Notes under the pieces: model-generated
Told to the model about the DNA's origin: nothing
The model's database searches: none
Seen by the model: the letters and a program-made list of their open reading frames with translations, nothing else
Assembly (NCBI RefSeq): GCF_043290135.1
Contig: NC_134707.1
Location: 79,502,987 to 79,566,986, forward strand
Direction: 5' to 3'
DNA: 64,000 nt
DNA from: Rhipicephalus microplus
Taxonomy: Eukaryota; Arthropoda; Arachnida; Ixodida; Ixodidae
Position numbers and translations under genes: made by a program
Part shown: positions 1 to 64,000 of the stretch, one piece after another
How positions within the stretch are numbered: the first letter of the stretch is position 1
Layout: the number at the start of each line of letters is the position of its first letter

Positions 1-354
1 TATTTAGTCATGATGTTAATTGTATACTAAATGCTGACGACTGCCTGGCTCGAAAACATTTGTTTACTGGAGGTGTGTGTAGACAACAGTCCTAAAGGAA
101 ACACTCTTACGTGCAACCATGTTCCCCAGTGGCGCAATTGGTATGCGCACGGTACTTATACGACAGTTCTCGTGAGCTATGCCGAGGTTGTGAGTTCGAA
201 ACTCACCTGTGCAATGAAGTTTTTATTAGTTTTCATATTTAGTCATGAGGTTAATTGTATACTCGATGCTGGTGACTGCCTGGCTCGAAAAAATTTGTTT
301 ACTGGAGTTTTGCGCAAACAGTCCTAAAGGAAAGACTCCTACGTGCGACCGTGT

Positions 355-446
355 TCCCCAGTGGCGCAATTGGTTAGCGCACGGTACCTTTACGAAAGTT
401 CTCGTGAGCTATGCCGGAGTTGTGAGTTTGAGCCTCACCTGGGGAA
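355..446 (+). pseudogene. UUU module with C33 and U56
   Basis: The loop reads C-C-TTT-A, so the invariant U33 is lost, and the B box is GTTTGAGCC. The intron starts CGAAAG. Others of this class: 5044, 8793, 10432, 10902, 11372, 13481, 16759, 20036, 20271, 25885, 26822, 31266, 36411, 45787, 46956 and 49065. Confidence 0.7.
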
Positions 447-824
447 TGGAATTTTCATTAGTTTTCATATTTAACCTTGAGGTTAATTGTATACTCAATG
501 CTGGCGACTGCCTGGCTCGAAAACATTTGTTTACTGGAGGTGTGTGTAGACAACAGTCCTAAAGGAAACACTCTTACGTGCAACCGTGTTCCCAAGTTGC
601 GCAATTGGTTAGTGCACAATACTTATACGACAGTTCTCGTCAGCTATGCCGAGGTTGTGAGTTCGAGACTCACCTGTGGAATGAAATTTTTATTAGTTTT
701 CATATTTAGTCATGAGGTTAAATGTATACTCAATGCTGGCGACTGCCTGGCTCGAAAAAATTTGTTTACTGGAGTTTTGCGCAGACAACAGTTCTAAAGG
801 AAAGACTCCTACGTGCGACCGTGT

Positions 825-916
825 TCCCCAGGGGCGCAATTGGTTAGCGCACGGTACTTACACGACAGTTCTCGTGAGCTATGCCGGGGTTGTGAGTTTG
901 AGCCTCGCCTGAGGAG
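825..916 (+). pseudogene. UAC (Val) anticodon module with U56
   Basis: The loop is C-T-TAC-A. The B box has T56, the T stem has a U50-G64 wobble, and the discriminator is G. This copy also has G8 in place of T and CTGAGGA in the acceptor. Class members share TAC, T56 and a G discriminator; a subset (13951, 17229, 26355, 27292, 31736, 32437, 36881, 49535) also has TTC in place of CGC after TGG, breaking the D stem. Confidence 0.7.
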
Positions 917-1058
917 TGAAATTTTTATTAGTTTTCATATTTAGCCATGAGGTAATTGTATACTCAATGCTGGCGACCGCCTGGCCCGAAAACATTTGTT
1001 TACTGGAGTTGTGTGTAGACAACAGTCCTAAAGGAAACACTTTTACGTGCAACCGTGT

Positions 1059-1148
1059 TCCCCAGTGGCGCAATTAGTTAGCGCTGAATTTATAGGACAG
1101 TTCTCGTGAGCTATGCCGGGGTTGTGAGTTTGAGCCTCCCCTGGGGAG
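1059..1148 (+). pseudogene. Xa class: anticodon arm destroyed, U56
   Basis: GCGC is followed by TGAATTTATAGG, two bases shorter than the consensus, so no 5-bp anticodon stem can form with TGCCG. B box T56, G73, TTTT terminator. The intron-like sequence is still present. This copy also has A18. Thirty-nine modules share the allele. Confidence 0.8.
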
Positions 1149-1290
1149 TGAAATTTTCATTAGTTTTCATATTTAGCCATGAGGTAATTGCATACTCAAT
1201 GCTGGCGACTGCCTGGCCCGAAAACATTTGTTTACTGGAGTTGTGTGTAGACAACAGTCCTAAAGGAAACACTTTTACGTGCAACCTTGT

Positions 1291-1380
1291 TCCCCAGTGC
1301 CGCAATTGGTTAGCGCTGTATTTATAGGACAGTTCTCGTGAGCTATGCTGGGGTTGTGAGTTCGAGCCTCACCTGGGGAA
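1291..1380 (+). pseudogene. Xb class: anticodon arm destroyed, B box intact
   Basis: GCGC is followed by TGTATTTATAGG and TGCCG is TGCTG. The B box GTTCGAGCC is intact, so TFIIIC could still bind although no decoding tRNA can form. Twenty-seven modules; most directly follow an Xa module. Copies at 24247, 29628, 34773 and others have TATTTAGAGG; 27758 and 32903 have TATTTTAGG (one base shorter). Confidence 0.8.
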
Positions 1381-1682
1381 TGAAATGTTCATAAGTTTTC
1401 ATACTTAGTCATGAGGTTAATTGTATACTCAATGCTGGCGACTGCCTGGCTCGAAAACATCTGTTTACTAGAGTTGTGTGGAGACAACAGTCCTAAAGGA
1501 AACATTCTTACGTGCGACCGTGTTCCCCAGTGGCGCAATTGGTTAGCGCACGGTACTTATACGACAGTTCTCGTGAGCTATGCCGAGGTTGTGAGTTCGA
1601 GCCTCACCTATGGAATCAAATTTTTATTAGTTTTCATATTTAGTCATGCGGTTAATTGTATACTCAATGCTGGTGACTGCCT

Positions 1683-1693
1683 GGCTCGAAAAC
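1683..1693 (+). other. B-box-like element in the spacer (representative unit)
   Basis: GGCTCGAAAAC resembles GGTTCGANTCC in eight of eleven places and is present in nearly every spacer (GGCCCGAAAAC around X modules). No matching A box at proper spacing is seen; role unproven. Confidence 0.25.
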
Positions 1694-1707
1694 ATTTGTT
1701 TACTGGA

Positions 1708-1723
1708 GTTGTGTGTAGACAAC
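1708..1723 (+). other. Short inverted repeat in the spacer (representative unit)
   Basis: GTTGT and ACAAC flank a 6-base loop. It is lost in units reading GGAGGTGTGTGTAG, so it is not conserved across the array. Confidence 0.3.
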
Positions 1724-1758
1724 AGTCTTAAACGAAAGACTCCTACGTGCGACCGTGT

Positions 1759-1850
1759 TCCCCAGTGGCGCAATTGGTTAGCGCACGGTACTTATACGAC
1801 AGTTCTCGTGAGCTATGCCGGGGTTGTGAGTTCGAGCCTCACCTGGGGAA
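1759..1850 (+). tRNA. tRNA-Ile-TAT: tRNA-Ile(UAU), clean copy
   Basis: The tRNA portion is consensus, with full acceptor pairing. It is followed by an unusually long T8 run at 1856-1863, the strongest terminator I noticed in the array. The spacer upstream carries AAACGAAAG in place of AAAGGAAAC. Confidence 0.88.
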
Positions 1851-1855
1851 TGAAA

Positions 1856-1863
1856 TTTTTTTT
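1856..1863 (+). terminator. T8 Pol III terminator
   Basis: Eight consecutive T five bases after the discriminator of the 1759-1850 gene; the array norm is T4-T5. Confidence 0.75.
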
Positions 1864-1993
1864 AGTTTTCATATTTAGTCATGCGCTTCATTGTATACTC
1901 AATGCTGGCGACTGCCTGGCTCGAAAACATCTGTTTACTAGAGTTGTGTGGAGACAACAGTCCTAAAGGAAACACTCTTACGTGCGACCGTGT

Positions 1994-2085
1994 TCCCTAG
2001 TGGCGCAATTGGTTAGCGCACGGTACTTATACAACAGTTCTCGTGAGATATGCCGGGGTTGTGAGTTCGAGCCTCACCTATGGAA
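1994..2085 (+). pseudogene. UAU module with partly compensated acceptor
   Basis: TCCCTAG faces CTATGGA: U5 pairs with A68, leaving only C4 against T69. The intron has AGATAT instead of AGCTAT, weakening its hairpin. The T5 is kept (AAATTTTTCTT). Confidence 0.6.
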
Positions 2086-2463
2086 TCAAATTTTTCTTAG
2101 ATTTCATATTTAGTCATGAGGTTAATTGTATAATAAATGCTGACGACTGCCTGGCTCGAAAACATTTGTTTACTGGAGGTGTGTGTAGACAACAGTCCTA
2201 AAGGAAACACTCTTACGTGCAACCATGTTCCCCAGTGGCGCAATTGGTTAGCGCACGGTACTTATACGACAGTTCTCGTGAGCTATGCCGGGGTTTTGAG
2301 TTCGAGCCTCACCTGGGGAATGAAATTTTTATTATTTTTCATATTTAGTCATGCGGTTAATTGTATACTCAATGCTGGTGACTGCCTGGCTCGAAAACAT
2401 TTGTTTACTAGAGTTGTGTGGAGACAACAGTCCTAAAGGAAACACTCTTACGTGCGACCGTGT

Positions 2464-2555
2464 TCCCCAGTGGCGCAATTGGTTAGCGCACGGTACTTAT
2501 ACGACAGTTCGCGTGAGCTGTGCCGGGATTGTGAGTTCGAGCCTCACCTGGGGAA
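2464..2555 (+). tRNA. tRNA-Ile-TAT: UAU module with G38 and intron change
   Basis: All stems pair. A38 is G (AGCTGTGCC), an intron base is G, and the variable loop is GGATT. Position 38 is next to the splice site, so splicing might be affected. Confidence 0.65.
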
Positions 2556-2698
2556 TAAAATTTTTATTAGTTTTCATATTTAGTCATGAGGTTAATTGTA
2601 TACTCAATGCTGGCGACTGCCTGGCTCGAAAACATTTGTTTACTGGAGTTGTGTGTAGACAACAGTCCTAAAGGAAACACTCTTACGTGCGACCGTGT

Positions 2699-2790
2699 TC
2701 CCCAGTGGCGCAATTGGTTAGCGCACGGTACTTATACGACAGTTCTCGTGAGCTATGCTGGGGTTGTGAGTTCGAGCCTCACCTGGGGAC
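2699..2790 (+). tRNA. tRNA-Ile-TAT: tRNA-Ile(UAU), paired copy with discriminator C
   Basis: All stems pair; C42 is T, giving a G28-U42 wobble. The discriminator is C where the array has A, which may matter for isoleucylation. The leader T-run is broken (GAAATGTTCATT), so termination would depend on the next TTTT. Confidence 0.82.
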
Positions 2791-2933
2791 TGAAATGTTC
2801 ATTAGTTTTCATATTTAGTCATGAGGTTAATTGTATACTCAATGCTGGCAACTGCCTGGCTCGAAAACATTTGTTTACTGGAGTTGTGTGTAGACAACAG
2901 TCTTAAACGAAAGACTCCTACGTGCGACCGTGT

Positions 2934-3025
2934 TCCCCAGTGGCGCAATTGGTTAGCGCACGGTACTTATACGACAGTTCTCGTTAGCTATGCCGGGGTT
3001 GTGAGTTCGAGCCTCACCTGGGGAA
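2934..3025 (+). tRNA. tRNA-Ile-TAT: tRNA-Ile(UAU), clean copy
   Basis: The mature part is consensus. One intron base differs (CTCGTTAGC), changing the intron hairpin. The terminator is TTTT. Confidence 0.86.
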
Positions 3026-3403
3026 TGAAATTTTCATTAGTTTTCATATTTAGTCATGAGGTTAATTGTATACTCAATGCTGGCGACTGCCTGGCTCGAA
3101 AACATTTGTTTACTAGAGTTGTGTGGAGACAACAGTCCTAAAGGAAACACTCTTACGTGCGACCGTGTTCCCCAGTTGCGCAATTGGTTAGCGCACGGTA
3201 CTTATACGACAGTTCTCGTGACCTATGCCGGGGTTTTGAGTTCGAATCTCACCTGGGGAATGAAATTTTTATTAGTTTTCATATTTAGTCATGCGGTTAA
3301 TTGTATACTCAATGCTGGTGACTGCCTGGCTCGAAAACATTTGTTTACTGGAGTTGTGTGTAGACAACAGTCTTAAAGGAAAGACTTCTACGTGCGACCG
3401 TGT

Positions 3404-3495
3404 TCCCCAGTGGCGCAATTGGTTAGCGCACGGTACTTATACGACAGTTCTCGTGAGCTATGCCGGGGTTGTGAGTTCGAGCCTCACCTGGGGAA
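3404..3495 (+). tRNA. tRNA-Ile-TAT: tRNA-Ile(UAU), clean copy
   Basis: Tract and intron are consensus. The downstream leader reads GAAACTTTTATT (T4). Confidence 0.87.
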
Positions 3496-3638
3496 TGAAA
3501 CTTTTATTAGTTTTCAATATTAGTCATGAGGTTATTTGTATACTCAATGCTGGCGACTGCCTGGCTCGAAAACATTTGTTTACTGGAGGTGTGTGTAGAC
3601 AACAGTCCTAAAGGAAACACTCTTACGTGCAACCGTGT

Positions 3639-3730
3639 TCCCCAGTGGCGCAATTAGTTAGCGCACGGTACTTTTACGACAGTTCTCGTCAGCTATGCCA
3701 AGGTTGTGAGTTCGAGACTCACCTGTGGAA
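3639..3730 (+). pseudogene. UUU module with A18 and acceptor mismatch
   Basis: Anticodon TTT with U33, but the D loop is AATTAGTTA (G18 lost, A box broken) and the acceptor 3' strand is CTGTGGA (C4 against T69). The same allele opens several later blocks: 18398, 22609, 27990, 33135, 50704, 54217, 56326, and also 7388. Confidence 0.7.
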
Positions 3731-4107
3731 TGAAATTTTAATTGTTTTCATAATTAGTCATGAGGTTAAATGTATACTCAATGCTGGCGACTGCCTCGCT
3801 CGAAAAAATTTGTTTACTAGAGTTGTGTGGAGACAACAGTCCTAAAGGAAACACTCTTACGTGCGACCGTGTTCCCTAGTGGCGCAATTGGTTAGCGCAC
3901 GGTACTTATACGACAGTTCTCGTGACCTATGACGGGGTTTTGAGGTCGAGCCTCACCTGGGGAATGAAATTTTTATTAGTTTTCATATTTAGTCATGCGG
4001 TTAATTGTATACTCAATGCTGGTGACTGCCTGGCTCGAAAACATTTGTTTACTGGAGTTGTGTGTAGACAACAGTCTTAAAGGAAAGACTTCTACGTGCG
4101 ACCGTGT

Positions 4108-4198
4108 TCCCAGTGGCGCAATTGGTTAGCGCACGGTACTTATACGACAGTTCTCGTGAGCTATGCCGGGGTTGTGAGTTCGAGCCTCACCTGGGGAA
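4108..4198 (+). pseudogene. UAU module with one-base acceptor deletion
   Basis: The 5' acceptor strand is TCCCAG, one C short; the rest is consensus. The same deletion is in 7857-7947. Confidence 0.7.
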
Positions 4199-4341
4199 TG
4201 AAACTTTTATTAGTTTTCAATATTAGTCATGAGGTTAATTGTATACTCAATGCTGGCGACTGCCTGGCTCGAAAACATTTGTTTACTGGAGGTGTGTGTA
4301 GACAACAGTCCTAAAGGAAACACTCTTACGTGCAACCGTGT

Positions 4342-4433
4342 TCCCCAGTGGCGCAATTAGTTAGCGCACGGTATTTTCACGACAGTTCTCGTCAGCTATG
4401 CCAAGGTTGTGAGTTCGAGACTCACCTGTGGAA
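4342..4433 (+). pseudogene. UUC (Glu) anticodon module
   Basis: After CGGTA the loop reads T-T-TTC-A, so U33 is kept and the anticodon is UUC. D loop AATTAGTTA lacks G18 and the acceptor has CTGTGGA. The only other copy is 8091. Confidence 0.65.
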
Positions 4434-6447
4434 TGAAATTTTTATTAGTTTTCATAATTATACATGAGGTTAATTGTATACTCAATGCTGGCGACTGCCT
4501 GGCTCGAAAACATTTGTTTACTGGAGTTGTGTGTAGACAACAGTCCTAAAGGAAAGACTCCTACGTGCGACCGTGTTCTCCAGTGGCGCAATTAGTTAGC
4601 ACACGGTACTTATACGACAGTTCTCGTGAGCTATGCCGGGGTTGTGAGTTCGAGCCTCACCTATGGAATCAAATTTTTCTTAGATTTCATATTTAGTCAT
4701 GATGTTAATTGTATACTAAATGCTGACGACTGCCTGGCTCGAAAACATTTGTTTACTGGAGGTGTGTGTAGACAACAGTCCTAAAGGAAACACTCTTACG
4801 TGCAACCATGTTCCCCAGTGGCGCAATTGGTATGCGCACGGTACTTATACGACAGTTCTCGTGAGCTATGCCGAGGTTGTGAGTTCGAAACTCACCTGTG
4901 CAATGAAGTTTTTATTAGTTTTCATATTTAGTCATGAGGTTAATTGTATACTCGATGCTGGTGACTGCCTGGCTCGAAAAAATTTGTTTACTGGAGTTTT
5001 GCGCAAACAGTCCTAAAGGAAAGACTCCTACGTGCGACCGTGTTCCCCAGTGGCGCAATTGGTTAGCGCACGGTACCTTTACGAAAGTTCTCGTGAGCTA
5101 TGCCGGAGTTGTGAGTTTGAGCCTCACCTGGGGAATGGAATTTTCATTAGTTTTCATATTTAACCTTGAGGTTAATTGTATACTCAATGCTGGCGACTGC
5201 CTGGCTCGAAAACATTTGTTTACTGGAGGTGTGTGTAGACAACAGTCCTAAAGGAAACACTCTTACGTGCAACCGTGTTCCCAAGTTGCGCAATTGGTTA
5301 GTGCACAATACTTATACGACAGTTCTCGTCAGCTATGCCGAGGTTGTGAGTTCGAGACTCACCTGTGGAATGAAATTTTTATTAGTTTTCATATTTAGTC
5401 ATGAGGTTAAATGTATACTCAATGCTGGCGACTGCCTGGCTCGAAAAAATTTGTTTACTGGAGTTTTGCGCAGACAACAGTTCTAAAGGAAAGACTCCTA
5501 CGTGCGACCGTGTTCCCCAGGGGCGCAATTGGTTAGCGCACGGTACTTACACGACAGTTCTCGTGAGCTATGCCGGGGTTGTGAGTTTGAGCCTCGCCTG
5601 AGGAGTGAAATTTTTATTAGTTTTCATATTTAGCCATGAGGTAATTGTATACTCAATGCTGGCGACCGCCTGGCCCGAAAACATTTGTTTACTGGAGTTG
5701 TGTGTAGACAACAGTCCTAAAGGAAACACTTTTACGTGCAACCGTGTTCCCCAGTGGCGCAATTAGTTAGCGCTGAATTTATAGGACAGTTCTCGTGAGC
5801 TATGCCGGGGTTGTGAGTTTGAGCCTCCCCTGGGGAGTGAAATTTTCATTAGTTTTCATATTTAGCCATGAGGTAATTGTATACTCAATGCTGGCGACTG
5901 CCTGGCCCGAAAACATTTGTTTACTGGAGTTGTGTGTAGACAACAGTCCTAAAGGAAACACTTTTACGTGCAACCTTGTTCCCCAGTGCCGCAATTGGTT
6001 AGCGCTGTATTTATAGGACAGTTCTCGTGAGCTATGCTGGGGTTGTGAGTTCGAGCCTCACCTGGGGAATGAAATGTTCATTAGTTTTCATACTTAGTCA
6101 TGAGGTTAATTGTATACTCAATGCTGGCGACTGCCTGGCTCGAAAACATCTGTTTACTAGAGTTGTGTGGAGACAACAGTCCTAAAGGAAACACTCTTAC
6201 GTGCGACCGTGTTCCCCAGTGGCGCAATTGGTTAGCGCACGGTACTTATACGACAGTTCTCGTGAGCTATGCCGAGGTTGTGAGTTCGAGCCTCACCTAT
6301 TGAATCAAATTTTTATTAGTTTTCATATTTATTCATGCGGTTAATTGTATACTCAATGCTGGTGACTGCCTGGCTCGAAAACATTTGTTTACTGGAGTTG
6401 TGTGTAGACAACAGTCCTAAAGGAAACACTCTTACGTGCGACCGTGT

Positions 6448-6539
6448 TCCCCAGTGGCGCAATTGGTTAGCGCACGGTACTTATACGACAGTTCTCGTGA
6501 GCTATGCTGGGGTTGTGAGTTCGAGCCTCACCTGGGGAC
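6448..6539 (+). tRNA. tRNA-Ile-TAT: tRNA-Ile(UAU), copy of 2699 with discriminator C
   Basis: Counterpart of 2699-2790 in the second higher-order repeat, with the same U42 wobble and C73. Its upstream spacer begins like that of 1759, so the 940-bp deletion between the two blocks closed in the spacer just before this gene. Confidence 0.82.
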
Positions 6540-6682
6540 TGAAATGTTCATTAGTTTTCATATTTAGTCATGAGGTTAATTGTATACTCAATGCTGGCAA
6601 CTGCCTGGCTCGAAAACATTTGTTTACTGGAGTTGTGTGTAGACAACAGTCTTAAACGAAAGACTCCTACGTGCGACCGTGT

Positions 6683-6774
6683 TCCCCAGTGGCGCAATTG
6701 GTTAGCGCACGGTACTTATACGACAGTTCTCGTTAGCTATGCCGGGGTTGTGAGTTCGAGCCTCACCTGGGGAA
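6683..6774 (+). tRNA. tRNA-Ile-TAT: tRNA-Ile(UAU), copy of 2934
   Basis: Same as 2934-3025 at an offset of 3749, including the intron G to T change and the TTTT terminator. Confidence 0.86.
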
Positions 6775-7152
6775 TGAAATTTTCATTAGTTTTCATATTT
6801 AGTCATGAGGTTAATTGTATACTCAATGCTGGCGACTGCCTGGCTCGAAAACATTTGTTTACTAGAGTTGTGTGGAGACAACAGTCCTAAAGGAAACACT
6901 CTTACGTGCGACCGTGTTCCCCAGTTGCGCAATTGGTTAGCGCACGGTACTTATACGACAGTTCTCGTGACCTATGCCGGGGTTTTGAGTTCGAATCTCA
7001 CCTGGGGAATGAAATTTTTATTAGTTTTCATATTTAGTCATGCGGTTAATTGTATACTCAATGCTGGTGACTGCCTGGCTCGAAAACATTTGTTTACTGG
7101 AGTTGTGTGTAGACAACAGTCTTAAAGGAAAGACTTCTACGTGCGACCGTGT

Positions 7153-7244
7153 TCCCCAGTGGCGCAATTGGTTAGCGCACGGTACTTATACGACAGTTCT
7201 CGTGAGCTATGCCGGGGTTGTGAGTTCGAGCCTCACCTGGGGAA
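7153..7244 (+). tRNA. tRNA-Ile-TAT: tRNA-Ile(UAU), copy of 3404
   Basis: Same as 3404-3495 at an offset of 3749; no defect seen. Confidence 0.87.
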
Positions 7245-8090
7245 TGAAACTTTTATTAGTTTTCAATATTAGTCATGAGGTTATTTGTATACTCAATGCT
7301 GGCGACTGCCTGGCTCGAAAACATTTGTTTACTGGAGGTGTGTGTAGACAACAGTCCTAAAGGAAACACTCTTACGTGCAACCGTGTTCCCCAGTGGCGC
7401 AATTAGTTAGCGCACGGTACTTTTACGACAGTTCTCGTCAGCTATGCCAAGGTTGTGAGTTCGAGACTCACCTGTGGAATGAAATTTTAATTGTTTTCAT
7501 AATTAGTCATGAGGTTAAATGTATACTCAATGCTGGCGACTGCCTCGCTCGAAAAAATTTGTTTACTAGAGTTGTGTGGAGACAACAGTCCTAAAGGAAA
7601 CACTCTTACGTGCGACCGTGTTCCCTAGTGGCGCAATTGGTTAGCGCACGGTACTTATACGACAGTTCTCGTGACCTATGACGGGGTTTTGAGGTCGAGC
7701 CTCACCTGGGGAATGAAATTTTTATTAGTTTTCATATTTAGTCATGCGGTTAATTGTATACTCAATGCTGGTGACTGCCTGGCTCGAAAACATTTGTTTA
7801 CTGGAGTTGTGTGTAGACAACAGTCTTAAAGGAAAGACTTCTACGTGCGACCGTGTTCCCAGTGGCGCAATTGGTTAGCGCACGGTACTTATACGACAGT
7901 TCTCGTGAGCTATGCCGGGGTTGTGAGTTCGAGCCTCACCTGGGGAATGAAACTTTTATTAGTTTTCAATATTAGTCATGAGGTTAATTGTATACTCAAT
8001 GCTGGCGACTGCCTGGCTCGAAAACATTTGTTTACTGGAGGTGTGTGTAGACAACAGTCCTAAAGGAAACACTCTTACGTGCAACCGTGT

Positions 8091-8182
8091 TCCCCAGTGG
8101 CGCAATTAGTTAGCGCACGGTATTTTCACGACAGTTCTCGTCAGCTATGCCAAGGTTGTGAGTTCGAGACTCACCTGTGGAA
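8091..8182 (+). pseudogene. UUC (Glu) anticodon module, copy of 4342
   Basis: Offset 3749 from 4342 with the same defects. Confidence 0.65.
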
Positions 8183-8325
8183 TGAAATTTTTATTAGTTT
8201 TCATAATTATACATGAGGTTAATTGTATACTCAATGCTGGCGACTGCCTGGCTCGAAAACATTTGTTTACTGGAGTTGTGTGTAGACAACAGTCCTAAAG
8301 GAAAGACTCCTACGTGCGACCGTGT

Positions 8326-8417
8326 TCTCCAGTGGCGCAATTAGTTAGCACACGGTACGTATACGACAGTTCTCGTGAGCTATGCCGGGGTTGTGAGTTC
8401 GAGCCTCACCTATGGAA
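8326..8417 (+). pseudogene. UAU module with G33
   Basis: CGGTA is followed by C-G-TAT-A; U33 is lost in this copy only. Acceptor TCTCCAG against CTATGGA has mismatches; A18. The parallel copy 4577 has U33. Confidence 0.65.
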
Positions 8418-10196
8418 TCAAATTTTTCTTAGATTTCATATTTAGTCATGATGTTAATTGTATACTAAATGCTGACGACTGCCTGGCTCGAAAACATTTG
8501 TTTACTGGAGGTGTGTGTAGACAACAGTCCTAAAGGAAACACTCTTACGTGCAACCATGTTCCCCAGTGGCGCAATTGGTATGCGCACGGTACTTATACG
8601 ACAGTTCTCGTGAGCTATGCCGAGGTTGTGAGTTCGAAACTCACCTGTGCAATGAAGTTTTTATTAGTTTTCATATTTAGTCATGAGGTTAATTGTATAC
8701 TCGATGCTGGTGACTGCCTGGCTCGAAAAAATTTGTTTACTGGAGTTTTGCGCAAACAGTCCTAAAGGAAAGACTCCTACGTGCGACCGTGTTCCCCAGT
8801 GGCGCAATTGGTTAGCGCACGGTACCTTTACGAAAGTTCTCGTGAGCTATGCCGGAGTTGTGAGTTTGAGCCTCACCTGGGGAATGGAATTTTCATTAGT
8901 TTTCATATTTAACCTTGAGGTTAATTGTATACTCAATGCTGGCGACTGCCTGGCTCGAAAACATTTGTTTACTGGAGGTGTGTGTAGACAACAGTCCTAA
9001 AGGAAACACTCTTACGTGCAACCGTGTTCCCAAGTTGCGCAATTGGTTAGTGCACAATACTTATACGACAGTTCTCGTCAGCTATGCCGAGGTTGTGAGT
9101 TCGAGACTCACCTGTGGAATGAAATTTTTATTAGTTTTCATATTTAGTCATGAGGTTAAATGTATACTCAATGCTGGCGACTGCCTGGCTCGAAAAAATT
9201 TGTTTACTGGAGTTTTGCGCAGACAACAGTTCTAAAGGAAAGACTCCTACGTGCGACCGTGTTCCCCAGGGGCGCAATTGGTTAGCGCACGGTACTTACA
9301 CGACAGTTCTCGTGAGCTATGCCGGGGTTGTGAGTTTGAGCCTCGCCTGAGGAGTGAAATTTTTATTAGTTTTCATATTTAGCCATGAGGTAATTGTATA
9401 CTCAATGCTGGCGACCGCCTGGCCCGAAAACATTTGTTTACTGGAGTTGTGTGTAGACAACAGTCCTAAAGGAAACACTTTTACGTGCAACCGTGTTCCC
9501 CAGTGGCGCAATTAGTTAGCGCTGAATTTATAGGACAGTTCTCGTGAGCTATGCCGGGGTTGTGAGTTTGAGCCTCCCCTGGGGAGTGAAATTTTCATTA
9601 GTTTTCATATTTAGCCATGAGGTAATTGTATACTCAATGCTGGCGACTGCCTGGCCCGAAAACATTTGTTTACTGGAGTTGTGTGTAGACAACAGTCCTA
9701 AAGGAAACACTTTTACGTGCAACCTTGTTCCCCAGTGCCGCAATTGGTTAGCGCTGTATTTATAGGACAGTTCTCGTGAGCTATGCTGGGGTTGTGAGTT
9801 CGAGCCTCACCTGGGGAATGAAATGTTCATTAGTTTTCATACTTAGTCATGAGGTTAATTGTATACTCAATGCTGGCGACTGCCTGGCTCGAAAACATCT
9901 GTTTACTAGAGTTGTGTGGAGACAACAGTCCTAAAGGAAACACTCTTACGTGCGACCGTGTTCCCCAGTGGCGCAATTGGTTAGCGCACGGTACTTATAC
10001 GACAGTTCTCGTGAGCTATGCCGAGGTTGTGAGTTCGAGCCTCACCTATTGAATCAAATTTTTATTAGTTTTCATATTTATTCATGCGGTTAATCGTATA
10101 CTCAATGCTGGTGACTGCCTGGCTCGAAAACATTTGTTTACTGGAGTTGTGTGTAGACAACAGTCTTAAACGAAAGACTCCTACGTGCGACCGTGT

Positions 10197-10288
10197 TCCC
10201 CAGTGGCGCAATTGGTTAGCGCACGGTACTTATACGACAGTTCTCGTGAGCTATGCCGGGGTTGTGAGTTCGAGCCTCACCTGGGGAA
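10197..10288 (+). tRNA. tRNA-Ile-TAT: tRNA-Ile(UAU), clean copy
   Basis: Counterpart of 1759 in the third, partial copy of the first block, but with T5 rather than T8 downstream. The spacer after it switches to the TCGTGAGGTTCATTG type, so the block homology ends here. Confidence 0.87.
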
Positions 10289-11136
10289 TGAAATTTTTAT
10301 TAGTTTTCATATTTAGTCGTGAGGTTCATTGTATACTGAATGCTGGCGACTGCCTGGCTCGAAAACGTTGGTTTATTGGAGTTTTGCGCAGACAACAGTC
10401 CTAAAGAAAAGACTCCTACGTGTGACCGTGTTCCCCAGTGGCGCAATTGGTTAGCGCACGGTACCTTTACGAAAGTTCTCGTGAGCTATGCCGGAGTTGT
10501 GAGTTTGAGCCTCACCTGGGGAATAGAATTTTCATTAGTTTTCATATTTAACCTTGAGGTTAATTGTATACTCAATGCTGGCGACTGCCTGGCTCGAAAA
10601 CATTTGTTTACTGGAGGTGTGTGTAGACAACAGTCCTAAAGGAAACACTCTTACGTGCAACCGTGTTCCCAAGTTGCGCAATTGGTTAGCGCACAATACT
10701 TATACGACAGTTCTCGTGAGCTATGCCGGGGTTGTGAGTTCGAGCCTCACCTGGGGAATGAAATTTTTATTAGTTTTCATATTTAGTCGTGAGGTTCATT
10801 GTATACTGAATGCTGGCGACTGCCTGGCTCGAAAACGTTTGTTTACTGGAGTTTTGCGCAGACAACAGTCCTAAAGGAAAGACTCCTACGTGTGACCGTG
10901 TTTCCCAGTGGCACAATCGGTTAGCGCACGGTACCTTTACGAAAGTTCTCGTGAGCTATGCCGGAGTTGTGAGTTTGAGCCTTACCTGGGGAATGGAATT
11001 TTCATTAGTTTTCATATTTAACCTTGAGGTTAATTGTATACTCAATGCTGGCGACTGCCTGGCTCGGAAACATTTGTTTACTGGAGTTGTGTGGAGACAA
11101 CAGTCGTAAAGGAAACCCTCTTACGGGCAACCGTGT

Positions 11137-11228
11137 TCCCCAGTGGCGCAATTGGTTAGCGCACGGTACTTATCCGACAGTTCTCGTGAGCTATGCGCGG
11201 GTTGAGAGTTCGAGCCTCACCTGGGGAA
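11137..11228 (+). pseudogene. UAU module with C37 and broken anticodon stem
   Basis: The loop is C-T-TAT-C and the 3' stem strand is TGCGC. Its duplicate is 11607-11698; 47191 has A37 but the same TGCGC. Confidence 0.65.
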
Positions 11229-13245
11229 TGAAATTTTTATTTGTTTTTCTATTTAGTCATGAGGTTAATTGTATACTCAATGCTGGCGACTGCCTGGCTC
11301 GAAAACATTTGTTTACTGGAGGTGTGTGTAGACAACAGTCCTAAAGGAAACACTCTTACGTGCAACCGCGTTCCCCAGTGGCGCAATTGGTTAGCGCACG
11401 GTACCTTTACGAAAGTTCTCGTGAGCTATGCCGGAGTTGTGAGTTTGAGCCTTACCTGGGGAATGGAATTTTCATTAGTTTTCATATTTAACCTTGAGGT
11501 TAATTGTATACTCAATGCTGGCGACTGCCTGGCTCGGAAACATTTGTTTACTGGAGTTGTGTGGAGACAACAGTCGTAAAGGAAACCCTCTTACGGGCAA
11601 CCGTGTTCCCCAGTGGCGCAATTGGTTAGCGCACGGTACTTATCCGACAGTTCTCGTGAGCTATGCGCGGGTTGAGAGTTCGAGCCTCACCTGGGGAATG
11701 AAATTTTTATTTGTTTTTCTATTTAGTCATGAGGTTAATTGTATACTCAATGCTGGCGACTGCCTGGCTCGAAAACATTTGTTTACTGGAGGTGTGTGTA
11801 GACAACAGTCCTAAAGGAAACACTCTTACGTGCAACCGCGTTCCCCAGTGGCGCAATTGGTTAGTGCACGGTACTTATACGACAGTTCTCGTGAGCTATC
11901 CTCGGGTTGTGAGTTCGAGCCTCACCTGGGGAATGAAATTTTTATTAGTCTTCATATTTAGTCATGAGGTTAATTGTATACGCAATGCTGGCGACTGCCT
12001 GGCTCGAAAACATCTGTTTACTGGAGGTTTGTGTAGACAACAGTCGTAAAGGAAACACTCTAACGTGAAACCGTGTTCCCCAGTGGCGCAATTGGGTAGC
12101 GCACGGTACTTATACGACAGTTCTGGTGAGCTATGCCGGGGTTGTGAGTTTGAGCCTCACCTGGGGAATGAAATTTTTATTAGTTTTCATATTTAGTCAT
12201 GAGGTTAATTGTATACTCAATGCTGGCGACTGCCTGGCTCGAAAACATTTGTTTACTGGAGGTGTGTGTAGACAACAGTCCTAAAGGAAACACTCTTACG
12301 TGAAACCGTGTTCCCCAGTGGCGCAATTGGTTAGCGCACGGTACTTATACGACAGTTCTCGTCAGCTATGTCGAGGTTGTGAGTTCGAGACTCACCTGTG
12401 GAATAAAATTTTTATTAGTTTTCATATTTAGTCATGAGGTTAAATGTATACTCGATATTGGCGACAGCCTGGCTCGAAAAAATTTGTTTACTGGAGTTTT
12501 GTGCAGACAACAGTCCTAAAGGAAAGACTCCTACGTGCGACCGTGTTCCCCAGTGGCGCAATTGGTTAGCGCACGGTACTTACACGACAGTTCTCGTGAG
12601 CTATGCAGGGGTTGTGAGTTTGAGCCTCGCCTGGGGAGTGAAATTTTTATTAGTTTTCATATTTAGCCATGAGGTAATTGTATACTCAATGCTGGCGACT
12701 GTCTGGCCCGAAAACATTTGTTTACTGGAGTTGTGTGTAGACAACAGTCCTAAAGGAAACACTTTTACGTGCAACCGTGTTCCCCGGTGGCGCAATTGGT
12801 TAGCGCTGAATTTATAGGACAGTTCTCGTGAGCTATGCCGGGGTTGTGAGTTTGAGCTTCGCCTGGGGAGTGAAATTTTCATTAGTTTTCATATTTAGCC
12901 ATGAGGTAATTGTATACTCAATGCTGGCGACTGCCTGGCCCGAAAACATTTGTTTACTGGAGTTGTGTGTAGACAACAGTCCTAAAGGAAACACTTTTAC
13001 GTGCAACCTTGTTCCCCAGTGGCGCAATTGGTTAGCGCTGTATTTATAGGACAGTTCTCGTGAGCTATGCTGGGGTTGTGAGTTCGAGCCTCACCTGGAG
13101 AATGAAATTTTCATTAGTTTTCATATTTAGTCATGAGGTTAATTGTATACTCAATGCTGGCGACTGCCTGGCTCGAAAACGTTTGTTTACTAGAGTTGTG
13201 TGGAGACAACAGTCCTAAAGGAAACACTCTTACATGCGACCGTGT

Positions 13246-13337
13246 TATCCAGTGGCGCAATTGGTTAGCGCACGGTACTTATACGACAGTTCTCGTGAGC
13301 TATGCCGGGGTTGTGAGTTCGAGCCTCACCTGGGGAA
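13246..13337 (+). tRNA. tRNA-Ile-TAT: UAU module with acceptor TATCCAG
   Basis: A2 faces G71 and U3 wobbles with G70; the rest is consensus with T5. The same allele is at 16524 and 48830. Confidence 0.6.
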
Positions 13338-13715
13338 TGAAATTTTTATTAGTTTTCATATTTAGTCGTGAGGTTCATTGTATACTGAATGCTGGCGACT
13401 GCCTGGCTCGAAAACGTTTGTTTACTGGAGTTTTGCGCAGACAACAGTCCTAAAGGAAAGACTCCTACGTGTGACCGTGTTCCCCAGTGGCGCAATTGGT
13501 TAGCGCACGGTACCTTTACGAAAGTTCTCGTGAGCTATGCCGGAGTTGTGAGTTTGAGCCTCACCTGGGGAATGGAATTTTCATTAGTTTTCATATTTAA
13601 CCTTGAGGTTAATTGTATACTCAATGCTGGCGACTGCCTGGCTCGAAAACATTTGTTTACTGGAGGTGTGTGTAGACAACAGTCCTAAAGGAAACACTCT
13701 TACGTGCAACCGTGT

Positions 13716-13807
13716 TCCCCAGTGGCGCAATTGGTTAGCGCACGGTACTTATACGACAGTTCTCGTCAGCTATGCCGAGGTTGTGAGTTCGAGACTCACC
13801 TGTGGAA
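13716..13807 (+). tRNA. tRNA-Ile-TAT: UAU module with A44 and C4/T69 mismatch
   Basis: Representative of a frequent lineage: variable loop AGGTT, T loop TTCGAGA, acceptor CTGTGGA (one mismatch) and intron CTCGTCAGCT. Others include 16994, 20506, 26120, 27057, 31501, 32202, 36646, 38282, 40629, 49300 and 60546. A44 is what I recall in the vertebrate gene. Confidence 0.6.
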
Positions 13808-14649
13808 TGAAATTTTTATTAGTTTTCATATTTAGTCATGAGGTTAAATGTATACTCAATGCTGGCGACTGCCTGGCTCGAAAAAATTTGTTTACTGGAA
13901 TTTTGCGCAGACAACAGTTCTAAAGGAAAAACTCCTACGTGCGACCGTGTTCCCCAGTGGTTCAATTGGTTAGCGCACGGTACTTACACGACAGTTCTGG
14001 TGAGCTATGCCGGGGTTGTGAGTTTGAGCCTCGCCTGGGGAGTGAAATTTTTATTAGTTTTCATATTTAGCCATGAGGTAATTGTATACTCAATGCTGGC
14101 GACTGCCTGGCCCGAAAACATTTGTTTACTGGAGTTGTGTGTAGACAACAGTCTTAAAGGAAACACTTTTACGTGCAACCGTGTTTCCCAGTAGCGCAAT
14201 TGGTTAGCGCTGAATTTATAGGACACTTCTCGTGAGCTATGCCGGGGTTGTGAGTTTGAGCCTCGCCTGGGGAGTGAAATTTTCATTAGTTTTCATATTT
14301 AGCCATGAGGTAATTGTATACTCAATGCTGGCGACTGCCTGGCCCGAAAACATTTGTTTACTGGAGTTGTGTGTAGACAACAGTCCTAAAGGAAACACTT
14401 TTACGTGCAAACGTGTTCCCCAGTGGCGCAATTGGTTAGCGCTGTATTTATAGGACAGTTCTCGTGAGCTATGCTGGGGTTGTGAGTTCGAGCCTCACCT
14501 GGGGAATGAAATTTTCATTAGTTTTCATATTTAGTCATAAGCTTAATTGTATACTCAATGCTGGCGACTGCCTGGCTCGAAAACATTTGTTTACTAGAGT
14601 TGTGTGGAGACAACAGTCCTAAAGGAAACACTCTTAAGTGCGACCGTGT

Positions 14650-14741
14650 TCCCCAGTGGCGCAATTGGTTAGCGCACGGTACTTATACGACAGTTCTCGT
14701 GACCTATGCCGGGGTTTTGAGTTCGAGCCTCACCTGGGGAA
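14650..14741 (+). tRNA. tRNA-Ile-TAT: UAU module with T49
   Basis: Only the outermost T-stem pair is lost (T49 against C65); the intron reads GTGACCT. Same allele at 2229, 17928, 50234, 53747 and 55856, and at 3169 and 6918 together with T9. Confidence 0.65.
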
Positions 14742-15119
14742 TGAAATTTTTATTAGTTTTCATATTTAGTCATGCGGTTAATTGTATACTCAATGCTGGT
14801 GACTGCCTGGCTCGAAAACATTTGTTTACTGGAGTTGTGTGTAGACAACAGTCTTAAAGGAAAGACTTCTACGTGCGACCGTGTTCCCCAGTGGCGCAAT
14901 TGGTTAGCGCACGGTACTTATACGACAGTTTTCGTGAGCTATGCCGGGGTTCTGAGTTCGAGCCTCACCTGGGGAACGAAACTTTTATTAGTTTTCAATA
15001 TTAGTCATGAGGTTAATTGTATACTCAATGCTGGCGACTGCCTGGCTCGAAAACATTTGTTTACTGGAGGTGTGTGTAGACAACAGTCCTAAAGGAAACA
15101 CTCTTACGTGCAACCGCGT

Positions 15120-18100
15120 TCCCCAGTGGCGCAATTGGTTAGTGCACGGTACTTATACGACAGTTCTCGTGAGCTATCCTCGGGTTGTGAGTTCGAGCCT
15201 CACCTGGGGAATGAAATTTTTATTAGTCTTCATATTTAGTCATGAGGTTAATTGTATACGCAATGCTGGCGACTGCCTGGCTCGAAAACATCTGTTTACT
15301 GGAGGTTTGTGTAGACAACAGTCGTAAAGGAAACACTCTAACGTGAAACCGTGTTCCCCAGTGGCGCAATTGGGTAGCGCACGGTACTTATACGACAGTT
15401 CTGGTGAGCTATGCCGGGGTTGTGAGTTTGAGCCTCACCTGGGGAATGAAATTTTTATTAGTTTTCATATTTAGTCCTGAGGTTAATTGTATACTCAATG
15501 CTGGCGACTGCCTGGCTCGAAAACATTTGTTTACTGGAGGTGTGTGTAGACAACAGTCCTAAAGGAAACACTCTTACGTGAAACCGTGTTCCCCAGTGGC
15601 GCAATTGGTTAGCGCACGGTACTTATACGACAGTTCTCGTCAGCTATGTCGAGGTTGTGAGTTCGAGACTCACCTGTGGAATAAAATTTTTATTAGTTTT
15701 CATATTTAGTCATGAGGTTAAATGTATACTCGATATTGGCGACAGCCTGGCTCGAAAAAATTTGTTTACTGGAGTTTTGTGCAGACAACAGTCCTAAAGG
15801 AAAGACTCCTACGTGCGACCGTGTTCCCCAGTGGCGCAATTGGTTAGCGCACGGTACTTACACGACAGTTCTCGTGAGCTATGCAGGGGTTGTGAGTTTG
15901 AGCCTCGCCTGGGGAGTGAAATTTTTATTAGTTTTCATATTTAGCCATGAGGTAATTGTATACTCAATGCTGGCGACTGTCTGGCCCGAAAACATTTGTT
16001 TACTGGAGTTGTGTGTAGACAACAGTCCTAAAGGAAACACTTTTACGTGCAACCGTGTTCCCCGGTGGCGCAATTGGTTAGCGCTGAATTTATAGGACAG
16101 TTCTCGTGAGCTATGCCGGGGTTGTGAGTTTGAGCTTCGCCTGGGGAGTGAAATTTTCATTAGTTTTCATATTTAGCCATGAGGTAATTGTATACTCAAT
16201 GCTGGCGACTGCCTGGCCCGAAAACATTTGTTTACTGGAGTTGTGTGTAGACAACAGTCCTAAAGGAAACACTTTTACGTGCAACCTTGTTCCCCAGTGG
16301 CGCAATTGGTTAGCGCTGTATTTATAGGACAGTTCTCGTGAGCTATGCTGGGGTTGTGAGTTCGAGCCTCACCTGGAGAATGAAATTTTCATTAGTTTTC
16401 ATATTTAGTCATGAGGTTAATTGTATACTCAATGCTGGCGACTGCCTGGCTCGAAAACGTTTGTTTACTAGAGTTGTGTGGAGACAACAGTCCTAAAGGA
16501 AACACTCTTACATGCGACCGTGTTATCCAGTGGCGCAATTGGTTAGCGCACGGTACTTATACGACAGTTCTCGTGAGCTATGCCGGGGTTGTGAGTTCGA
16601 GCCTCACCTGGGGAATGAAATTTTTATTAGTTTTCATATTTAGTCGTGAGGTTCATTGTATACTGAATGCTGGCGACTGCCTGGCTCGAAAACGTTTGTT
16701 TACTGGAGTTTTGCGCAGACAACAGTCCTAAAGGAAAGACTCCTACGTGTGACCGTGTTCCCCAGTGGCGCAATTGGTTAGCGCACGGTACCTTTACGAA
16801 AGTTCTCGTGAGCTATGCCGGAGTTGTGAGTTTGAGCCTCACCTGGGGAATGGAATTTTCATTAGTTTTCATATTTAACCTTGAGGTTAATTGTATACTC
16901 AATGCTGGCGACTGCCTGGCTCGAAAACATTTGTTTACTGGAGGTGTGTGTAGACAACAGTCCTAAAGGAAACACTCTTACGTGCAACCGTGTTCCCCAG
17001 TGGCGCAATTGGTTAGCGCACGGTACTTATACGACAGTTCTCGTCAGCTATGCCGAGGTTGTGAGTTCGAGACTCACCTGTGGAATGAAATTTTTATTAG
17101 TTTTCATATTTAGTCATGAGGTTAAATGTATACTCAATGCTGGCGACTGCCTGGCTCGAAAAAATTTGTTTACTGGAATTTTGCGCAGACAACAGTTCTA
17201 AAGGAAAAACTCCTACGTGCGACCGTGTTCCCCAGTGGTTCAATTGGTTAGCGCACGGTACTTACACGACAGTTCTGGTGAGCTATGCCGGGGTTGTGAG
17301 TTTGAGCCTCGCCTGGGGAGTGAAATTTTTATTAGTTTTCATATTTAGCCATGAGGTAATTGTATACTCAATGCTGGCGACTGCCTGGCCCGAAAACATT
17401 TGTTTACTGGAGTTGTGTGTAGACAACAGTCTTAAAGGAAACACTTTTACGTGCAACCGTGTTTCCCAGTAGCGCAATTGGTTAGCGCTGAATTTATAGG
17501 ACAGTTCTCGTGAGCTATGCCGGGGTTGTGAGTTTGAGCCTCGCCTGGGGAGTGAAATTTTCATTAGTTTTCATATTTAGCCATGAGGTAATTGTATACT
17601 CAATGCTGGCGACTGCCTGGCCCGAAAACATTTGTTTACTGGAGTTGTGTGTAGACAACAGTCCTAAAGGAAACACTTTTACGTGCAAACGTGTTCCCCA
17701 GTGGCGCAATTGGTTAGCGCTGTATTTATAGGACAGTTCTCGTGAGCTATGCTGGGGTTGTGAGTTCGAGCCTCACCTGGGGAATGAAATTTTCATTAGT
17801 TTTCATATTTAGTCATAAGCTTAATTGTATACTCAATGCTGGCGACTGCCTGGCTCGAAAACATTTGTTTACTAGAGTTGTGTGGAGACAACAGTCCTAA
17901 AGGAAACACTCTTAAGTGCGACCGTGTTCCCCAGTGGCGCAATTGGTTAGCGCACGGTACTTATACGACAGTTCTCGTGACCTATGCCGGGGTTTTGAGT
18001 TCGAGCCTCACCTGGGGAATGAAATTTTTATTAGTTTTCATATTTAGTCATGCGGTTAATTGTATACTCAATGCTGGTGACTGCCTGGCTCGAAAACATT

Positions 18101-18397
18101 TGTTTACTGGAGTTGTGTGTAGACAACAGTCTTAAAGGAAAGACTTCTACGTGCGACCGTGTTTCCCAGTGGCGCAATTGGTTAGCGCACGGTACTTATA
18201 CGACAGTTTTCGTGAGCTATGCCGGGGTTCTGAGTTCGAGCCTCACCTGGGGAACGAAACTTTTATTAGTTTTCAATATTAGTCATGAGGTTAATTGTAT
18301 ACTCAATGCTGGCGACTGCCTGGCTCGAAAACATTTGTTTACTGGAGGTGTGTGTAGACAACAGTCCTAAAGGAAACACTCTTACGTGCAACCGTGT
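15120..18397 (+). repeat. 14-module block, second copy (3278 bp)
   Basis: Modules: 15120 i, 15355 i, 15590 i, 15825 V, 16059 Xa, 16291 Xb, 16524 i, 16759 k, 16994 i, 17229 V, 17463 Xa, 17695 Xb, 17928 i, 18163 i. Few differences seen from the first copy, e.g. C15476 for A12198 and G17505 for C14227. Confidence 0.87.
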
Positions 18398-18864
18398 TCC
18401 CCAGTGGCGCAATTAGTTAGCGCACGGTACTTTTACGACAGTTCTCGTCAGCTATGCCAAGGTTGTGAGTTCGAGACTCACCTGTGGAATGAAATTTTTA
18501 TTAGTTTTCATAATTAGTCATGAGGTTAAATGTATACTCAATGCTGGCGACTGCCTCGCTCGAAAAAATTTGTTTACTGTAGTTTTGCGCAGACAACAGT
18601 CCTAAAGGAAAGACTCCTACGTGCGACCGTGTTCCCCAGTGGCGCAATTGGTTAGCGCTGAATTTATAGGACAGTTCTCGTGAGCTATGCCGGGGTTGTG
18701 AGTTTGAGCCTCGCCTGGGGAGTGAAATTTTCATTAGTTTTCGTATTTAGCCATGAGGTAATTGTATACTCAATGCTGGCGACTGCCTGGCCCGAAAACA
18801 TTTGTTTACTGGAGTTGTGTGTAGACAACAGTCCTAAAGGAAACACTCTTACGTGAAACCGTGT

Positions 18865-18956
18865 TCCCCAGTGGCGCAATCGGTTAGCGCACGGTACTTA
18901 TGCGACAGTTCTCGTGAGCTATGCCGGGGTTGTGAGTTCGAGCCTCACCTGGGGAA
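18865..18956 (+). pseudogene. UAU module with G37 and split terminator
   Basis: The loop is C-T-TAT-G: the purine at 37 is kept but A is lost. D loop AATCGGTTA. All stems pair. The leader T-run is TTCTT. Copies: 23076, 28457, 33602, 37812, 51171, 54684, 56793. A37 is normally required for t6A in tRNA-Ile. Confidence 0.65.
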
Positions 18957-19099
18957 TGAAATTCTTATTAGTTTTCATTATTAGTCATGAGGTTAATTGT
19001 ATACTCAATGCTGGCGACTGCCTGGCTCGAAAACATTTGCTTAATGGAGGTGTGTGTAGACAACAGTCCTAAAGGAAACACTTTTACGTGCGACCGTGT

Positions 19100-19191
19100 T
19101 CCCGAGTGGCGCAATTGGTTAGCGCACGGTACTTATACGACAGTTCTCGTGAGCTATGCCGGGGTTGTGAGTTCGAGCCTCACCTGGGGAA
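19100..19191 (+). tRNA. tRNA-Ile-TAT: UAU module with G5/G68 mismatch
   Basis: Acceptor TCCCGAG is the only defect; the T5 is intact. Copies: 23311, 28692, 33837, 38047, 39689, 43209, 51406, 54919, 57028, 59136, 63124. Confidence 0.6.
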
Positions 19192-19565
19192 TGAAATTTT
19201 TATTAGTTTTCATATTTATACATGAGGTAATTGTATACTCAATGCTGGCGACCGCCTGGCCCGAAAACATTTGTTTACTGGAGTTGTGTGTAGACAACAG
19301 TCCTAAAGGAAACACTTTTACGTGCAACCGTGTTCCCCAGTGGCGCAATTGGTTAGCGCTGAATTTATAGGACAGTTCTCGTGAGCTATGCCGGGGTTGT
19401 GAGTTTGAGCCTCGCCTGGGGAGTGAAATTTTCATTAGTTTTCATATTTAGCCATGAGGTAATTGTATACTCAATGCTGGCGACTGCCTGGCCCGAAAAC
19501 ATTTGTTTACTAGAGTTGTGTGGAGACAACAGTCCTAAAGGAAACACTCTTACGTGCGACCGTGT

Positions 19566-19657
19566 TCCCCAGTGGCGCAATTGGTTAGCGCACGGTACTT
19601 ATACGACAGTTCTCGTGAGCTATGCCGGGGTTGTGAGTTCGAGCCTCACGTGGGGAA
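19566..19657 (+). tRNA. tRNA-Ile-TAT: UAU module with G7/G66 mismatch
   Basis: CTCAC is followed by GTGGGGA, losing the last acceptor pair. Otherwise consensus; copy at 46486. Confidence 0.62.
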
Positions 19658-19800
19658 TAAAATTTTTATTAGTTTTCATATTTAGTCATGAGGTTAATTG
19701 TATACTCAATGCTGGCGACTGCCTGGCTCCAAAACATTTGTTTACTGGAGTTGTGTGTAGACCACAGTCCTAAAGGAAAGACTTCTACGTGCGACCGCGT

Positions 19801-19892
19801 TCCCCAGTGGCGCAATTGGTTAGCGCACGGTACTTATACGACAGTTCTCGTGAGCTATGCCGGGGTTGTGAGTTCGAGCCTCACCTGGGGAA
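19801..19892 (+). tRNA. tRNA-Ile-TAT: tRNA-Ile(UAU), clean copy
   Basis: Consensus gene with A73 and T5. It is preceded by the spacer variant GACCGCGT. Confidence 0.87.
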
Positions 19893-22800
19893 TAAAATTT
19901 TTATTAGTTTTCATATTTAGTCGTGAGGTTCATTGTATACTGAATGCTGGCGACTGCCTGGCTCGAAAACGTTTGTTTACTGGAGTTTTGCGCAGACAAC
20001 AGTCCTAAAGGAAAGACTCCTACGTGTGACCGTGTTTCCCAGTGGCGCAATCGGTTAGCGCACGGTACCTTTACGAAAGTTCTCGTGAGCTATGCCGGAG
20101 TTGTGAGTTTGAGCCTCACCTGGGGAATGAAATTTTCATTAGTTTTCATATTTAACCTTGAGGTTAATTGTATACTCAATGCTGGCGACTGCCTGGCTCG
20201 GAAACATTTGTTTACTGGAGTTGTGTGGAGACAACAGTCGTAAAGGAAACCCTCTTACGGGCAACCGTGTTCCCCAGTGGCGCAATTGGTTAGCGCACGG
20301 TACCTTTACGAAAGTTCTCGTGAGCTATGCCGGAATTGTGAGTTTGAGCCTCACCTGGGGAATGGAATTTTCATTAGTTTTCATATTTAACCTTGAGGTT
20401 AATTGTATACTCAATGCTGGCGACTGCCTGGCTCGAAAACATTTGTTTACTGGAGGTGTGTGTAGACAACAGTCCTAAAGGAAACACTCTTACGTGCAAC
20501 CGTGTTCCCCAGTGGCGCAATTGGTTAGCGCACGGTACTTATACGACAGTTCTCGTCAGCTATGCCGAGGTTGTGAGTTCGAGACTCACCTGTGGAATGA
20601 AATTTTTATTAGTTTTCATATTTAGTCATGAGGTTAAATGTATACGCAATGCTGGCGACTGCCTGGCTCGAAAACATCTGTTTACTGGAGGTTTGTGTAG
20701 ACAACAGTCGTAAAGGAAACACTCTAACGTGAAACCGTGTTCCCCAGTGGCGCAATTGGGTAGCGCACGGTACTTATACGACAGTTCTGGTGAGCTATGC
20801 CGGGGTTGTGAGTTTGAGCCTCACCTGGGGAATGAAATTTTTATTAGTTTTCATATTTAGTCATGAGGTTAATTGTATACTCAATGCTGGCGACTGCCTG
20901 GCTCGAAAACATTTGTTTACTGGAGGTGTGTGTAGACAACAGTCCTAAAGGAAACACTCTTACGTGAAACCGTGTTCCCCAGTGGCTCAATTGGTTAGCG
21001 CACGGTACTTATACGACAGTTCTCGTCAGCTATGTCGAGGTTGTGAGTTCGAGACTCACCTGTGGAATAAAATTTTTATTAGTTTTCATATTTAGTCATG
21101 AGGTTAAATGTATACTCGATATTGGCGACAGCCTGGCTCGAAAAAATTTGTTTACTGGAGTTTTGCGCAGACAACAGTCCTAAAGGAAAGACTCCTACGT
21201 GCGACCGTGTTCCCCAGTGGCGCAATTGGTTAGCGCACGGTACTTACACGACAGTTCTCGTGAGCTATGCAGGGGTTGTGAGTTTGAGCCTCGCCTGGGG
21301 AGTGAAATTTTTATTAGTTTTCATATTTAGCCATGAGGTAATTGTATACTCAATGCTGGCGACTGTCTGGCCCGAAAACATTTGTTTACTGGAGTTGTGT
21401 GTAGACAACAGTCCTAAAGGAAACACTTTTACGTGCAACCGTGTTCCCCGGTGGCGCAATTGGTTAGCGCTGAATTTATAGGACAGTTCTCGTGAGCTAT
21501 GCCGGGGTTGTGAGTTTGAGCTTCGCCTGGGGAGTGAAATTTTCATTAGTTTTCATATTTAGCCATGAGGTAATTGTATACTCAATGCTGGCGACTGCCT
21601 GGCCCGAAAACATTTGTTTACTGGAGTTGTGTGTAGACAACAGTCCTAAAGGAAACACTTTTACGTGCAACCTTGTTCCCCAGTGGCGCAATTGGTTAGC
21701 GCTGTATTTATAGGACAGTTCTCGTGAGCTATGCTGGGGTTGTGAGTTCGAACCTCACCTGGAGAATGAAATTTTCATTAGTTTTCATATTTAGTCATAA
21801 GCTTAATTGTATACTCAATGCTGGCGACTGCCTGGCTCGAAAACATTTGTTTACTAGAGTTGTGTGGAGACAACAGTCCTAAAGGAAACACTTTTACGTG
21901 CAACCTTGTTCCCCAGTGGCGCAATTGGTTAGCGCACGGTACTTACACGACAGTTCTCGTGAGCTATGCCGGGGTTGTGAGTTTGAGCCTCGCCTGGGGA
22001 GTGAAATTTTTATTAGTTTTCATATTTAGCCATGAGGTAATTGTATACTCAATGCTGGCGACTGCCTGGCTCGAAAACATTTGTTTACTGGAGTTGTGTG
22101 TAGACAACAGTCTTAAAGGAAACACTTTTACGTGCAACCGTGTTTCCCAGTAGCGCAATTGGTTAGCGCTGAATTTATAGGACAGTTCTCGTGAGCTATG
22201 CCGGGGTTGTGAGTTTGAGCCTCGCCTGGGGAGTGAAATTTTCATTAGTTTTCATATTTAGCCATGAGGTAATTGTATACTCAATGCTGGCGACTGACTG
22301 GCCCGAAAACATTTGTTTACTGGAGTTGTGTGTAGACAACAGTCCTAAAGGAAACACTTTTACGTGCAACCGTGTTCCCCAGTGGCGCAATTGGTTAGCG
22401 CTGTATTTATAGGACAGTTCTCGTGAGCTATGCTGGGGTTGTGAGTTCGAGCCTCACCTGGGGAATGAAATTTTCATTAGTTTTCATATTTAGTCATAAG
22501 CTTAATTGTATACTCAATGCTGGCGACTGCCTGGCTCGAAAACATTTGTTTACTGGAGGTGTGTGTAGACAACAGTCCTAAAGGAAACACTCTTACGTGC
22601 AACCGTGTTCCCCAGTGGCGCAATTAGTTAGCGCACGGTACTTTTACGACAGTTCTCGTCAGCTATGCCAAGGTTGTGAGTTCGAGACTCACCTGTGGAA
22701 TGAAATTTTTATTAGTTTTCATAATTAGTCATGAGGTTAAATGTATACTCAATGCTGGCGACTGCCTCGCTCGAAAAAATTTGTTTACTGTAGTTTTGCG

Positions 22801-24479
22801 CAGACAACAGTCCTAAAGGAAAGACTCCTACGTGCGACCGTGTTCCCCAGTGGCGCAATTGGTTAGCGCTGAATTTATAGGACAGTTCTCGTGAGCTATG
22901 CCGGGGTTGTGAGTTTGAGCCTCGCCTGGGGAGTGAAATTTTCATTAGTTTTCGTATTTAGCCATGAGGTAATTGTATACTCAATGCTGGCGACTGCCTG
23001 GCCCGAAAACATTTGTTTACTGGAGTTGTGTGTAGACAACAGTCCTAAAGGAAACACTCTTACGTGAAACCGTGTTCCCCAGTGGCGCAATCGGTTAGCG
23101 CACGGTACTTATGCGACAGTTCTCGTGAGCTATGCCGGGGTTGTGAGTTCGAGCCTCACCTGGGGAATGAAATTCTTATTAGTTTTCATTATTAGTCATG
23201 AGGTTAATTGTATACTCAATGCTGGCGACTGCCTGGCTCGAAAACATTTGCTTAATGGAGGTGTGTGTAGACAACAGTCCTAAAGGAAACACTTTTACGT
23301 GCGACCGTGTTCCCGAGTGGCGCAATTGGTTAGCGCACGGTACTTATACGACAGTTCTCGTGAGCTATGCCGGGGTTGTGAGTTCGAGCCTCACCTGGGG
23401 AATGAAATTTTTATTAGTTTTCATATTTATACATGAGGTTAATTGTATACTCAATGCTGGCGACTGCCTGGCTCGAAAACATTTGTTTACTGGAGTTGTG
23501 TGTAGACAACAGTCCTAAAGAAAAGACTCCTACGTGCGACCGTGTTCCCCAGTGGCGCAATTGGTTAGCGCACGGTACTTATACGACAGTTCTCGTCAGC
23601 TATGCTGAGGTTGTGAGTTCGAGACTCTCCTGTGGAATGAAATTTTTATTAGTTTTCATATTTAGTCATGAGGTTAAATGTATACTCGATGCTGGCGACT
23701 GCCTGGCTCGAAAAAATTTGTTTACTGGAGTTTTGCGCAGACAACAGTCCTAAAGGAAAGACTCCTACGTGCGACCGTGTTCCCCAGTGGCGCAATTGGT
23801 TAGCGCACGGTACTTACACGACAGTTCTCGGGAGCTATGCAGGTGTTGTGAGTTTGAGCCTCGCCTGGGGAGTGAAATTTTTATTAGTTTTCATATTTAG
23901 CCATGAGGTAATTGTATACTCAATGCTGGCGACTGCCTGGCCCGAAAACATTTGTTTACTAGAGTTGTGTGTAGACAACAGTCCTAAAGGAAACACTTTT
24001 ACGTGCAACCGGTTTCCCCGGTGGCGCAATTGGTTAGCGCTGAATTTATAGGACAGTTCTCGTGAGCTATGCCGGGATTGTGAGTTTGAGCCTCTCCTGG
24101 GGAGTGAAATTTTCATTAGTTTTCATATTTAGCCATGAGGTAATTGTATACTCAATGCTGGCGACTGCCTGGCCCGAAAACATTTGTTTACTGGAGTTGT
24201 GTGTAGACAACAGTCCTAAAGGAAACACTTTTACGTGCAACCTCGTTCCCTAGTGGCGCAATTGGTTAGCGCTGTATTTAGAGGACAGTTCTCGTGAGCT
24301 ATGCTGGGGTTGTGAGTTCGAGCCTCACCTGGGGAATGAAATTTTCATTAGTTCTCATATTTAGTCATGAGGTTAATTGTATACTCAATGCTGGCGACTG
24401 CCTGGCTCGAAAACATTTGTTTACTAGAGTTGTGTGGAGACAACAGTCCTAAAGGAAACACTCATACGTGCGACCGTGT

Positions 24480-24571
24480 TCCCCAGTGGCGCAATTGGTT
24501 AGCGCACGGTACTTATACGACAGTTCTCGTGAGCTATGCCGGGGTTGTGAGTTCGAGCCTTACCTGGGGAA
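24480..24571 (+). tRNA. tRNA-Ile-TAT: tRNA-Ile(UAU), paired copy with T-stem wobble
   Basis: The only departure is C63 to T (CTTAC), a G51-U63 wobble. B box, U33, A37, A73 and T5 are intact. Confidence 0.84.
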
Positions 24572-24714
24572 TAAAATTTTTATTAGTTTTCATATTTAGT
24601 CATGAGGTTAATTGTATACTCAATGCTGGCGACTGCCTGGCTCGAAAACATTTGTTTACTGGAGGTGTGTGTAGACAACAGTCCTAAAGGAAACACTCTT
24701 ACGTGCAACCATGT

Positions 24715-24806
24715 TCCCCAGTGGCGCAATTGGTTAGCGCACGGTACTTATACGACAGTTCTCGTGAGCTATGCCGGGGTTTGGAGTTCGAGCCTCACCT
24801 GGGGAA
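24715..24806 (+). pseudogene. UAU module with T stem TGGAG
   Basis: GGGTTTGGAG replaces GGGTTGTGAG, breaking the two outer T-stem pairs. Copies: 30096, 35241, 38984, 41799, 44377, 52810, 58431, 61714. Confidence 0.65.
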
Positions 24807-24949
24807 TCAAATTTTTATTAGTTTTCATATTTAGTCATGCGGTTAATTGTATACTCAATGCTGGTGACTGCCTGGCTCGAAAACATTTGTTTACTGGAGT
24901 TGTGTGTAGACAACAGTCTTGAAGGAAAGGCTCCTACGTGCGACCGTGT

Positions 24950-25041
24950 TCCCCAGTGGCGCAATTGGTTAGCGCACGGTACTTATACGACAGTTCTCGT
25001 GAGCTATGCCGGGGTTGTGAGTTCGAGCCTCACCTGGGGAA
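24950..25041 (+). tRNA. tRNA-Ile-TAT: tRNA-Ile(UAU), clean copy
   Basis: Consensus gene with A73 and T5. The upstream spacer carries CAGTCTTGAAGGAAAGG, a marker of this module lineage. Confidence 0.87.
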
Positions 25042-25184
25042 TGAAATTTTTATTAGTTTTCATATTCAGTCGTGAGGTTCATTGTATACTGAATGCTGGC
25101 GACTGCCTGGCTCGAAAACGTTTGTTTACTGGAGTTTTGCGCAGACAACATTCCTAAAGGAAAGACTCCTACGTGTGACCATGT

Positions 25185-25276
25185 TCCCCAGTGGCGCAAT
25201 CGGTTAGCGCACGGTACTTTTAAGAAAGTTCTCGTGAGCTATCCCGGCGTTGTGAGTTCGAGCCTCACCTGGGGAA
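25185..25276 (+). pseudogene. UUU-anticodon module with one anticodon-stem mismatch
   Basis: UUU and U33 as in the clean Lys-anticodon copies, but TGCCG is TCCCG, so U30 faces C40. The same allele recurs at 30566, 35711, 53280 and 55389. Possibly still foldable. Confidence 0.6.
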
Positions 25277-28200
25277 TGAAATTTTTATTAGTGTTCATAT
25301 TTAGTCATGAGGTTAATTGTATACTCAAAGCTGGCGACTGCCTGGCTCGAAAACGTTTGTTTACTGGAGTTGTGTGTAGACAACAGTCTTAAAGGAAACA
25401 CTTTTACGTGCAACCGTGTTTCCCAGTAGCGCAATTGGTTAGCGCTGAATTTATAGGACAGTTCTCGTGAGCTATGCCGGGGTTGTGAGTTTGAGCCTCG
25501 CCTGGGGAGTGAAATTTTCATTAGTTTTCATATTTAGCCATGAGGTAATTGTATACTCAATGCTGGCGACTGCCTGGCCCGAAAACATTTGTTTACTGGA
25601 GTTGTGTGTAGACAACAGTCCTAAAGGAAACACTTTTACGTGCAACCGTGTTCCCCAGTGGCGCAATTGGTTAGCGCTGTATTTATAGGACAGTTCTCGT
25701 GAGCTATGCTGGGGTTGTGAGTTCGAGCCTCACCTGGGGAATGAAATTTTTATTAGTTTTCATATTTAGTCGTGAGGTTCATTGTATACTGAATGCTGGC
25801 GACTGCCTGGCTCGAAAACGTTTGTTTACTGGAGTTTTGCGCAGACAACAGTCCTAAAGGAAAGACTCCTACGTGTGACCGTGTTCCCCAGTGGCGCAAT
25901 TGGTTAGCGCACGGTACCTTTACGAAAGTTCTCGTGAGCTATGCCGGAGTTGTGAGTTTGAGCCTCACCTGGGGAATGGAATTTTCATTAGTTTTCATAT
26001 TTAACCTTGAGGTTAATTGTATACTCAATGCTGGCGACTGCCTGGCTCGAAAACATTTGTTTACTGGAGGTGTGTGTAGACAACAGTCCTAAAGGAAACA
26101 CTCTTACGTGCAACCGTGTTCCCCAGTGGCGCAATTGGTTAGCGCACGGTACTTATACGACAGTTCTCGTCAGCTATGCCGAGGTTGTGAGTTCGAGACT
26201 CACCTGTGGAATGAAATTTTTATTAGTTTTCATATTTAGTCATGAGGTTAAATGTATACTCAATGCTGGCGACTGCCTGGCTCGAAAAAATTTGTTTACT
26301 GGAGTTTTGCGCAGACAACAGTTCTAAAGGAAAAACTCCTACGTGCGACCGTGTTCCCCAGTGGTTCAATTGGTTAGCGCACGGTACTTACATGACAGTT
26401 CTCGTGAGCTATGCCGGGGTTGTGAGTTTGAGCCTCGCCTGGGGAGTGAAATTTTTATTAGTTTTCATATTTAGCCATGAGGTAATTGTATACTCAATGC
26501 TGGCGACTGCCTGGCCCGAAAACATTTGTTTACTGGAGTTGTGTGTAGACAACAGTCCTAAAGGAAACACTTTTACGTGCAACCGTGTTCCCCAGTGGCG
26601 CAATTGGTTAGCGCTGTATTTATAGGACAGTTCTCGTGAGCTATGCTGGGGTTGTGAGTTCGAGCCTCACCTGGGGAATGAAATTTTTATTAGTTTTCAT
26701 ATTTAGTCGTGAGGTTCATTGTATACTGAATGCTGGCGACTGCCTGGCGCGAAAACGTTTGTTTACTGGAGTTTTGCGCAGACAACAGTCCTAAAGGAAA
26801 GACTCCTACGTGTGACCGTGTTCCCCAGTGGCGCAATTGGTTAGCGCACGGTACCTTTACGAAAGTTCTCGTGAGCTATGCCGGAGTTGTGAGTTTGAGC
26901 CTCACCTGGGGAATGGAATTTTCATTAGTTTTCATATTTAACCTTGAGGTTAATTGTATACTCAATGCTGGCGACTGCCTGGCTCGAAAACATTTGTTTA
27001 CTGGAGGTGTGTGTAGACAACAGTCCTAAAGGAAACACTCTTACGTGCAACCGTGTTCCCCAGTGGCGCAATTGGTTAGCGCACGGTACTTATACGACAG
27101 TTCTCGTCAGCTATGCCGAGGTTGTGAGTTCGAGACTCACCTGTGGAATGAAATTTTTATTAGTTTTCATATTTAGTCATGAGGTTAAATGTATACTCAA
27201 TGCTGGCGACTGCCTGGCTCGAAAAAATTTGTTTACTGGAGTTTTGCGCAGACAACAGTTCTAAAGGAAAAACTCCTACGTGCGACCGTGTTCCCCAGTG
27301 GTTCAATTGGTTAGCGCACGGTACTTACACGACAGTTCTCGTGAGCTATGCCGGGGTTGTGAGTTTGAGCCTCGCCTGGGGAGTGAAATTTTTATTAGTT
27401 TTCATATTTAGCCATGAGGTAATTGTATACTCAATGCTGGCGACTGCCTGGCTCGAAAACATTTGTTTACTGGAGTTGTGTGTAGACAACAGTCTTAAAG
27501 GAAACACTTTTACGTGCAACCGTGTTTCCCAGTAGCGCAATTGGTTAGCGCTGAATTTATAGGACAGTTCTCGTGAGCTATGCCGGGGTTGTGAGTTTGA
27601 GCCTCGCCTGGGGAGTGAAATTTTCATTAGTTTTCATATTTAGCCATGAGGTAATTGTATACTCAATGCTGGCGACTGACTGGCCCGAAAACATTTGTTT
27701 ACTGGAGTTGTGTGTAGACAACAGTCCTAAAGGAAACACTTTTACGTGCAACCGTGTTCCCCAGTGGCGCAATTGGTTAGCGCTGTATTTTAGGACAGTT
27801 CTCGTGAGCTATGCTGGGGTTGTGAGTTCGAGCCTCACCTGGGGAATGAAATTTTCATTAGTTTTCATATTTAGTCATAAGCTTAATTGTATACTCAATG
27901 CTGGCGACTGCCTGGATCGAAAACATTTGTTTACTGGAGGTGTGTGTAGACAACAGTCCTAAAGGAAACACTCTTACGTGCAACCGTGTTCCCCAGTGGC
28001 GCAATTAGTTAGCGCACGGTACTTTTACGACAGTTCTCGTCAGCTATGCCAAGGTTGTGAGTTCGAGACTCACCTGTGGAATGAAATTTTTATTAGTTTT
28101 CATAATTAGTCATGAGGTTAAATGTATACTCAATGCTGGCGACTGCCTCGCTCGAAAAAATTTGTTTACTGTAGTTTTGCGCAGACAACAGTCCTAAAGG

Positions 28201-29860
28201 AAAGACTCCTACGTGCGACCGTGTTCCCCAGTGGCGCAATTGGTTAGCGCTGAATTTATAGGACAGTTCTCGTGAGCTATGCCGGGGTTGTGAGTTTGAG
28301 CCTCGCCTGGGGAGTGAAATTTTCATTAGTTTTCGTATTTAGCCATGAGGTAATTGTATACTCAATGCTGGCGACTGCCTGGCCCGAAAACATTTGTTTA
28401 CTGGAGTTGTGTGTAGACAACAGTCCTAAAGGAAACACTCTTACGTGAAACCGTGTTCCCCAGTGGCGCAATCGGTTAGCGCACGGTACTTATGCGACAG
28501 TTCTCGTGAGCTATGCCGGGGTTGTGAGTTCGAGCCTCACCTGGGGAATGAAATTCTTATTAGTTTTCATTATTAGTCATGAGGTTTATTGTATACTCAA
28601 TGCTGGCGACTGCCTGGCTCGAAAACATTTGCTTAATGGAGGTGTGTGTAGACAACAGTCCTAAAGGAAACACTTTTACGTGCGACCGTGTTCCCGAGTG
28701 GCGCAATTGGTTAGCGCACGGTACTTATACGACAGTTCTCGTGAGCTATGCCGGGGTTGTGAGTTCGAGCCTCACCTGGGGAATGAAATTTTTATTAGTT
28801 TTCATATTTATACATGAGGTTAATTGTATACTCAATGCTGGCGACTGCCTGGCTCGAAAACATTTGTTTACTGGAGTTGTGTGTAGACAACAGTCCTAAA
28901 GAAAAGACTCCTACGTGCGACCGTGTTCCCCAGTGGCGCAATTGGTTAGCGCACGGTACTTATACGACAGTTCTCGTCAGCTATGCTGAGGTTGTGAGTT
29001 CGAGACTCTCCTGTGGAATGAAATTTTTATTAGTTTTCATATTTAGTCATGAGGTTAAATGTATACTCGATGCTGGCGACTGCCTGGCTCGAAAAAATTT
29101 GTTTACTGGAGTTTTGCGCAGACAACAGTCCTAAAGGAAAGACTCCTACGTGCGACCGTGTTCCCCAGTGGCGCAATTGGTTAGCGCACGGTACTTACAC
29201 GACAGTTCTCGTGAGCTATGCAGGTGTTGTGAGTTTGAGCCTCGCCTGGGGAGTGAAATTTTTATTAGTTTTCATATTTAGCCATGAGGTAATTGTATAC
29301 TCAATGCTGGCGACTGCCTGGCCCGAAAACATTTGTTTACTGGAGTTGTGTGTAGACAACAGTCCTAAAGGAAACACTTTTACGTGCAACCGGTTTCCCC
29401 GGTGGCGCAATTGGTTAGCGCTGAATTTATAGGACAGTTCTCGTGAGCTATGCCGGGATTGTGAGTTTGAGCCTCTCCTGGGGAGTGAAATTTTCATTAG
29501 TTTTCATATTTAGCCATGAGGTAATTGTATACTCAATGCTGGCGACTGCCTGGCCCAAAAACATTTGTTTACTGGAGTTGTGTGTAGACAACAGTCCTAA
29601 AGGAAACACTTTTACGTGCAACCTCGTTCCCTAGTGGCGCAATTGGTTAGCGCTGTATTTAGAGGACAGTTCTCGTGAGCTATGCTGGGGTTGTGAGTTC
29701 GAGCCTCACCTGGGGAATGAAATTTTCATTAGTTCTCATATTTAGTCATGAGGTTAATTGTATACTCAATGCTGGCGACTGCCTGGCTCGAAAACATTTG
29801 TTTACTAGAGTTGTGTGGAGACAACAGTCCTAAAGGAAACACTCATACGTGCGACCGTGT

Positions 29861-29952
29861 TCCCCAGTGGCGCAATTGGTTAGCGCACGGTACTTATACG
29901 ACAGTTCTCGTGAGCTATGCCGGGGTTGTGAGTTCGAGCCTTACCTGGGGAA
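29861..29952 (+). tRNA. tRNA-Ile-TAT: tRNA-Ile(UAU), copy of 24480
   Basis: Same as 24480-24571 at an offset of 5381, with the G51-U63 wobble. Confidence 0.84.
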
Positions 29953-30330
29953 TAAAATTTTTATTAGTTTTCATATTTAGTCATGAGGTTAATTGTATAC
30001 TCAATGCTGGCGACTGCCTGGCTCGAAAACATTTGTTTACTGGAGGTGTGTGTAGACAACAGTCCTAAAGGAAACACTCTTACGTGCAACCATGTTCCCC
30101 AGTGGCGCAATTGGTTAGCGCACGGTACTTATACGACAGTTCTCGTGAGCTATGCCGGGGTTTGGAGTTCGAGCCTCACCTGGGGAATCAAATTTTTATT
30201 AGTTTTCATATTTAGTCATGCGGTTAATTGTATACTCAATGCTGGTGACTGCCTGGCTCGAAAACATTTGTTTACTGGAGTTGTGTGTAGACAACAGTCT
30301 TGAAGGAAAGACTCCTACGTGCGACCGTGT

Positions 30331-30422
30331 TCCCCAGTGGCGCAATTGGTTAGCGCACGGTACTTATACGACAGTTCTCGTGAGCTATGCCGGGGTTGTG
30401 AGTTCGAGCCTCACCTGGGGAA
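30331..30422 (+). tRNA. tRNA-Ile-TAT: tRNA-Ile(UAU), copy of 24950
   Basis: Consensus gene, offset 5381 from 24950; followed by T5. Confidence 0.87.
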
Positions 30423-33400
30423 TGAAATTTTTATTAGTTTTCATATTCAGTCGTGAGGTTCATTGTATACTGAATGCTGGCGACTGCCTGGCTCGAAAAC
30501 GTTTGTTTACTGGAGTTTTGCGCAGACAACATTCCTAAAGGAAAGACTCCTACGTGTGACCATGTTCCCCAGTGGCGCAATCGGTTAGCGCACGGTACTT
30601 TTAAGAAAGTTCTCGTGAGCTATCCCGGCGTTGTGAGTTCGAGCCTCACCTGGGGAATGAAATTTTTATTAGTGTTCATATTTAGTCATGAGGTTAATTG
30701 TATACTCAAAGCTGGCGACTGCCTGGCTCGAAAACGTTTGTTTACTGGAGTTGTGTGTAGACAACAGTCTTAAAGGAAACACTTTTACGTGCAACCGTGT
30801 TTCCCAGTAGCGCAATTGGTTAGCGCTGAATTTATAGGACAGTTCTCGTGAGCTATGCCGGGGTTGTGAGTTTGAGCCTCGCCTGGGGAGTGAAATTTTC
30901 ATTAGTTTTCATATTTAGCCATGAGGTAATTGTATACTCAATGCTGGCGACTGCCTGGCCCGAAAACATTTGTTTACTGGAGTTGTGTGTAGACAACAGT
31001 CCTAAAGGAAACACTTTTACGTGCAACCGTGTTCCCCAGTGGCGCAATTGGTTAGCGCTGTATTTATAGGACAGTTCTCGTGAGCTATGCTGGGGTTGTG
31101 AGTTCGAGCCTCACCTGGGGAATGAAATTTTTATTAGTTTTCATATTTAGTCGTGAGGTTCATTGTATACTGAATGCTGGCGACTGCCTGGCTCGAAAAC
31201 GTTTGTTTACTGGAGTTTTGCGCAGACAACAGTCCTAAAGGAAAGACTCCTACGTGTGACCGTGTTCCCCAGTGGCGCAATTGGTTAGCGCACGGTACCT
31301 TTACGAAAGTTCTCGTGAGCTATGCCGGAGTTGTGAGTTTGAGCCTCACCTGGGGAATGGAATTTTCATTAGTTTTCATAATTAACCTTGAGGTTAATTG
31401 TATACTCAATGCTGGCGACTGCCTGGCTCGAAAACATTTGTTTACTGGAGGTGTGTGTAGACAACAGTCCTAAAGGAAACACTCTTACGTGCAACCGTGT
31501 TCCCCAGTGGCGCAATTGGTTAGCGCACGGTACTTATACGACAGTTCTCGTCAGCTATGCCGAGGTTGTGAGTTCGAGACTCACCTGTGGAATGAAATTT
31601 TTATTAGTTTTCATATTTAGTCATGAGGTTAAATGTATACTCAATGCTGGCGACTGCCTGGCTCGAAAAAATTTGTTTACTAAAGTTTTGCGCAGACAAC
31701 AGTTCTAAAGGAAAAACTCCTACGTGCGACCGTGTTCCCCAGTGGTTCAATTGGTTAGCGCACGGTACTTACACGACAGTTCTCGTGAGCTATGCCGGGG
31801 TTGTGAGTTTGAGCCTCGCCTGGGGAGTGAAATTTTTATTAGTTTTCATATTTAGCCATGAGGTAATTGTATACTCAATGCTGGCGACTGCCTGGCTCGA
31901 AAACATTTGTTTACTGGAGTTGTGTGTAGACAACAGTCTTAAAGGAAACACTTTTACGTGCAACCGTGTTTCCCAGTTGCGCAATTGGTTAGCGCTGAAT
32001 TTATAGGACAGTTCTCGTGAGCTATGCCGGGGTTGTGAGTTTGAGCCTCGCCTGGGGAGTGAAATTTTCATTAGTTTTCATATTTAGCCATGAGGTAATT
32101 GTATACTCAATGCTGGCGACTGACTGGCCCGAAAACATTTGTTTACTGGAGTTGTGTGTAGACAACAGTCCTAAAGGAAACACTCTTACGTGCAACCGTG
32201 TTCCCCAGTGGCGCAATTGGTTAGCGCACGGTACTTATACGACAGTTCTCGTCAGCTATGCCGAGGTTGTGAGTTCGAGACTCACCTGTGGAATGAAATT
32301 TTTATTAGTTTTCATATTTAGTCATGAGGTTAAATGTATACTCAATGCTGGCGACTGCCTGGCTCGAAAAAATTTGTTTACTGGAGTTTTGCGCAGACAA
32401 CAGTTCTAAAGGAAAAACTCCTACGTGCGACCGTGTTCCCCAGTGGTTCAATTGGTTAGCGCACGGTACTTACACGACAGTTCTCGTGAGCTATGCCGGG
32501 GTTGTGAGTTTGAGCCTCGCCTGGGGAGTGAAATTTTTATTAGTTTTCATATTTAGCCATGAGGTAATTGTATACTCAATGCTGGCGACTGCCTGGCTCG
32601 AAAACATTTGTTTACTGGAGTTGTGTGTAGACAACAGTCTTAAAGGAAACACTTTTACGTGCAACCGTGTTTCCCAGTAGCGCAATTGGTTAGCGCTGAA
32701 TTTATAGGACAGTTCTCGTGAGCTATGCCGGGGTTGTGAGTTTGAGCCTCGCCTGGGGAGTGAAATTTTCATTAGTTTTCATATTTAGCCATGAGGTAAT
32801 TGTATACTCAATGCTGGCGACTGACTGGCCCGAAAACATTTGTTTACTGGAGTTGTGTGTAGACAACAGTCCTAAAGGAAACACTTTTACGTGCAACCGT
32901 GTTCCCCAGTGGCGCAATTGGTTAGCGCTGTATTTTAGGACAGTTCTCGTGAGCTATGCTGGGGTTGTGAGTTCGAGCCTCACCTGGGGAATGAAATTTT
33001 CATTAGTTTTCATATTTAGTCATAAGCTTAATTGTATACTCAATGCTGGCGACTGCCTGGATCGAAAACATTTGTTTACTGGAGGTGTGTGTAGACAACA
33101 GTCCTAAAGGAAACACTCTTACGTGCAACCGTGTTCCCCAGTGGCGCAATTAGTTAGCGCACGGTACTTTTACGACAGTTCTCGTCAGCTATGCCAAGGT
33201 TGTGAGTTCGAGACTCACCTGTGGAATGAAATTTTTATTAGTTTTCATAATTAGTCATGAGGTTAAATGTATACTCAATGCTGGCGACTGCCTCGCTCGA
33301 AAAAATTTGTTTACTGTAGTTTTGCGCAGACAACAGTCCTAAAGGAAAGACTCCTACGTGCGACCGTGTTCCCCAGTGGCGCAATTGGTTAGCGCTGAAT

Positions 33401-35005
33401 TTATAGGACAGTTCTCGTGAGCTATGCCGGGGTTGTGAGTTTGAGCCTCGCCTGGGGAGTGAAATTTTCATTAGTTTTCGTATTTAGCCATGAGGTAATT
33501 GTATACTCAATGCTGGCGACTGCCTGGCCCGAAAACATTTGTTTACTGGAGTTGTGTGTAGACAACAGTCCTAAAGGAAACACTCTTACGTGAAACCGTG
33601 TTCCCCAGTGGCGCAATCGGTTAGCGCACGGTACTTATGCGACAGTTCTCGTGAGCTATGCCGGGGTTGTGAGTTCGAGCCTCACCTGGGGAATGAAATT
33701 CTTATTAGTTTTCATTATTAGTCATGAGGTTAATTGTATACTCAATGCTGGCGACTGCCTGGCTCGAAAACATTTGCTTAATGGAGGTGTGTGTAGACAA
33801 CAGTCCTAAAGGAAACACTTTTACGTGCGACCGTGTTCCCGAGTGGCGCAATTGGTTAGCGCACGGTACTTATACGACAGTTCTCGTGAGCTATGCCGGG
33901 GTTGTGAGTTCGAGCCTCACCTGGGGAATGAAATTTTTATTAGTTTTCATATTTATACATGAGGTTAATTGTATACTCAATGCTGGCGACTGCCTGGCTC
34001 GAAAACATTTGTTTACTGGAGTTGTGTGTAGACAACAGTCCTAAAGAAAAGACTCCTACGTGCGACCGTGTTCCCCAGTGGCGCAATTGGTTAGCGCACG
34101 GTACTTATACGACAGTTCTCGTCAGCTATGCTGAGGTTGTGAGTTCGAGACTCTCCTGTGGAATGAAATTTTTATTAGTTTTCATATTTAGTCATGAGGT
34201 TAAATGTATACTCGATGCTGGCGACTGCCTGGCTCGAAAAAATTTGTTTACTGGAGTTTTGCGCAGACAACAGTCCTAAAGGAAAGACTCCTACGTGCGA
34301 CCGTGTTCCCCAGTGGCGCAATTGGTTAGCGCACGGTACTTACACGACAGTTCTCGTGAGCTATGCAGGTGTTGTGAGTTTGAGCCTCGCCTGGGGAGTG
34401 AAATTTTTATTAGTTTTCATATTTAGCCATGAGGTAATTGTATACTCAATGCTGGCGACTGCCTGGCCCGAAAACATTTGTTTACTGGAGTTGTGTGTAG
34501 ACAACAGTCCTAAAGGAAACACTTTTACGTGCAACCGGTTTCCCCGGTGGCGCAATTGGTTAGCGCTGAATTTATAGGACAGTTCTCGTGAGCTATGCCG
34601 GGATTGTGAGTTTGAGCCTCTCCTGGGGAGTGAAATTTTCATTAGTTTTCATATTTAGCCATGAGGTAATTGTATACTCAATGCTGGCGACTGCCTGGCC
34701 CAAAAACATTTGTTTACTGGAGTTGTGTGTAGACAACAGTCCTAAAGGAAACACTTTTACGTGCAACCTCGTTCCCTAGTGGCGCAATTGGTTAGCGCTG
34801 TATTTAGAGGACAGTTCTCGTGAGCTATGCTGGGGTTGTGAGTTCGAGCCTCACCTGGGGAATGAAATTTTCATTAGTTCTCATATTTAGTCATGAGGTT
34901 AATTGTATACTCAATGCTGGCGACTGCCTGGCTCGAAAACATTTGTTTACTAGAGTTGTGTGGAGACAACAGTCCTAAAGGAAACACTCATACGTGCGAC
35001 CGTGT

Positions 35006-35097
35006 TCCCCAGTGGCGCAATTGGTTAGCGCACGGTACTTATACGACAGTTCTCGTGAGCTATGCCGGGGTTGTGAGTTCGAGCCTTACCTGGGGAA
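35006..35097 (+). tRNA. tRNA-Ile-TAT: tRNA-Ile(UAU), copy of 24480 lineage
   Basis: Offset 5145 from 29861, with the same U63 wobble and intact boxes. Confidence 0.84.
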
Positions 35098-35475
35098 TAA
35101 AATTTTTATTAGTTTTCATATTTAGTCATGAGGTTAATTGTATACTCAATGCTGGCGACTGCCTGGCTCGAAAACATTTGTTTACTGGAGGTGTGTGTAG
35201 ACAACAGTCCTAAAGGAAACACTCTTACGTGCAACCATGTTCCCCAGTGGCGCAATTGGTTAGCGCACGGTACTTATACGACAGTTCTCGTGAGCTATGC
35301 CGGGGTTTGGAGTTCGAGCCTCACCTGGGGAATCAAATTTTTATTAGTTTTCATATTTAGTCATGCGGTTAATTGTATACTCAATGCTGGTGACTGCCTG
35401 GCTCGAAAACATTTGTTTACTGGAGTTGTGTGTAGACAACAGTCTTGAAGGAAAGACTCCTACGTGCGACCGTGT

Positions 35476-35567
35476 TCCCCAGTGGCGCAATTGGTTAGCG
35501 CACGGTACTTATACGACAGTTCTCGTGAGCTATGCCGGGGTTGTGAGTTCGAGCCTCACCTGGGGAA
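35476..35567 (+). tRNA. tRNA-Ile-TAT: tRNA-Ile(UAU), copy of 24950 lineage
   Basis: Consensus gene, offset 5145 from 30331. Confidence 0.87.
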
Positions 35568-37579
35568 TGAAATTTTTATTAGTTTTCATATTCAGTCGTG
35601 AGGTTCATTGTATACTGAATGCTGGCGACTGCCTGGCTCGAAAACGTTTGTTTACTGGAGTTTTGCGCAGACAACATTCCTAAAGGAAAGACTCCTACGT
35701 GTGACCATGTTCCCCAGTGGCGCAATCGGTTAGCGCACGGTACTTTTAAGAAAGTTCTCGTGAGCTATCCCGGCATTGTGAGTTCGAGCCTCACCTGGGG
35801 AATGAAATTTTTATTAGTGTTCATATTTAGTCATGAGGTTAATTGTATACTCAAAGCTGGCGACTGCCTGGCTCGAAAACGTTTGTTTACTGGAGTTGTG
35901 TGTAGACAACAGTCTTAAAGGAAACACTTTTACGTGCAACCGTGTTTCCCAGTAGCGCAATTGGTTAGCGCTGAATTTATAGGACAGTTCTCGTGAGCTA
36001 TGCCGGGGTTGTGAGTTTGAGCCTCGCCTGGGGAGTGAAATTTTCATTAGTTTTCATATTTAGCCATGAGGTAATTGTATACTCAATGCTGGCGACTGCC
36101 TGGCCCGAAAACATTTGTTTACTGGAGTTGTGTGTAGACAACAGTCCTAAAGGAAACACTTTTACGTGCAACCGTGTTCCCCAGTGGCGCAATTGGTTAG
36201 CGCTGTATTTATAGGACAGTTCTCGTGAGCTATGCTGGGGTTGTGAGTTCGAGCCTCACCTGGGGAATGAAATTTTTATTAGTTTTCATATTTAGTCGTG
36301 AGGTTCATTGTATACTGAATGCTGGCGACTGCCTGGCTCGAAAACGTTTGTTTACTGGAGTTTTGCGCAGACAACAGTCCTAAAGGAAAGACTCCTACGT
36401 GTGACCGTGTTCCCCAGTGGCGCAATTGGTTAGCGCACGGTACCTTTACGAAAGTTCTCGTGAGCTATGCCGGAGTTGTGAGTTTGAGCCTCACCTGGGG
36501 AATGGAATTTTCATTAGTTTTCATAATTAACCTTGAGGTTAATTGTATACTCAATGCTGGCGACTGCCTGGCTCGAAAACATTTGTTTACTGGAGGTGTG
36601 TGTAGACAACAGTCCTAAAGGAAACACTCTTACGTGCAACCGTGTTCCCCAGTGGCGCAATTGGTTAGCGCACGGTACTTATACGACAGTTCTCGTCAGC
36701 TATGCCGAGGTTGTGAGTTCGAGACTCACCTGTGGAATGAAATTTTTATTAGTTTTCATATTTAGTCATGAGGTTAAATGTATACTCAATGCTGGCGACT
36801 GCCTGGCTCGAAAAAATTTGTTTACTGGAGTTTTGCGCAGACAACAGTTCTAAAGGAAAAACTCCTACGTGCGACCGTGTTCCCCAGTGGTTCAATTGGT
36901 TAGCGCACGGTACTTACACGACAGTTCTCGTGAGCTATGCCGGGGTTGTGAGTTTGAGCCTCGCCTGGGGAGTGAAATTTTTATTAGTTTTCATATTTAG
37001 CCATGAGGTAATTGTATACTCAATGCTGGCGACTGCCTGGCTCGAAAACATTTGTTTACTGGAGTTGTGTGTAGACAACAGTCTTAAAGGAAACACTTTT
37101 ACGTGCAACCGTGTTTCCCAGTAGCGCAATTGGTTAGCGCTGAATTTATAGGACAGTTCTCGTGAGCTATGCCGGGGTTGTGAGTTTGAGCCTCGCCTGG
37201 GGAGTGAAATTTTCATTAGTTTTCATATTTAGCCATGAGGTAATTGTATACTCAATGCTGGCGACTGACTGGCCCGAAAACATTTGTTTACTGGAGTTGT
37301 GTGTAGACAACAGTCCTAAAGGAAACACTTTTACGTGCAACCGTGTTCCCCAGTGGCGCAATTGGTTAGCGCTGTATTTATAGGACAGTTCTCGTGAGCT
37401 ATGCTGGGGTTGTGAGTTCGAGCCTCACCTGGGGAATGAAATTTTCATTAGTTTTCATATTTAGTCATAAGCTTAATTGTATACTCAATGCTGGCGACTG
37501 CCTGGCTCGAAAACATTTGTTTACTAGAGTTGTGTGGAGACAACAGTCCTAAAGGAAACACTCTTACGTGCGACCGTGT

Positions 37580-39218
37580 TCCCCAGTGGCGCAATTGGTT
37601 AGCGCTGAATTTATAGGACAGTTCTCGTGAGCTATGCCGGGGTTGTGAGTTTGAGCCTCGCCTGGGGAGTGAAATTTTCATTAGTTTTCGTATTTAGCCA
37701 TGAGGTAATTGTATACTCAATGCTGGCGACTGCCTGGCCCGAAAACATTTGTTTACTGGAGTTGTGTGTAGACAACAGTCCTAAAGGAAACACTCTTACG
37801 TGAAACCGTGTTCCCCAGTGGCGCAATCGGTTAGCGCACGGTACTTATGCGACAGTTCTCGTGAGCTATGCCGGGGTTGTGAGTTCGAGCCTCACCTGGG
37901 GAATGAAATTCTTATTAGTTTTCATTATTAGTCATGAGGTTAATTGTATACTCAATGCTGGCAACTGCCTGGCTCGAAAACATTTGCTTAATGGAGGTGT
38001 GTGTAGACAACAGTCCTAAAGGAAACACTTTTACGTGCGACCGTGTTCCCGAGTGGCGCAATTGGTTAGCGCACGGTACTTATACGACAGTTCTCGTGAG
38101 CTATGCCGGGGTTGTGAGTTCGAGCCTCACCTGGGGAATGAAATTTTTATTAGTTTTCATATTTATACATGAGGTTAATTGTATACTCAATGCTGGCGAC
38201 TGCCTGGCTCGAAAACATTTGTTTACTGGAGTTGTGTGTAGACAACAGTCCTAAAGAAAAGACTCCTACGTGCGACCGTGTTCCCCAGTGGCGCAATTGG
38301 TTAGCGCACGGTACTTATACGACAGTTCTCGTCAGCTATGCTGAGGTTGTGAGTTCGAGACTCACCTGTGGAATGAAATTTTTATTAGTTTTCATATTTA
38401 GCCATGAGGTAATTGTATACTCAATGCTGGCGACTGCCTGGCCTGAAAACATTTGTTTACTGGAGTTGTGTGTAGACAACAGTCCTAAAGGAAACACTTC
38501 TACGTGCAACCTCGTTCCCTAGTGGCGCAATTGGTTAGCGCTGTATTTAGAGGACAGTTCTCGTGAGCTATGCTGGGGTTGTGAGTTCGAGCCTCACCTG
38601 GGGAATGAAATTTTCATTAGTTCTCATATTTAGTCATGAGGTTAATTGTATACTCAATGCTGGCGACTGCCTGGCTCGAAAACATTTGTTTACTAGAGTT
38701 GTGTGGAGACAACAGTCCTAAAGGAAACACTCTTACGTGCGACCGTGTTCCCCAGTGGCGCAATTGGTTAGCGCACAGTACTTATACGACAGTTCTCGTG
38801 AGCTATGCCGGGGTTGTGAGTTCGAGCCTTACCTGGGGAATAAAATTTTTATTAGTTTTCATATTTAGTCATGAGGTTAATTGTATACTCAATGCTGGCG
38901 ACTGCCTGGCTCGAAAACATTTGTTTACTGGAGGTGTGTGTAGACAACAGTCCTAAAGGAAACACTCTTACGTGCAACCATGTTCCCCAGTGGCGCAATT
39001 GGTTAGCGCACGGTACTTATACGACAGTTCTCGTGAGCTATGCCGGGGTTTGGAGTTCGAGCCTCACCTGGGGAATGAAATTTTTATTAGTTTTCATTAT
39101 TAGTCATGAGGTTAATTGTATACTCAATTCTGGCGACTGCCTGGCTCGAAAACATTTGCTTACTGGAGGTGTGTGTAGACAACAGTCCTAAAGGAAACAC
39201 TTTTACGTGCAACCGTGT
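37580..39218 (+). repeat. 7-module remnant block
   Basis: Modules: 37580 Xa, 37812 i, 38047 i, 38282 i, 38516 Xb, 38749 i, 38984 i. Equivalent to 33370-35241 with three modules missing between 38282 and 38516. Confidence 0.82.
38749..38840 (+). tRNA. tRNA-Ile-TAT: UAU module with A28
   Basis: CAGTA puts A28 against C42; U63 wobble. T5 intact. Confidence 0.58.
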
Positions 39219-39923
39219 TCTCCAGTGGCGCAATTAGTTAGCACACGGTACTTATACGACAGTTCTCGTGAACTATGCCGGGGTTGTGAGTTCGAGCCTC
39301 ACCTATGGAATCAAATTTTTCTTAGATTTCATATTTAGTCATGAGTTTAATTGTATACTAAATGCTGACGACTGCCTGGCTCGAAAACATTTGTTTACTG
39401 GAGGTGTGTGTAGACAACAGTCCTAAAGGAAACACTCTTACGTGCAACCATGTTCCCCATTGGCGCAATTGGTTAGCGCACGGTACTTATACGACAGTTC
39501 TCGTGAGCTATGCCGGGGTTTTGAGTTCGAGCCTCACCTGGGGAATGAAATTCTTATTAGTTTTCATTATTAGTCATGAGGTTAATTGTATACTCAATGC
39601 TGGCGACTGCCTGGCTCGAAAACATATGCTTACTGGAGGTGTGTGTAGACAACAGTCCTAAAGGAAACACTTTTACGTGCAACCGTGTTCCCGAGTGGCG
39701 CAATTGGTTAGCGCACGGTACTTATACGACAGTTCTCGTGAGCTATGCCGGGGTTGTGAGTTCGAGCCTCACCTGGGGAATGAAATTTTTATTGATTTTC
39801 ATTATTAGTCATGAGGTTAATTGTGTACTCAATGCTGGCGACTGCCTGGCTTGAAAACATTTGTTTACTGGAGGTGTGTGTAGACAACAGTCCTAAAGGA
39901 AACACTCTTACGTGCAACCGTGT

Positions 39924-40015
39924 TCCCCAGTGGCGCAATTGGTTAGCGCACGGTACTTATACGACAGTTCTCGTGAGCTATGCCTGGGTTGTGAGTTGGA
40001 GCCTCACCTGGGGAA
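39924..40015 (+). pseudogene. UAU module with G56 and T43
   Basis: B box GTTGGAGCC has lost C56, and TGCCT opens the anticodon stem. Copies: 59841, 63359. Confidence 0.68.
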
Positions 40016-40158
40016 TGAAATTTTTATTAGTTTTCATAATTATACATGAGGTTAATTGTATACTCAATGCTGGCGACTGCCTAGCTCGAAAAAATTTGTT
40101 TACTGGAGGTTTGTGTAGACAACAGTCGTAAAGGAAACACTCTAACGTGAAACCGTGT

Positions 40159-40250
40159 TCCCCAGTGGCGCAATTGTGTAGCGCACGGTACTTATACGAC
40201 AGTTCTCGTGAGCTATGCCGGGGTTGTGAGTTCGAGCCTCACCTGGGGAA
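40159..40250 (+). pseudogene. UAU module with T19
   Basis: D loop AATTGTGTA loses G19 and the end of the A box; the rest is consensus. Leader T-run split (TTCTT). Copies: 60076, and 63594 with U56. Confidence 0.6.
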
Positions 40251-40863
40251 TGAAATTCTTATTAGTTTTCATTATTAGTCATGAGATTAATTGTATACTC
40301 AATGCTGGCGACTGCCTGGCTCGAAAACATTTGCTTACTGGAGGTGTGTGTAGACAACAGTCTTAAAGGAAACACTTTTACGTGCAACCATGTTCCTGAG
40401 TGGCGCAATTGGTTAGCGCACGGTACTTATACGACAGTTCTCGTGAGCTATGCCGGGGTTGTGAGTTCGAGCCTCACCTGGGGAATGAAATTTTTATTAG
40501 TTTTCATATTTATACATGAGGTTAATTGTATACTCAATGCTGGCGACTGCCTAGCTCGAAAACATTTGTTTACTGGAGTTGTGTGTAGACAACAGTCCTA
40601 AAGAAAAGACTCCTACGTGCGACCGTGTTCCCCAGTGGCGCAATTGGTTAGCGCACGGTACTTATACGACAGTTCTCGTCAGCTATGCCGAGGTTGTGAG
40701 TTCGAGACTCACCTGTGGAATGAAATTTTTATTAGTTTTCATATTTAGTCATGAGGTTAAATGTATACTCGATGCTGGCGACTGCCTGGCTCGAAAAAAT
40801 TTGTTCACTGGAGTTTTGCGCAGACAAAAGTCCTAAAGGAAAGACTCCTACGTGTGACCATGT

Positions 40864-40955
40864 TCCCCAGTGGCGCAATCGGTTAGCGCACGGTACTTTT
40901 AAGAAAGTTCTCGTGAGCTATGCCGGCGTTGTGAGTTCGAGCCTCACCTGGGGAA
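40864..40955 (+). tRNA. Anticodon-shifted tRNA: Ile-type body with UUU (Lys) anticodon
   Basis: The acceptor, D, anticodon and T stems all pair as in the Ile gene, with U33, A37, GG in the D loop and an intact B box. The anticodon at 40898-40900 is TTT, from A35 to T. The D loop is AATCGGTTA and the intron is AGAAAGTTCTCGTGAGCT, which keeps the AGTTC/GAGCT hairpin. T5 follows. If transcribed and spliced it would read lysine codons; the amino acid it receives depends on which synthetase accepts the Ile-type body. The rest of the body stays close to the Ile gene, so descent from it is clear. Confidence 0.75.
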
Positions 40956-41563
40956 TGAAATTTTTATTAGTGTTCATACTTAGTCATGAGGTTAATTGTA
41001 TACTCAATGCTGGCGACTGCCTGGCTCGAAAACGTTTGTTTACTGGAGGTGTGTGTAGACAACAGTCCTAAAGGAAACACTTTTACGTGCAACCGGTTTC
41101 CCCGGTGGCGCAATTGGTTAGCGCTGAATTTATAGGACAGTTCTCGTGAGCTATGCCGGGGTTGTGAGTTTGAGCCTCGCCTGGTGAGTGAAATTTTCAT
41201 TAGTTTTCATATTTAGCCATGAGGTAATTGTATACTCAATGCTGGCGACTGCCTGGCCCGAAAACATTTGTTTACTGGAGGTTTGTGTAGACAACAGTCC
41301 TAAAGGAAACACTTTTACGTGCAGCCTCGTTCCCTAGTGGCGCAATTGGTTAACGCTGTATTTAGAGGACAGTTCTCGTGAGCTATGCTGGGGATGTGAG
41401 TTCGAGCCTCACCTGGGGAATGATATTTTCATTAGTTCTCAAATTTAGTCATGAGGTTAATTGTATACTCAATGCTGGCGACTGCCTGGCTCGAAAACAT
41501 TTGTTTACTAGAGTTGTGTGGAGACAACAGTCCTAAAGGAAACACTCTTACGTGCGACCGTGT

Positions 41564-41655
41564 TCCCCAGTGGCGCAATTGGTTAGCGCTCGGTACTTAT
41601 ACGACAGTTCTCGTGAGCTATGCCGGGGTTGTGAGTTCGAGCCTTACCTGGGGAA
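41564..41655 (+). tRNA. tRNA-Ile-TAT: tRNA-Ile(UAU), stems paired, T26
   Basis: Base 26 is T instead of A (GCGCTCGGTA) and C63 is T (wobble); everything else is consensus. Base 26 is unpaired and stacks between the D and anticodon stems, so function is plausible but uncertain. Confidence 0.78.
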
Positions 41656-42033
41656 TAAAATTTTTATTAGTTTTCATATTTAGTCATGAGGTTAATTGTA
41701 TACTCAATGCTGGCGACTGCCTGGCTCGAAAACATTTGTTTACTGGAGGTGTGTGTAGACAACAGTCCTAAAGGAAACACTCTTACGTGCAACCATGTTC
41801 CCCAGTGGCGCAATTGGTTAGCGCACGGTACTTATACGACAGTTCTCGTGAGCTATGCCGGGGTTTGGAGTTCGAGCCTCACCTGGGGAATCAAATTTTT
41901 ATTAGTTTTCATATTTAGTCATGCGGTTAATTGTATACTCAATGCTGGTGACTGCCTGGCTCGAAAACATTTGTTTACTGGAGTTGTGTGTAGACAACAG
42001 TCTTGAAGGAAAGACTCCTACGTGCGACCGTGT

Positions 42034-42125
42034 TCCCCAGTGGCGCAATTGGTTAGCGCACGGTACTTATACGACAGTTCTCGTGAGCTATGCCGGGGTT
42101 GTGAGTTCGAGCCTCACCTGGGGAA
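42034..42125 (+). tRNA. tRNA-Ile-TAT: tRNA-Ile(UAU), clean copy
   Basis: Consensus gene, A73, T5 after GAATAAAA. The module directly 3' (42269) is its UUU-anticodon relative. Confidence 0.87.
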
Positions 42126-42268
42126 TAAAATTTTTATTAGTTTTCATATTCAGTCGTGAGGTTCATTGTATACTGAATGCTGGCGACTGCCTGGCTCGAA
42201 AACGTTTGTTTACTGGAGTTTTGCGCAGACAACAGTCCTAAAGGAAAGACTCCTACGTGTGACCATGT

Positions 42269-42360
42269 TCCCCAGTGGCGCAATCGGTTAGCGCACGGTA
42301 CTTTTAAGAAAGTTCTCGTGAGCTATGCCGGGGTTGTGAGTTCGAGCCTCACCTGGGGAA
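42269..42360 (+). tRNA. Ile-type body with UUU anticodon, clean stems
   Basis: As 40864 but with variable loop GGGTT like the Ile consensus, so it differs from a clean Ile gene only in the anticodon, a D-loop base and three intron bases. T5 downstream, split spacer AGTCCAGAGG beyond. Confidence 0.75.
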
Positions 42361-42503
42361 TGAAATTTTTATTAGTGTTCATATTTAGTCCAGAGGTTAA
42401 TTGTATACTCAATGCTGGCGACTGCCTGGCTCGAAAACGTTTGTTTACTGGAGGTGTGTGTAGACAACAGTCCTAAAGGAAACACTCTTACGTAAAACCG
42501 TGT

Positions 42504-42595
42504 TCCCCAGTGGCGGAATTGGTTAGCGCACGGTACTTATACGACAGTTCTTGTGAGCTATGCCGGGGTTGTGAGTTCGAGCCTCACCTGGGGAA
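42504..42595 (+). tRNA. tRNA-Ile-TAT: UAU module with G13
   Basis: GCGG in the D stem puts G13 against G22; all else pairs, T5 follows. Confidence 0.6.
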
Positions 42596-44846
42596 TGAAA
42601 TTTTTATTAGTTTTCATTATTAGTCATGAGGTTAATTGTATACTCAATTCTGGCGACTGCCTGGCTCGAAAACATTTGCTTACTGGAGGTGTGTGTAGAC
42701 AACAGTCCTAAAGGAAACACTTTTACGTGCAACCGTGTTCTCCAGTGGCGCAATTAGTTAGCACACGGTACTTATACGACAGTTCTCGTAAACTATGCCG
42801 GGGTTGTGAGTTCGAGCCTCACCTATGGAATCAAATTTTTCTTAGATTTCATATTTAGTCATGAGTTTAATTGTATACTAAATGCTGACGACTGCCTGGC
42901 TCGAAAACATTTGTTTACTGGAGGTGTGTGTAGACAACAGTCCTAAAGGAAACACTCTTACGTGCAACCATGTTCCCCATTGGCGCAATTGGTTAGCGCA
43001 CGGTACTTATACGACAGTTCTCGTGAGCTATGCCGGCGTTTTGAGTTCGAGCCTCACCTGGGGAATGAAATTCTTATTAGTTTTCATTATTAGTCATGAG
43101 GTTAATTGTATACTCAATGCTGGCGACTGCCTGGCTCGAAAACATATGCTTACTGGAGGTGTGTGTAGACAACAGTCCTAAAGGAAACACTTTTACGTGC
43201 AACCGTGTTCCCGAGTGGCGCAATTGGTTAGCGCACGGTACTTATACGACAGTTCTCGTGAGCTATGCCGGGGTTGTGAGTTCGAGCCTCACCTGGGGAA
43301 TGAAATTTTTATTGATTTTCATTATTAGTCATGAGGTTAATTGTATACTCAATGCTGGTGACTGCCTGGCTCGAAAACATTTGTTTACTGGAGTTGTGTG
43401 TAGACAACAGTCTTGAAGGAAAGACTCCTACGTGTGACCGTGTTCCCCAGTGGCGCACTTGGTTAGCGCACGGTACTTATACGACAGTTCTCGTCAGCTA
43501 TGCCGAGGTTGTGAGTTCGAGACTCACCTGTGGAATGAAATTTTTATTAGTTTTCATATTTAGTCATGAGGTTAAATGTATACTCGATGCTGGCGACTGC
43601 CTGGCTCGAAAAAATTTGTTCACTGGAGTTTTGCGCAGACAACAGTCCTAAAGGAAAGACTCCTACGTGCGACCGTGTTCCGCAGTGGCGCAATTGGTTA
43701 GCGCACGGTACATACACGACAGTTCTCGTGAGCTATGCAGGGGTTGTGAGTTTGAGCCTCGCCTGGAAGTGAAATTTTTATTAGTTTTCATATTTAGCCA
43801 TGAGGTAATTGTATACTCAATGCTGGCGACTGCCTGGCCCGAAAACATTTGTTTACTGGAGTTGTGTGTCGACAACAGTCCTAAAGGAAACACTTTTACG
43901 TGCAACCGGTTTCCCCGGTGGCGCAATTGGTTAGCGCTGAATTTATAGGACAGTTCTCGTGAGCTATGCCGGGGTTGTGAGTTTGAGCCTCGCCTGGGGA
44001 GTGAAATTTTCATTAGTTTTCATATTTAGCCATGAGGTAATTGTATACTCAATGCTGGCGACTGCCTGGCCCGAAAACATTTGTTTACTGGAGTTGTGTG
44101 TAGACAACAGTTCTAAAGGAAACACTTTTACGTGCAACCTTGTTCCCCAGTGGCGCAATTGGTTAGCGCTGTATTTATAGGACAGTTCTCGTGAGCTATG
44201 CTGGGGTTGTGAGTTCGAGCCTCACCTGGGGAATGAAATTTTCATTAGTTCTCATGTTTAGTTATGAGGTTAATTGTATACTCAATGCTGGCGACTGCCT
44301 GGCTCGAAAACATTTGTTTACTGGAGGTGTGTGTAGACAACAGTCCTAAAGGAAACACTCTTACGTGCAGCCATGTTCCCCAGTGGCGCAATTGGTTAGC
44401 GCACGGTACTTATACGACAGTTCTCGTGAGCTATGCCGGGGTTTGGAGTTCGAGCCTCACCTGGGGAATCAAATTTTTATTAGTTTTCATATTTAGTCAT
44501 GCGGTTAATTGTATACTCAATGCTGGTGACTGCCTGGCTCGAAAACATTTGTTTACTGGAGTTGTGTGTAGACAACAGTCTTGAAGGAAAGACTCCTACG
44601 TGTGACCGTGTTCCCCAGTGGCGCACTTGGTTAGCGCACGGTACTTATACGACAGTTCTCGTGAGCTATGCCGGGGTTTTGAGTTCGAGCCTCACCTGGG
44701 GAATGAAATTTTTATTAGTTTTCATATTCAGTCGTGAGGTTTATTGTATACTGAATGCTGGCGACTGCCTGGCTCGAAAACGTTTGTTTACTGGAGTTTT
44801 GTGCAGACAACAGTCCTAAAGGAAAGACTCCTACGTGTGACCGTGT

Positions 44847-44938
44847 TCCCCAGTGGCGCAATCGGTTAGCGCACGGTACTTTTAAGAAAGTTCTCGTGAG
44901 CTATGCCGGGGTTGTGAGTTCGAGCCTCACCTGGGGAA
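44847..44938 (+). tRNA. Ile-type body with UUU anticodon, clean stems
   Basis: Same structure as 42269. It lies immediately upstream of the reference Ile gene at 45082. T5 follows. Confidence 0.75.
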
Positions 44939-45088
44939 TGAAATTTTTATTATTGTTCATATTTAGTCATGAGGTTAATTGTATACTCAATGCTGGCGAC
45001 TGCCTGGCTCGAAAACATTTGTTTACTGGAGGTGTGTGTAGACAACAGTCCTAAAGGAAACACTCTTACGTGAAACCGTGTTCCCCAG

Positions 45089-45100
45089 TGGCGCAATTGG
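45089..45100 (+). promoter_or_regulatory. Internal Pol III A box (reference module)
   Basis: TGGCGCAATTGG fits the A-box consensus TRGYNNARNNGG and covers positions 8-19 of the tRNA. It is the expected TFIIIC contact. Modules with A18, C18 or T19 lose the terminal GG. Confidence 0.85.
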
Positions 45101-45119
45101 TTAGCGCACGGTACTTATA

Positions 45120-45137
45120 CGACAGTTCTCGTGAGCT
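45120..45137 (+). other. tRNA intron, 18 nt, between positions 37 and 38
   Basis: CGACAGTTCTCGTGAGCT interrupts the anticodon loop at the canonical eukaryotic position, one base 3' of the anticodon. AGTTC (45124-45128) can pair with GAGCT (45133-45137) around a TCGT tetraloop, giving a 5-bp hairpin with one G-U pair. It would be removed by the tRNA splicing endonuclease. The boundaries are inferred from the position rule and from the mature stem pairing that results. Confidence 0.85.
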
Positions 45138-45152
45138 ATGCCGGGGTTGTGA

Positions 45153-45161
45153 GTTCGAGCC
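45153..45161 (+). promoter_or_regulatory. Internal Pol III B box (reference module)
   Basis: GTTCGAGCC fits the B-box consensus GWTCRANNC in the T arm. In the V and Xa classes, and in most C33 k modules, the invariant C56 is T (GTTTGAGCC), which is expected to weaken TFIIIC binding. Confidence 0.85.
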
Positions 45162-45178
45162 TCACCTGGGGAATGAAA

Positions 45179-45183
45179 TTTTT
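45179..45183 (+). terminator. Pol III terminator T5 (reference module)
   Basis: TTTTT begins six bases after the discriminator. A second T-run (TTTT) lies about ten bases further on in most units. In many units T5 is reduced to TTTT (AAATTTTCATT or AACTTTTATT), and in the G37 and some other modules it is split to TTCTT. Confidence 0.8.
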
Positions 45184-45316
45184 ATTAGTTTTCATTCTTA
45201 GTCATGAGGTTAATTGTATACTCAATTCTGGCGACTGCCTGGCTCGAAAACATTTGCTTACTGGAGGTGTGTGTAGACAACAGTCCTAAAGGAAACACTT
45301 TTACGTGCAACCGTGT

Positions 45317-48300
45317 TCTCCAGTGGCGCAATTAGTTAGCACACGGTACTTATACGACAGTTCTCGTGAACTATGCCGGGGTTGTAAGTTCGAGCCTCAC
45401 CTATGGAATCAAATTTTTCTTAGATTTCATATTTAGTCATGATTTTAATAGTATACTAAATGCTGACGACTGCCTGGCTCATAAAACATTTGTTTACTGG
45501 AGGTGTGTGTAGACAACAGTCCTAAAGGAAACACTCTTACGTGCAACCATGTTCCCCACTGGCGCAATTGGTTAGCGCACGGTACTTATACGACAGTTTT
45601 CGTGAGCTATGCCGGGGTTTTGAGTTCGAGCCTCACCTGGGGAATGAAATTTTTATTTTTTTCATATTTAGTCATGCGGTTAATTGTATACTCAATGCTG
45701 GTGACTGCCTGGTTCGAAAACATTTGTTTACTGGAGTTGTGTGTAGACAACAGTCTTAAAGGAAATACTCCTACGTGTGACCGTGTTCCCCAGTGGCGCA
45801 ATCGGTTAGCGCACGGTACCTTTACGAAAGTTCTCGTGAGCTATGCCGGAGTTGTGAGTTTGAGCCTCACCTGGGGAATGGAATTTCCATTAGTTTTCAT
45901 ATTAACCCTTGAGTTTAATTGTATACTCAATGCTGGCGACTGCCTGGCTCGGAAACATTTGTTTACTGGAGTTGTGTGGAGACAACAGTCGAAAAGGAAA
46001 CCCTTTTACGTGCAACCGTGTTCCCCAGTGGCGCAATTGGTTAGCGCTGAATTTATAGGACAGTTCTCGTGAGCTATGCCGAGGTTGTGAGTTTGAGCCT
46101 CGCCTGGGGAGTGAAATTTTCATTAGTTTTCATATTTAGCCATGAGGTAATTGTATACTCAATGCTGGCGACCGCCTGGCCCGAAAACATTTGTTTACTG
46201 GAGTTGTGTGTAGACAACAGTCCTAAAGGAAACACTTTTACGTGCAACCGTGTTCCCCAGTGGCGCAATTGGTTAGCGCTGAATTTATAGGACAGTTCTC
46301 GTGAGCTATGCCGGGGTTGTGAGTTTGAGCCTCGCCTGGGGAGTGAAATTTTCATTAGTTTTCATGTTTAGCCATGAGGTAATTGTATACTCAATGCTGG
46401 CGACTGCCTGGCCCGAAAACATTTGTTTACTAGAGTTGTGTGGAGACAACAGTCCTAAAGGAAACACTCTTACGTGCGACCGTGTTCCCCAGTGGCGCAA
46501 TTGGTTAGCGCACGGTACTTATACGACAGTTCTCGTGAGCTATGCCGGGGTTGTGAGTTCGAGCCTCACGTGGGGAATAAAATTTTTATTAGTTTTCATA
46601 TTTAGTCATGAGGTTAATTGTATACTCAATGCTGGCGACTGCCTGGCTCCAAAACATTTGTTTACTGGAGTTGTGTGTAGACCACAGTCCTAAAGGAAAG
46701 ACTTCTACGTGCGACCGCGTTCCCCAGTGGCGCAATTGGTTAGCGCACGGTACTTATACGACAGTTCTCGTGAGCTATGCCGGGGTTGTGAGTTCGAGCC
46801 TCACCTGGGGAATGAAATTTTTATTAGTTTTCATATTTAGTCGTGAGGTTCATTGTATACTGAATGCTGGCGACTGCCTGGCTCGAAAACGTTTGTTTAC
46901 TGGAGTTTTGCGCAGACAACAGTCCTAAAGGAAAGACTCCTACGTGTGACCGTGTTTCCCAGTGGCGCAATCGGTTAGCGCACGGTACCTTTACGAAAGT
47001 TCTCGTGAGCTATGCCGGAGTTGTGAGTTTGAGCCTCACCTGGGGAATGGAATTTTCATTAGTTTTCATATTTAACCTTGAGGTTAATTGTATACTCAAT
47101 GCTGGCGACTGCCTGGCTCGGAAACATTTGTTTACTGGAGTTGTGTGGTGACAACAGTCGTAAAGGAAACCCTCTTACGGGCAACCGTGTTCCCCAGTGG
47201 CGCAATTGGTTAGCGCACGGTACTTATACGACAGTTCTCGTGAGCTATGCGCGGGTTGAGAGTTCGAGCCTCACCTGGGGAATGAAATTTTTATTTGTTT
47301 TTCTATTTAGTCATGAGGTTAATTGTATACTCAATGCTGGCGACTGCCTGGCTCGAAAACATTTGTTTACTGGAGGTGTGTGTAGACAACAGTCCTAAAG
47401 GAAACACTCTTACGTGCAACCGCGTTCCCCAGTGGCGCAATTGGTTAGTGCACGGTACTTATACGACAGTTCTCGTGAGCTATCCTGGGGTTGTGAGTTC
47501 GAGCCTCACCTGGGGAATGAAATTTTTATTAGTTTTCATATTTAGTCATGAGGTTAATTGTATACGCAATGCTGGCGACTGCCTGGCTCGAAAACATCTG
47601 TTTACTGGAGGTTTGTGTAGACAACAGTCGTAAAGGAAACACTCTAACGTGAAACCGTGTTCCCCAGTGGCGCAATTGGGTAGCGCACGGTACTTATACG
47701 ACAGTTCTGGTGAGCTATGCCGGGGTTGTGAGTTTGAGCCTCACCTGGGGAATGAAATTTTTATTAGTTTTCATATTTAGTCATGAGGTTAATTGTATAC
47801 TCAATGCTGGCGACTGCCTGGCTCGAAAACATTTGTTTACTGGAGGTGTGTGTAGACAACAGTCCTAAAGGAAACACTCTTACGTGAAACCGTGTTCCCC
47901 AGTGGCGCAATTGGTTAGCGCACGGTACTTATACGACAGTTCTCGTCAGCTATGTCGAGGTTGTGAGTTCGAGACTCACCTGTGGAATAAAATTTTTATT
48001 AGTTTTCATATTTAGTCATGAGGTTAAATGTATACTCGATATTGGCGACAGCCTGGCTCGAAAAAATTTGTTTACTGGAGTTTTGCGCAGACAACAGTCC
48101 TAAAGGAAAGACTCCTACGTGCGACCGTGTTCCCCAGTGGCGCAATTGGTTAGCGCACGGTACTTACACGACAGTTCTCGTGAGCTATGCAGAGGTTGTG
48201 AGTTTGAGCCTCGCCTGGGGAGTGAAATTTTTATTAGTTTTCATATTTAGCCGTGAGGTAATTGTATACTCAATGCTGGCGACTGTCTGGCCCGAAAACA

Positions 48301-50703
48301 TTTGTTTACTGGAGTTGTGTGTAGACAACAGTCCTAAAGGAAACACTTTTACGTGCAACCGTGTTCCCCGGTGGCGCAATTGGTTAGCGCTGAATTTATA
48401 GGACAGTTCTCGTGAGCTATGCCGGGGTTGTGAGTTTGAGCTTCGCCTGGGGAGTGAAATTTTCATTAGTTTTCATATTTAGCCATGAGGTAATTGTATA
48501 CTCAATGCTGGCGACTGCCTGGCCCGAAAACATTTGTTTACTGGAGTTGTGTGTAGACAACAGTCCTAAAGGAAACACTTTTACGTGCAACCTTGTTCCC
48601 CAGTGGCGCAATTGGTTAGCGCTGTATTTAGAGGACAGTTCTCGTGAGCTATGCTGGGGTTGTGAGTTCGAGCCTCACCTGGAGAATGAAATTTTCATTA
48701 GTTTTCATATTTAGTCATGAGGTTAATTGTATACTCAATGCTGGCGACTGCCTGGCTCGAAAACGTTTCTTTACTAGAGTTGTGTGGAGACAACAGTCCT
48801 AAAGGAAACACTCTTACATGCGACCGTGTTATCCAGTGGCGCAATTGGTTAGCGCACGGTACTTATACGACAGTTCTCGTGAGCTATGCCGGGGTTGTGA
48901 GTTCGAGCCTCACCTGGGGAATGAAATTTTTATTAGTTTTCATATTTAGTCGTGAGGTTCATTGTATACTGAATGCTGGCGACTGCCTGGCTCGAAAACG
49001 TTTGTTTACTGGAGTTTTGCGCAGACAACAGTCCTAAAGGAAAGACTCCTACGTGTGACCGTGTTCCCCAGTGGCGCAATTGGTTAGCGCACGGTACCTT
49101 TACGTAAGTTCTCGTGAGCTATGCCGGAATTGTGAGTTTGAGCCTCACCTGGGGAATGGAATTTTCATTAGTTTTCATATTTAACCTTGAGGTTAATTGT
49201 ATACTCAATGCTGGCGACTGCCTGGCTCGAAAACATTTGTTTACTGGAGGTGTGTGTAGACAACAGTCCTAAAGGAAACACTCTTACGTGCAACCGTGTT
49301 CTCCAGTGGCGCAATTGGTTAGCGCACGGTACTTATACGACAGTTCTCGTCAGCTATGCCGAGGTTGTGAGTTCGAGACTCACCTGTGGAATAAAATTTT
49401 TATTAGTTTTCATATTTAGTCATGAGGTTAAATGTATACTCAATGCTGGCGACTGCCTGGCTCGAAAAAATTTGTTTACTGGAGTTTTGCGCAGACAACA
49501 GTTCTAAAGGAAAAACTCCTACGTGCGACCGTGTTCCCCAGTGGTTCAATTGGTTAGCGCACGGTACTTACACGACAGTTCTGGTGAGCTATGCCGGGGT
49601 TGTGAGTTTGAGCCTCACCTGGGGAGTGAAATTTTTATTAGTTTTCATATTTAGCCATGAGGTAATTGTATACTCAATGCTGGCGACTGCCTGGCCCGAA
49701 AACATTTGTTTACTGGAGTTGTGTGTAGACAACAGTCTTAAAGGAAACACTTTTACGTGCAACCGTGTTTCCCAGTAGCGCAATTGGTTAGCGCTGAATA
49801 TATAGGACAGTTCTCGTGAGCTATGCCGGGGTTGTGAGTTTGAGCCTCGCCTGGGGAGTGAAATTTTCATTAGTTTTCATATTTAGCCATGAGGTAATTG
49901 TATACTCAATGCTGGCGACTGCCTGGCCCGAAAACATTTGTTTACTGGAGTTGTGTGTAGACAACAGTCCTAAAGGAAACACTTTTACGTGCAAACGTGT
50001 TCCCCAGTGGCGCAATTGGTTAGCGCTGTATTTATAGGACAGTTCTCGTGAGCTATGCTGGGGTTGTGAGTTCGAGCCTCACCTGGGGAATGAAATTTTC
50101 ATTACTTTTCATATTTAGTCATAAGCTTAATTGTATACTCAATGCTGGCGACTGCCTGGCTCGAAAACATTTGTTTACTAGAGTTGTGTGGAGACAACAG
50201 TCCTAAAGGAAACACTCTTACGTGCGACCGTGTTCCCCAGTGGCGCAATTGGTTAGCGCACGGTACTTATACGACAGTTCTCGTGACCTATGCCGGGGTT
50301 TTGAGTTCGAGCCTCACCTGGGGAATGAAATTTTTATTAGTTTTCATATTTAGTCATGCGGTTAATTGTATACTCAATGCTGGTGACTGCCTGGCTCGAA
50401 AACATTTGTTTACTGGAGTTGTGTGTAGACAACAGTCTTAAAGGAAAGACTTCTACGTGCGACCGTGTTCCCCAGTGGCGCAATTGGTTAGCGCACGGTA
50501 CTTATACGACAGTTTTCGTGAGCTATGCCGGGGTTCTGAGTTCGAGCCTCACCTGGGGAACGAAACTTTTATTAGTTTTCAATATTAGTCATGAGGTTAA
50601 TTGTATACTCAATGCTGGCGACTGCCTGGCTCGAAAACATTTGTTTACTGGAGGTGTGTGTAGACAACAGTCCTAAAGGAAACACTCTTACGTGCAACCG
50701 TGT
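45317..50703 (+). repeat. 23-module mosaic block
   Basis: Modules: 45317 i, 45553 i, 45787 k, 46022 Xa, 46254 Xa, 46486 i, 46721 I, 46956 k, 47191 i, 47426 i, 47661 i, 47896 i, 48131 V, 48365 Xa, 48597 Xb, 48830 i, 49065 k, 49300 i, 49535 V, 49769 Xa, 50001 Xb, 50234 i, 50469 i. 46254-46956 matches 19334-20036 and 47426-50469 matches the 14-module block. An extra A (CTCATAAAAC) lies near 45480. Confidence 0.84.
46721..46812 (+). tRNA. tRNA-Ile-TAT: tRNA-Ile(UAU), clean copy
   Basis: Counterpart of 19801 at an offset of 26,920; consensus gene with T5. Confidence 0.87.
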
Positions 50704-52574
50704 TCCCCAGTGGCGCAATTAGTTAGCACACGGTACTTTTACGACAGTTCTCGTCAGCTATGCCAAGGTTGTGAGTTCGAGACTCACCTGTGGAATGAAA
50801 TTTTTATTAGTTTTCATAATTAGTCATGAGGTTAAATGTATACTCAATGCTGGCGACTGCCTCGCTCGAAAAAATTTGTTTACTGTAGTTTTGCGCAGAC
50901 AACAGTCCTAAAGGAAAGACTCCTACGTGCGACCGTGTTCCCCAGTGGCGCAATTGGTTAGCGCTGAATTTATAGGACAGTTCTCGTGAGCTATGCCGGG
51001 GTTGTGAGTTTGAGCCTCGCCTGGGGAGTGAAATTTTCATTAGTTTTCGTATTTAGCCATGAGGTAATTGTATACTCAATGCTGGCGACTGCCTGGCCCG
51101 AAAACATTTGTTTACTGGAGTTGTGTGTAGACAACAGTCCTAAAGGAAACACTCTTACGTGAAACCGTGTTCCCCAGTGGCGCAATCGGTTAGCGCACGG
51201 TACTTATGCGACAGTTCTCGTGAGCTATGCCGGGGTTGTGAGTTCGAGCCTCACCTGGGGAATGAAATTCTTATTAGTTTTCATTATTAGTCATGAGGTT
51301 AATTGTATACTCAATGCTGGCGACTGCCTGGCTCGAAAACATTTGCTTAATGGAGGTGTGTGTAGACAACAGTCCTAAAGGAAACACTTTTACGTGCGAC
51401 CGTGTTCCCGAGTGGCGCAATTGGTTAGCGCACGGTACTTATACGACAGTTCTCGTGAGCTATGCCGGGGTTGTGAGTTCGAGCCTCACCTGGGGAATGA
51501 AATTTTTATTAGTTTTCATATTTATACATGAGGTTAATTGTATACTCAATGCTGGCGACTGCCTGGCTCGAAAACATTTGTTTACTGGAGTTGTGTTTAG
51601 ACAACAGTCCTAAAGAAAAGACTCCTACGTGCGACCGTGTTCCCCAGTGGCGCAATTGGTTAGCGCACGGTACTTATACGACAGTTCTCGTCAGCTATGC
51701 TGAGGTTGTGAGTTCGAGACTCTCCTGTGGAATGAAATTTTTATTAGTTTTCATATTTAGTCATGAGGTTAAATGTATACTCGATGCTGGCGACTGCCTG
51801 GCTCGAAAAAATTTGTTTACTGGAGTTTTGCGCAGACAACAGTCCTAAAGGAAAGACTCCTACGTGCGACCGTGTTCCCCAGTGGCGCAATTGGTTAGCG
51901 CACGGTACTTACACGACAGTTCTCGTGAGCTATGCAGGTGTTGTGAGTTTGAGCCTCGCCTGGGGAGTGAAATTTTTATTAGTTTTCATATTTAGCCATG
52001 AGGTAATTGTATACTCAATGCTGGCGACTGCCTGGCCCGAAAACATTTGTTTACTGGAGTTGTGTGTAGACAACAGTCCTAAAGGAAACACTTTTACGTG
52101 CAACCGGTTTCCCCGGTGGCGCAATTGGTTAGCGCTGAATTTATAGGACAGTTCTCGTGAGCTATGCCGGGATTGTGAGTTTGAGCCTCTCCTGGGGAGT
52201 GAAATTTTCATTAGTTTTCATATTTAGCCATGAGGTAATTGTATACTCAATGCTGGCGACTGCCTGGCCCGAAAACATTTGTTTACTGGAGTTGTGTGTA
52301 GACAACAGTCCTAAAGGAAACACTTTTACGTGCAACCTCGTTCCCTAGTGGCGCAATTGGTTAGCGCTGTATTTAGAGGACAGTTCTCGTGAGCTATGCT
52401 GGGGTTGTGAGTTCGAGCCTCACCTGGGGAATGAAATTTTCATTAGTTCTCATATTTAGTCATGAGGTTAATTGTATACTCAATGCTGGCGACTGCCTGG
52501 CTCGAAAACATTTGTTTACTAGAGTTGTGTGGAGACAACAGTCCTAAAGGAAACACTCATACGTGCGACCGTGT

Positions 52575-52666
52575 TCCCCAGTGGCGCAATTGGTTAGCGC
52601 ACGGTACTTATACGACAGTTCTCGTGAGCTATGCCGGGGTTGTGAGTTCGAGCCTTACCTGGGGAA
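52575..52666 (+). tRNA. tRNA-Ile-TAT: tRNA-Ile(UAU), copy of 24480 lineage
   Basis: U63 wobble; otherwise consensus. Sits in the 15-module block. Confidence 0.84.
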
Positions 52667-53044
52667 TAAAATTTTTATTAGTTTTCATATTTAGTCATGA
52701 GGTTAATTGTATACTCAATGCTGGCGACTGCCTGGCTCGAAAACATTTGTTTACTGGAGGTGTGTGTAGACAACAGTCCTAAAGGAAACACTCTTACGTG
52801 CAACCATGTTCCCCAGTGGCGCAATTGGTTAGCGCACGGTACTTATACGACAGTTCTCGTGAGCTATGCCGGGGTTTGGAGTTCGAGCCTCACCTGGGGA
52901 ATCAAATTTTTATTAGTTTTCATATTTAGTCATGCGGTTAATTGTATACTCAATGCTGGTGACTGCCTGGCTCGAAAACATTTGTTTACTGGAGTTGTGT
53001 GTAGACAACAGTCTTGAAGGAAAGACTCCTACGTGCGACCGTGT

Positions 53045-53136
53045 TCCCCAGTGGCGCAATTGGTTAGCGCACGGTACTTATACGACAGTTCTCGTGAGCT
53101 ATGCCGGGGTTGTGAGTTCGAGCCTCATCTGGGGAA
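53045..53136 (+). tRNA. tRNA-Ile-TAT: tRNA-Ile(UAU), paired copy with C65 to T
   Basis: 24950 lineage with CTCAT in the T stem, giving a G49-U65 wobble. Boxes and terminator are intact. Confidence 0.82.
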
Positions 53137-53746
53137 TGAAATTTTTATTAGTTTTCATATTCAGTCGTGAGGTTCATTGTATACTGAATGCTGGCGACTG
53201 CCTGGCTCGAAAACGTTTGTTTACTGGAGTTTTGCGCAGACAACATTCCTAAAGGAAAGACTCCTACGTGTGACCATGTTCCCCAGTGGCGCAATCGGTT
53301 AGCGCACGGTACTTTTAAGAAAGTTCTCGTGAGCTATCCCGGCGTTGTGAGTTCGAGCCTCACCTGGGGAATGAAATTTTTATTAGTGTTCATATTTAGT
53401 CATGAGGTTAATTGTATACTCAAAGCTGGCGACTGCCTGGCTCGAAAACGTTTGTTTACTGGAGTTGTGTGTAGACAACAGTCTTAAAGGAAACACTTTT
53501 ACGTGCAACCGTGTTTCCCAGTAGCGCAATTGGTTAGCGCTGAATTTATAGGACAGTTCTCGTGAGCTATGCCGGGGTTGTGAGTTTGAGCCTCGCCTGG
53601 GGAGTGAAATTTTCATTAGTTTTCATATTTAGCCATGAGGTAATTGTATACTCAATGCTGGCGACTGACTGGCCCGAAAACATTTGTTTACTGGAGTTGT
53701 GTGTAGACAACAGTCCTAAAGGAAACACTTTTACGTGCAACCGTGT

Positions 53747-53838
53747 TCCCCAGTGGCGCAATTGGTTAGCGCACGGTACTTATACGACAGTTCTCGTGAC
53801 CTATGCCGGGGTTTTGAGTTCGAGCCTCACCTGGGGAA
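53747..53838 (+). tRNA. tRNA-Ile-TAT: UAU chimeric module, T49
   Basis: The upstream spacer (GACTGACTGGCCCG) is that of the Xb lineage at 27758, yet the gene from the anticodon arm on is the T49 lineage of 50234 with GTGACCT in the intron. The switch lies in the 5' half of the tRNA. The same junction is at 55856. Confidence 0.62.
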
Positions 53839-53981
53839 TGAAATTTTTATTAGTTTTCATATTTAGTCATGCGGTTAATTGTATACTCAATGCTGGTGAC
53901 TGCCTGGCTCGAAAACATTTGTTTACTGGAGTTGTGTGTAGACAACAGTCTTAAAGGAAAGACTTCTACGTGCGACCGTGT

Positions 53982-54073
53982 TCCCCAGTGGCGCAATTGG
54001 TTAGCGCACGGTACTTATACGACAGTTTTCGTGAGCTATGCCGGTGTTGTGAGTTCGAGCCTCACCTGGGGAA
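53982..54073 (+). tRNA. tRNA-Ile-TAT: tRNA-Ile(UAU), paired copy
   Basis: All stems pair. Differences are one intron base (GTTTTCG) and a variable-loop base (GTGTT). The leader is AACGAAACTTTTATT, so the terminator is T4. Related modules at 14885, 18163 and 50469 carry C49 and lose that pair; this copy keeps G49. Confidence 0.83.
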
Positions 54074-54216
54074 CGAAACTTTTATTAGTTTTCAATATTA
54101 GTCATGAGGTTAATTGTATACTCAATGCTGGCGACTGCCTGGCTCGAAAACATTTGTTTACTGGAGGTGTGTGTAGACAACAGTCCTAAAGGAAACACTC
54201 TTACGTGCAACCGTGT

Positions 54217-56325
54217 TCCCCAGTGGCGCAATTAGTTAGCGCACGGTACTTTTACGACAGTTCTCGTCAGCTATGCCAAGGTTGTGAGTTCGAGACTCAC
54301 CTGTGGAATGAAATTTTTATTAGTTTTCATAATTAGTCATGAGGTTAAATGTATACTCAATGCTGGCGACTGCCTCGCTCGAAAAAATTTGTTTACTGTA
54401 GTTTTGCGCAGACAACAGTCCTAAAGGAAAGACTCCTACGTGCGACCATGTTCCCCAGTGGCGCAATTGGTTAGCGCTGAATTTATAGGACAGTTCTCGT
54501 GAGCTATGCCGGGGTTGTGAGTTTGAGCCTCGCCTGGGGAGTGAAATTTTCATTAGTTTTCGTATTTAGCCATGAGGTAATTGTATACTCAATGCTGGCG
54601 ACTGCCTGGCCCGAAAACATTTGTTTACTGGAGTTGTGTGTAGACAACAGTCCTAAAGGAAACACTCTTACGTGAAACCGTGTTCCCCAGTGGCGCAATC
54701 GGTTAGCGCACGGTACTTATGCGACAGTTCTCGTGAGCTATGCCGGGGTTGTGAGTTCGAGCCTCACCTGGGGAATGAAATTCTTATTAGTTTTCATTAT
54801 TAGTCATGAGGTTAATTGTATACTCAATGCTGGCGACTGCCTGGCTCGAAAACATTTGCTTAATGGAGGTGTGTGTAGACAACAGTCCTAAAGGAAACAC
54901 TTTTACGTGCGACCGTGTTCCCGAGTGGCGCAATTGGTTAGCGCACGGTACTTATACGACAGTTCTCGTGAGCTATGCCGGGGTTGTGAGTTCGAGCCTC
55001 ACCTGGGGAATGAAATTTTTATTAGTTTTCATATTTATACATGAGGTTAATTGTATACTCAATGCTGGCGACTGCCTGGCTCGAAAACATTTGTTTACTG
55101 GAGTTGTGTGTAGACAACAGTCCTAAAGAAAAGACTCCTACGTGCGACCGTGTTCCCCAGTGGCACAATTGGTTAGCGCACGGTACTTATACGACAGTTC
55201 TCGTGAGCTATGCCGGGGTTGTGAGTTCGAGCCTCACCTGGGGAATGAAATTTTTATTAGTTTTCATATTCAGTCGTGAGGTTCATTGTATACTGAATGC
55301 TGGCGACTGCCTGGCTCGAAAACGTTTGTTTACTGGAGTTTTGCGCAGACAACATTCCTAAAGGAAAGACTCCTACGTGTGACCATGTTCCCCAGTGGCG
55401 CAATCGGTTAGCGCACGGTACTTTTAAGAAAGTTCTCGTGAGCTATCCCGGCGTTGTGAGTTCGAGCCTCACCTGGGGAATGAAATTTTTATTAGTGTTC
55501 ATATTTAGTCATGAGGTTAATTGTATACTCAAAGCTGGCGACTGCCTGGCTCGAAAACGTTTGTTTACTGGAGTTGTGTGTAGACAACAGTCTTAAAGGA
55601 AACACTTTTACGTGCAACCGTGTTTCCCAGTAGCGCAATTGGTTAGCGCTGAATTTATAGGACAGTTCTCGTGAGCTATGCCGGGGTTGTGAGTTTGAGC
55701 CTCGCCTGGGGAGTGAAATTTTCATTAGTTTTCATATTTAGCCATGAGGTAATTGTATACTCAATGCTGGCGACTGACTGGCCCGAAAACATTTGTTTAC
55801 TGGAGTTGTGTGTAGACAACAGTCCTAAAGGAAACACTTTTACGTGCAACCGTGTTCCCCAGTGGCGCAATTGGTTAGCGCACGGTACTTATACGACAGT
55901 TCTCGTGACCTATGCCGGGGTTTTGAGTTCGAGCCTCACCTGGGGAATGAAATTTTTATTAGTTTTCATATTTAGTCATGCGGTTAATTGTATACTCAAT
56001 GCTGGTGACTGCCTGGCTCGAAAACATTTGTTTACTGGAGTTGTGTGTAGACAACAGTCTTAAAGGAAAGACTTCTACGTGCGACCGTGTTCCCCAGTGG
56101 CGCAATTGGTTAGCGCACGATACTTATACGACAGTTTTCGTGAGCTATGCCGGTGTTGTGAGTTCGAGCCTCACCTGGGGAACGAAACTTTTATTAGTTT
56201 TCAATATTAGTCATGAGGTTAATTGTATACTCAATGCTGGCGACTGCCTGGCTCGAAAACATTTGTTTACTGGAGGTGTGTGTAGACAACAGTCCTAAAG
56301 GAAACACTCTTACGTGCAACCGTGT
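54217..56325 (+). repeat. 9-module block (2109 bp)
   Basis: Modules: 54217 k, 54452 Xa, 54684 i, 54919 i, 55154 i, 55389 k, 55624 Xa, 55856 i, 56091 i. A shortened version of the preceding block, joined inside the chimeric 55154 module; 56091 has A29 against C41. Confidence 0.85.
55154..55245 (+). tRNA. tRNA-Ile-TAT: UAU chimeric module with A12
   Basis: The 5' part (CCTAAAGAAAAG spacer and TGGCACAATTGG, A12 against C23) matches 57263. The 3' part and following spacer (ATTCAGTCGTGAGG) match 24950. The crossover falls inside the tRNA. Confidence 0.6.
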
Positions 56326-58665
56326 TCCCCAGTGGCGCAATTAGTTAGCGCACGGTACTTTTACGACAGTTCTCGTCAGCTATGCCAAGGTTGTGAGTTC
56401 GAGACTCACCTGTGGAATGAAATTTTTATTAGTTTTCATAATTAGTCATGAGGTTAAATGTATACTCAATGCTGGCGACTGCCTCGCTCGAAAAAATTTG
56501 TTTACTGTAGTTTTGCGCAGACAACAGTCCTAAAGGAAAGACTCCTACGTGCGACCATGTTCCCCAGTGGCGCAATTGGTTAGCGCTGAATTTATAGGAC
56601 AGTTCTCGTGAGCTATGCCGGGGTTGTGAGTTTGAGCCTCGCCTTGGGAGTGAAATTTTCATTAGTTTTCGTATTTAGCCATGAGGTAATTGTATACTCA
56701 ATGCTGGCGACTGCCTGGCCCGAAAACATTTGTTTACTGGAGTTGTGTGTAGACAACAGTCCTAAAGGAAACACTCTTACGTGAAACCGTGTTCCCCAGT
56801 GGCGCAATCGGTTAGCGCACGGTACTTATGCGACAGTTCTCGTGAGCTATGCCGGGGTTGTGAGTTCGAGCCTCACCTGGGGAATGAAATTCTTATTAGT
56901 TTTCATTATTAGTCATGAGGTTAATTGTATACTCAATGCTGGCGACTGCCTGGCTCGAAAACATTTGCTTAATGGAGGTGTGTGTAGACAACAGTCCTAA
57001 AGGAAACACTTTTACGTGCGACCGTGTTCCCGAGTGGCGCAATTGGTTAGCGCACGGTACTTATACGACAGTTCTCGTGAGCTATGCCGGGGTTGTGAGT
57101 TCGAGCCTCACCTGGGGAATGAAATTTTTATTAGTTTTCATATTTATACATGAGGTTAATTGTATACTCAATGCTGGCGACTGCCTGGCTCGAAAACATT
57201 TGTTTACTGGAGTTGTGTGTAGACAACAGTCCTAAAGAAAAGACTCCTACGTGCGACCGTGTTCCCCAGTGGCACAATTGGTTAGCGCACGGTACTTATA
57301 CGACAGTTCTCGTCAGCTATGCTGAGGTTGTCAGTTCGAGACTCACCTGTGGAATGAAATTTTTATTAGTTTTCATATTTAGTCATGAGGTTAAATGTAT
57401 ACTCGATGCTGGCGACTGCCTGGCTCGAAAAAATTTGTTTACTGGAGTTTTGCGCAGACAACAGTCCTAAAGGAAAGACTCCTACGTGCGACCGTGTTCC
57501 CCAGTGGCGCAATTGGTTAGCGCACGGTACTTACACGACAGTTCTCGTGAGCTATGCAGGTGTTGTGAGTTTGAGCCTCGCCTGGGGAGTGAAATTTTTA
57601 TTAGTTTTCATATTTAGCCATGAGGTAATTGTATACTCAATGCTGGCAACTGCCTGGCCCGAAAACATTTGTTTACTGGAGTTGTGTGTAGACAACAGTC
57701 CTAAAGGAAACACTTTTACGTGCAACCGGTTTCCCCGGTGGCGCAATTGGTTAGCGCTGAATTTATAGGACAGTTCTCGTGAGCTATGCCGGGATTGTGA
57801 GTTTGAGCCTCTCCTGGGGAGTGAAATTTTCATTAGTTTTCATATTTAGCCATGAGGTAATTGTATACTCAATGCTGGCGACTGCCTGGCCTGAAAACAT
57901 TTGTTTACTGGAGTTGTGTGTAGACAACAGTCCTAAAGGAAACACTTCTACGTGCAACCTCGTTCCCTAGTGGCGCAATTGGTTAGCGCTGTATTTAGAG
58001 GACAGTTCTCGTGAGCTATGCTGGGGTTGTGAGTTCGAGCCTCACCTGGGGAATGAAATTTTCATTAGTTCTCATATTTAGTCATGAGGTTAATTGTATA
58101 CTCAATGCTGGCGACTGCCTGGCTCGAAAACATTTGTTTACTAGGTTGTGTGGAGACAACAGTCCTAAAGGAAACACTCTTACGTGCGACCGTGTTCCCC
58201 AGTGGCGCAATTGGTTAGCGCACAGTACTTATACGACAGTTCTCGTGAGCTATGCCGGGGTTGTGAGTTCGGGCCTTACCTAGGGAATAAAATTTTTAAT
58301 AGTTTTCATATTTAGTCATGAGGTTAATTGTATACTCAATGCTGGCGACTGCCTGGCTCGAAAACATTTGTTTACTGGAGGTGTGTGTAGACAACAGTCC
58401 TAAAGGAAACACTCTTACGTGCAACCATGTTCCCCAGTGGCGCAATTGGTTAGCGCACGGTACTTATACGACAGTTCTCGTGAGCTATGCCGGGGTTTGG
58501 AGTTCGAGCCTCACCTGGGGAATCAAATTTTTATTAGTTTTCATATTTAGTCATGCGGTTAATTGTATACTCAATGCTGGTGACTGCCTGGCTCGAAAAC
58601 ATTTGTTTACCTGAGTTGTGTGTAGACAACAGTCTTGAAGGAAAGACTCCTACGTGCGACCGTGT

Positions 58666-58757
58666 TCCCCAGTGGCGCAATTGGTTAGCGCACGGTACTT
58701 ATACGACAGTTCTCGTGAGCTATGCCGGGGTTGTGAGTTCGAGCCTCACCTGGGGAA
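58666..58757 (+). tRNA. tRNA-Ile-TAT: tRNA-Ile(UAU), clean copy
   Basis: Consensus gene of the 24950 lineage with T5; directly followed by the UUU gene at 58901. Confidence 0.87.
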
Positions 58758-58900
58758 TGAAATTTTTATTAGTTTTCATATTCAGTCGTGAGGTTCATTG
58801 TATACTGAATGCTGGCGACTGCCTGGCTCGAAAACGTTTGTTTACTGGAGTTTTGCGCAGACAACAGTCCTAAAGGAAAGACTCCTACGTGTGACCATGT

Positions 58901-58992
58901 TCCCCAGTGGCGCAATCGGTTAGCGCACGGTACTTTTAAGAAAGTTCTCGTGAGCTATGCCGGCGTTGTGAGTTCGAGCCTCACCTGGGGAA
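58901..58992 (+). tRNA. Ile-type body with UUU anticodon, clean stems, split terminator
   Basis: Variable loop GCGTT as in 40864. The leader reads AAATTCTTATT, so the T5 is interrupted; the downstream half was exchanged with the lineage of 18865. Confidence 0.72.
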
Positions 58993-61478
58993 TGAAATTC
59001 TTATTAGTTTTCATTATTAGTCATGAGGTTAATTGTATACTCAATGCTGGCGACTGCCTGGCTCGAAAACATTTGCTTAATGGAGGTGTGTGTAGACAAC
59101 AGTCCTAAAGGAAACACTTTTACGTGCGACCGTGTTCCCGAGTGGCGCAATTGGTTAGCGCACGGTACTTATACGACAGTTCTCGTGAGCTATGCCGGGG
59201 TTGTGAGTTCGAGCCTCACCTGGGGAATGAAATTTTTATTAGTTTTCATATTTATACATGAGGTTAATTGTATACTCAATGCTGGCGACTGCCTGGCTCG
59301 AAAACATTTGTTTACTGGAGTTGTGTTTAGACAACAGTCCTAAAGAAAAGACTCCTACGTGCGACCGTGTTCCCCAGTGGCGCAATTAGTTAGCACACGG
59401 TACTTATACGACAGTTCTCGTGAACTATGCCGGGGTTGTGAGTTCGAGCCTCACCTATGGAATCAAATTTTTCTTAGATTTCATATTTAGTCATGAGTTT
59501 AATTGTATACTAAATGCTGACGACTGCCTGGCTCGAAAACATTTGTTTACTGGAGGTGTGTGTAGACAACAGTCCTAAAGGAAACACTCTTACGTGCAAC
59601 CATGTTCCCCATTGGCGCAATTGGTTAGCGCACGGTACTTATACGACAGTTCTCGTGAGCTATGCCGGGGTTTTGAGTTCGAGCCTCACCTGGGGAATGA
59701 AATTTTTATTGATTTTCATTATTAGTCATGAGGTTAATTGTGTACTCAATGCTGGCGACTGCCTGGCTTGAAAACATTTGTTTACTGGAGGTGTGTGTAG
59801 ACAACAGTCCTAAAGGAAACACTCTTACGTGCAACCGTGTTCCCCAGTGGCGCAATTGGTTAGCGCACGGTACTTATACGACAGTTCTCGTGAGCTATGC
59901 CTGGGTTGTGAGTTGGAGCCTCACCTGGGGAATGAAATTTTTATTAGTTTTCATAATTATACATGAGGTTAATTGTATACTCAATGCTGGCGACTGCCTA
60001 GCTCGAAAAAATTTGTTTACTGGAGGTTTGTGTAGACAACAGTCGTAAAGGAAACACTCTAACGTGAAACCGTGTTCCCCAGTGGCGCAATTGTGTAGCG
60101 CACGGTACTTATACGACAGTTCTCGTGAGCTATGCCGGGGTTGTGAGTTCGAGCCTCACCTGGGGAATGAAATTCTTATTAGTTTTCATTATTAGTCATG
60201 AGATTAATTGTATACTCAATGCTGGCGACTGCCTGGCTCGAAAACATTTGCTTACTGGAGGTGTGTGTAGACAACAGTCTTAAAGGAAACACTTTTACGT
60301 GCAACCATGTTCCTGAGTGGCGAAATTGGTTAGCGCACGGTACTTATACGACAGTTCTCGTGAGCTATGCCGGGGTTGTGAGTTCGAGCCTCACCTGGGG
60401 AATGAAATTTTTATTAGTTTTCATATTTATACATGAGGTTAATTGTATACTCAATGCTGGCGACTGCCTAGCTCGAAAACATTTGTTTACTGGAGTTGTG
60501 TGTAGACAACAGTCCTAAAGAAAAGACTCCTACGTGCGACCGTGTTCCCCAGTGGCGCAATTGGTTAGCGCACGGTACTTATACGACAGTTCTCGTCAGC
60601 TATGCCGAGGTTGTGAGTTCGAGACTCACCTGTGGAATGAAATTTTTATTAGTTTTCATATTTAGTCATGAGGTTAAATGTATACTCGATGCTGGCGACT
60701 GCCTGGCTCGAAAAAATTTGTTCACTGGAGTTTTGCGCAGACAAAAGTCCTAAAGGAAAGACTCCTACGTGCGACCGTGTTCCCCAGTGGCGCAATTGGT
60801 TAGCGCACGGTACATACACGACAGTTCTCGTGAGCTATGCAGGGGTTGTGAGTTTGAGCCTCGCCTGGAAGTGAAATTTTTATTACTTTTCATATTTAGC
60901 CATGAGGTAATTGTATACTCAATGCTGGCGACTGCCTGGCCCGAAAACATTTGTTTACTGGAGTTGTGTGTCGACAACAGTCCTAAAGGAAACACTTTTA
61001 CGTGCAACCGGTTTCCCCGGTGGCGCAATTGGTTAGCGCTGAATTTATAGGACAGTTCTCGTGAGCTATGCCGGGGTTGTGAGTTTGAGCCTCGCCTGGG
61101 GAGTGAAATTTTCATTAGTTTTCATATTTAGCCATGAGGTAATTGTATACTCAATGCTGGCGACTGCCTGGCCCGAAAACATTTGTTTACTGGAGGTTTG
61201 TGTAGACAACAGTCCTAAAGGAAACACTTTTACGTGCAACCTCGTTCCCTAGTGGCGCAATTGGTTAACGCTGTATTTAGAGGACAGTTCTCGTGAGCTA
61301 TGCTGGGGTTGTGAGTTCGAGCCTCACCTGGGGAATGATATTTTCATTAGTTCTCATATTTAGTCTTGAGGTTAATTGTGTACTCAATGCTGGCGACTGC
61401 CTGGCTCGAAAACATTTGTTTACTAGAGTTGTGTGGAGACAACAGTCCTAAAGGAAACACTCTTACGTGCGACCGTGT

Positions 61479-61570
61479 TCCCCAGTGGCGCAATTGGTTA
61501 GCGCTCGGTACTTATACGACAGTTCTCGTGAGCTATGCCGGGGTTGTGAGTTCGAGCCTTACCTGGGGAA
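61479..61570 (+). tRNA. tRNA-Ile-TAT: tRNA-Ile(UAU), stems paired, T26
   Basis: Same T26 and U63 variants as 41564-41655 (offset about 19.9 kb). Confidence 0.78.
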
Positions 61571-61948
61571 TAAAATTTTTATTAGTTTTCATATTTAGTC
61601 ATGAGGTTAATTGTATACTCAATGCTGGCGACTGCCTGGCTCGAAAACATTTGTTTACTGGAGGTGTGTGTAGACAACAGTCCTAAAGGAAACACTCTTA
61701 CGTGCAACCATGTTCCCCAGTGGCGCAATTGGTTAGCGCACGGTACTTATACGACAGTTCTCGTGAGCTATGCCGGGGTTTGGAGTTCGAGCCTCACCTG
61801 GGGAATCAAATTTTTATTAGTTTTCATATTTAGTCATGCGGTTAATTGTATACTCAATGCTGGTGACTGCCTGGCTCGAAAACATTTGTTTACTGGAGTT
61901 GTGTGTAGACAACAGTCTTGAAGGAAAGACTCCTACGTGCGACCGTGT

Positions 61949-62040
61949 TCCCCAGTGGCGCAATTGGTTAGCGCACGGTACTTATACGACAGTTCTCGTG
62001 AGCTATGCCGGGGTTGTGAGTTCGAGCCTCACCTGGGGAA
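61949..62040 (+). tRNA. tRNA-Ile-TAT: tRNA-Ile(UAU), clean copy
   Basis: Counterpart of 42034; consensus gene directly followed by a UUU module at 62184. Confidence 0.87.
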
Positions 62041-62183
62041 TAAAATTTTTATTAGTTTTCATATTCAGTCGTGAGGTTCATTGTATACTGAATGCTGGCG
62101 ACTGCCTGGCTCGAAAACGTTTGTTTACTGGAGTTTTGCGCAGACAACAGTCCTAAAGGAAAGACTCCTACGTGTGACCATGT

Positions 62184-62275
62184 TCCCCAGTGGCGCAATC
62201 GGTTAGCGCACGGTACTTTTAAGAAAGTTCTCGTGAGCTATGCCGCGGTTGTGAGTTCGAGCCTCACCTGGGGAA
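62184..62275 (+). tRNA. Ile-type body with UUU anticodon, clean stems
   Basis: Counterpart of 42269 with variable loop CGGTT; all stems pair and T5 follows. Confidence 0.74.
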
Positions 62276-62418
62276 TGAAATTTTTATTAGTGTTCATATT
62301 TAGTCCAGAGGTTAATTGTATACTCAATGCTGGCGACTGCCTGGCTCGAAAACGTTTGTTTACTGGAGGTGTGTGTAGACAACAGTCCTAAAGGAAACAC
62401 TCTTACGTAAAACCGTGT

Positions 62419-62510
62419 TCCTCAGTGGCGCAATTGGTTAGCGCACGGTACTTATACGACAGTTCTTGTGAGCTATGCCGGGGTTGTGAGTTCGAGCCTC
62501 ACCTGGGGAA
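62419..62510 (+). tRNA. tRNA-Ile-TAT: tRNA-Ile(UAU), paired copy with C4 to T
   Basis: Acceptor TCCTCAG gives a U4-G69 wobble. One intron base differs (TTCTTGTG). Its counterpart at 42504 has a D-stem break (G13) that this copy lacks. Confidence 0.82.
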
Positions 62511-62653
62511 TGAAATTTTTATTAGTTTTCATTATTAGTCATGAGGTTAATTGTATACTCAATTCTGGCGACTGCCTGGCTCGAAAACATTTGCTTACTG
62601 GAGGTGTGTGTAGACAACAGTCCTAAAGGAAACACTTTTACGTGCAACCGTGT

Positions 62654-64000
62654 TCTCCAGTGGCGCAATTAGTTAGCACACGGTACTTATACGACAGTTC
62701 TCGTGAACTATGCCGGGGTTGTGAGTTCGAGCCTCACCTATGGAATCAAATTTTTCTTAGATTTCATATTTAGTCATGAGTTTAATTGTATACTAAATGC
62801 TGACGACTGCCTGGCTCGAAAACATTTGTTTACTGGAGGTGTGTGTAGACAACAGTCCTAAAGGAAACACTCTTACGTGCAACCATGTTCCCCATTGGCC
62901 CAATTGGTTAGCGCACGGTACTTATACGACAGTTCTCGTGAGCTATGCTGGGGTTTTGAGTTCGAGCCTCACCTGGGGAATGAAATTCTTATTAGTTTTC
63001 ATTATTAGTCATGAGGTTAATTGTATACTCAATGCTGGCGACTGCCTGGCTCGAAAACATTTGTTTACTGGAGGTGTGTGTAGACAACAGTCCTAAAGGA
63101 AACACTTTTACGTGCAACCGTGTTCCCGAGTGGCGCAATTGGTTAGCGCACGGTACTTATACGACAGTTCTCGTGAGCTATGCCGGGGTTGTGAGTTCGA
63201 GCCTCACCTGGGGAATGAAATTTTTATTGATTTTCATTATTAGTCATGAGGTTAATTGTGTACTCAATGCTGGCGACTGCCTGGCTTGAAAACATTTGTT
63301 TACTGGAGGTGTGTGTAGACAACAGTCATAAAGGAAACACTCTTACGTGCAACCGTGTTCCCCAGTGGCGCAATTGGTTAGCGCACGGTACTTATACGAC
63401 AGTTCTCGTGAGCTATGCCTGGGTTGTGAGTTGGAGCCTCACCTGGGGAATGAAATTTTTATTAGTTTTCATAATTATACATGAGGTTAATTGTATACTC
63501 AATGCTGGCGACTGCCTAGCTCGAAAAAATTTGTTTACTGGAGGTTTGTGTAGACAACAGTCGTAAAGGAAACACTCTAACGTGAAACCGTGTTCCCCAG
63601 TGGCGCAATTGTGTAGCGCACGGTACTTATACGACAGTTCTCGTGAGCTATGCCGGGGTTGTGAGTTTGAGCCTCACCTGGGGAATGAAATTTTTATTAG
63701 TGTTCATATTTAGTCATGAGGTTAATTGTATACTCAATGCTGGTGACTGCCTGGCTCGAAAACATTTGTTTACTGGAGGTGTGTGTAGACAACAGTCCTA
63801 AAGGAAACACTGTTACGTGAAACCGTGTTCCCCAGTGGCGCAATTCGTTAGCGCACGGTACTTATACGACAGTTCTCGTGAGCTATGCCGGGGTTGTGAG
63901 TTCGAGCCTCACCTGGGGAATGAAATGCTTATTAGTTTTCATTATTAGTCATGAGATTAATTGTATACTCAATGCTGGCGACTGCCTGGCTCGAAAACAT
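62654..64000 (+). repeat. Last block, 6 modules, cut by the window end
   Basis: Modules: 62654 i, 62889 i, 63124 i, 63359 i, 63594 i, 63829 i; order as in 39219-40394. 62889 has acceptor TCCCCAT and GGCCCAATTGG, an added D-stem break. 63921-64000 is ordinary spacer. Confidence 0.84.
63829..63920 (+). pseudogene. UAU module with C18, last in window
   Basis: D loop AATTCGTTA loses G18; other elements are consensus. The leader is GAAATGCTTATT, so no T-run of four is left at the usual place. Spacer follows to the window end. Confidence 0.6.

Follow-up and report, generated by a model that had tools for sequence, protein, structure and literature searches.

A tick satellite probably derived from a tRNA-Ile(UAU) gene and its likely use by Pol III

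The 64,000-nucleotide stretch of Rhipicephalus microplus DNA analysed here, hereafter called the window, is filled from end to end with copies of a tRNA gene, and the locus raises the question of whether such copies are working genes or dead repeats. The genome yields 25 matches to the His_binding family (PF02098), in line with a tick host. An earlier note on this DNA had offered three roles: dosage of AUA decoding, a chromatin boundary or organising element bound by TFIIIC, or a satellite that merely began as a tRNA gene. The origin named in the third proposal is the best supported of the three. We consider it likely that a tick tRNA-Ile(UAU) gene turned satellite and kept enough of its promoter for use by Pol III.

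Anatomy and extent of the array

TRF reports the whole window as a single array with a period of 235, 273.3 copies and 91% matches, and cyclic alignment resolves it into 273 full 235-bp units and one 62-base piece. The units are arranged head-to-tail on one strand, and each holds a tRNA-Ile-type gene with a 19-nt intron (92 of the 235 bases) and a downstream T run. Unit-to-unit identity averages 91.2%, and 163 of the 273 units are distinct. The head-to-tail array of 273 modules described earlier is thus confirmed, as are its scale and purity. Every Rfam match above the gathering score in the window is to RF00005. The features to which we refer below are as follows.

1..64000, + strand: tandem array of 273 full 235-bp units plus a 62-base partial unit (TRF, cyclic alignment, flanking samples)
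1759..1850, + strand: example of an intact tRNA-Ile(UAU) gene, 92 bases including the intron (Rfam 51.2 bits; check of stems and invariant bases)
1755..1758, + strand: 4-base leader of this gene, with the transcription start presumed from retroposed copies
1793..1795, + strand: its anticodon TAT (by index within the 92-mer)
1797..1815, + strand: its 19-nt intron, with the boundary after the base 3′ of the anticodon presumed from the tRNA fold and the eukaryotic tRNA intron rule
1829..1839, + strand: what we take to be its B-box region (unit sequence check; position assigned by tRNA numbering)
1851..1875, + strand: the 25 bases after the gene scanned for a Pol III terminator (run of at least 4 T)
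1059..1148, + strand: example of a decayed unit, with a 2-base deletion at the base of the anticodon arm (unit alignment)

As the earlier note stated, the array continues beyond both ends of the window, into the flanking samples L009 and L010. Outside the window, all 17 samples (17 of 17) taken from 79.37 to 79.845 Mb of contig C8 consist of array. This contig carries two satellite blocks on the same strand, at 79.37-79.97 and about 81.09-81.43 Mb, and we estimate the total at ~3,000 units. A 29-mer from the spacer occurs 1,029 times in the forward orientation and 0 times in reverse, and among the places listed all are within the C8 array. Block duplications of up to 22 units at 99.9% identity are present inside the window, and an offset of 82,599 bp recurs within the array, which could be an assembly effect. 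Units from the sides (n = 49) average 87.4% identity to the consensus versus 94.7% for window units. The locus is therefore a long head-to-tail array of a near-uniform unit with a homogenised core, block duplication and diverged sides, as expected of a satellite.

We propose that amplification of a gene of a type still single elsewhere, along with about 143 bp of its flank, produced the head-to-tail units. Through unequal exchange and the block duplication observed, these units would have been spread and homogenised into a core on one contig, and the edges and a side stretch, from which the diverged units come, would have aged. An origin as a tRNA-derived SINE was considered and rejected: the terminator directly follows the tRNA, and dispersed whole units with a body and tail were not seen. 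On the reverse strand, a search with the spacer returned no copy, whereas the same type of search did find reverse-strand copies of the gene.

State of the tRNA genes

The covariance-model check that the earlier note called for gives 94 matches above the gathering score in the window. Ninety-four is a minimum: with these default filters, the dispersed gene L053 was found but L054 was missed, although their printed gene sequences look alike. ARAGORN predicts 156 genes when run without introns, 199 when introns of 0-200 bases are allowed and 163 with the program's default for introns. All of its predictions are on the + strand, and some are typed as other than Ile. Both the isoacceptor and the presence of an intron agree with the earlier note. 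However, the label tRNA-Ile(UAU) fits only about three quarters of the units, with anticodon TAT in 201 of the 273 and TTT, TAC, TAG and TTC in 38, 23, 9 and 2, respectively.

Fully sound genes, with intact stems, all invariant bases and TAT, occur in 35 of the 273 units (about 13%), so that most copies lack something of the cloverleaf, UAU anticodon and invariant bases of a functional cluster. The C56 of the B box is missing in 87 of the 273 units, and 66 of the 273, none of them among the 35 intact ones, have lost 2 bases at the base of the anticodon arm. A run of at least four T residues follows the gene within 25 bases in all 273 units, and the leader tetramer is GTGT in 211 and ATGT in 31.

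Window units show no sign of copy-by-copy selection, in that their exons vary as much as the spacer. Diversity (pi) is 0.092 in exons and 0.081 in spacer for all window units, and 0.092 and 0.085 for distinct units (Mann-Whitney p 0.31). The number of rare alleles per site is likewise not reduced in the exons of window units, and neither measure revealed excess exon conservation there. In a circular-shift control, 71 units scored as intact in transition coding versus 50.6 ± 24.7 for shifted positions, and 18% of 234 shifts were equally high. A comparison tRNA-Thr array on contig C4 has lower divergence in the tRNA than in the spacer (0.040 versus 0.087, p 0.005). The tRNA-Thr divergence values use full units only (65 of 77 matches on C4 and 34 of 43 on C2), and the stem counts dropped 5 of 77 on C4 and 0 of 41 on C2.

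Among the 49 older side units, mean exon divergence is below that of the spacer, though not significantly by rank test (0.088 versus 0.132, p 0.78), with spacer divergence of 0.197 upstream and 0.085 downstream; only 1 of 49 is intact, and C56 is lost in 2 of 49. Across the 92 bases of the gene, the majority sequences of old and window units are identical; in the spacer they disagree at 10 of 143 sites, and 9 of these lie within 60 bp upstream. The founders of each amplification may thus have been functional. In 140 core units, exon and spacer divergence are 0.045 and 0.052 (p 0.43), and 23 are intact. Extrapolation from the window and core would give some hundreds of intact units overall.

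Two further candidate signals were set aside. As proof of function, compensatory pairing amounts to one double change, T-A at one acceptor pair in one unit, in a table limited to up to seven types per pair. A germ-line methylation signature is unproven: C>T change at CpG is 5.7% versus 3.2% for other C, yet 84 of the 172 cells are C56; G>A is 2.3% versus 2.0%, and the consensus CpG observed/expected ratio is 0.93.

These data bear on the proposal that the array serves dosage, with intact units as the main source of tRNA-Ile(UAU) when demand is high, a role suggested for tRNA repeats of oocytes, and with decayed units tolerated as ballast. A role in AUA dosage would fit the intact appearance of about 13% of window units and of 23 of 140 core units. 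The universal T-run terminator, the shared majority gene sequence, the lower mean exon divergence of old units and retro-copies pointing to transcription (see below) are also compatible with it. Precedents include bona fide maternal tRNAs of zebrafish reported to derive from repetitive regions (PMC11417395) and oocyte-specific tandem tRNA genes reported in Xenopus (PMC11500080). However, window exons are no more conserved than spacer, C56 is frequently gone, and five of the 72 units with another anticodon, all TTT, are otherwise structurally perfect.

Furthermore, a genome search identified six intact dispersed single genes whose exons are the same as those of the array, and five of the six score 51 bits with Rfam. 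The leaders of the single genes read GTCT, GTCC, GTTC and CATC. Six is a minimum, in that any forward-strand single genes beyond the C8 array would lie outside the matches listed. Because these genes exist, the array is not needed to encode tRNA-Ile(UAU), and we regard the dosage proposal as unlikely. The low copy number elsewhere that the earlier note expected is consistent with at least six dispersed intact genes here and with the four genes given for mouse (PMC11065635). We suggest that everyday tRNA would be supplied by the single genes. Window units decay freely, with anticodons, stems and C56 lost about as fast as spacer bases.

tDNAs have roles relevant to the idea that an array of TFIIIC sites acts as a chromatin boundary or organiser. 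A boundary function has also been proposed for the human 1q23.3 tDNA repeat owing to its conserved CTCF site (PMC4041453). Loss of C56 from the B box in so many units counts against this role for the tick array, and we regard it as highly improbable.

Dispersed 5′ halves of the precursor

Partial copies of the gene elsewhere in the genome point to past transcription. Duplications of 10-18 bases, some with one mismatch, flank 14 of 15 partial copies, and we count 13 independent insertions of the precursor 5′ half, each with a target-site duplication. In each of 13 rows with a duplication located by the automatic finder, 0 of 200 shuffles reached the observed duplication. Copies L067 and L068 have identical flanks and were counted once; L066, for which neither method found a duplication, was excluded; and the duplication of L069 was found separately, the automatic finder having missed it through a one-base gap. 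Target-site duplications are absent at all six full single genes.

Tailless retropseudogenes are 3′-truncated RNA copies with target-site duplications and no tail, and in mammals they derive from small RNAs inserted without an A-tail. The dispersed 5′ halves have these properties, and 7 of the 13 end at the exon-intron border. The tick insertions differ from the mammalian ones in that they come from an intron-bearing pre-tRNA and have a likely source traceable to a satellite.

That source is suggested by variants of the leader and exon that the insertions share with the array and that the six single genes lack. The variant -2A is carried by 8 of 13 insertions and by half of the old or edge units (26 of 52), but by none of the 413 window and core units and none of the 6 single genes. 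Similarly, 29C occurs in insertions L057 and L064 and in 11 of 52 old or edge units versus 0 of 413 window and core units. Both core haplotypes (18A, -4A) and old ones (-2A with 29C, 19C, 10A) are represented. Over leader and exon 1, the sequence of L075 is the same as in 10 units of the window and 7 of the core, and that of L072 the same as in 1 unit of the old or edge set. Past germ-line transcription of array units is therefore very probable. The insertions bear on past rather than present transcription, and forward-strand single genes outside the matches listed could be the source of some of them.

An inert, silent satellite, with the 5′ halves contributed by unseen dispersed genes or by a formerly active array, would fit the absence of per-copy selection in the window, the scope of the single-gene matches just noted, and the near-complete methylation reported for zebrafish tRNA genes that lie in large clusters (PMC11574265). 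However, several array haplotypes, core and old, are found among the insertions, and a single unseen gene could not supply them. This explanation seems to us rather unlikely. The word "merely" in the earlier proposal of a satellite is likewise doubtful, since the retroposed halves carry array variants.

Our best reading of the sequence is instead that the satellite is, or recently was, a Pol III template. Germ-line transcription of array units, including some with a broken anticodon arm, would have begun about 4 bases upstream of the gene, and 5′ parts of the precursor would have been reverse-transcribed into the genome, leaving the duplications and linked variants observed. The array as source, Pol III as polymerase and an enzyme that cuts the precursor are all presumed in this scheme. 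Perhaps the satellite, as a germ-line Pol III transcription unit, even yields mainly leader-bearing 5′ pre-tRNA halves rather than mature tRNA, so that the halves feed retrotransposition, might serve as small RNAs, and cause the satellite to be kept as an RNA source, but we give this more elaborate version little credence. Probably the array has no function for the animal that is now selected and would provide at most a surplus supply of precursor.

Related systems and implications

Among the closest counterparts is the maize satellite tRNASAT_ZM, also a tandem satellite on a single chromosome arm and named for its tRNA content, which forms a 91.95-kb array on chr4L (PMC10335936). Maize is a plant, whereas the tick array has an estimated ~3,000 units of an intron-bearing tRNA-Ile(UAU); the likeness, as described, is one of tandem arrangement, chromosome-arm location and tRNA content. 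The earlier characterization of the tick array as unusual is thus fair, though it is not unprecedented. In the literature searched, largely papers outside subscription, we found no tRNA satellite from a tick.

Other tRNA gene clusters share some of these features. The Arabidopsis SYY cluster likewise has tRNA genes in tandem, with a core whose flanks vary more and hold more pseudogenes, and dispersed genes of the same isotype are present too, but its 54 clustered Tyr genes are mixed with Ser genes, and its expression and a role in the root cap have been shown experimentally (PMC12308677). Zebrafish chromosome 4, with 5,227 predicted tRNA genes (PMC11574265), resembles the tick locus in its huge copy number on one chromosome and in the doubtful use of many copies (PMC11417395, PMC11574265); its neighbouring genes are mostly heterogeneous (PMC2888827) and, as described, form no pure one-isotype satellite. 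Entamoeba also carries tRNA genes head-to-tail, but almost all of its tRNA genes are arrayed, and no clear evidence of pseudogene copies is reported (PMC2652664), whereas most tick units are decayed and single genes persist. The human 1q23.3 VNTR is a variable tandem repeat holding tRNA genes, but its unit is 7.3 kb, present in 9-43 copies and bound by CTCF, and tRNA genes make up <6% of it versus 92 of 235 bases in the tick (PMC4041453).

Arguments over whether a large tRNA array consists of functional or defunct genes usually turn on copy number or chromatin. In the tick, variants that mark the leader and exons of the array turn up again in dispersed halves of transcripts, so that past transcription of array lineages can be read from genome sequence by itself. 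Other tRNA or 5S satellites could be examined in this way. Moreover, where tRNA gene counts are used as a measure of decoding supply, one satellite can inflate them several hundredfold, as with the ~3,000 units estimated here versus at least six single genes.

Unit structure and genomic extent of the array

TRF reports one tandem array of period 235 and 273.3 copies that spans the whole window without a gap, and cyclic alignment to the consensus resolves it into 273 full units of 232-236 bases plus one partial unit. These results bear out the earlier description of 273 head-to-tail modules. The proposal that no other gene is present also stands, because Rfam returns only tRNA in the window (94 matches above the gathering score) and TRF leaves no gap. 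All ARAGORN tRNA predictions in the window lie on the + strand; there are 156 when introns are disallowed and, depending on the setting, 199 or 163 when they are allowed. Mean pairwise identity between units is 91.2%, 163 of the 273 units are distinct, and the longest near-identical block in the window comprises 22 units at 99.9%.

The 92-base consensus gene has an acceptor stem, D, anticodon, and T arms, the anticodon TAT, and a 19-nt intron that follows the nucleotide immediately 3′ of the anticodon. Every unit retains the U1-A72 acceptor pair and carries at least four T residues directly downstream of the gene (273/273 for both). The leader, consisting of the four bases 5′ of the gene, is GTGT in 211 of 273 units and ATGT in 31.

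The window lies at C8:79502987-79566986 in an assembly of 3.26 Gb in 1,202 contigs, and the extent of the array on contig C8 comes from spaced samples, with sequence read at the sampled places only. The array starts at C8:79,368,977 (sampled stretch L049), preceded by two short stray pieces, and array sequence makes up each of the 17 additional samples taken as far as 79,844,600, where single matches mostly have 93-98% identity to the consensus and go down to 89%. Thus, the array runs past both ends of the window, as the earlier note had claimed. Past 79,844,600, array pieces at about 78-94% are interspersed with other DNA and reach at least 79,965,500; the C8 sample at 79,970,000 contains no array sequence. 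Two protein-domain frames lie among old array pieces in sampled stretches.

L050:694-1626, reverse-transcriptase frame (PF00078)
L042:159-599, THAP-domain frame (PF05485)

A second array block on the same strand is present in six samples between 81,100,000 and 81,340,500 (92-99%) and in one at 81,430,000 (85-91%), with no array sequence in the C8 samples at 81,050,000, 81,065,000, 81,080,000, 81,380,000, 81,500,000, and 81,600,000. Across the whole genome, a 29-base spacer word has 1,029 forward and 0 reverse occurrences, and the 273 window units contain it 92 times, which gives a total array size of about 3,050 units, in agreement with the sampled length. A rarer word has 115 forward and 0 reverse occurrences in the genome, and among the matches listed, all places of both words are on C8. 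Within the array, places of the rarer word are seven times separated by the same distance, 82,599 bp (C8:79630935-79753695), which points to a very large block duplication or an assembly effect. The same contig carries, at 65.4-67.8 Mb, 24 of the 25 genome matches to PF02098 (His_binding), which form a cluster of tick histamine-binding-type exons. As this family is known as tick-specific, the 25 matches mark the host as a tick.

Decay and constraint among tRNA array units

The assignment to tRNA-Ile(UAU) holds for the 201 of 273 units with anticodon TAT, and the remainder carry TTT (38), TAC (23), TAG (9), or TTC (2). The B-box base C56 is gone from 87/273 window units, and 66/273 are missing two bases at the anticodon arm. 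Fully intact units, which retain TAT, every one of the 21 stem pairs, and the 12 invariant bases, number 35/273, or 89/273 if one failed pair is tolerated; five units combine TTT with an otherwise perfect structure. Over all window units, exon diversity is 0.092, intron diversity 0.059, and spacer diversity 0.081; among distinct units, exons have 0.092 versus 0.085 for spacers (p 0.31). When each unit's differences are circularly shifted, as many intact genes arise in 18% of 234 shifts. One unit has a compensatory change at one acceptor pair (T-A for C-G), with no others among the pair types listed for window units. Therefore, the window shows no sign of copy-by-copy selection.

Among 140 core units sampled from the homogenised array outside the window, exon divergence is 0.045 versus 0.052 for spacers (p 0.43), and among 49 old, diverged side units it is 0.088 versus 0.132 (upstream 0.197, downstream 0.085; p 0.78). 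C56 is lost from 26/140 core and 2/49 old units. Old units and window units have majority sequences that are identical over all 92 gene bases; the 143 spacer sites include 10 differences, of which nine lie upstream of the gene and the other downstream. The founders of each amplification may have been functional. By extrapolation, the whole array would hold some hundreds of intact Ile units, which counts against reading it as a tRNA gene turned satellite. The exon and spacer divergences of core and old units and the unchanged gene majority sequence likewise count against that reading.

Two tRNA-Thr arrays also reside in this genome, which therefore has at least three tRNA arrays.

C4:107.96-108.17 Mb, tRNA-Thr (CGT/TGT) array with a 190-bp unit (sampled as L027, L002, L003, and L004)
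C2:282.48 Mb, tRNA-Thr (CGT/TGT) array with a 177-bp unit (sampled as L028)

CGT and TGT anticodons are mixed within one Thr array, and a few units have CAT, TTT, TTG, CCT, or TGA. The consensus tRNAs of the two arrays are identical, and their spacers are different. Unlike the Ile window, the C4 array shows constraint (tRNA divergence 0.040 versus spacer 0.087, 65 units, p 0.005); in the C2 array, tRNA divergence is not lower than that of the spacer (0.033 versus 0.035, 34 units, p 0.60). Intact Thr genes number 20/72 on C4 and 10/41 on C2.

Single genes and retroposed precursor halves

A genome search with the 92-base gene returned 18 matches, all on the reverse strand, with forward words probably skipped as common. 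Of these, five (L052-L056) are complete genes whose flanks are unrelated, and an exact 5′-exon word revealed another on the forward strand (L078). The whole-genome reverse count of a 3′-exon word is 5, corresponding to L052-L056, and L078 is listed among its forward matches. There are at least six such single genes, because the forward matches listed do not extend beyond the C8 array. The six have an exon 1 identical to that of the array consensus, and their leaders are GTCT, GTCT, GTCC, GTTC, CATC, and CATC. Five reach 51 bits in Rfam. The one that Rfam missed looks the same over the gene as one of those found, and thus the filters rather than the gene are at fault.

The searches also yielded 15 partial copies, 13 with the 92-base gene and two with the 5′-exon word. 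All except L066, which lacks the 5′ end, comprise the leader and exon 1 and reach no more than about 16 bases into the intron.

L057-L065, L067, L068, L069, L072, and L075 (on contigs C1, C2, C3, C4, C6, C9, C11, and C56), retroposed 5′ halves of the tRNA-Ile(UAU) precursor

Direct flanking repeats, 10-18 bases long and in some cases with a single mismatch, mark target-site duplications at 14 of the 15 partial copies. Two of the 14 share flanks, leaving at least 13 independent insertions, with forward copies mostly outside the search. The observed repeat was reached in 0/200 shuffles for each of the 13 rows scored, and no flanking direct repeat was found at any of the six full single genes. 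Insertions start 2-7 bases upstream of the gene (3-5 bases in 10/13), and 7/13 end at 38-39, the exon-intron border.

Insertion leaders are GTAT (6), GTGT (4), ATGT (1), ATAT (1), and GCAC (1). Gene variant 29C and leader variant -2A occur together in two insertions, and 29C is present in 11/52 old or edge array units and 0/413 window and core units. All 11 of these units lack the pairing partner of base 29, leaving the anticodon arm broken. Other exon 1 variants of the insertions recur in old or edge units (19C in 13/52, 10A in 3/52, and 30A in 11/52), 18A is carried by 36/413 window and core units, and L075 exactly matches 10 window units. Other observations count against an array source: certain bases of the insertions, such as those at 12 and 34, are seldom seen among array units, a few occur in none of the units read, and the match of L065 and L069 to array units is poor. 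Insertion variants may pool those of the source with later mutations.

A single unseen dispersed gene might be proposed as the source of all insertions, but it would not explain the several haplotypes among them. Given these haplotypes and the array leader and exon variants that the insertions carry, it is very probable that the germ line transcribed array units of both the core and the old type, including units with a broken anticodon arm. Pol III would be the transcribing enzyme, and the splicing endonuclease or another nuclease may have produced the precursor halves.

Published precedents include a 91.95-kb tRNA satellite array in maize (PMC10335936), a tandem Ser/Tyr cluster in Arabidopsis whose core lies between flanks richer in pseudogenes and whose use is tissue-specific (PMC12308677), and the clustering of the majority of tRNA genes in zebrafish and stickleback (PMC2888827). 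Large tandem repeat families are also described in the genome paper of Ixodes scapularis, whose main text does not contain the word tRNA (PMC4748124). The maize, Arabidopsis, and fish examples place the Ile array within a known kind. The less expected part is the presence of transcript fossils that can be traced to the array.
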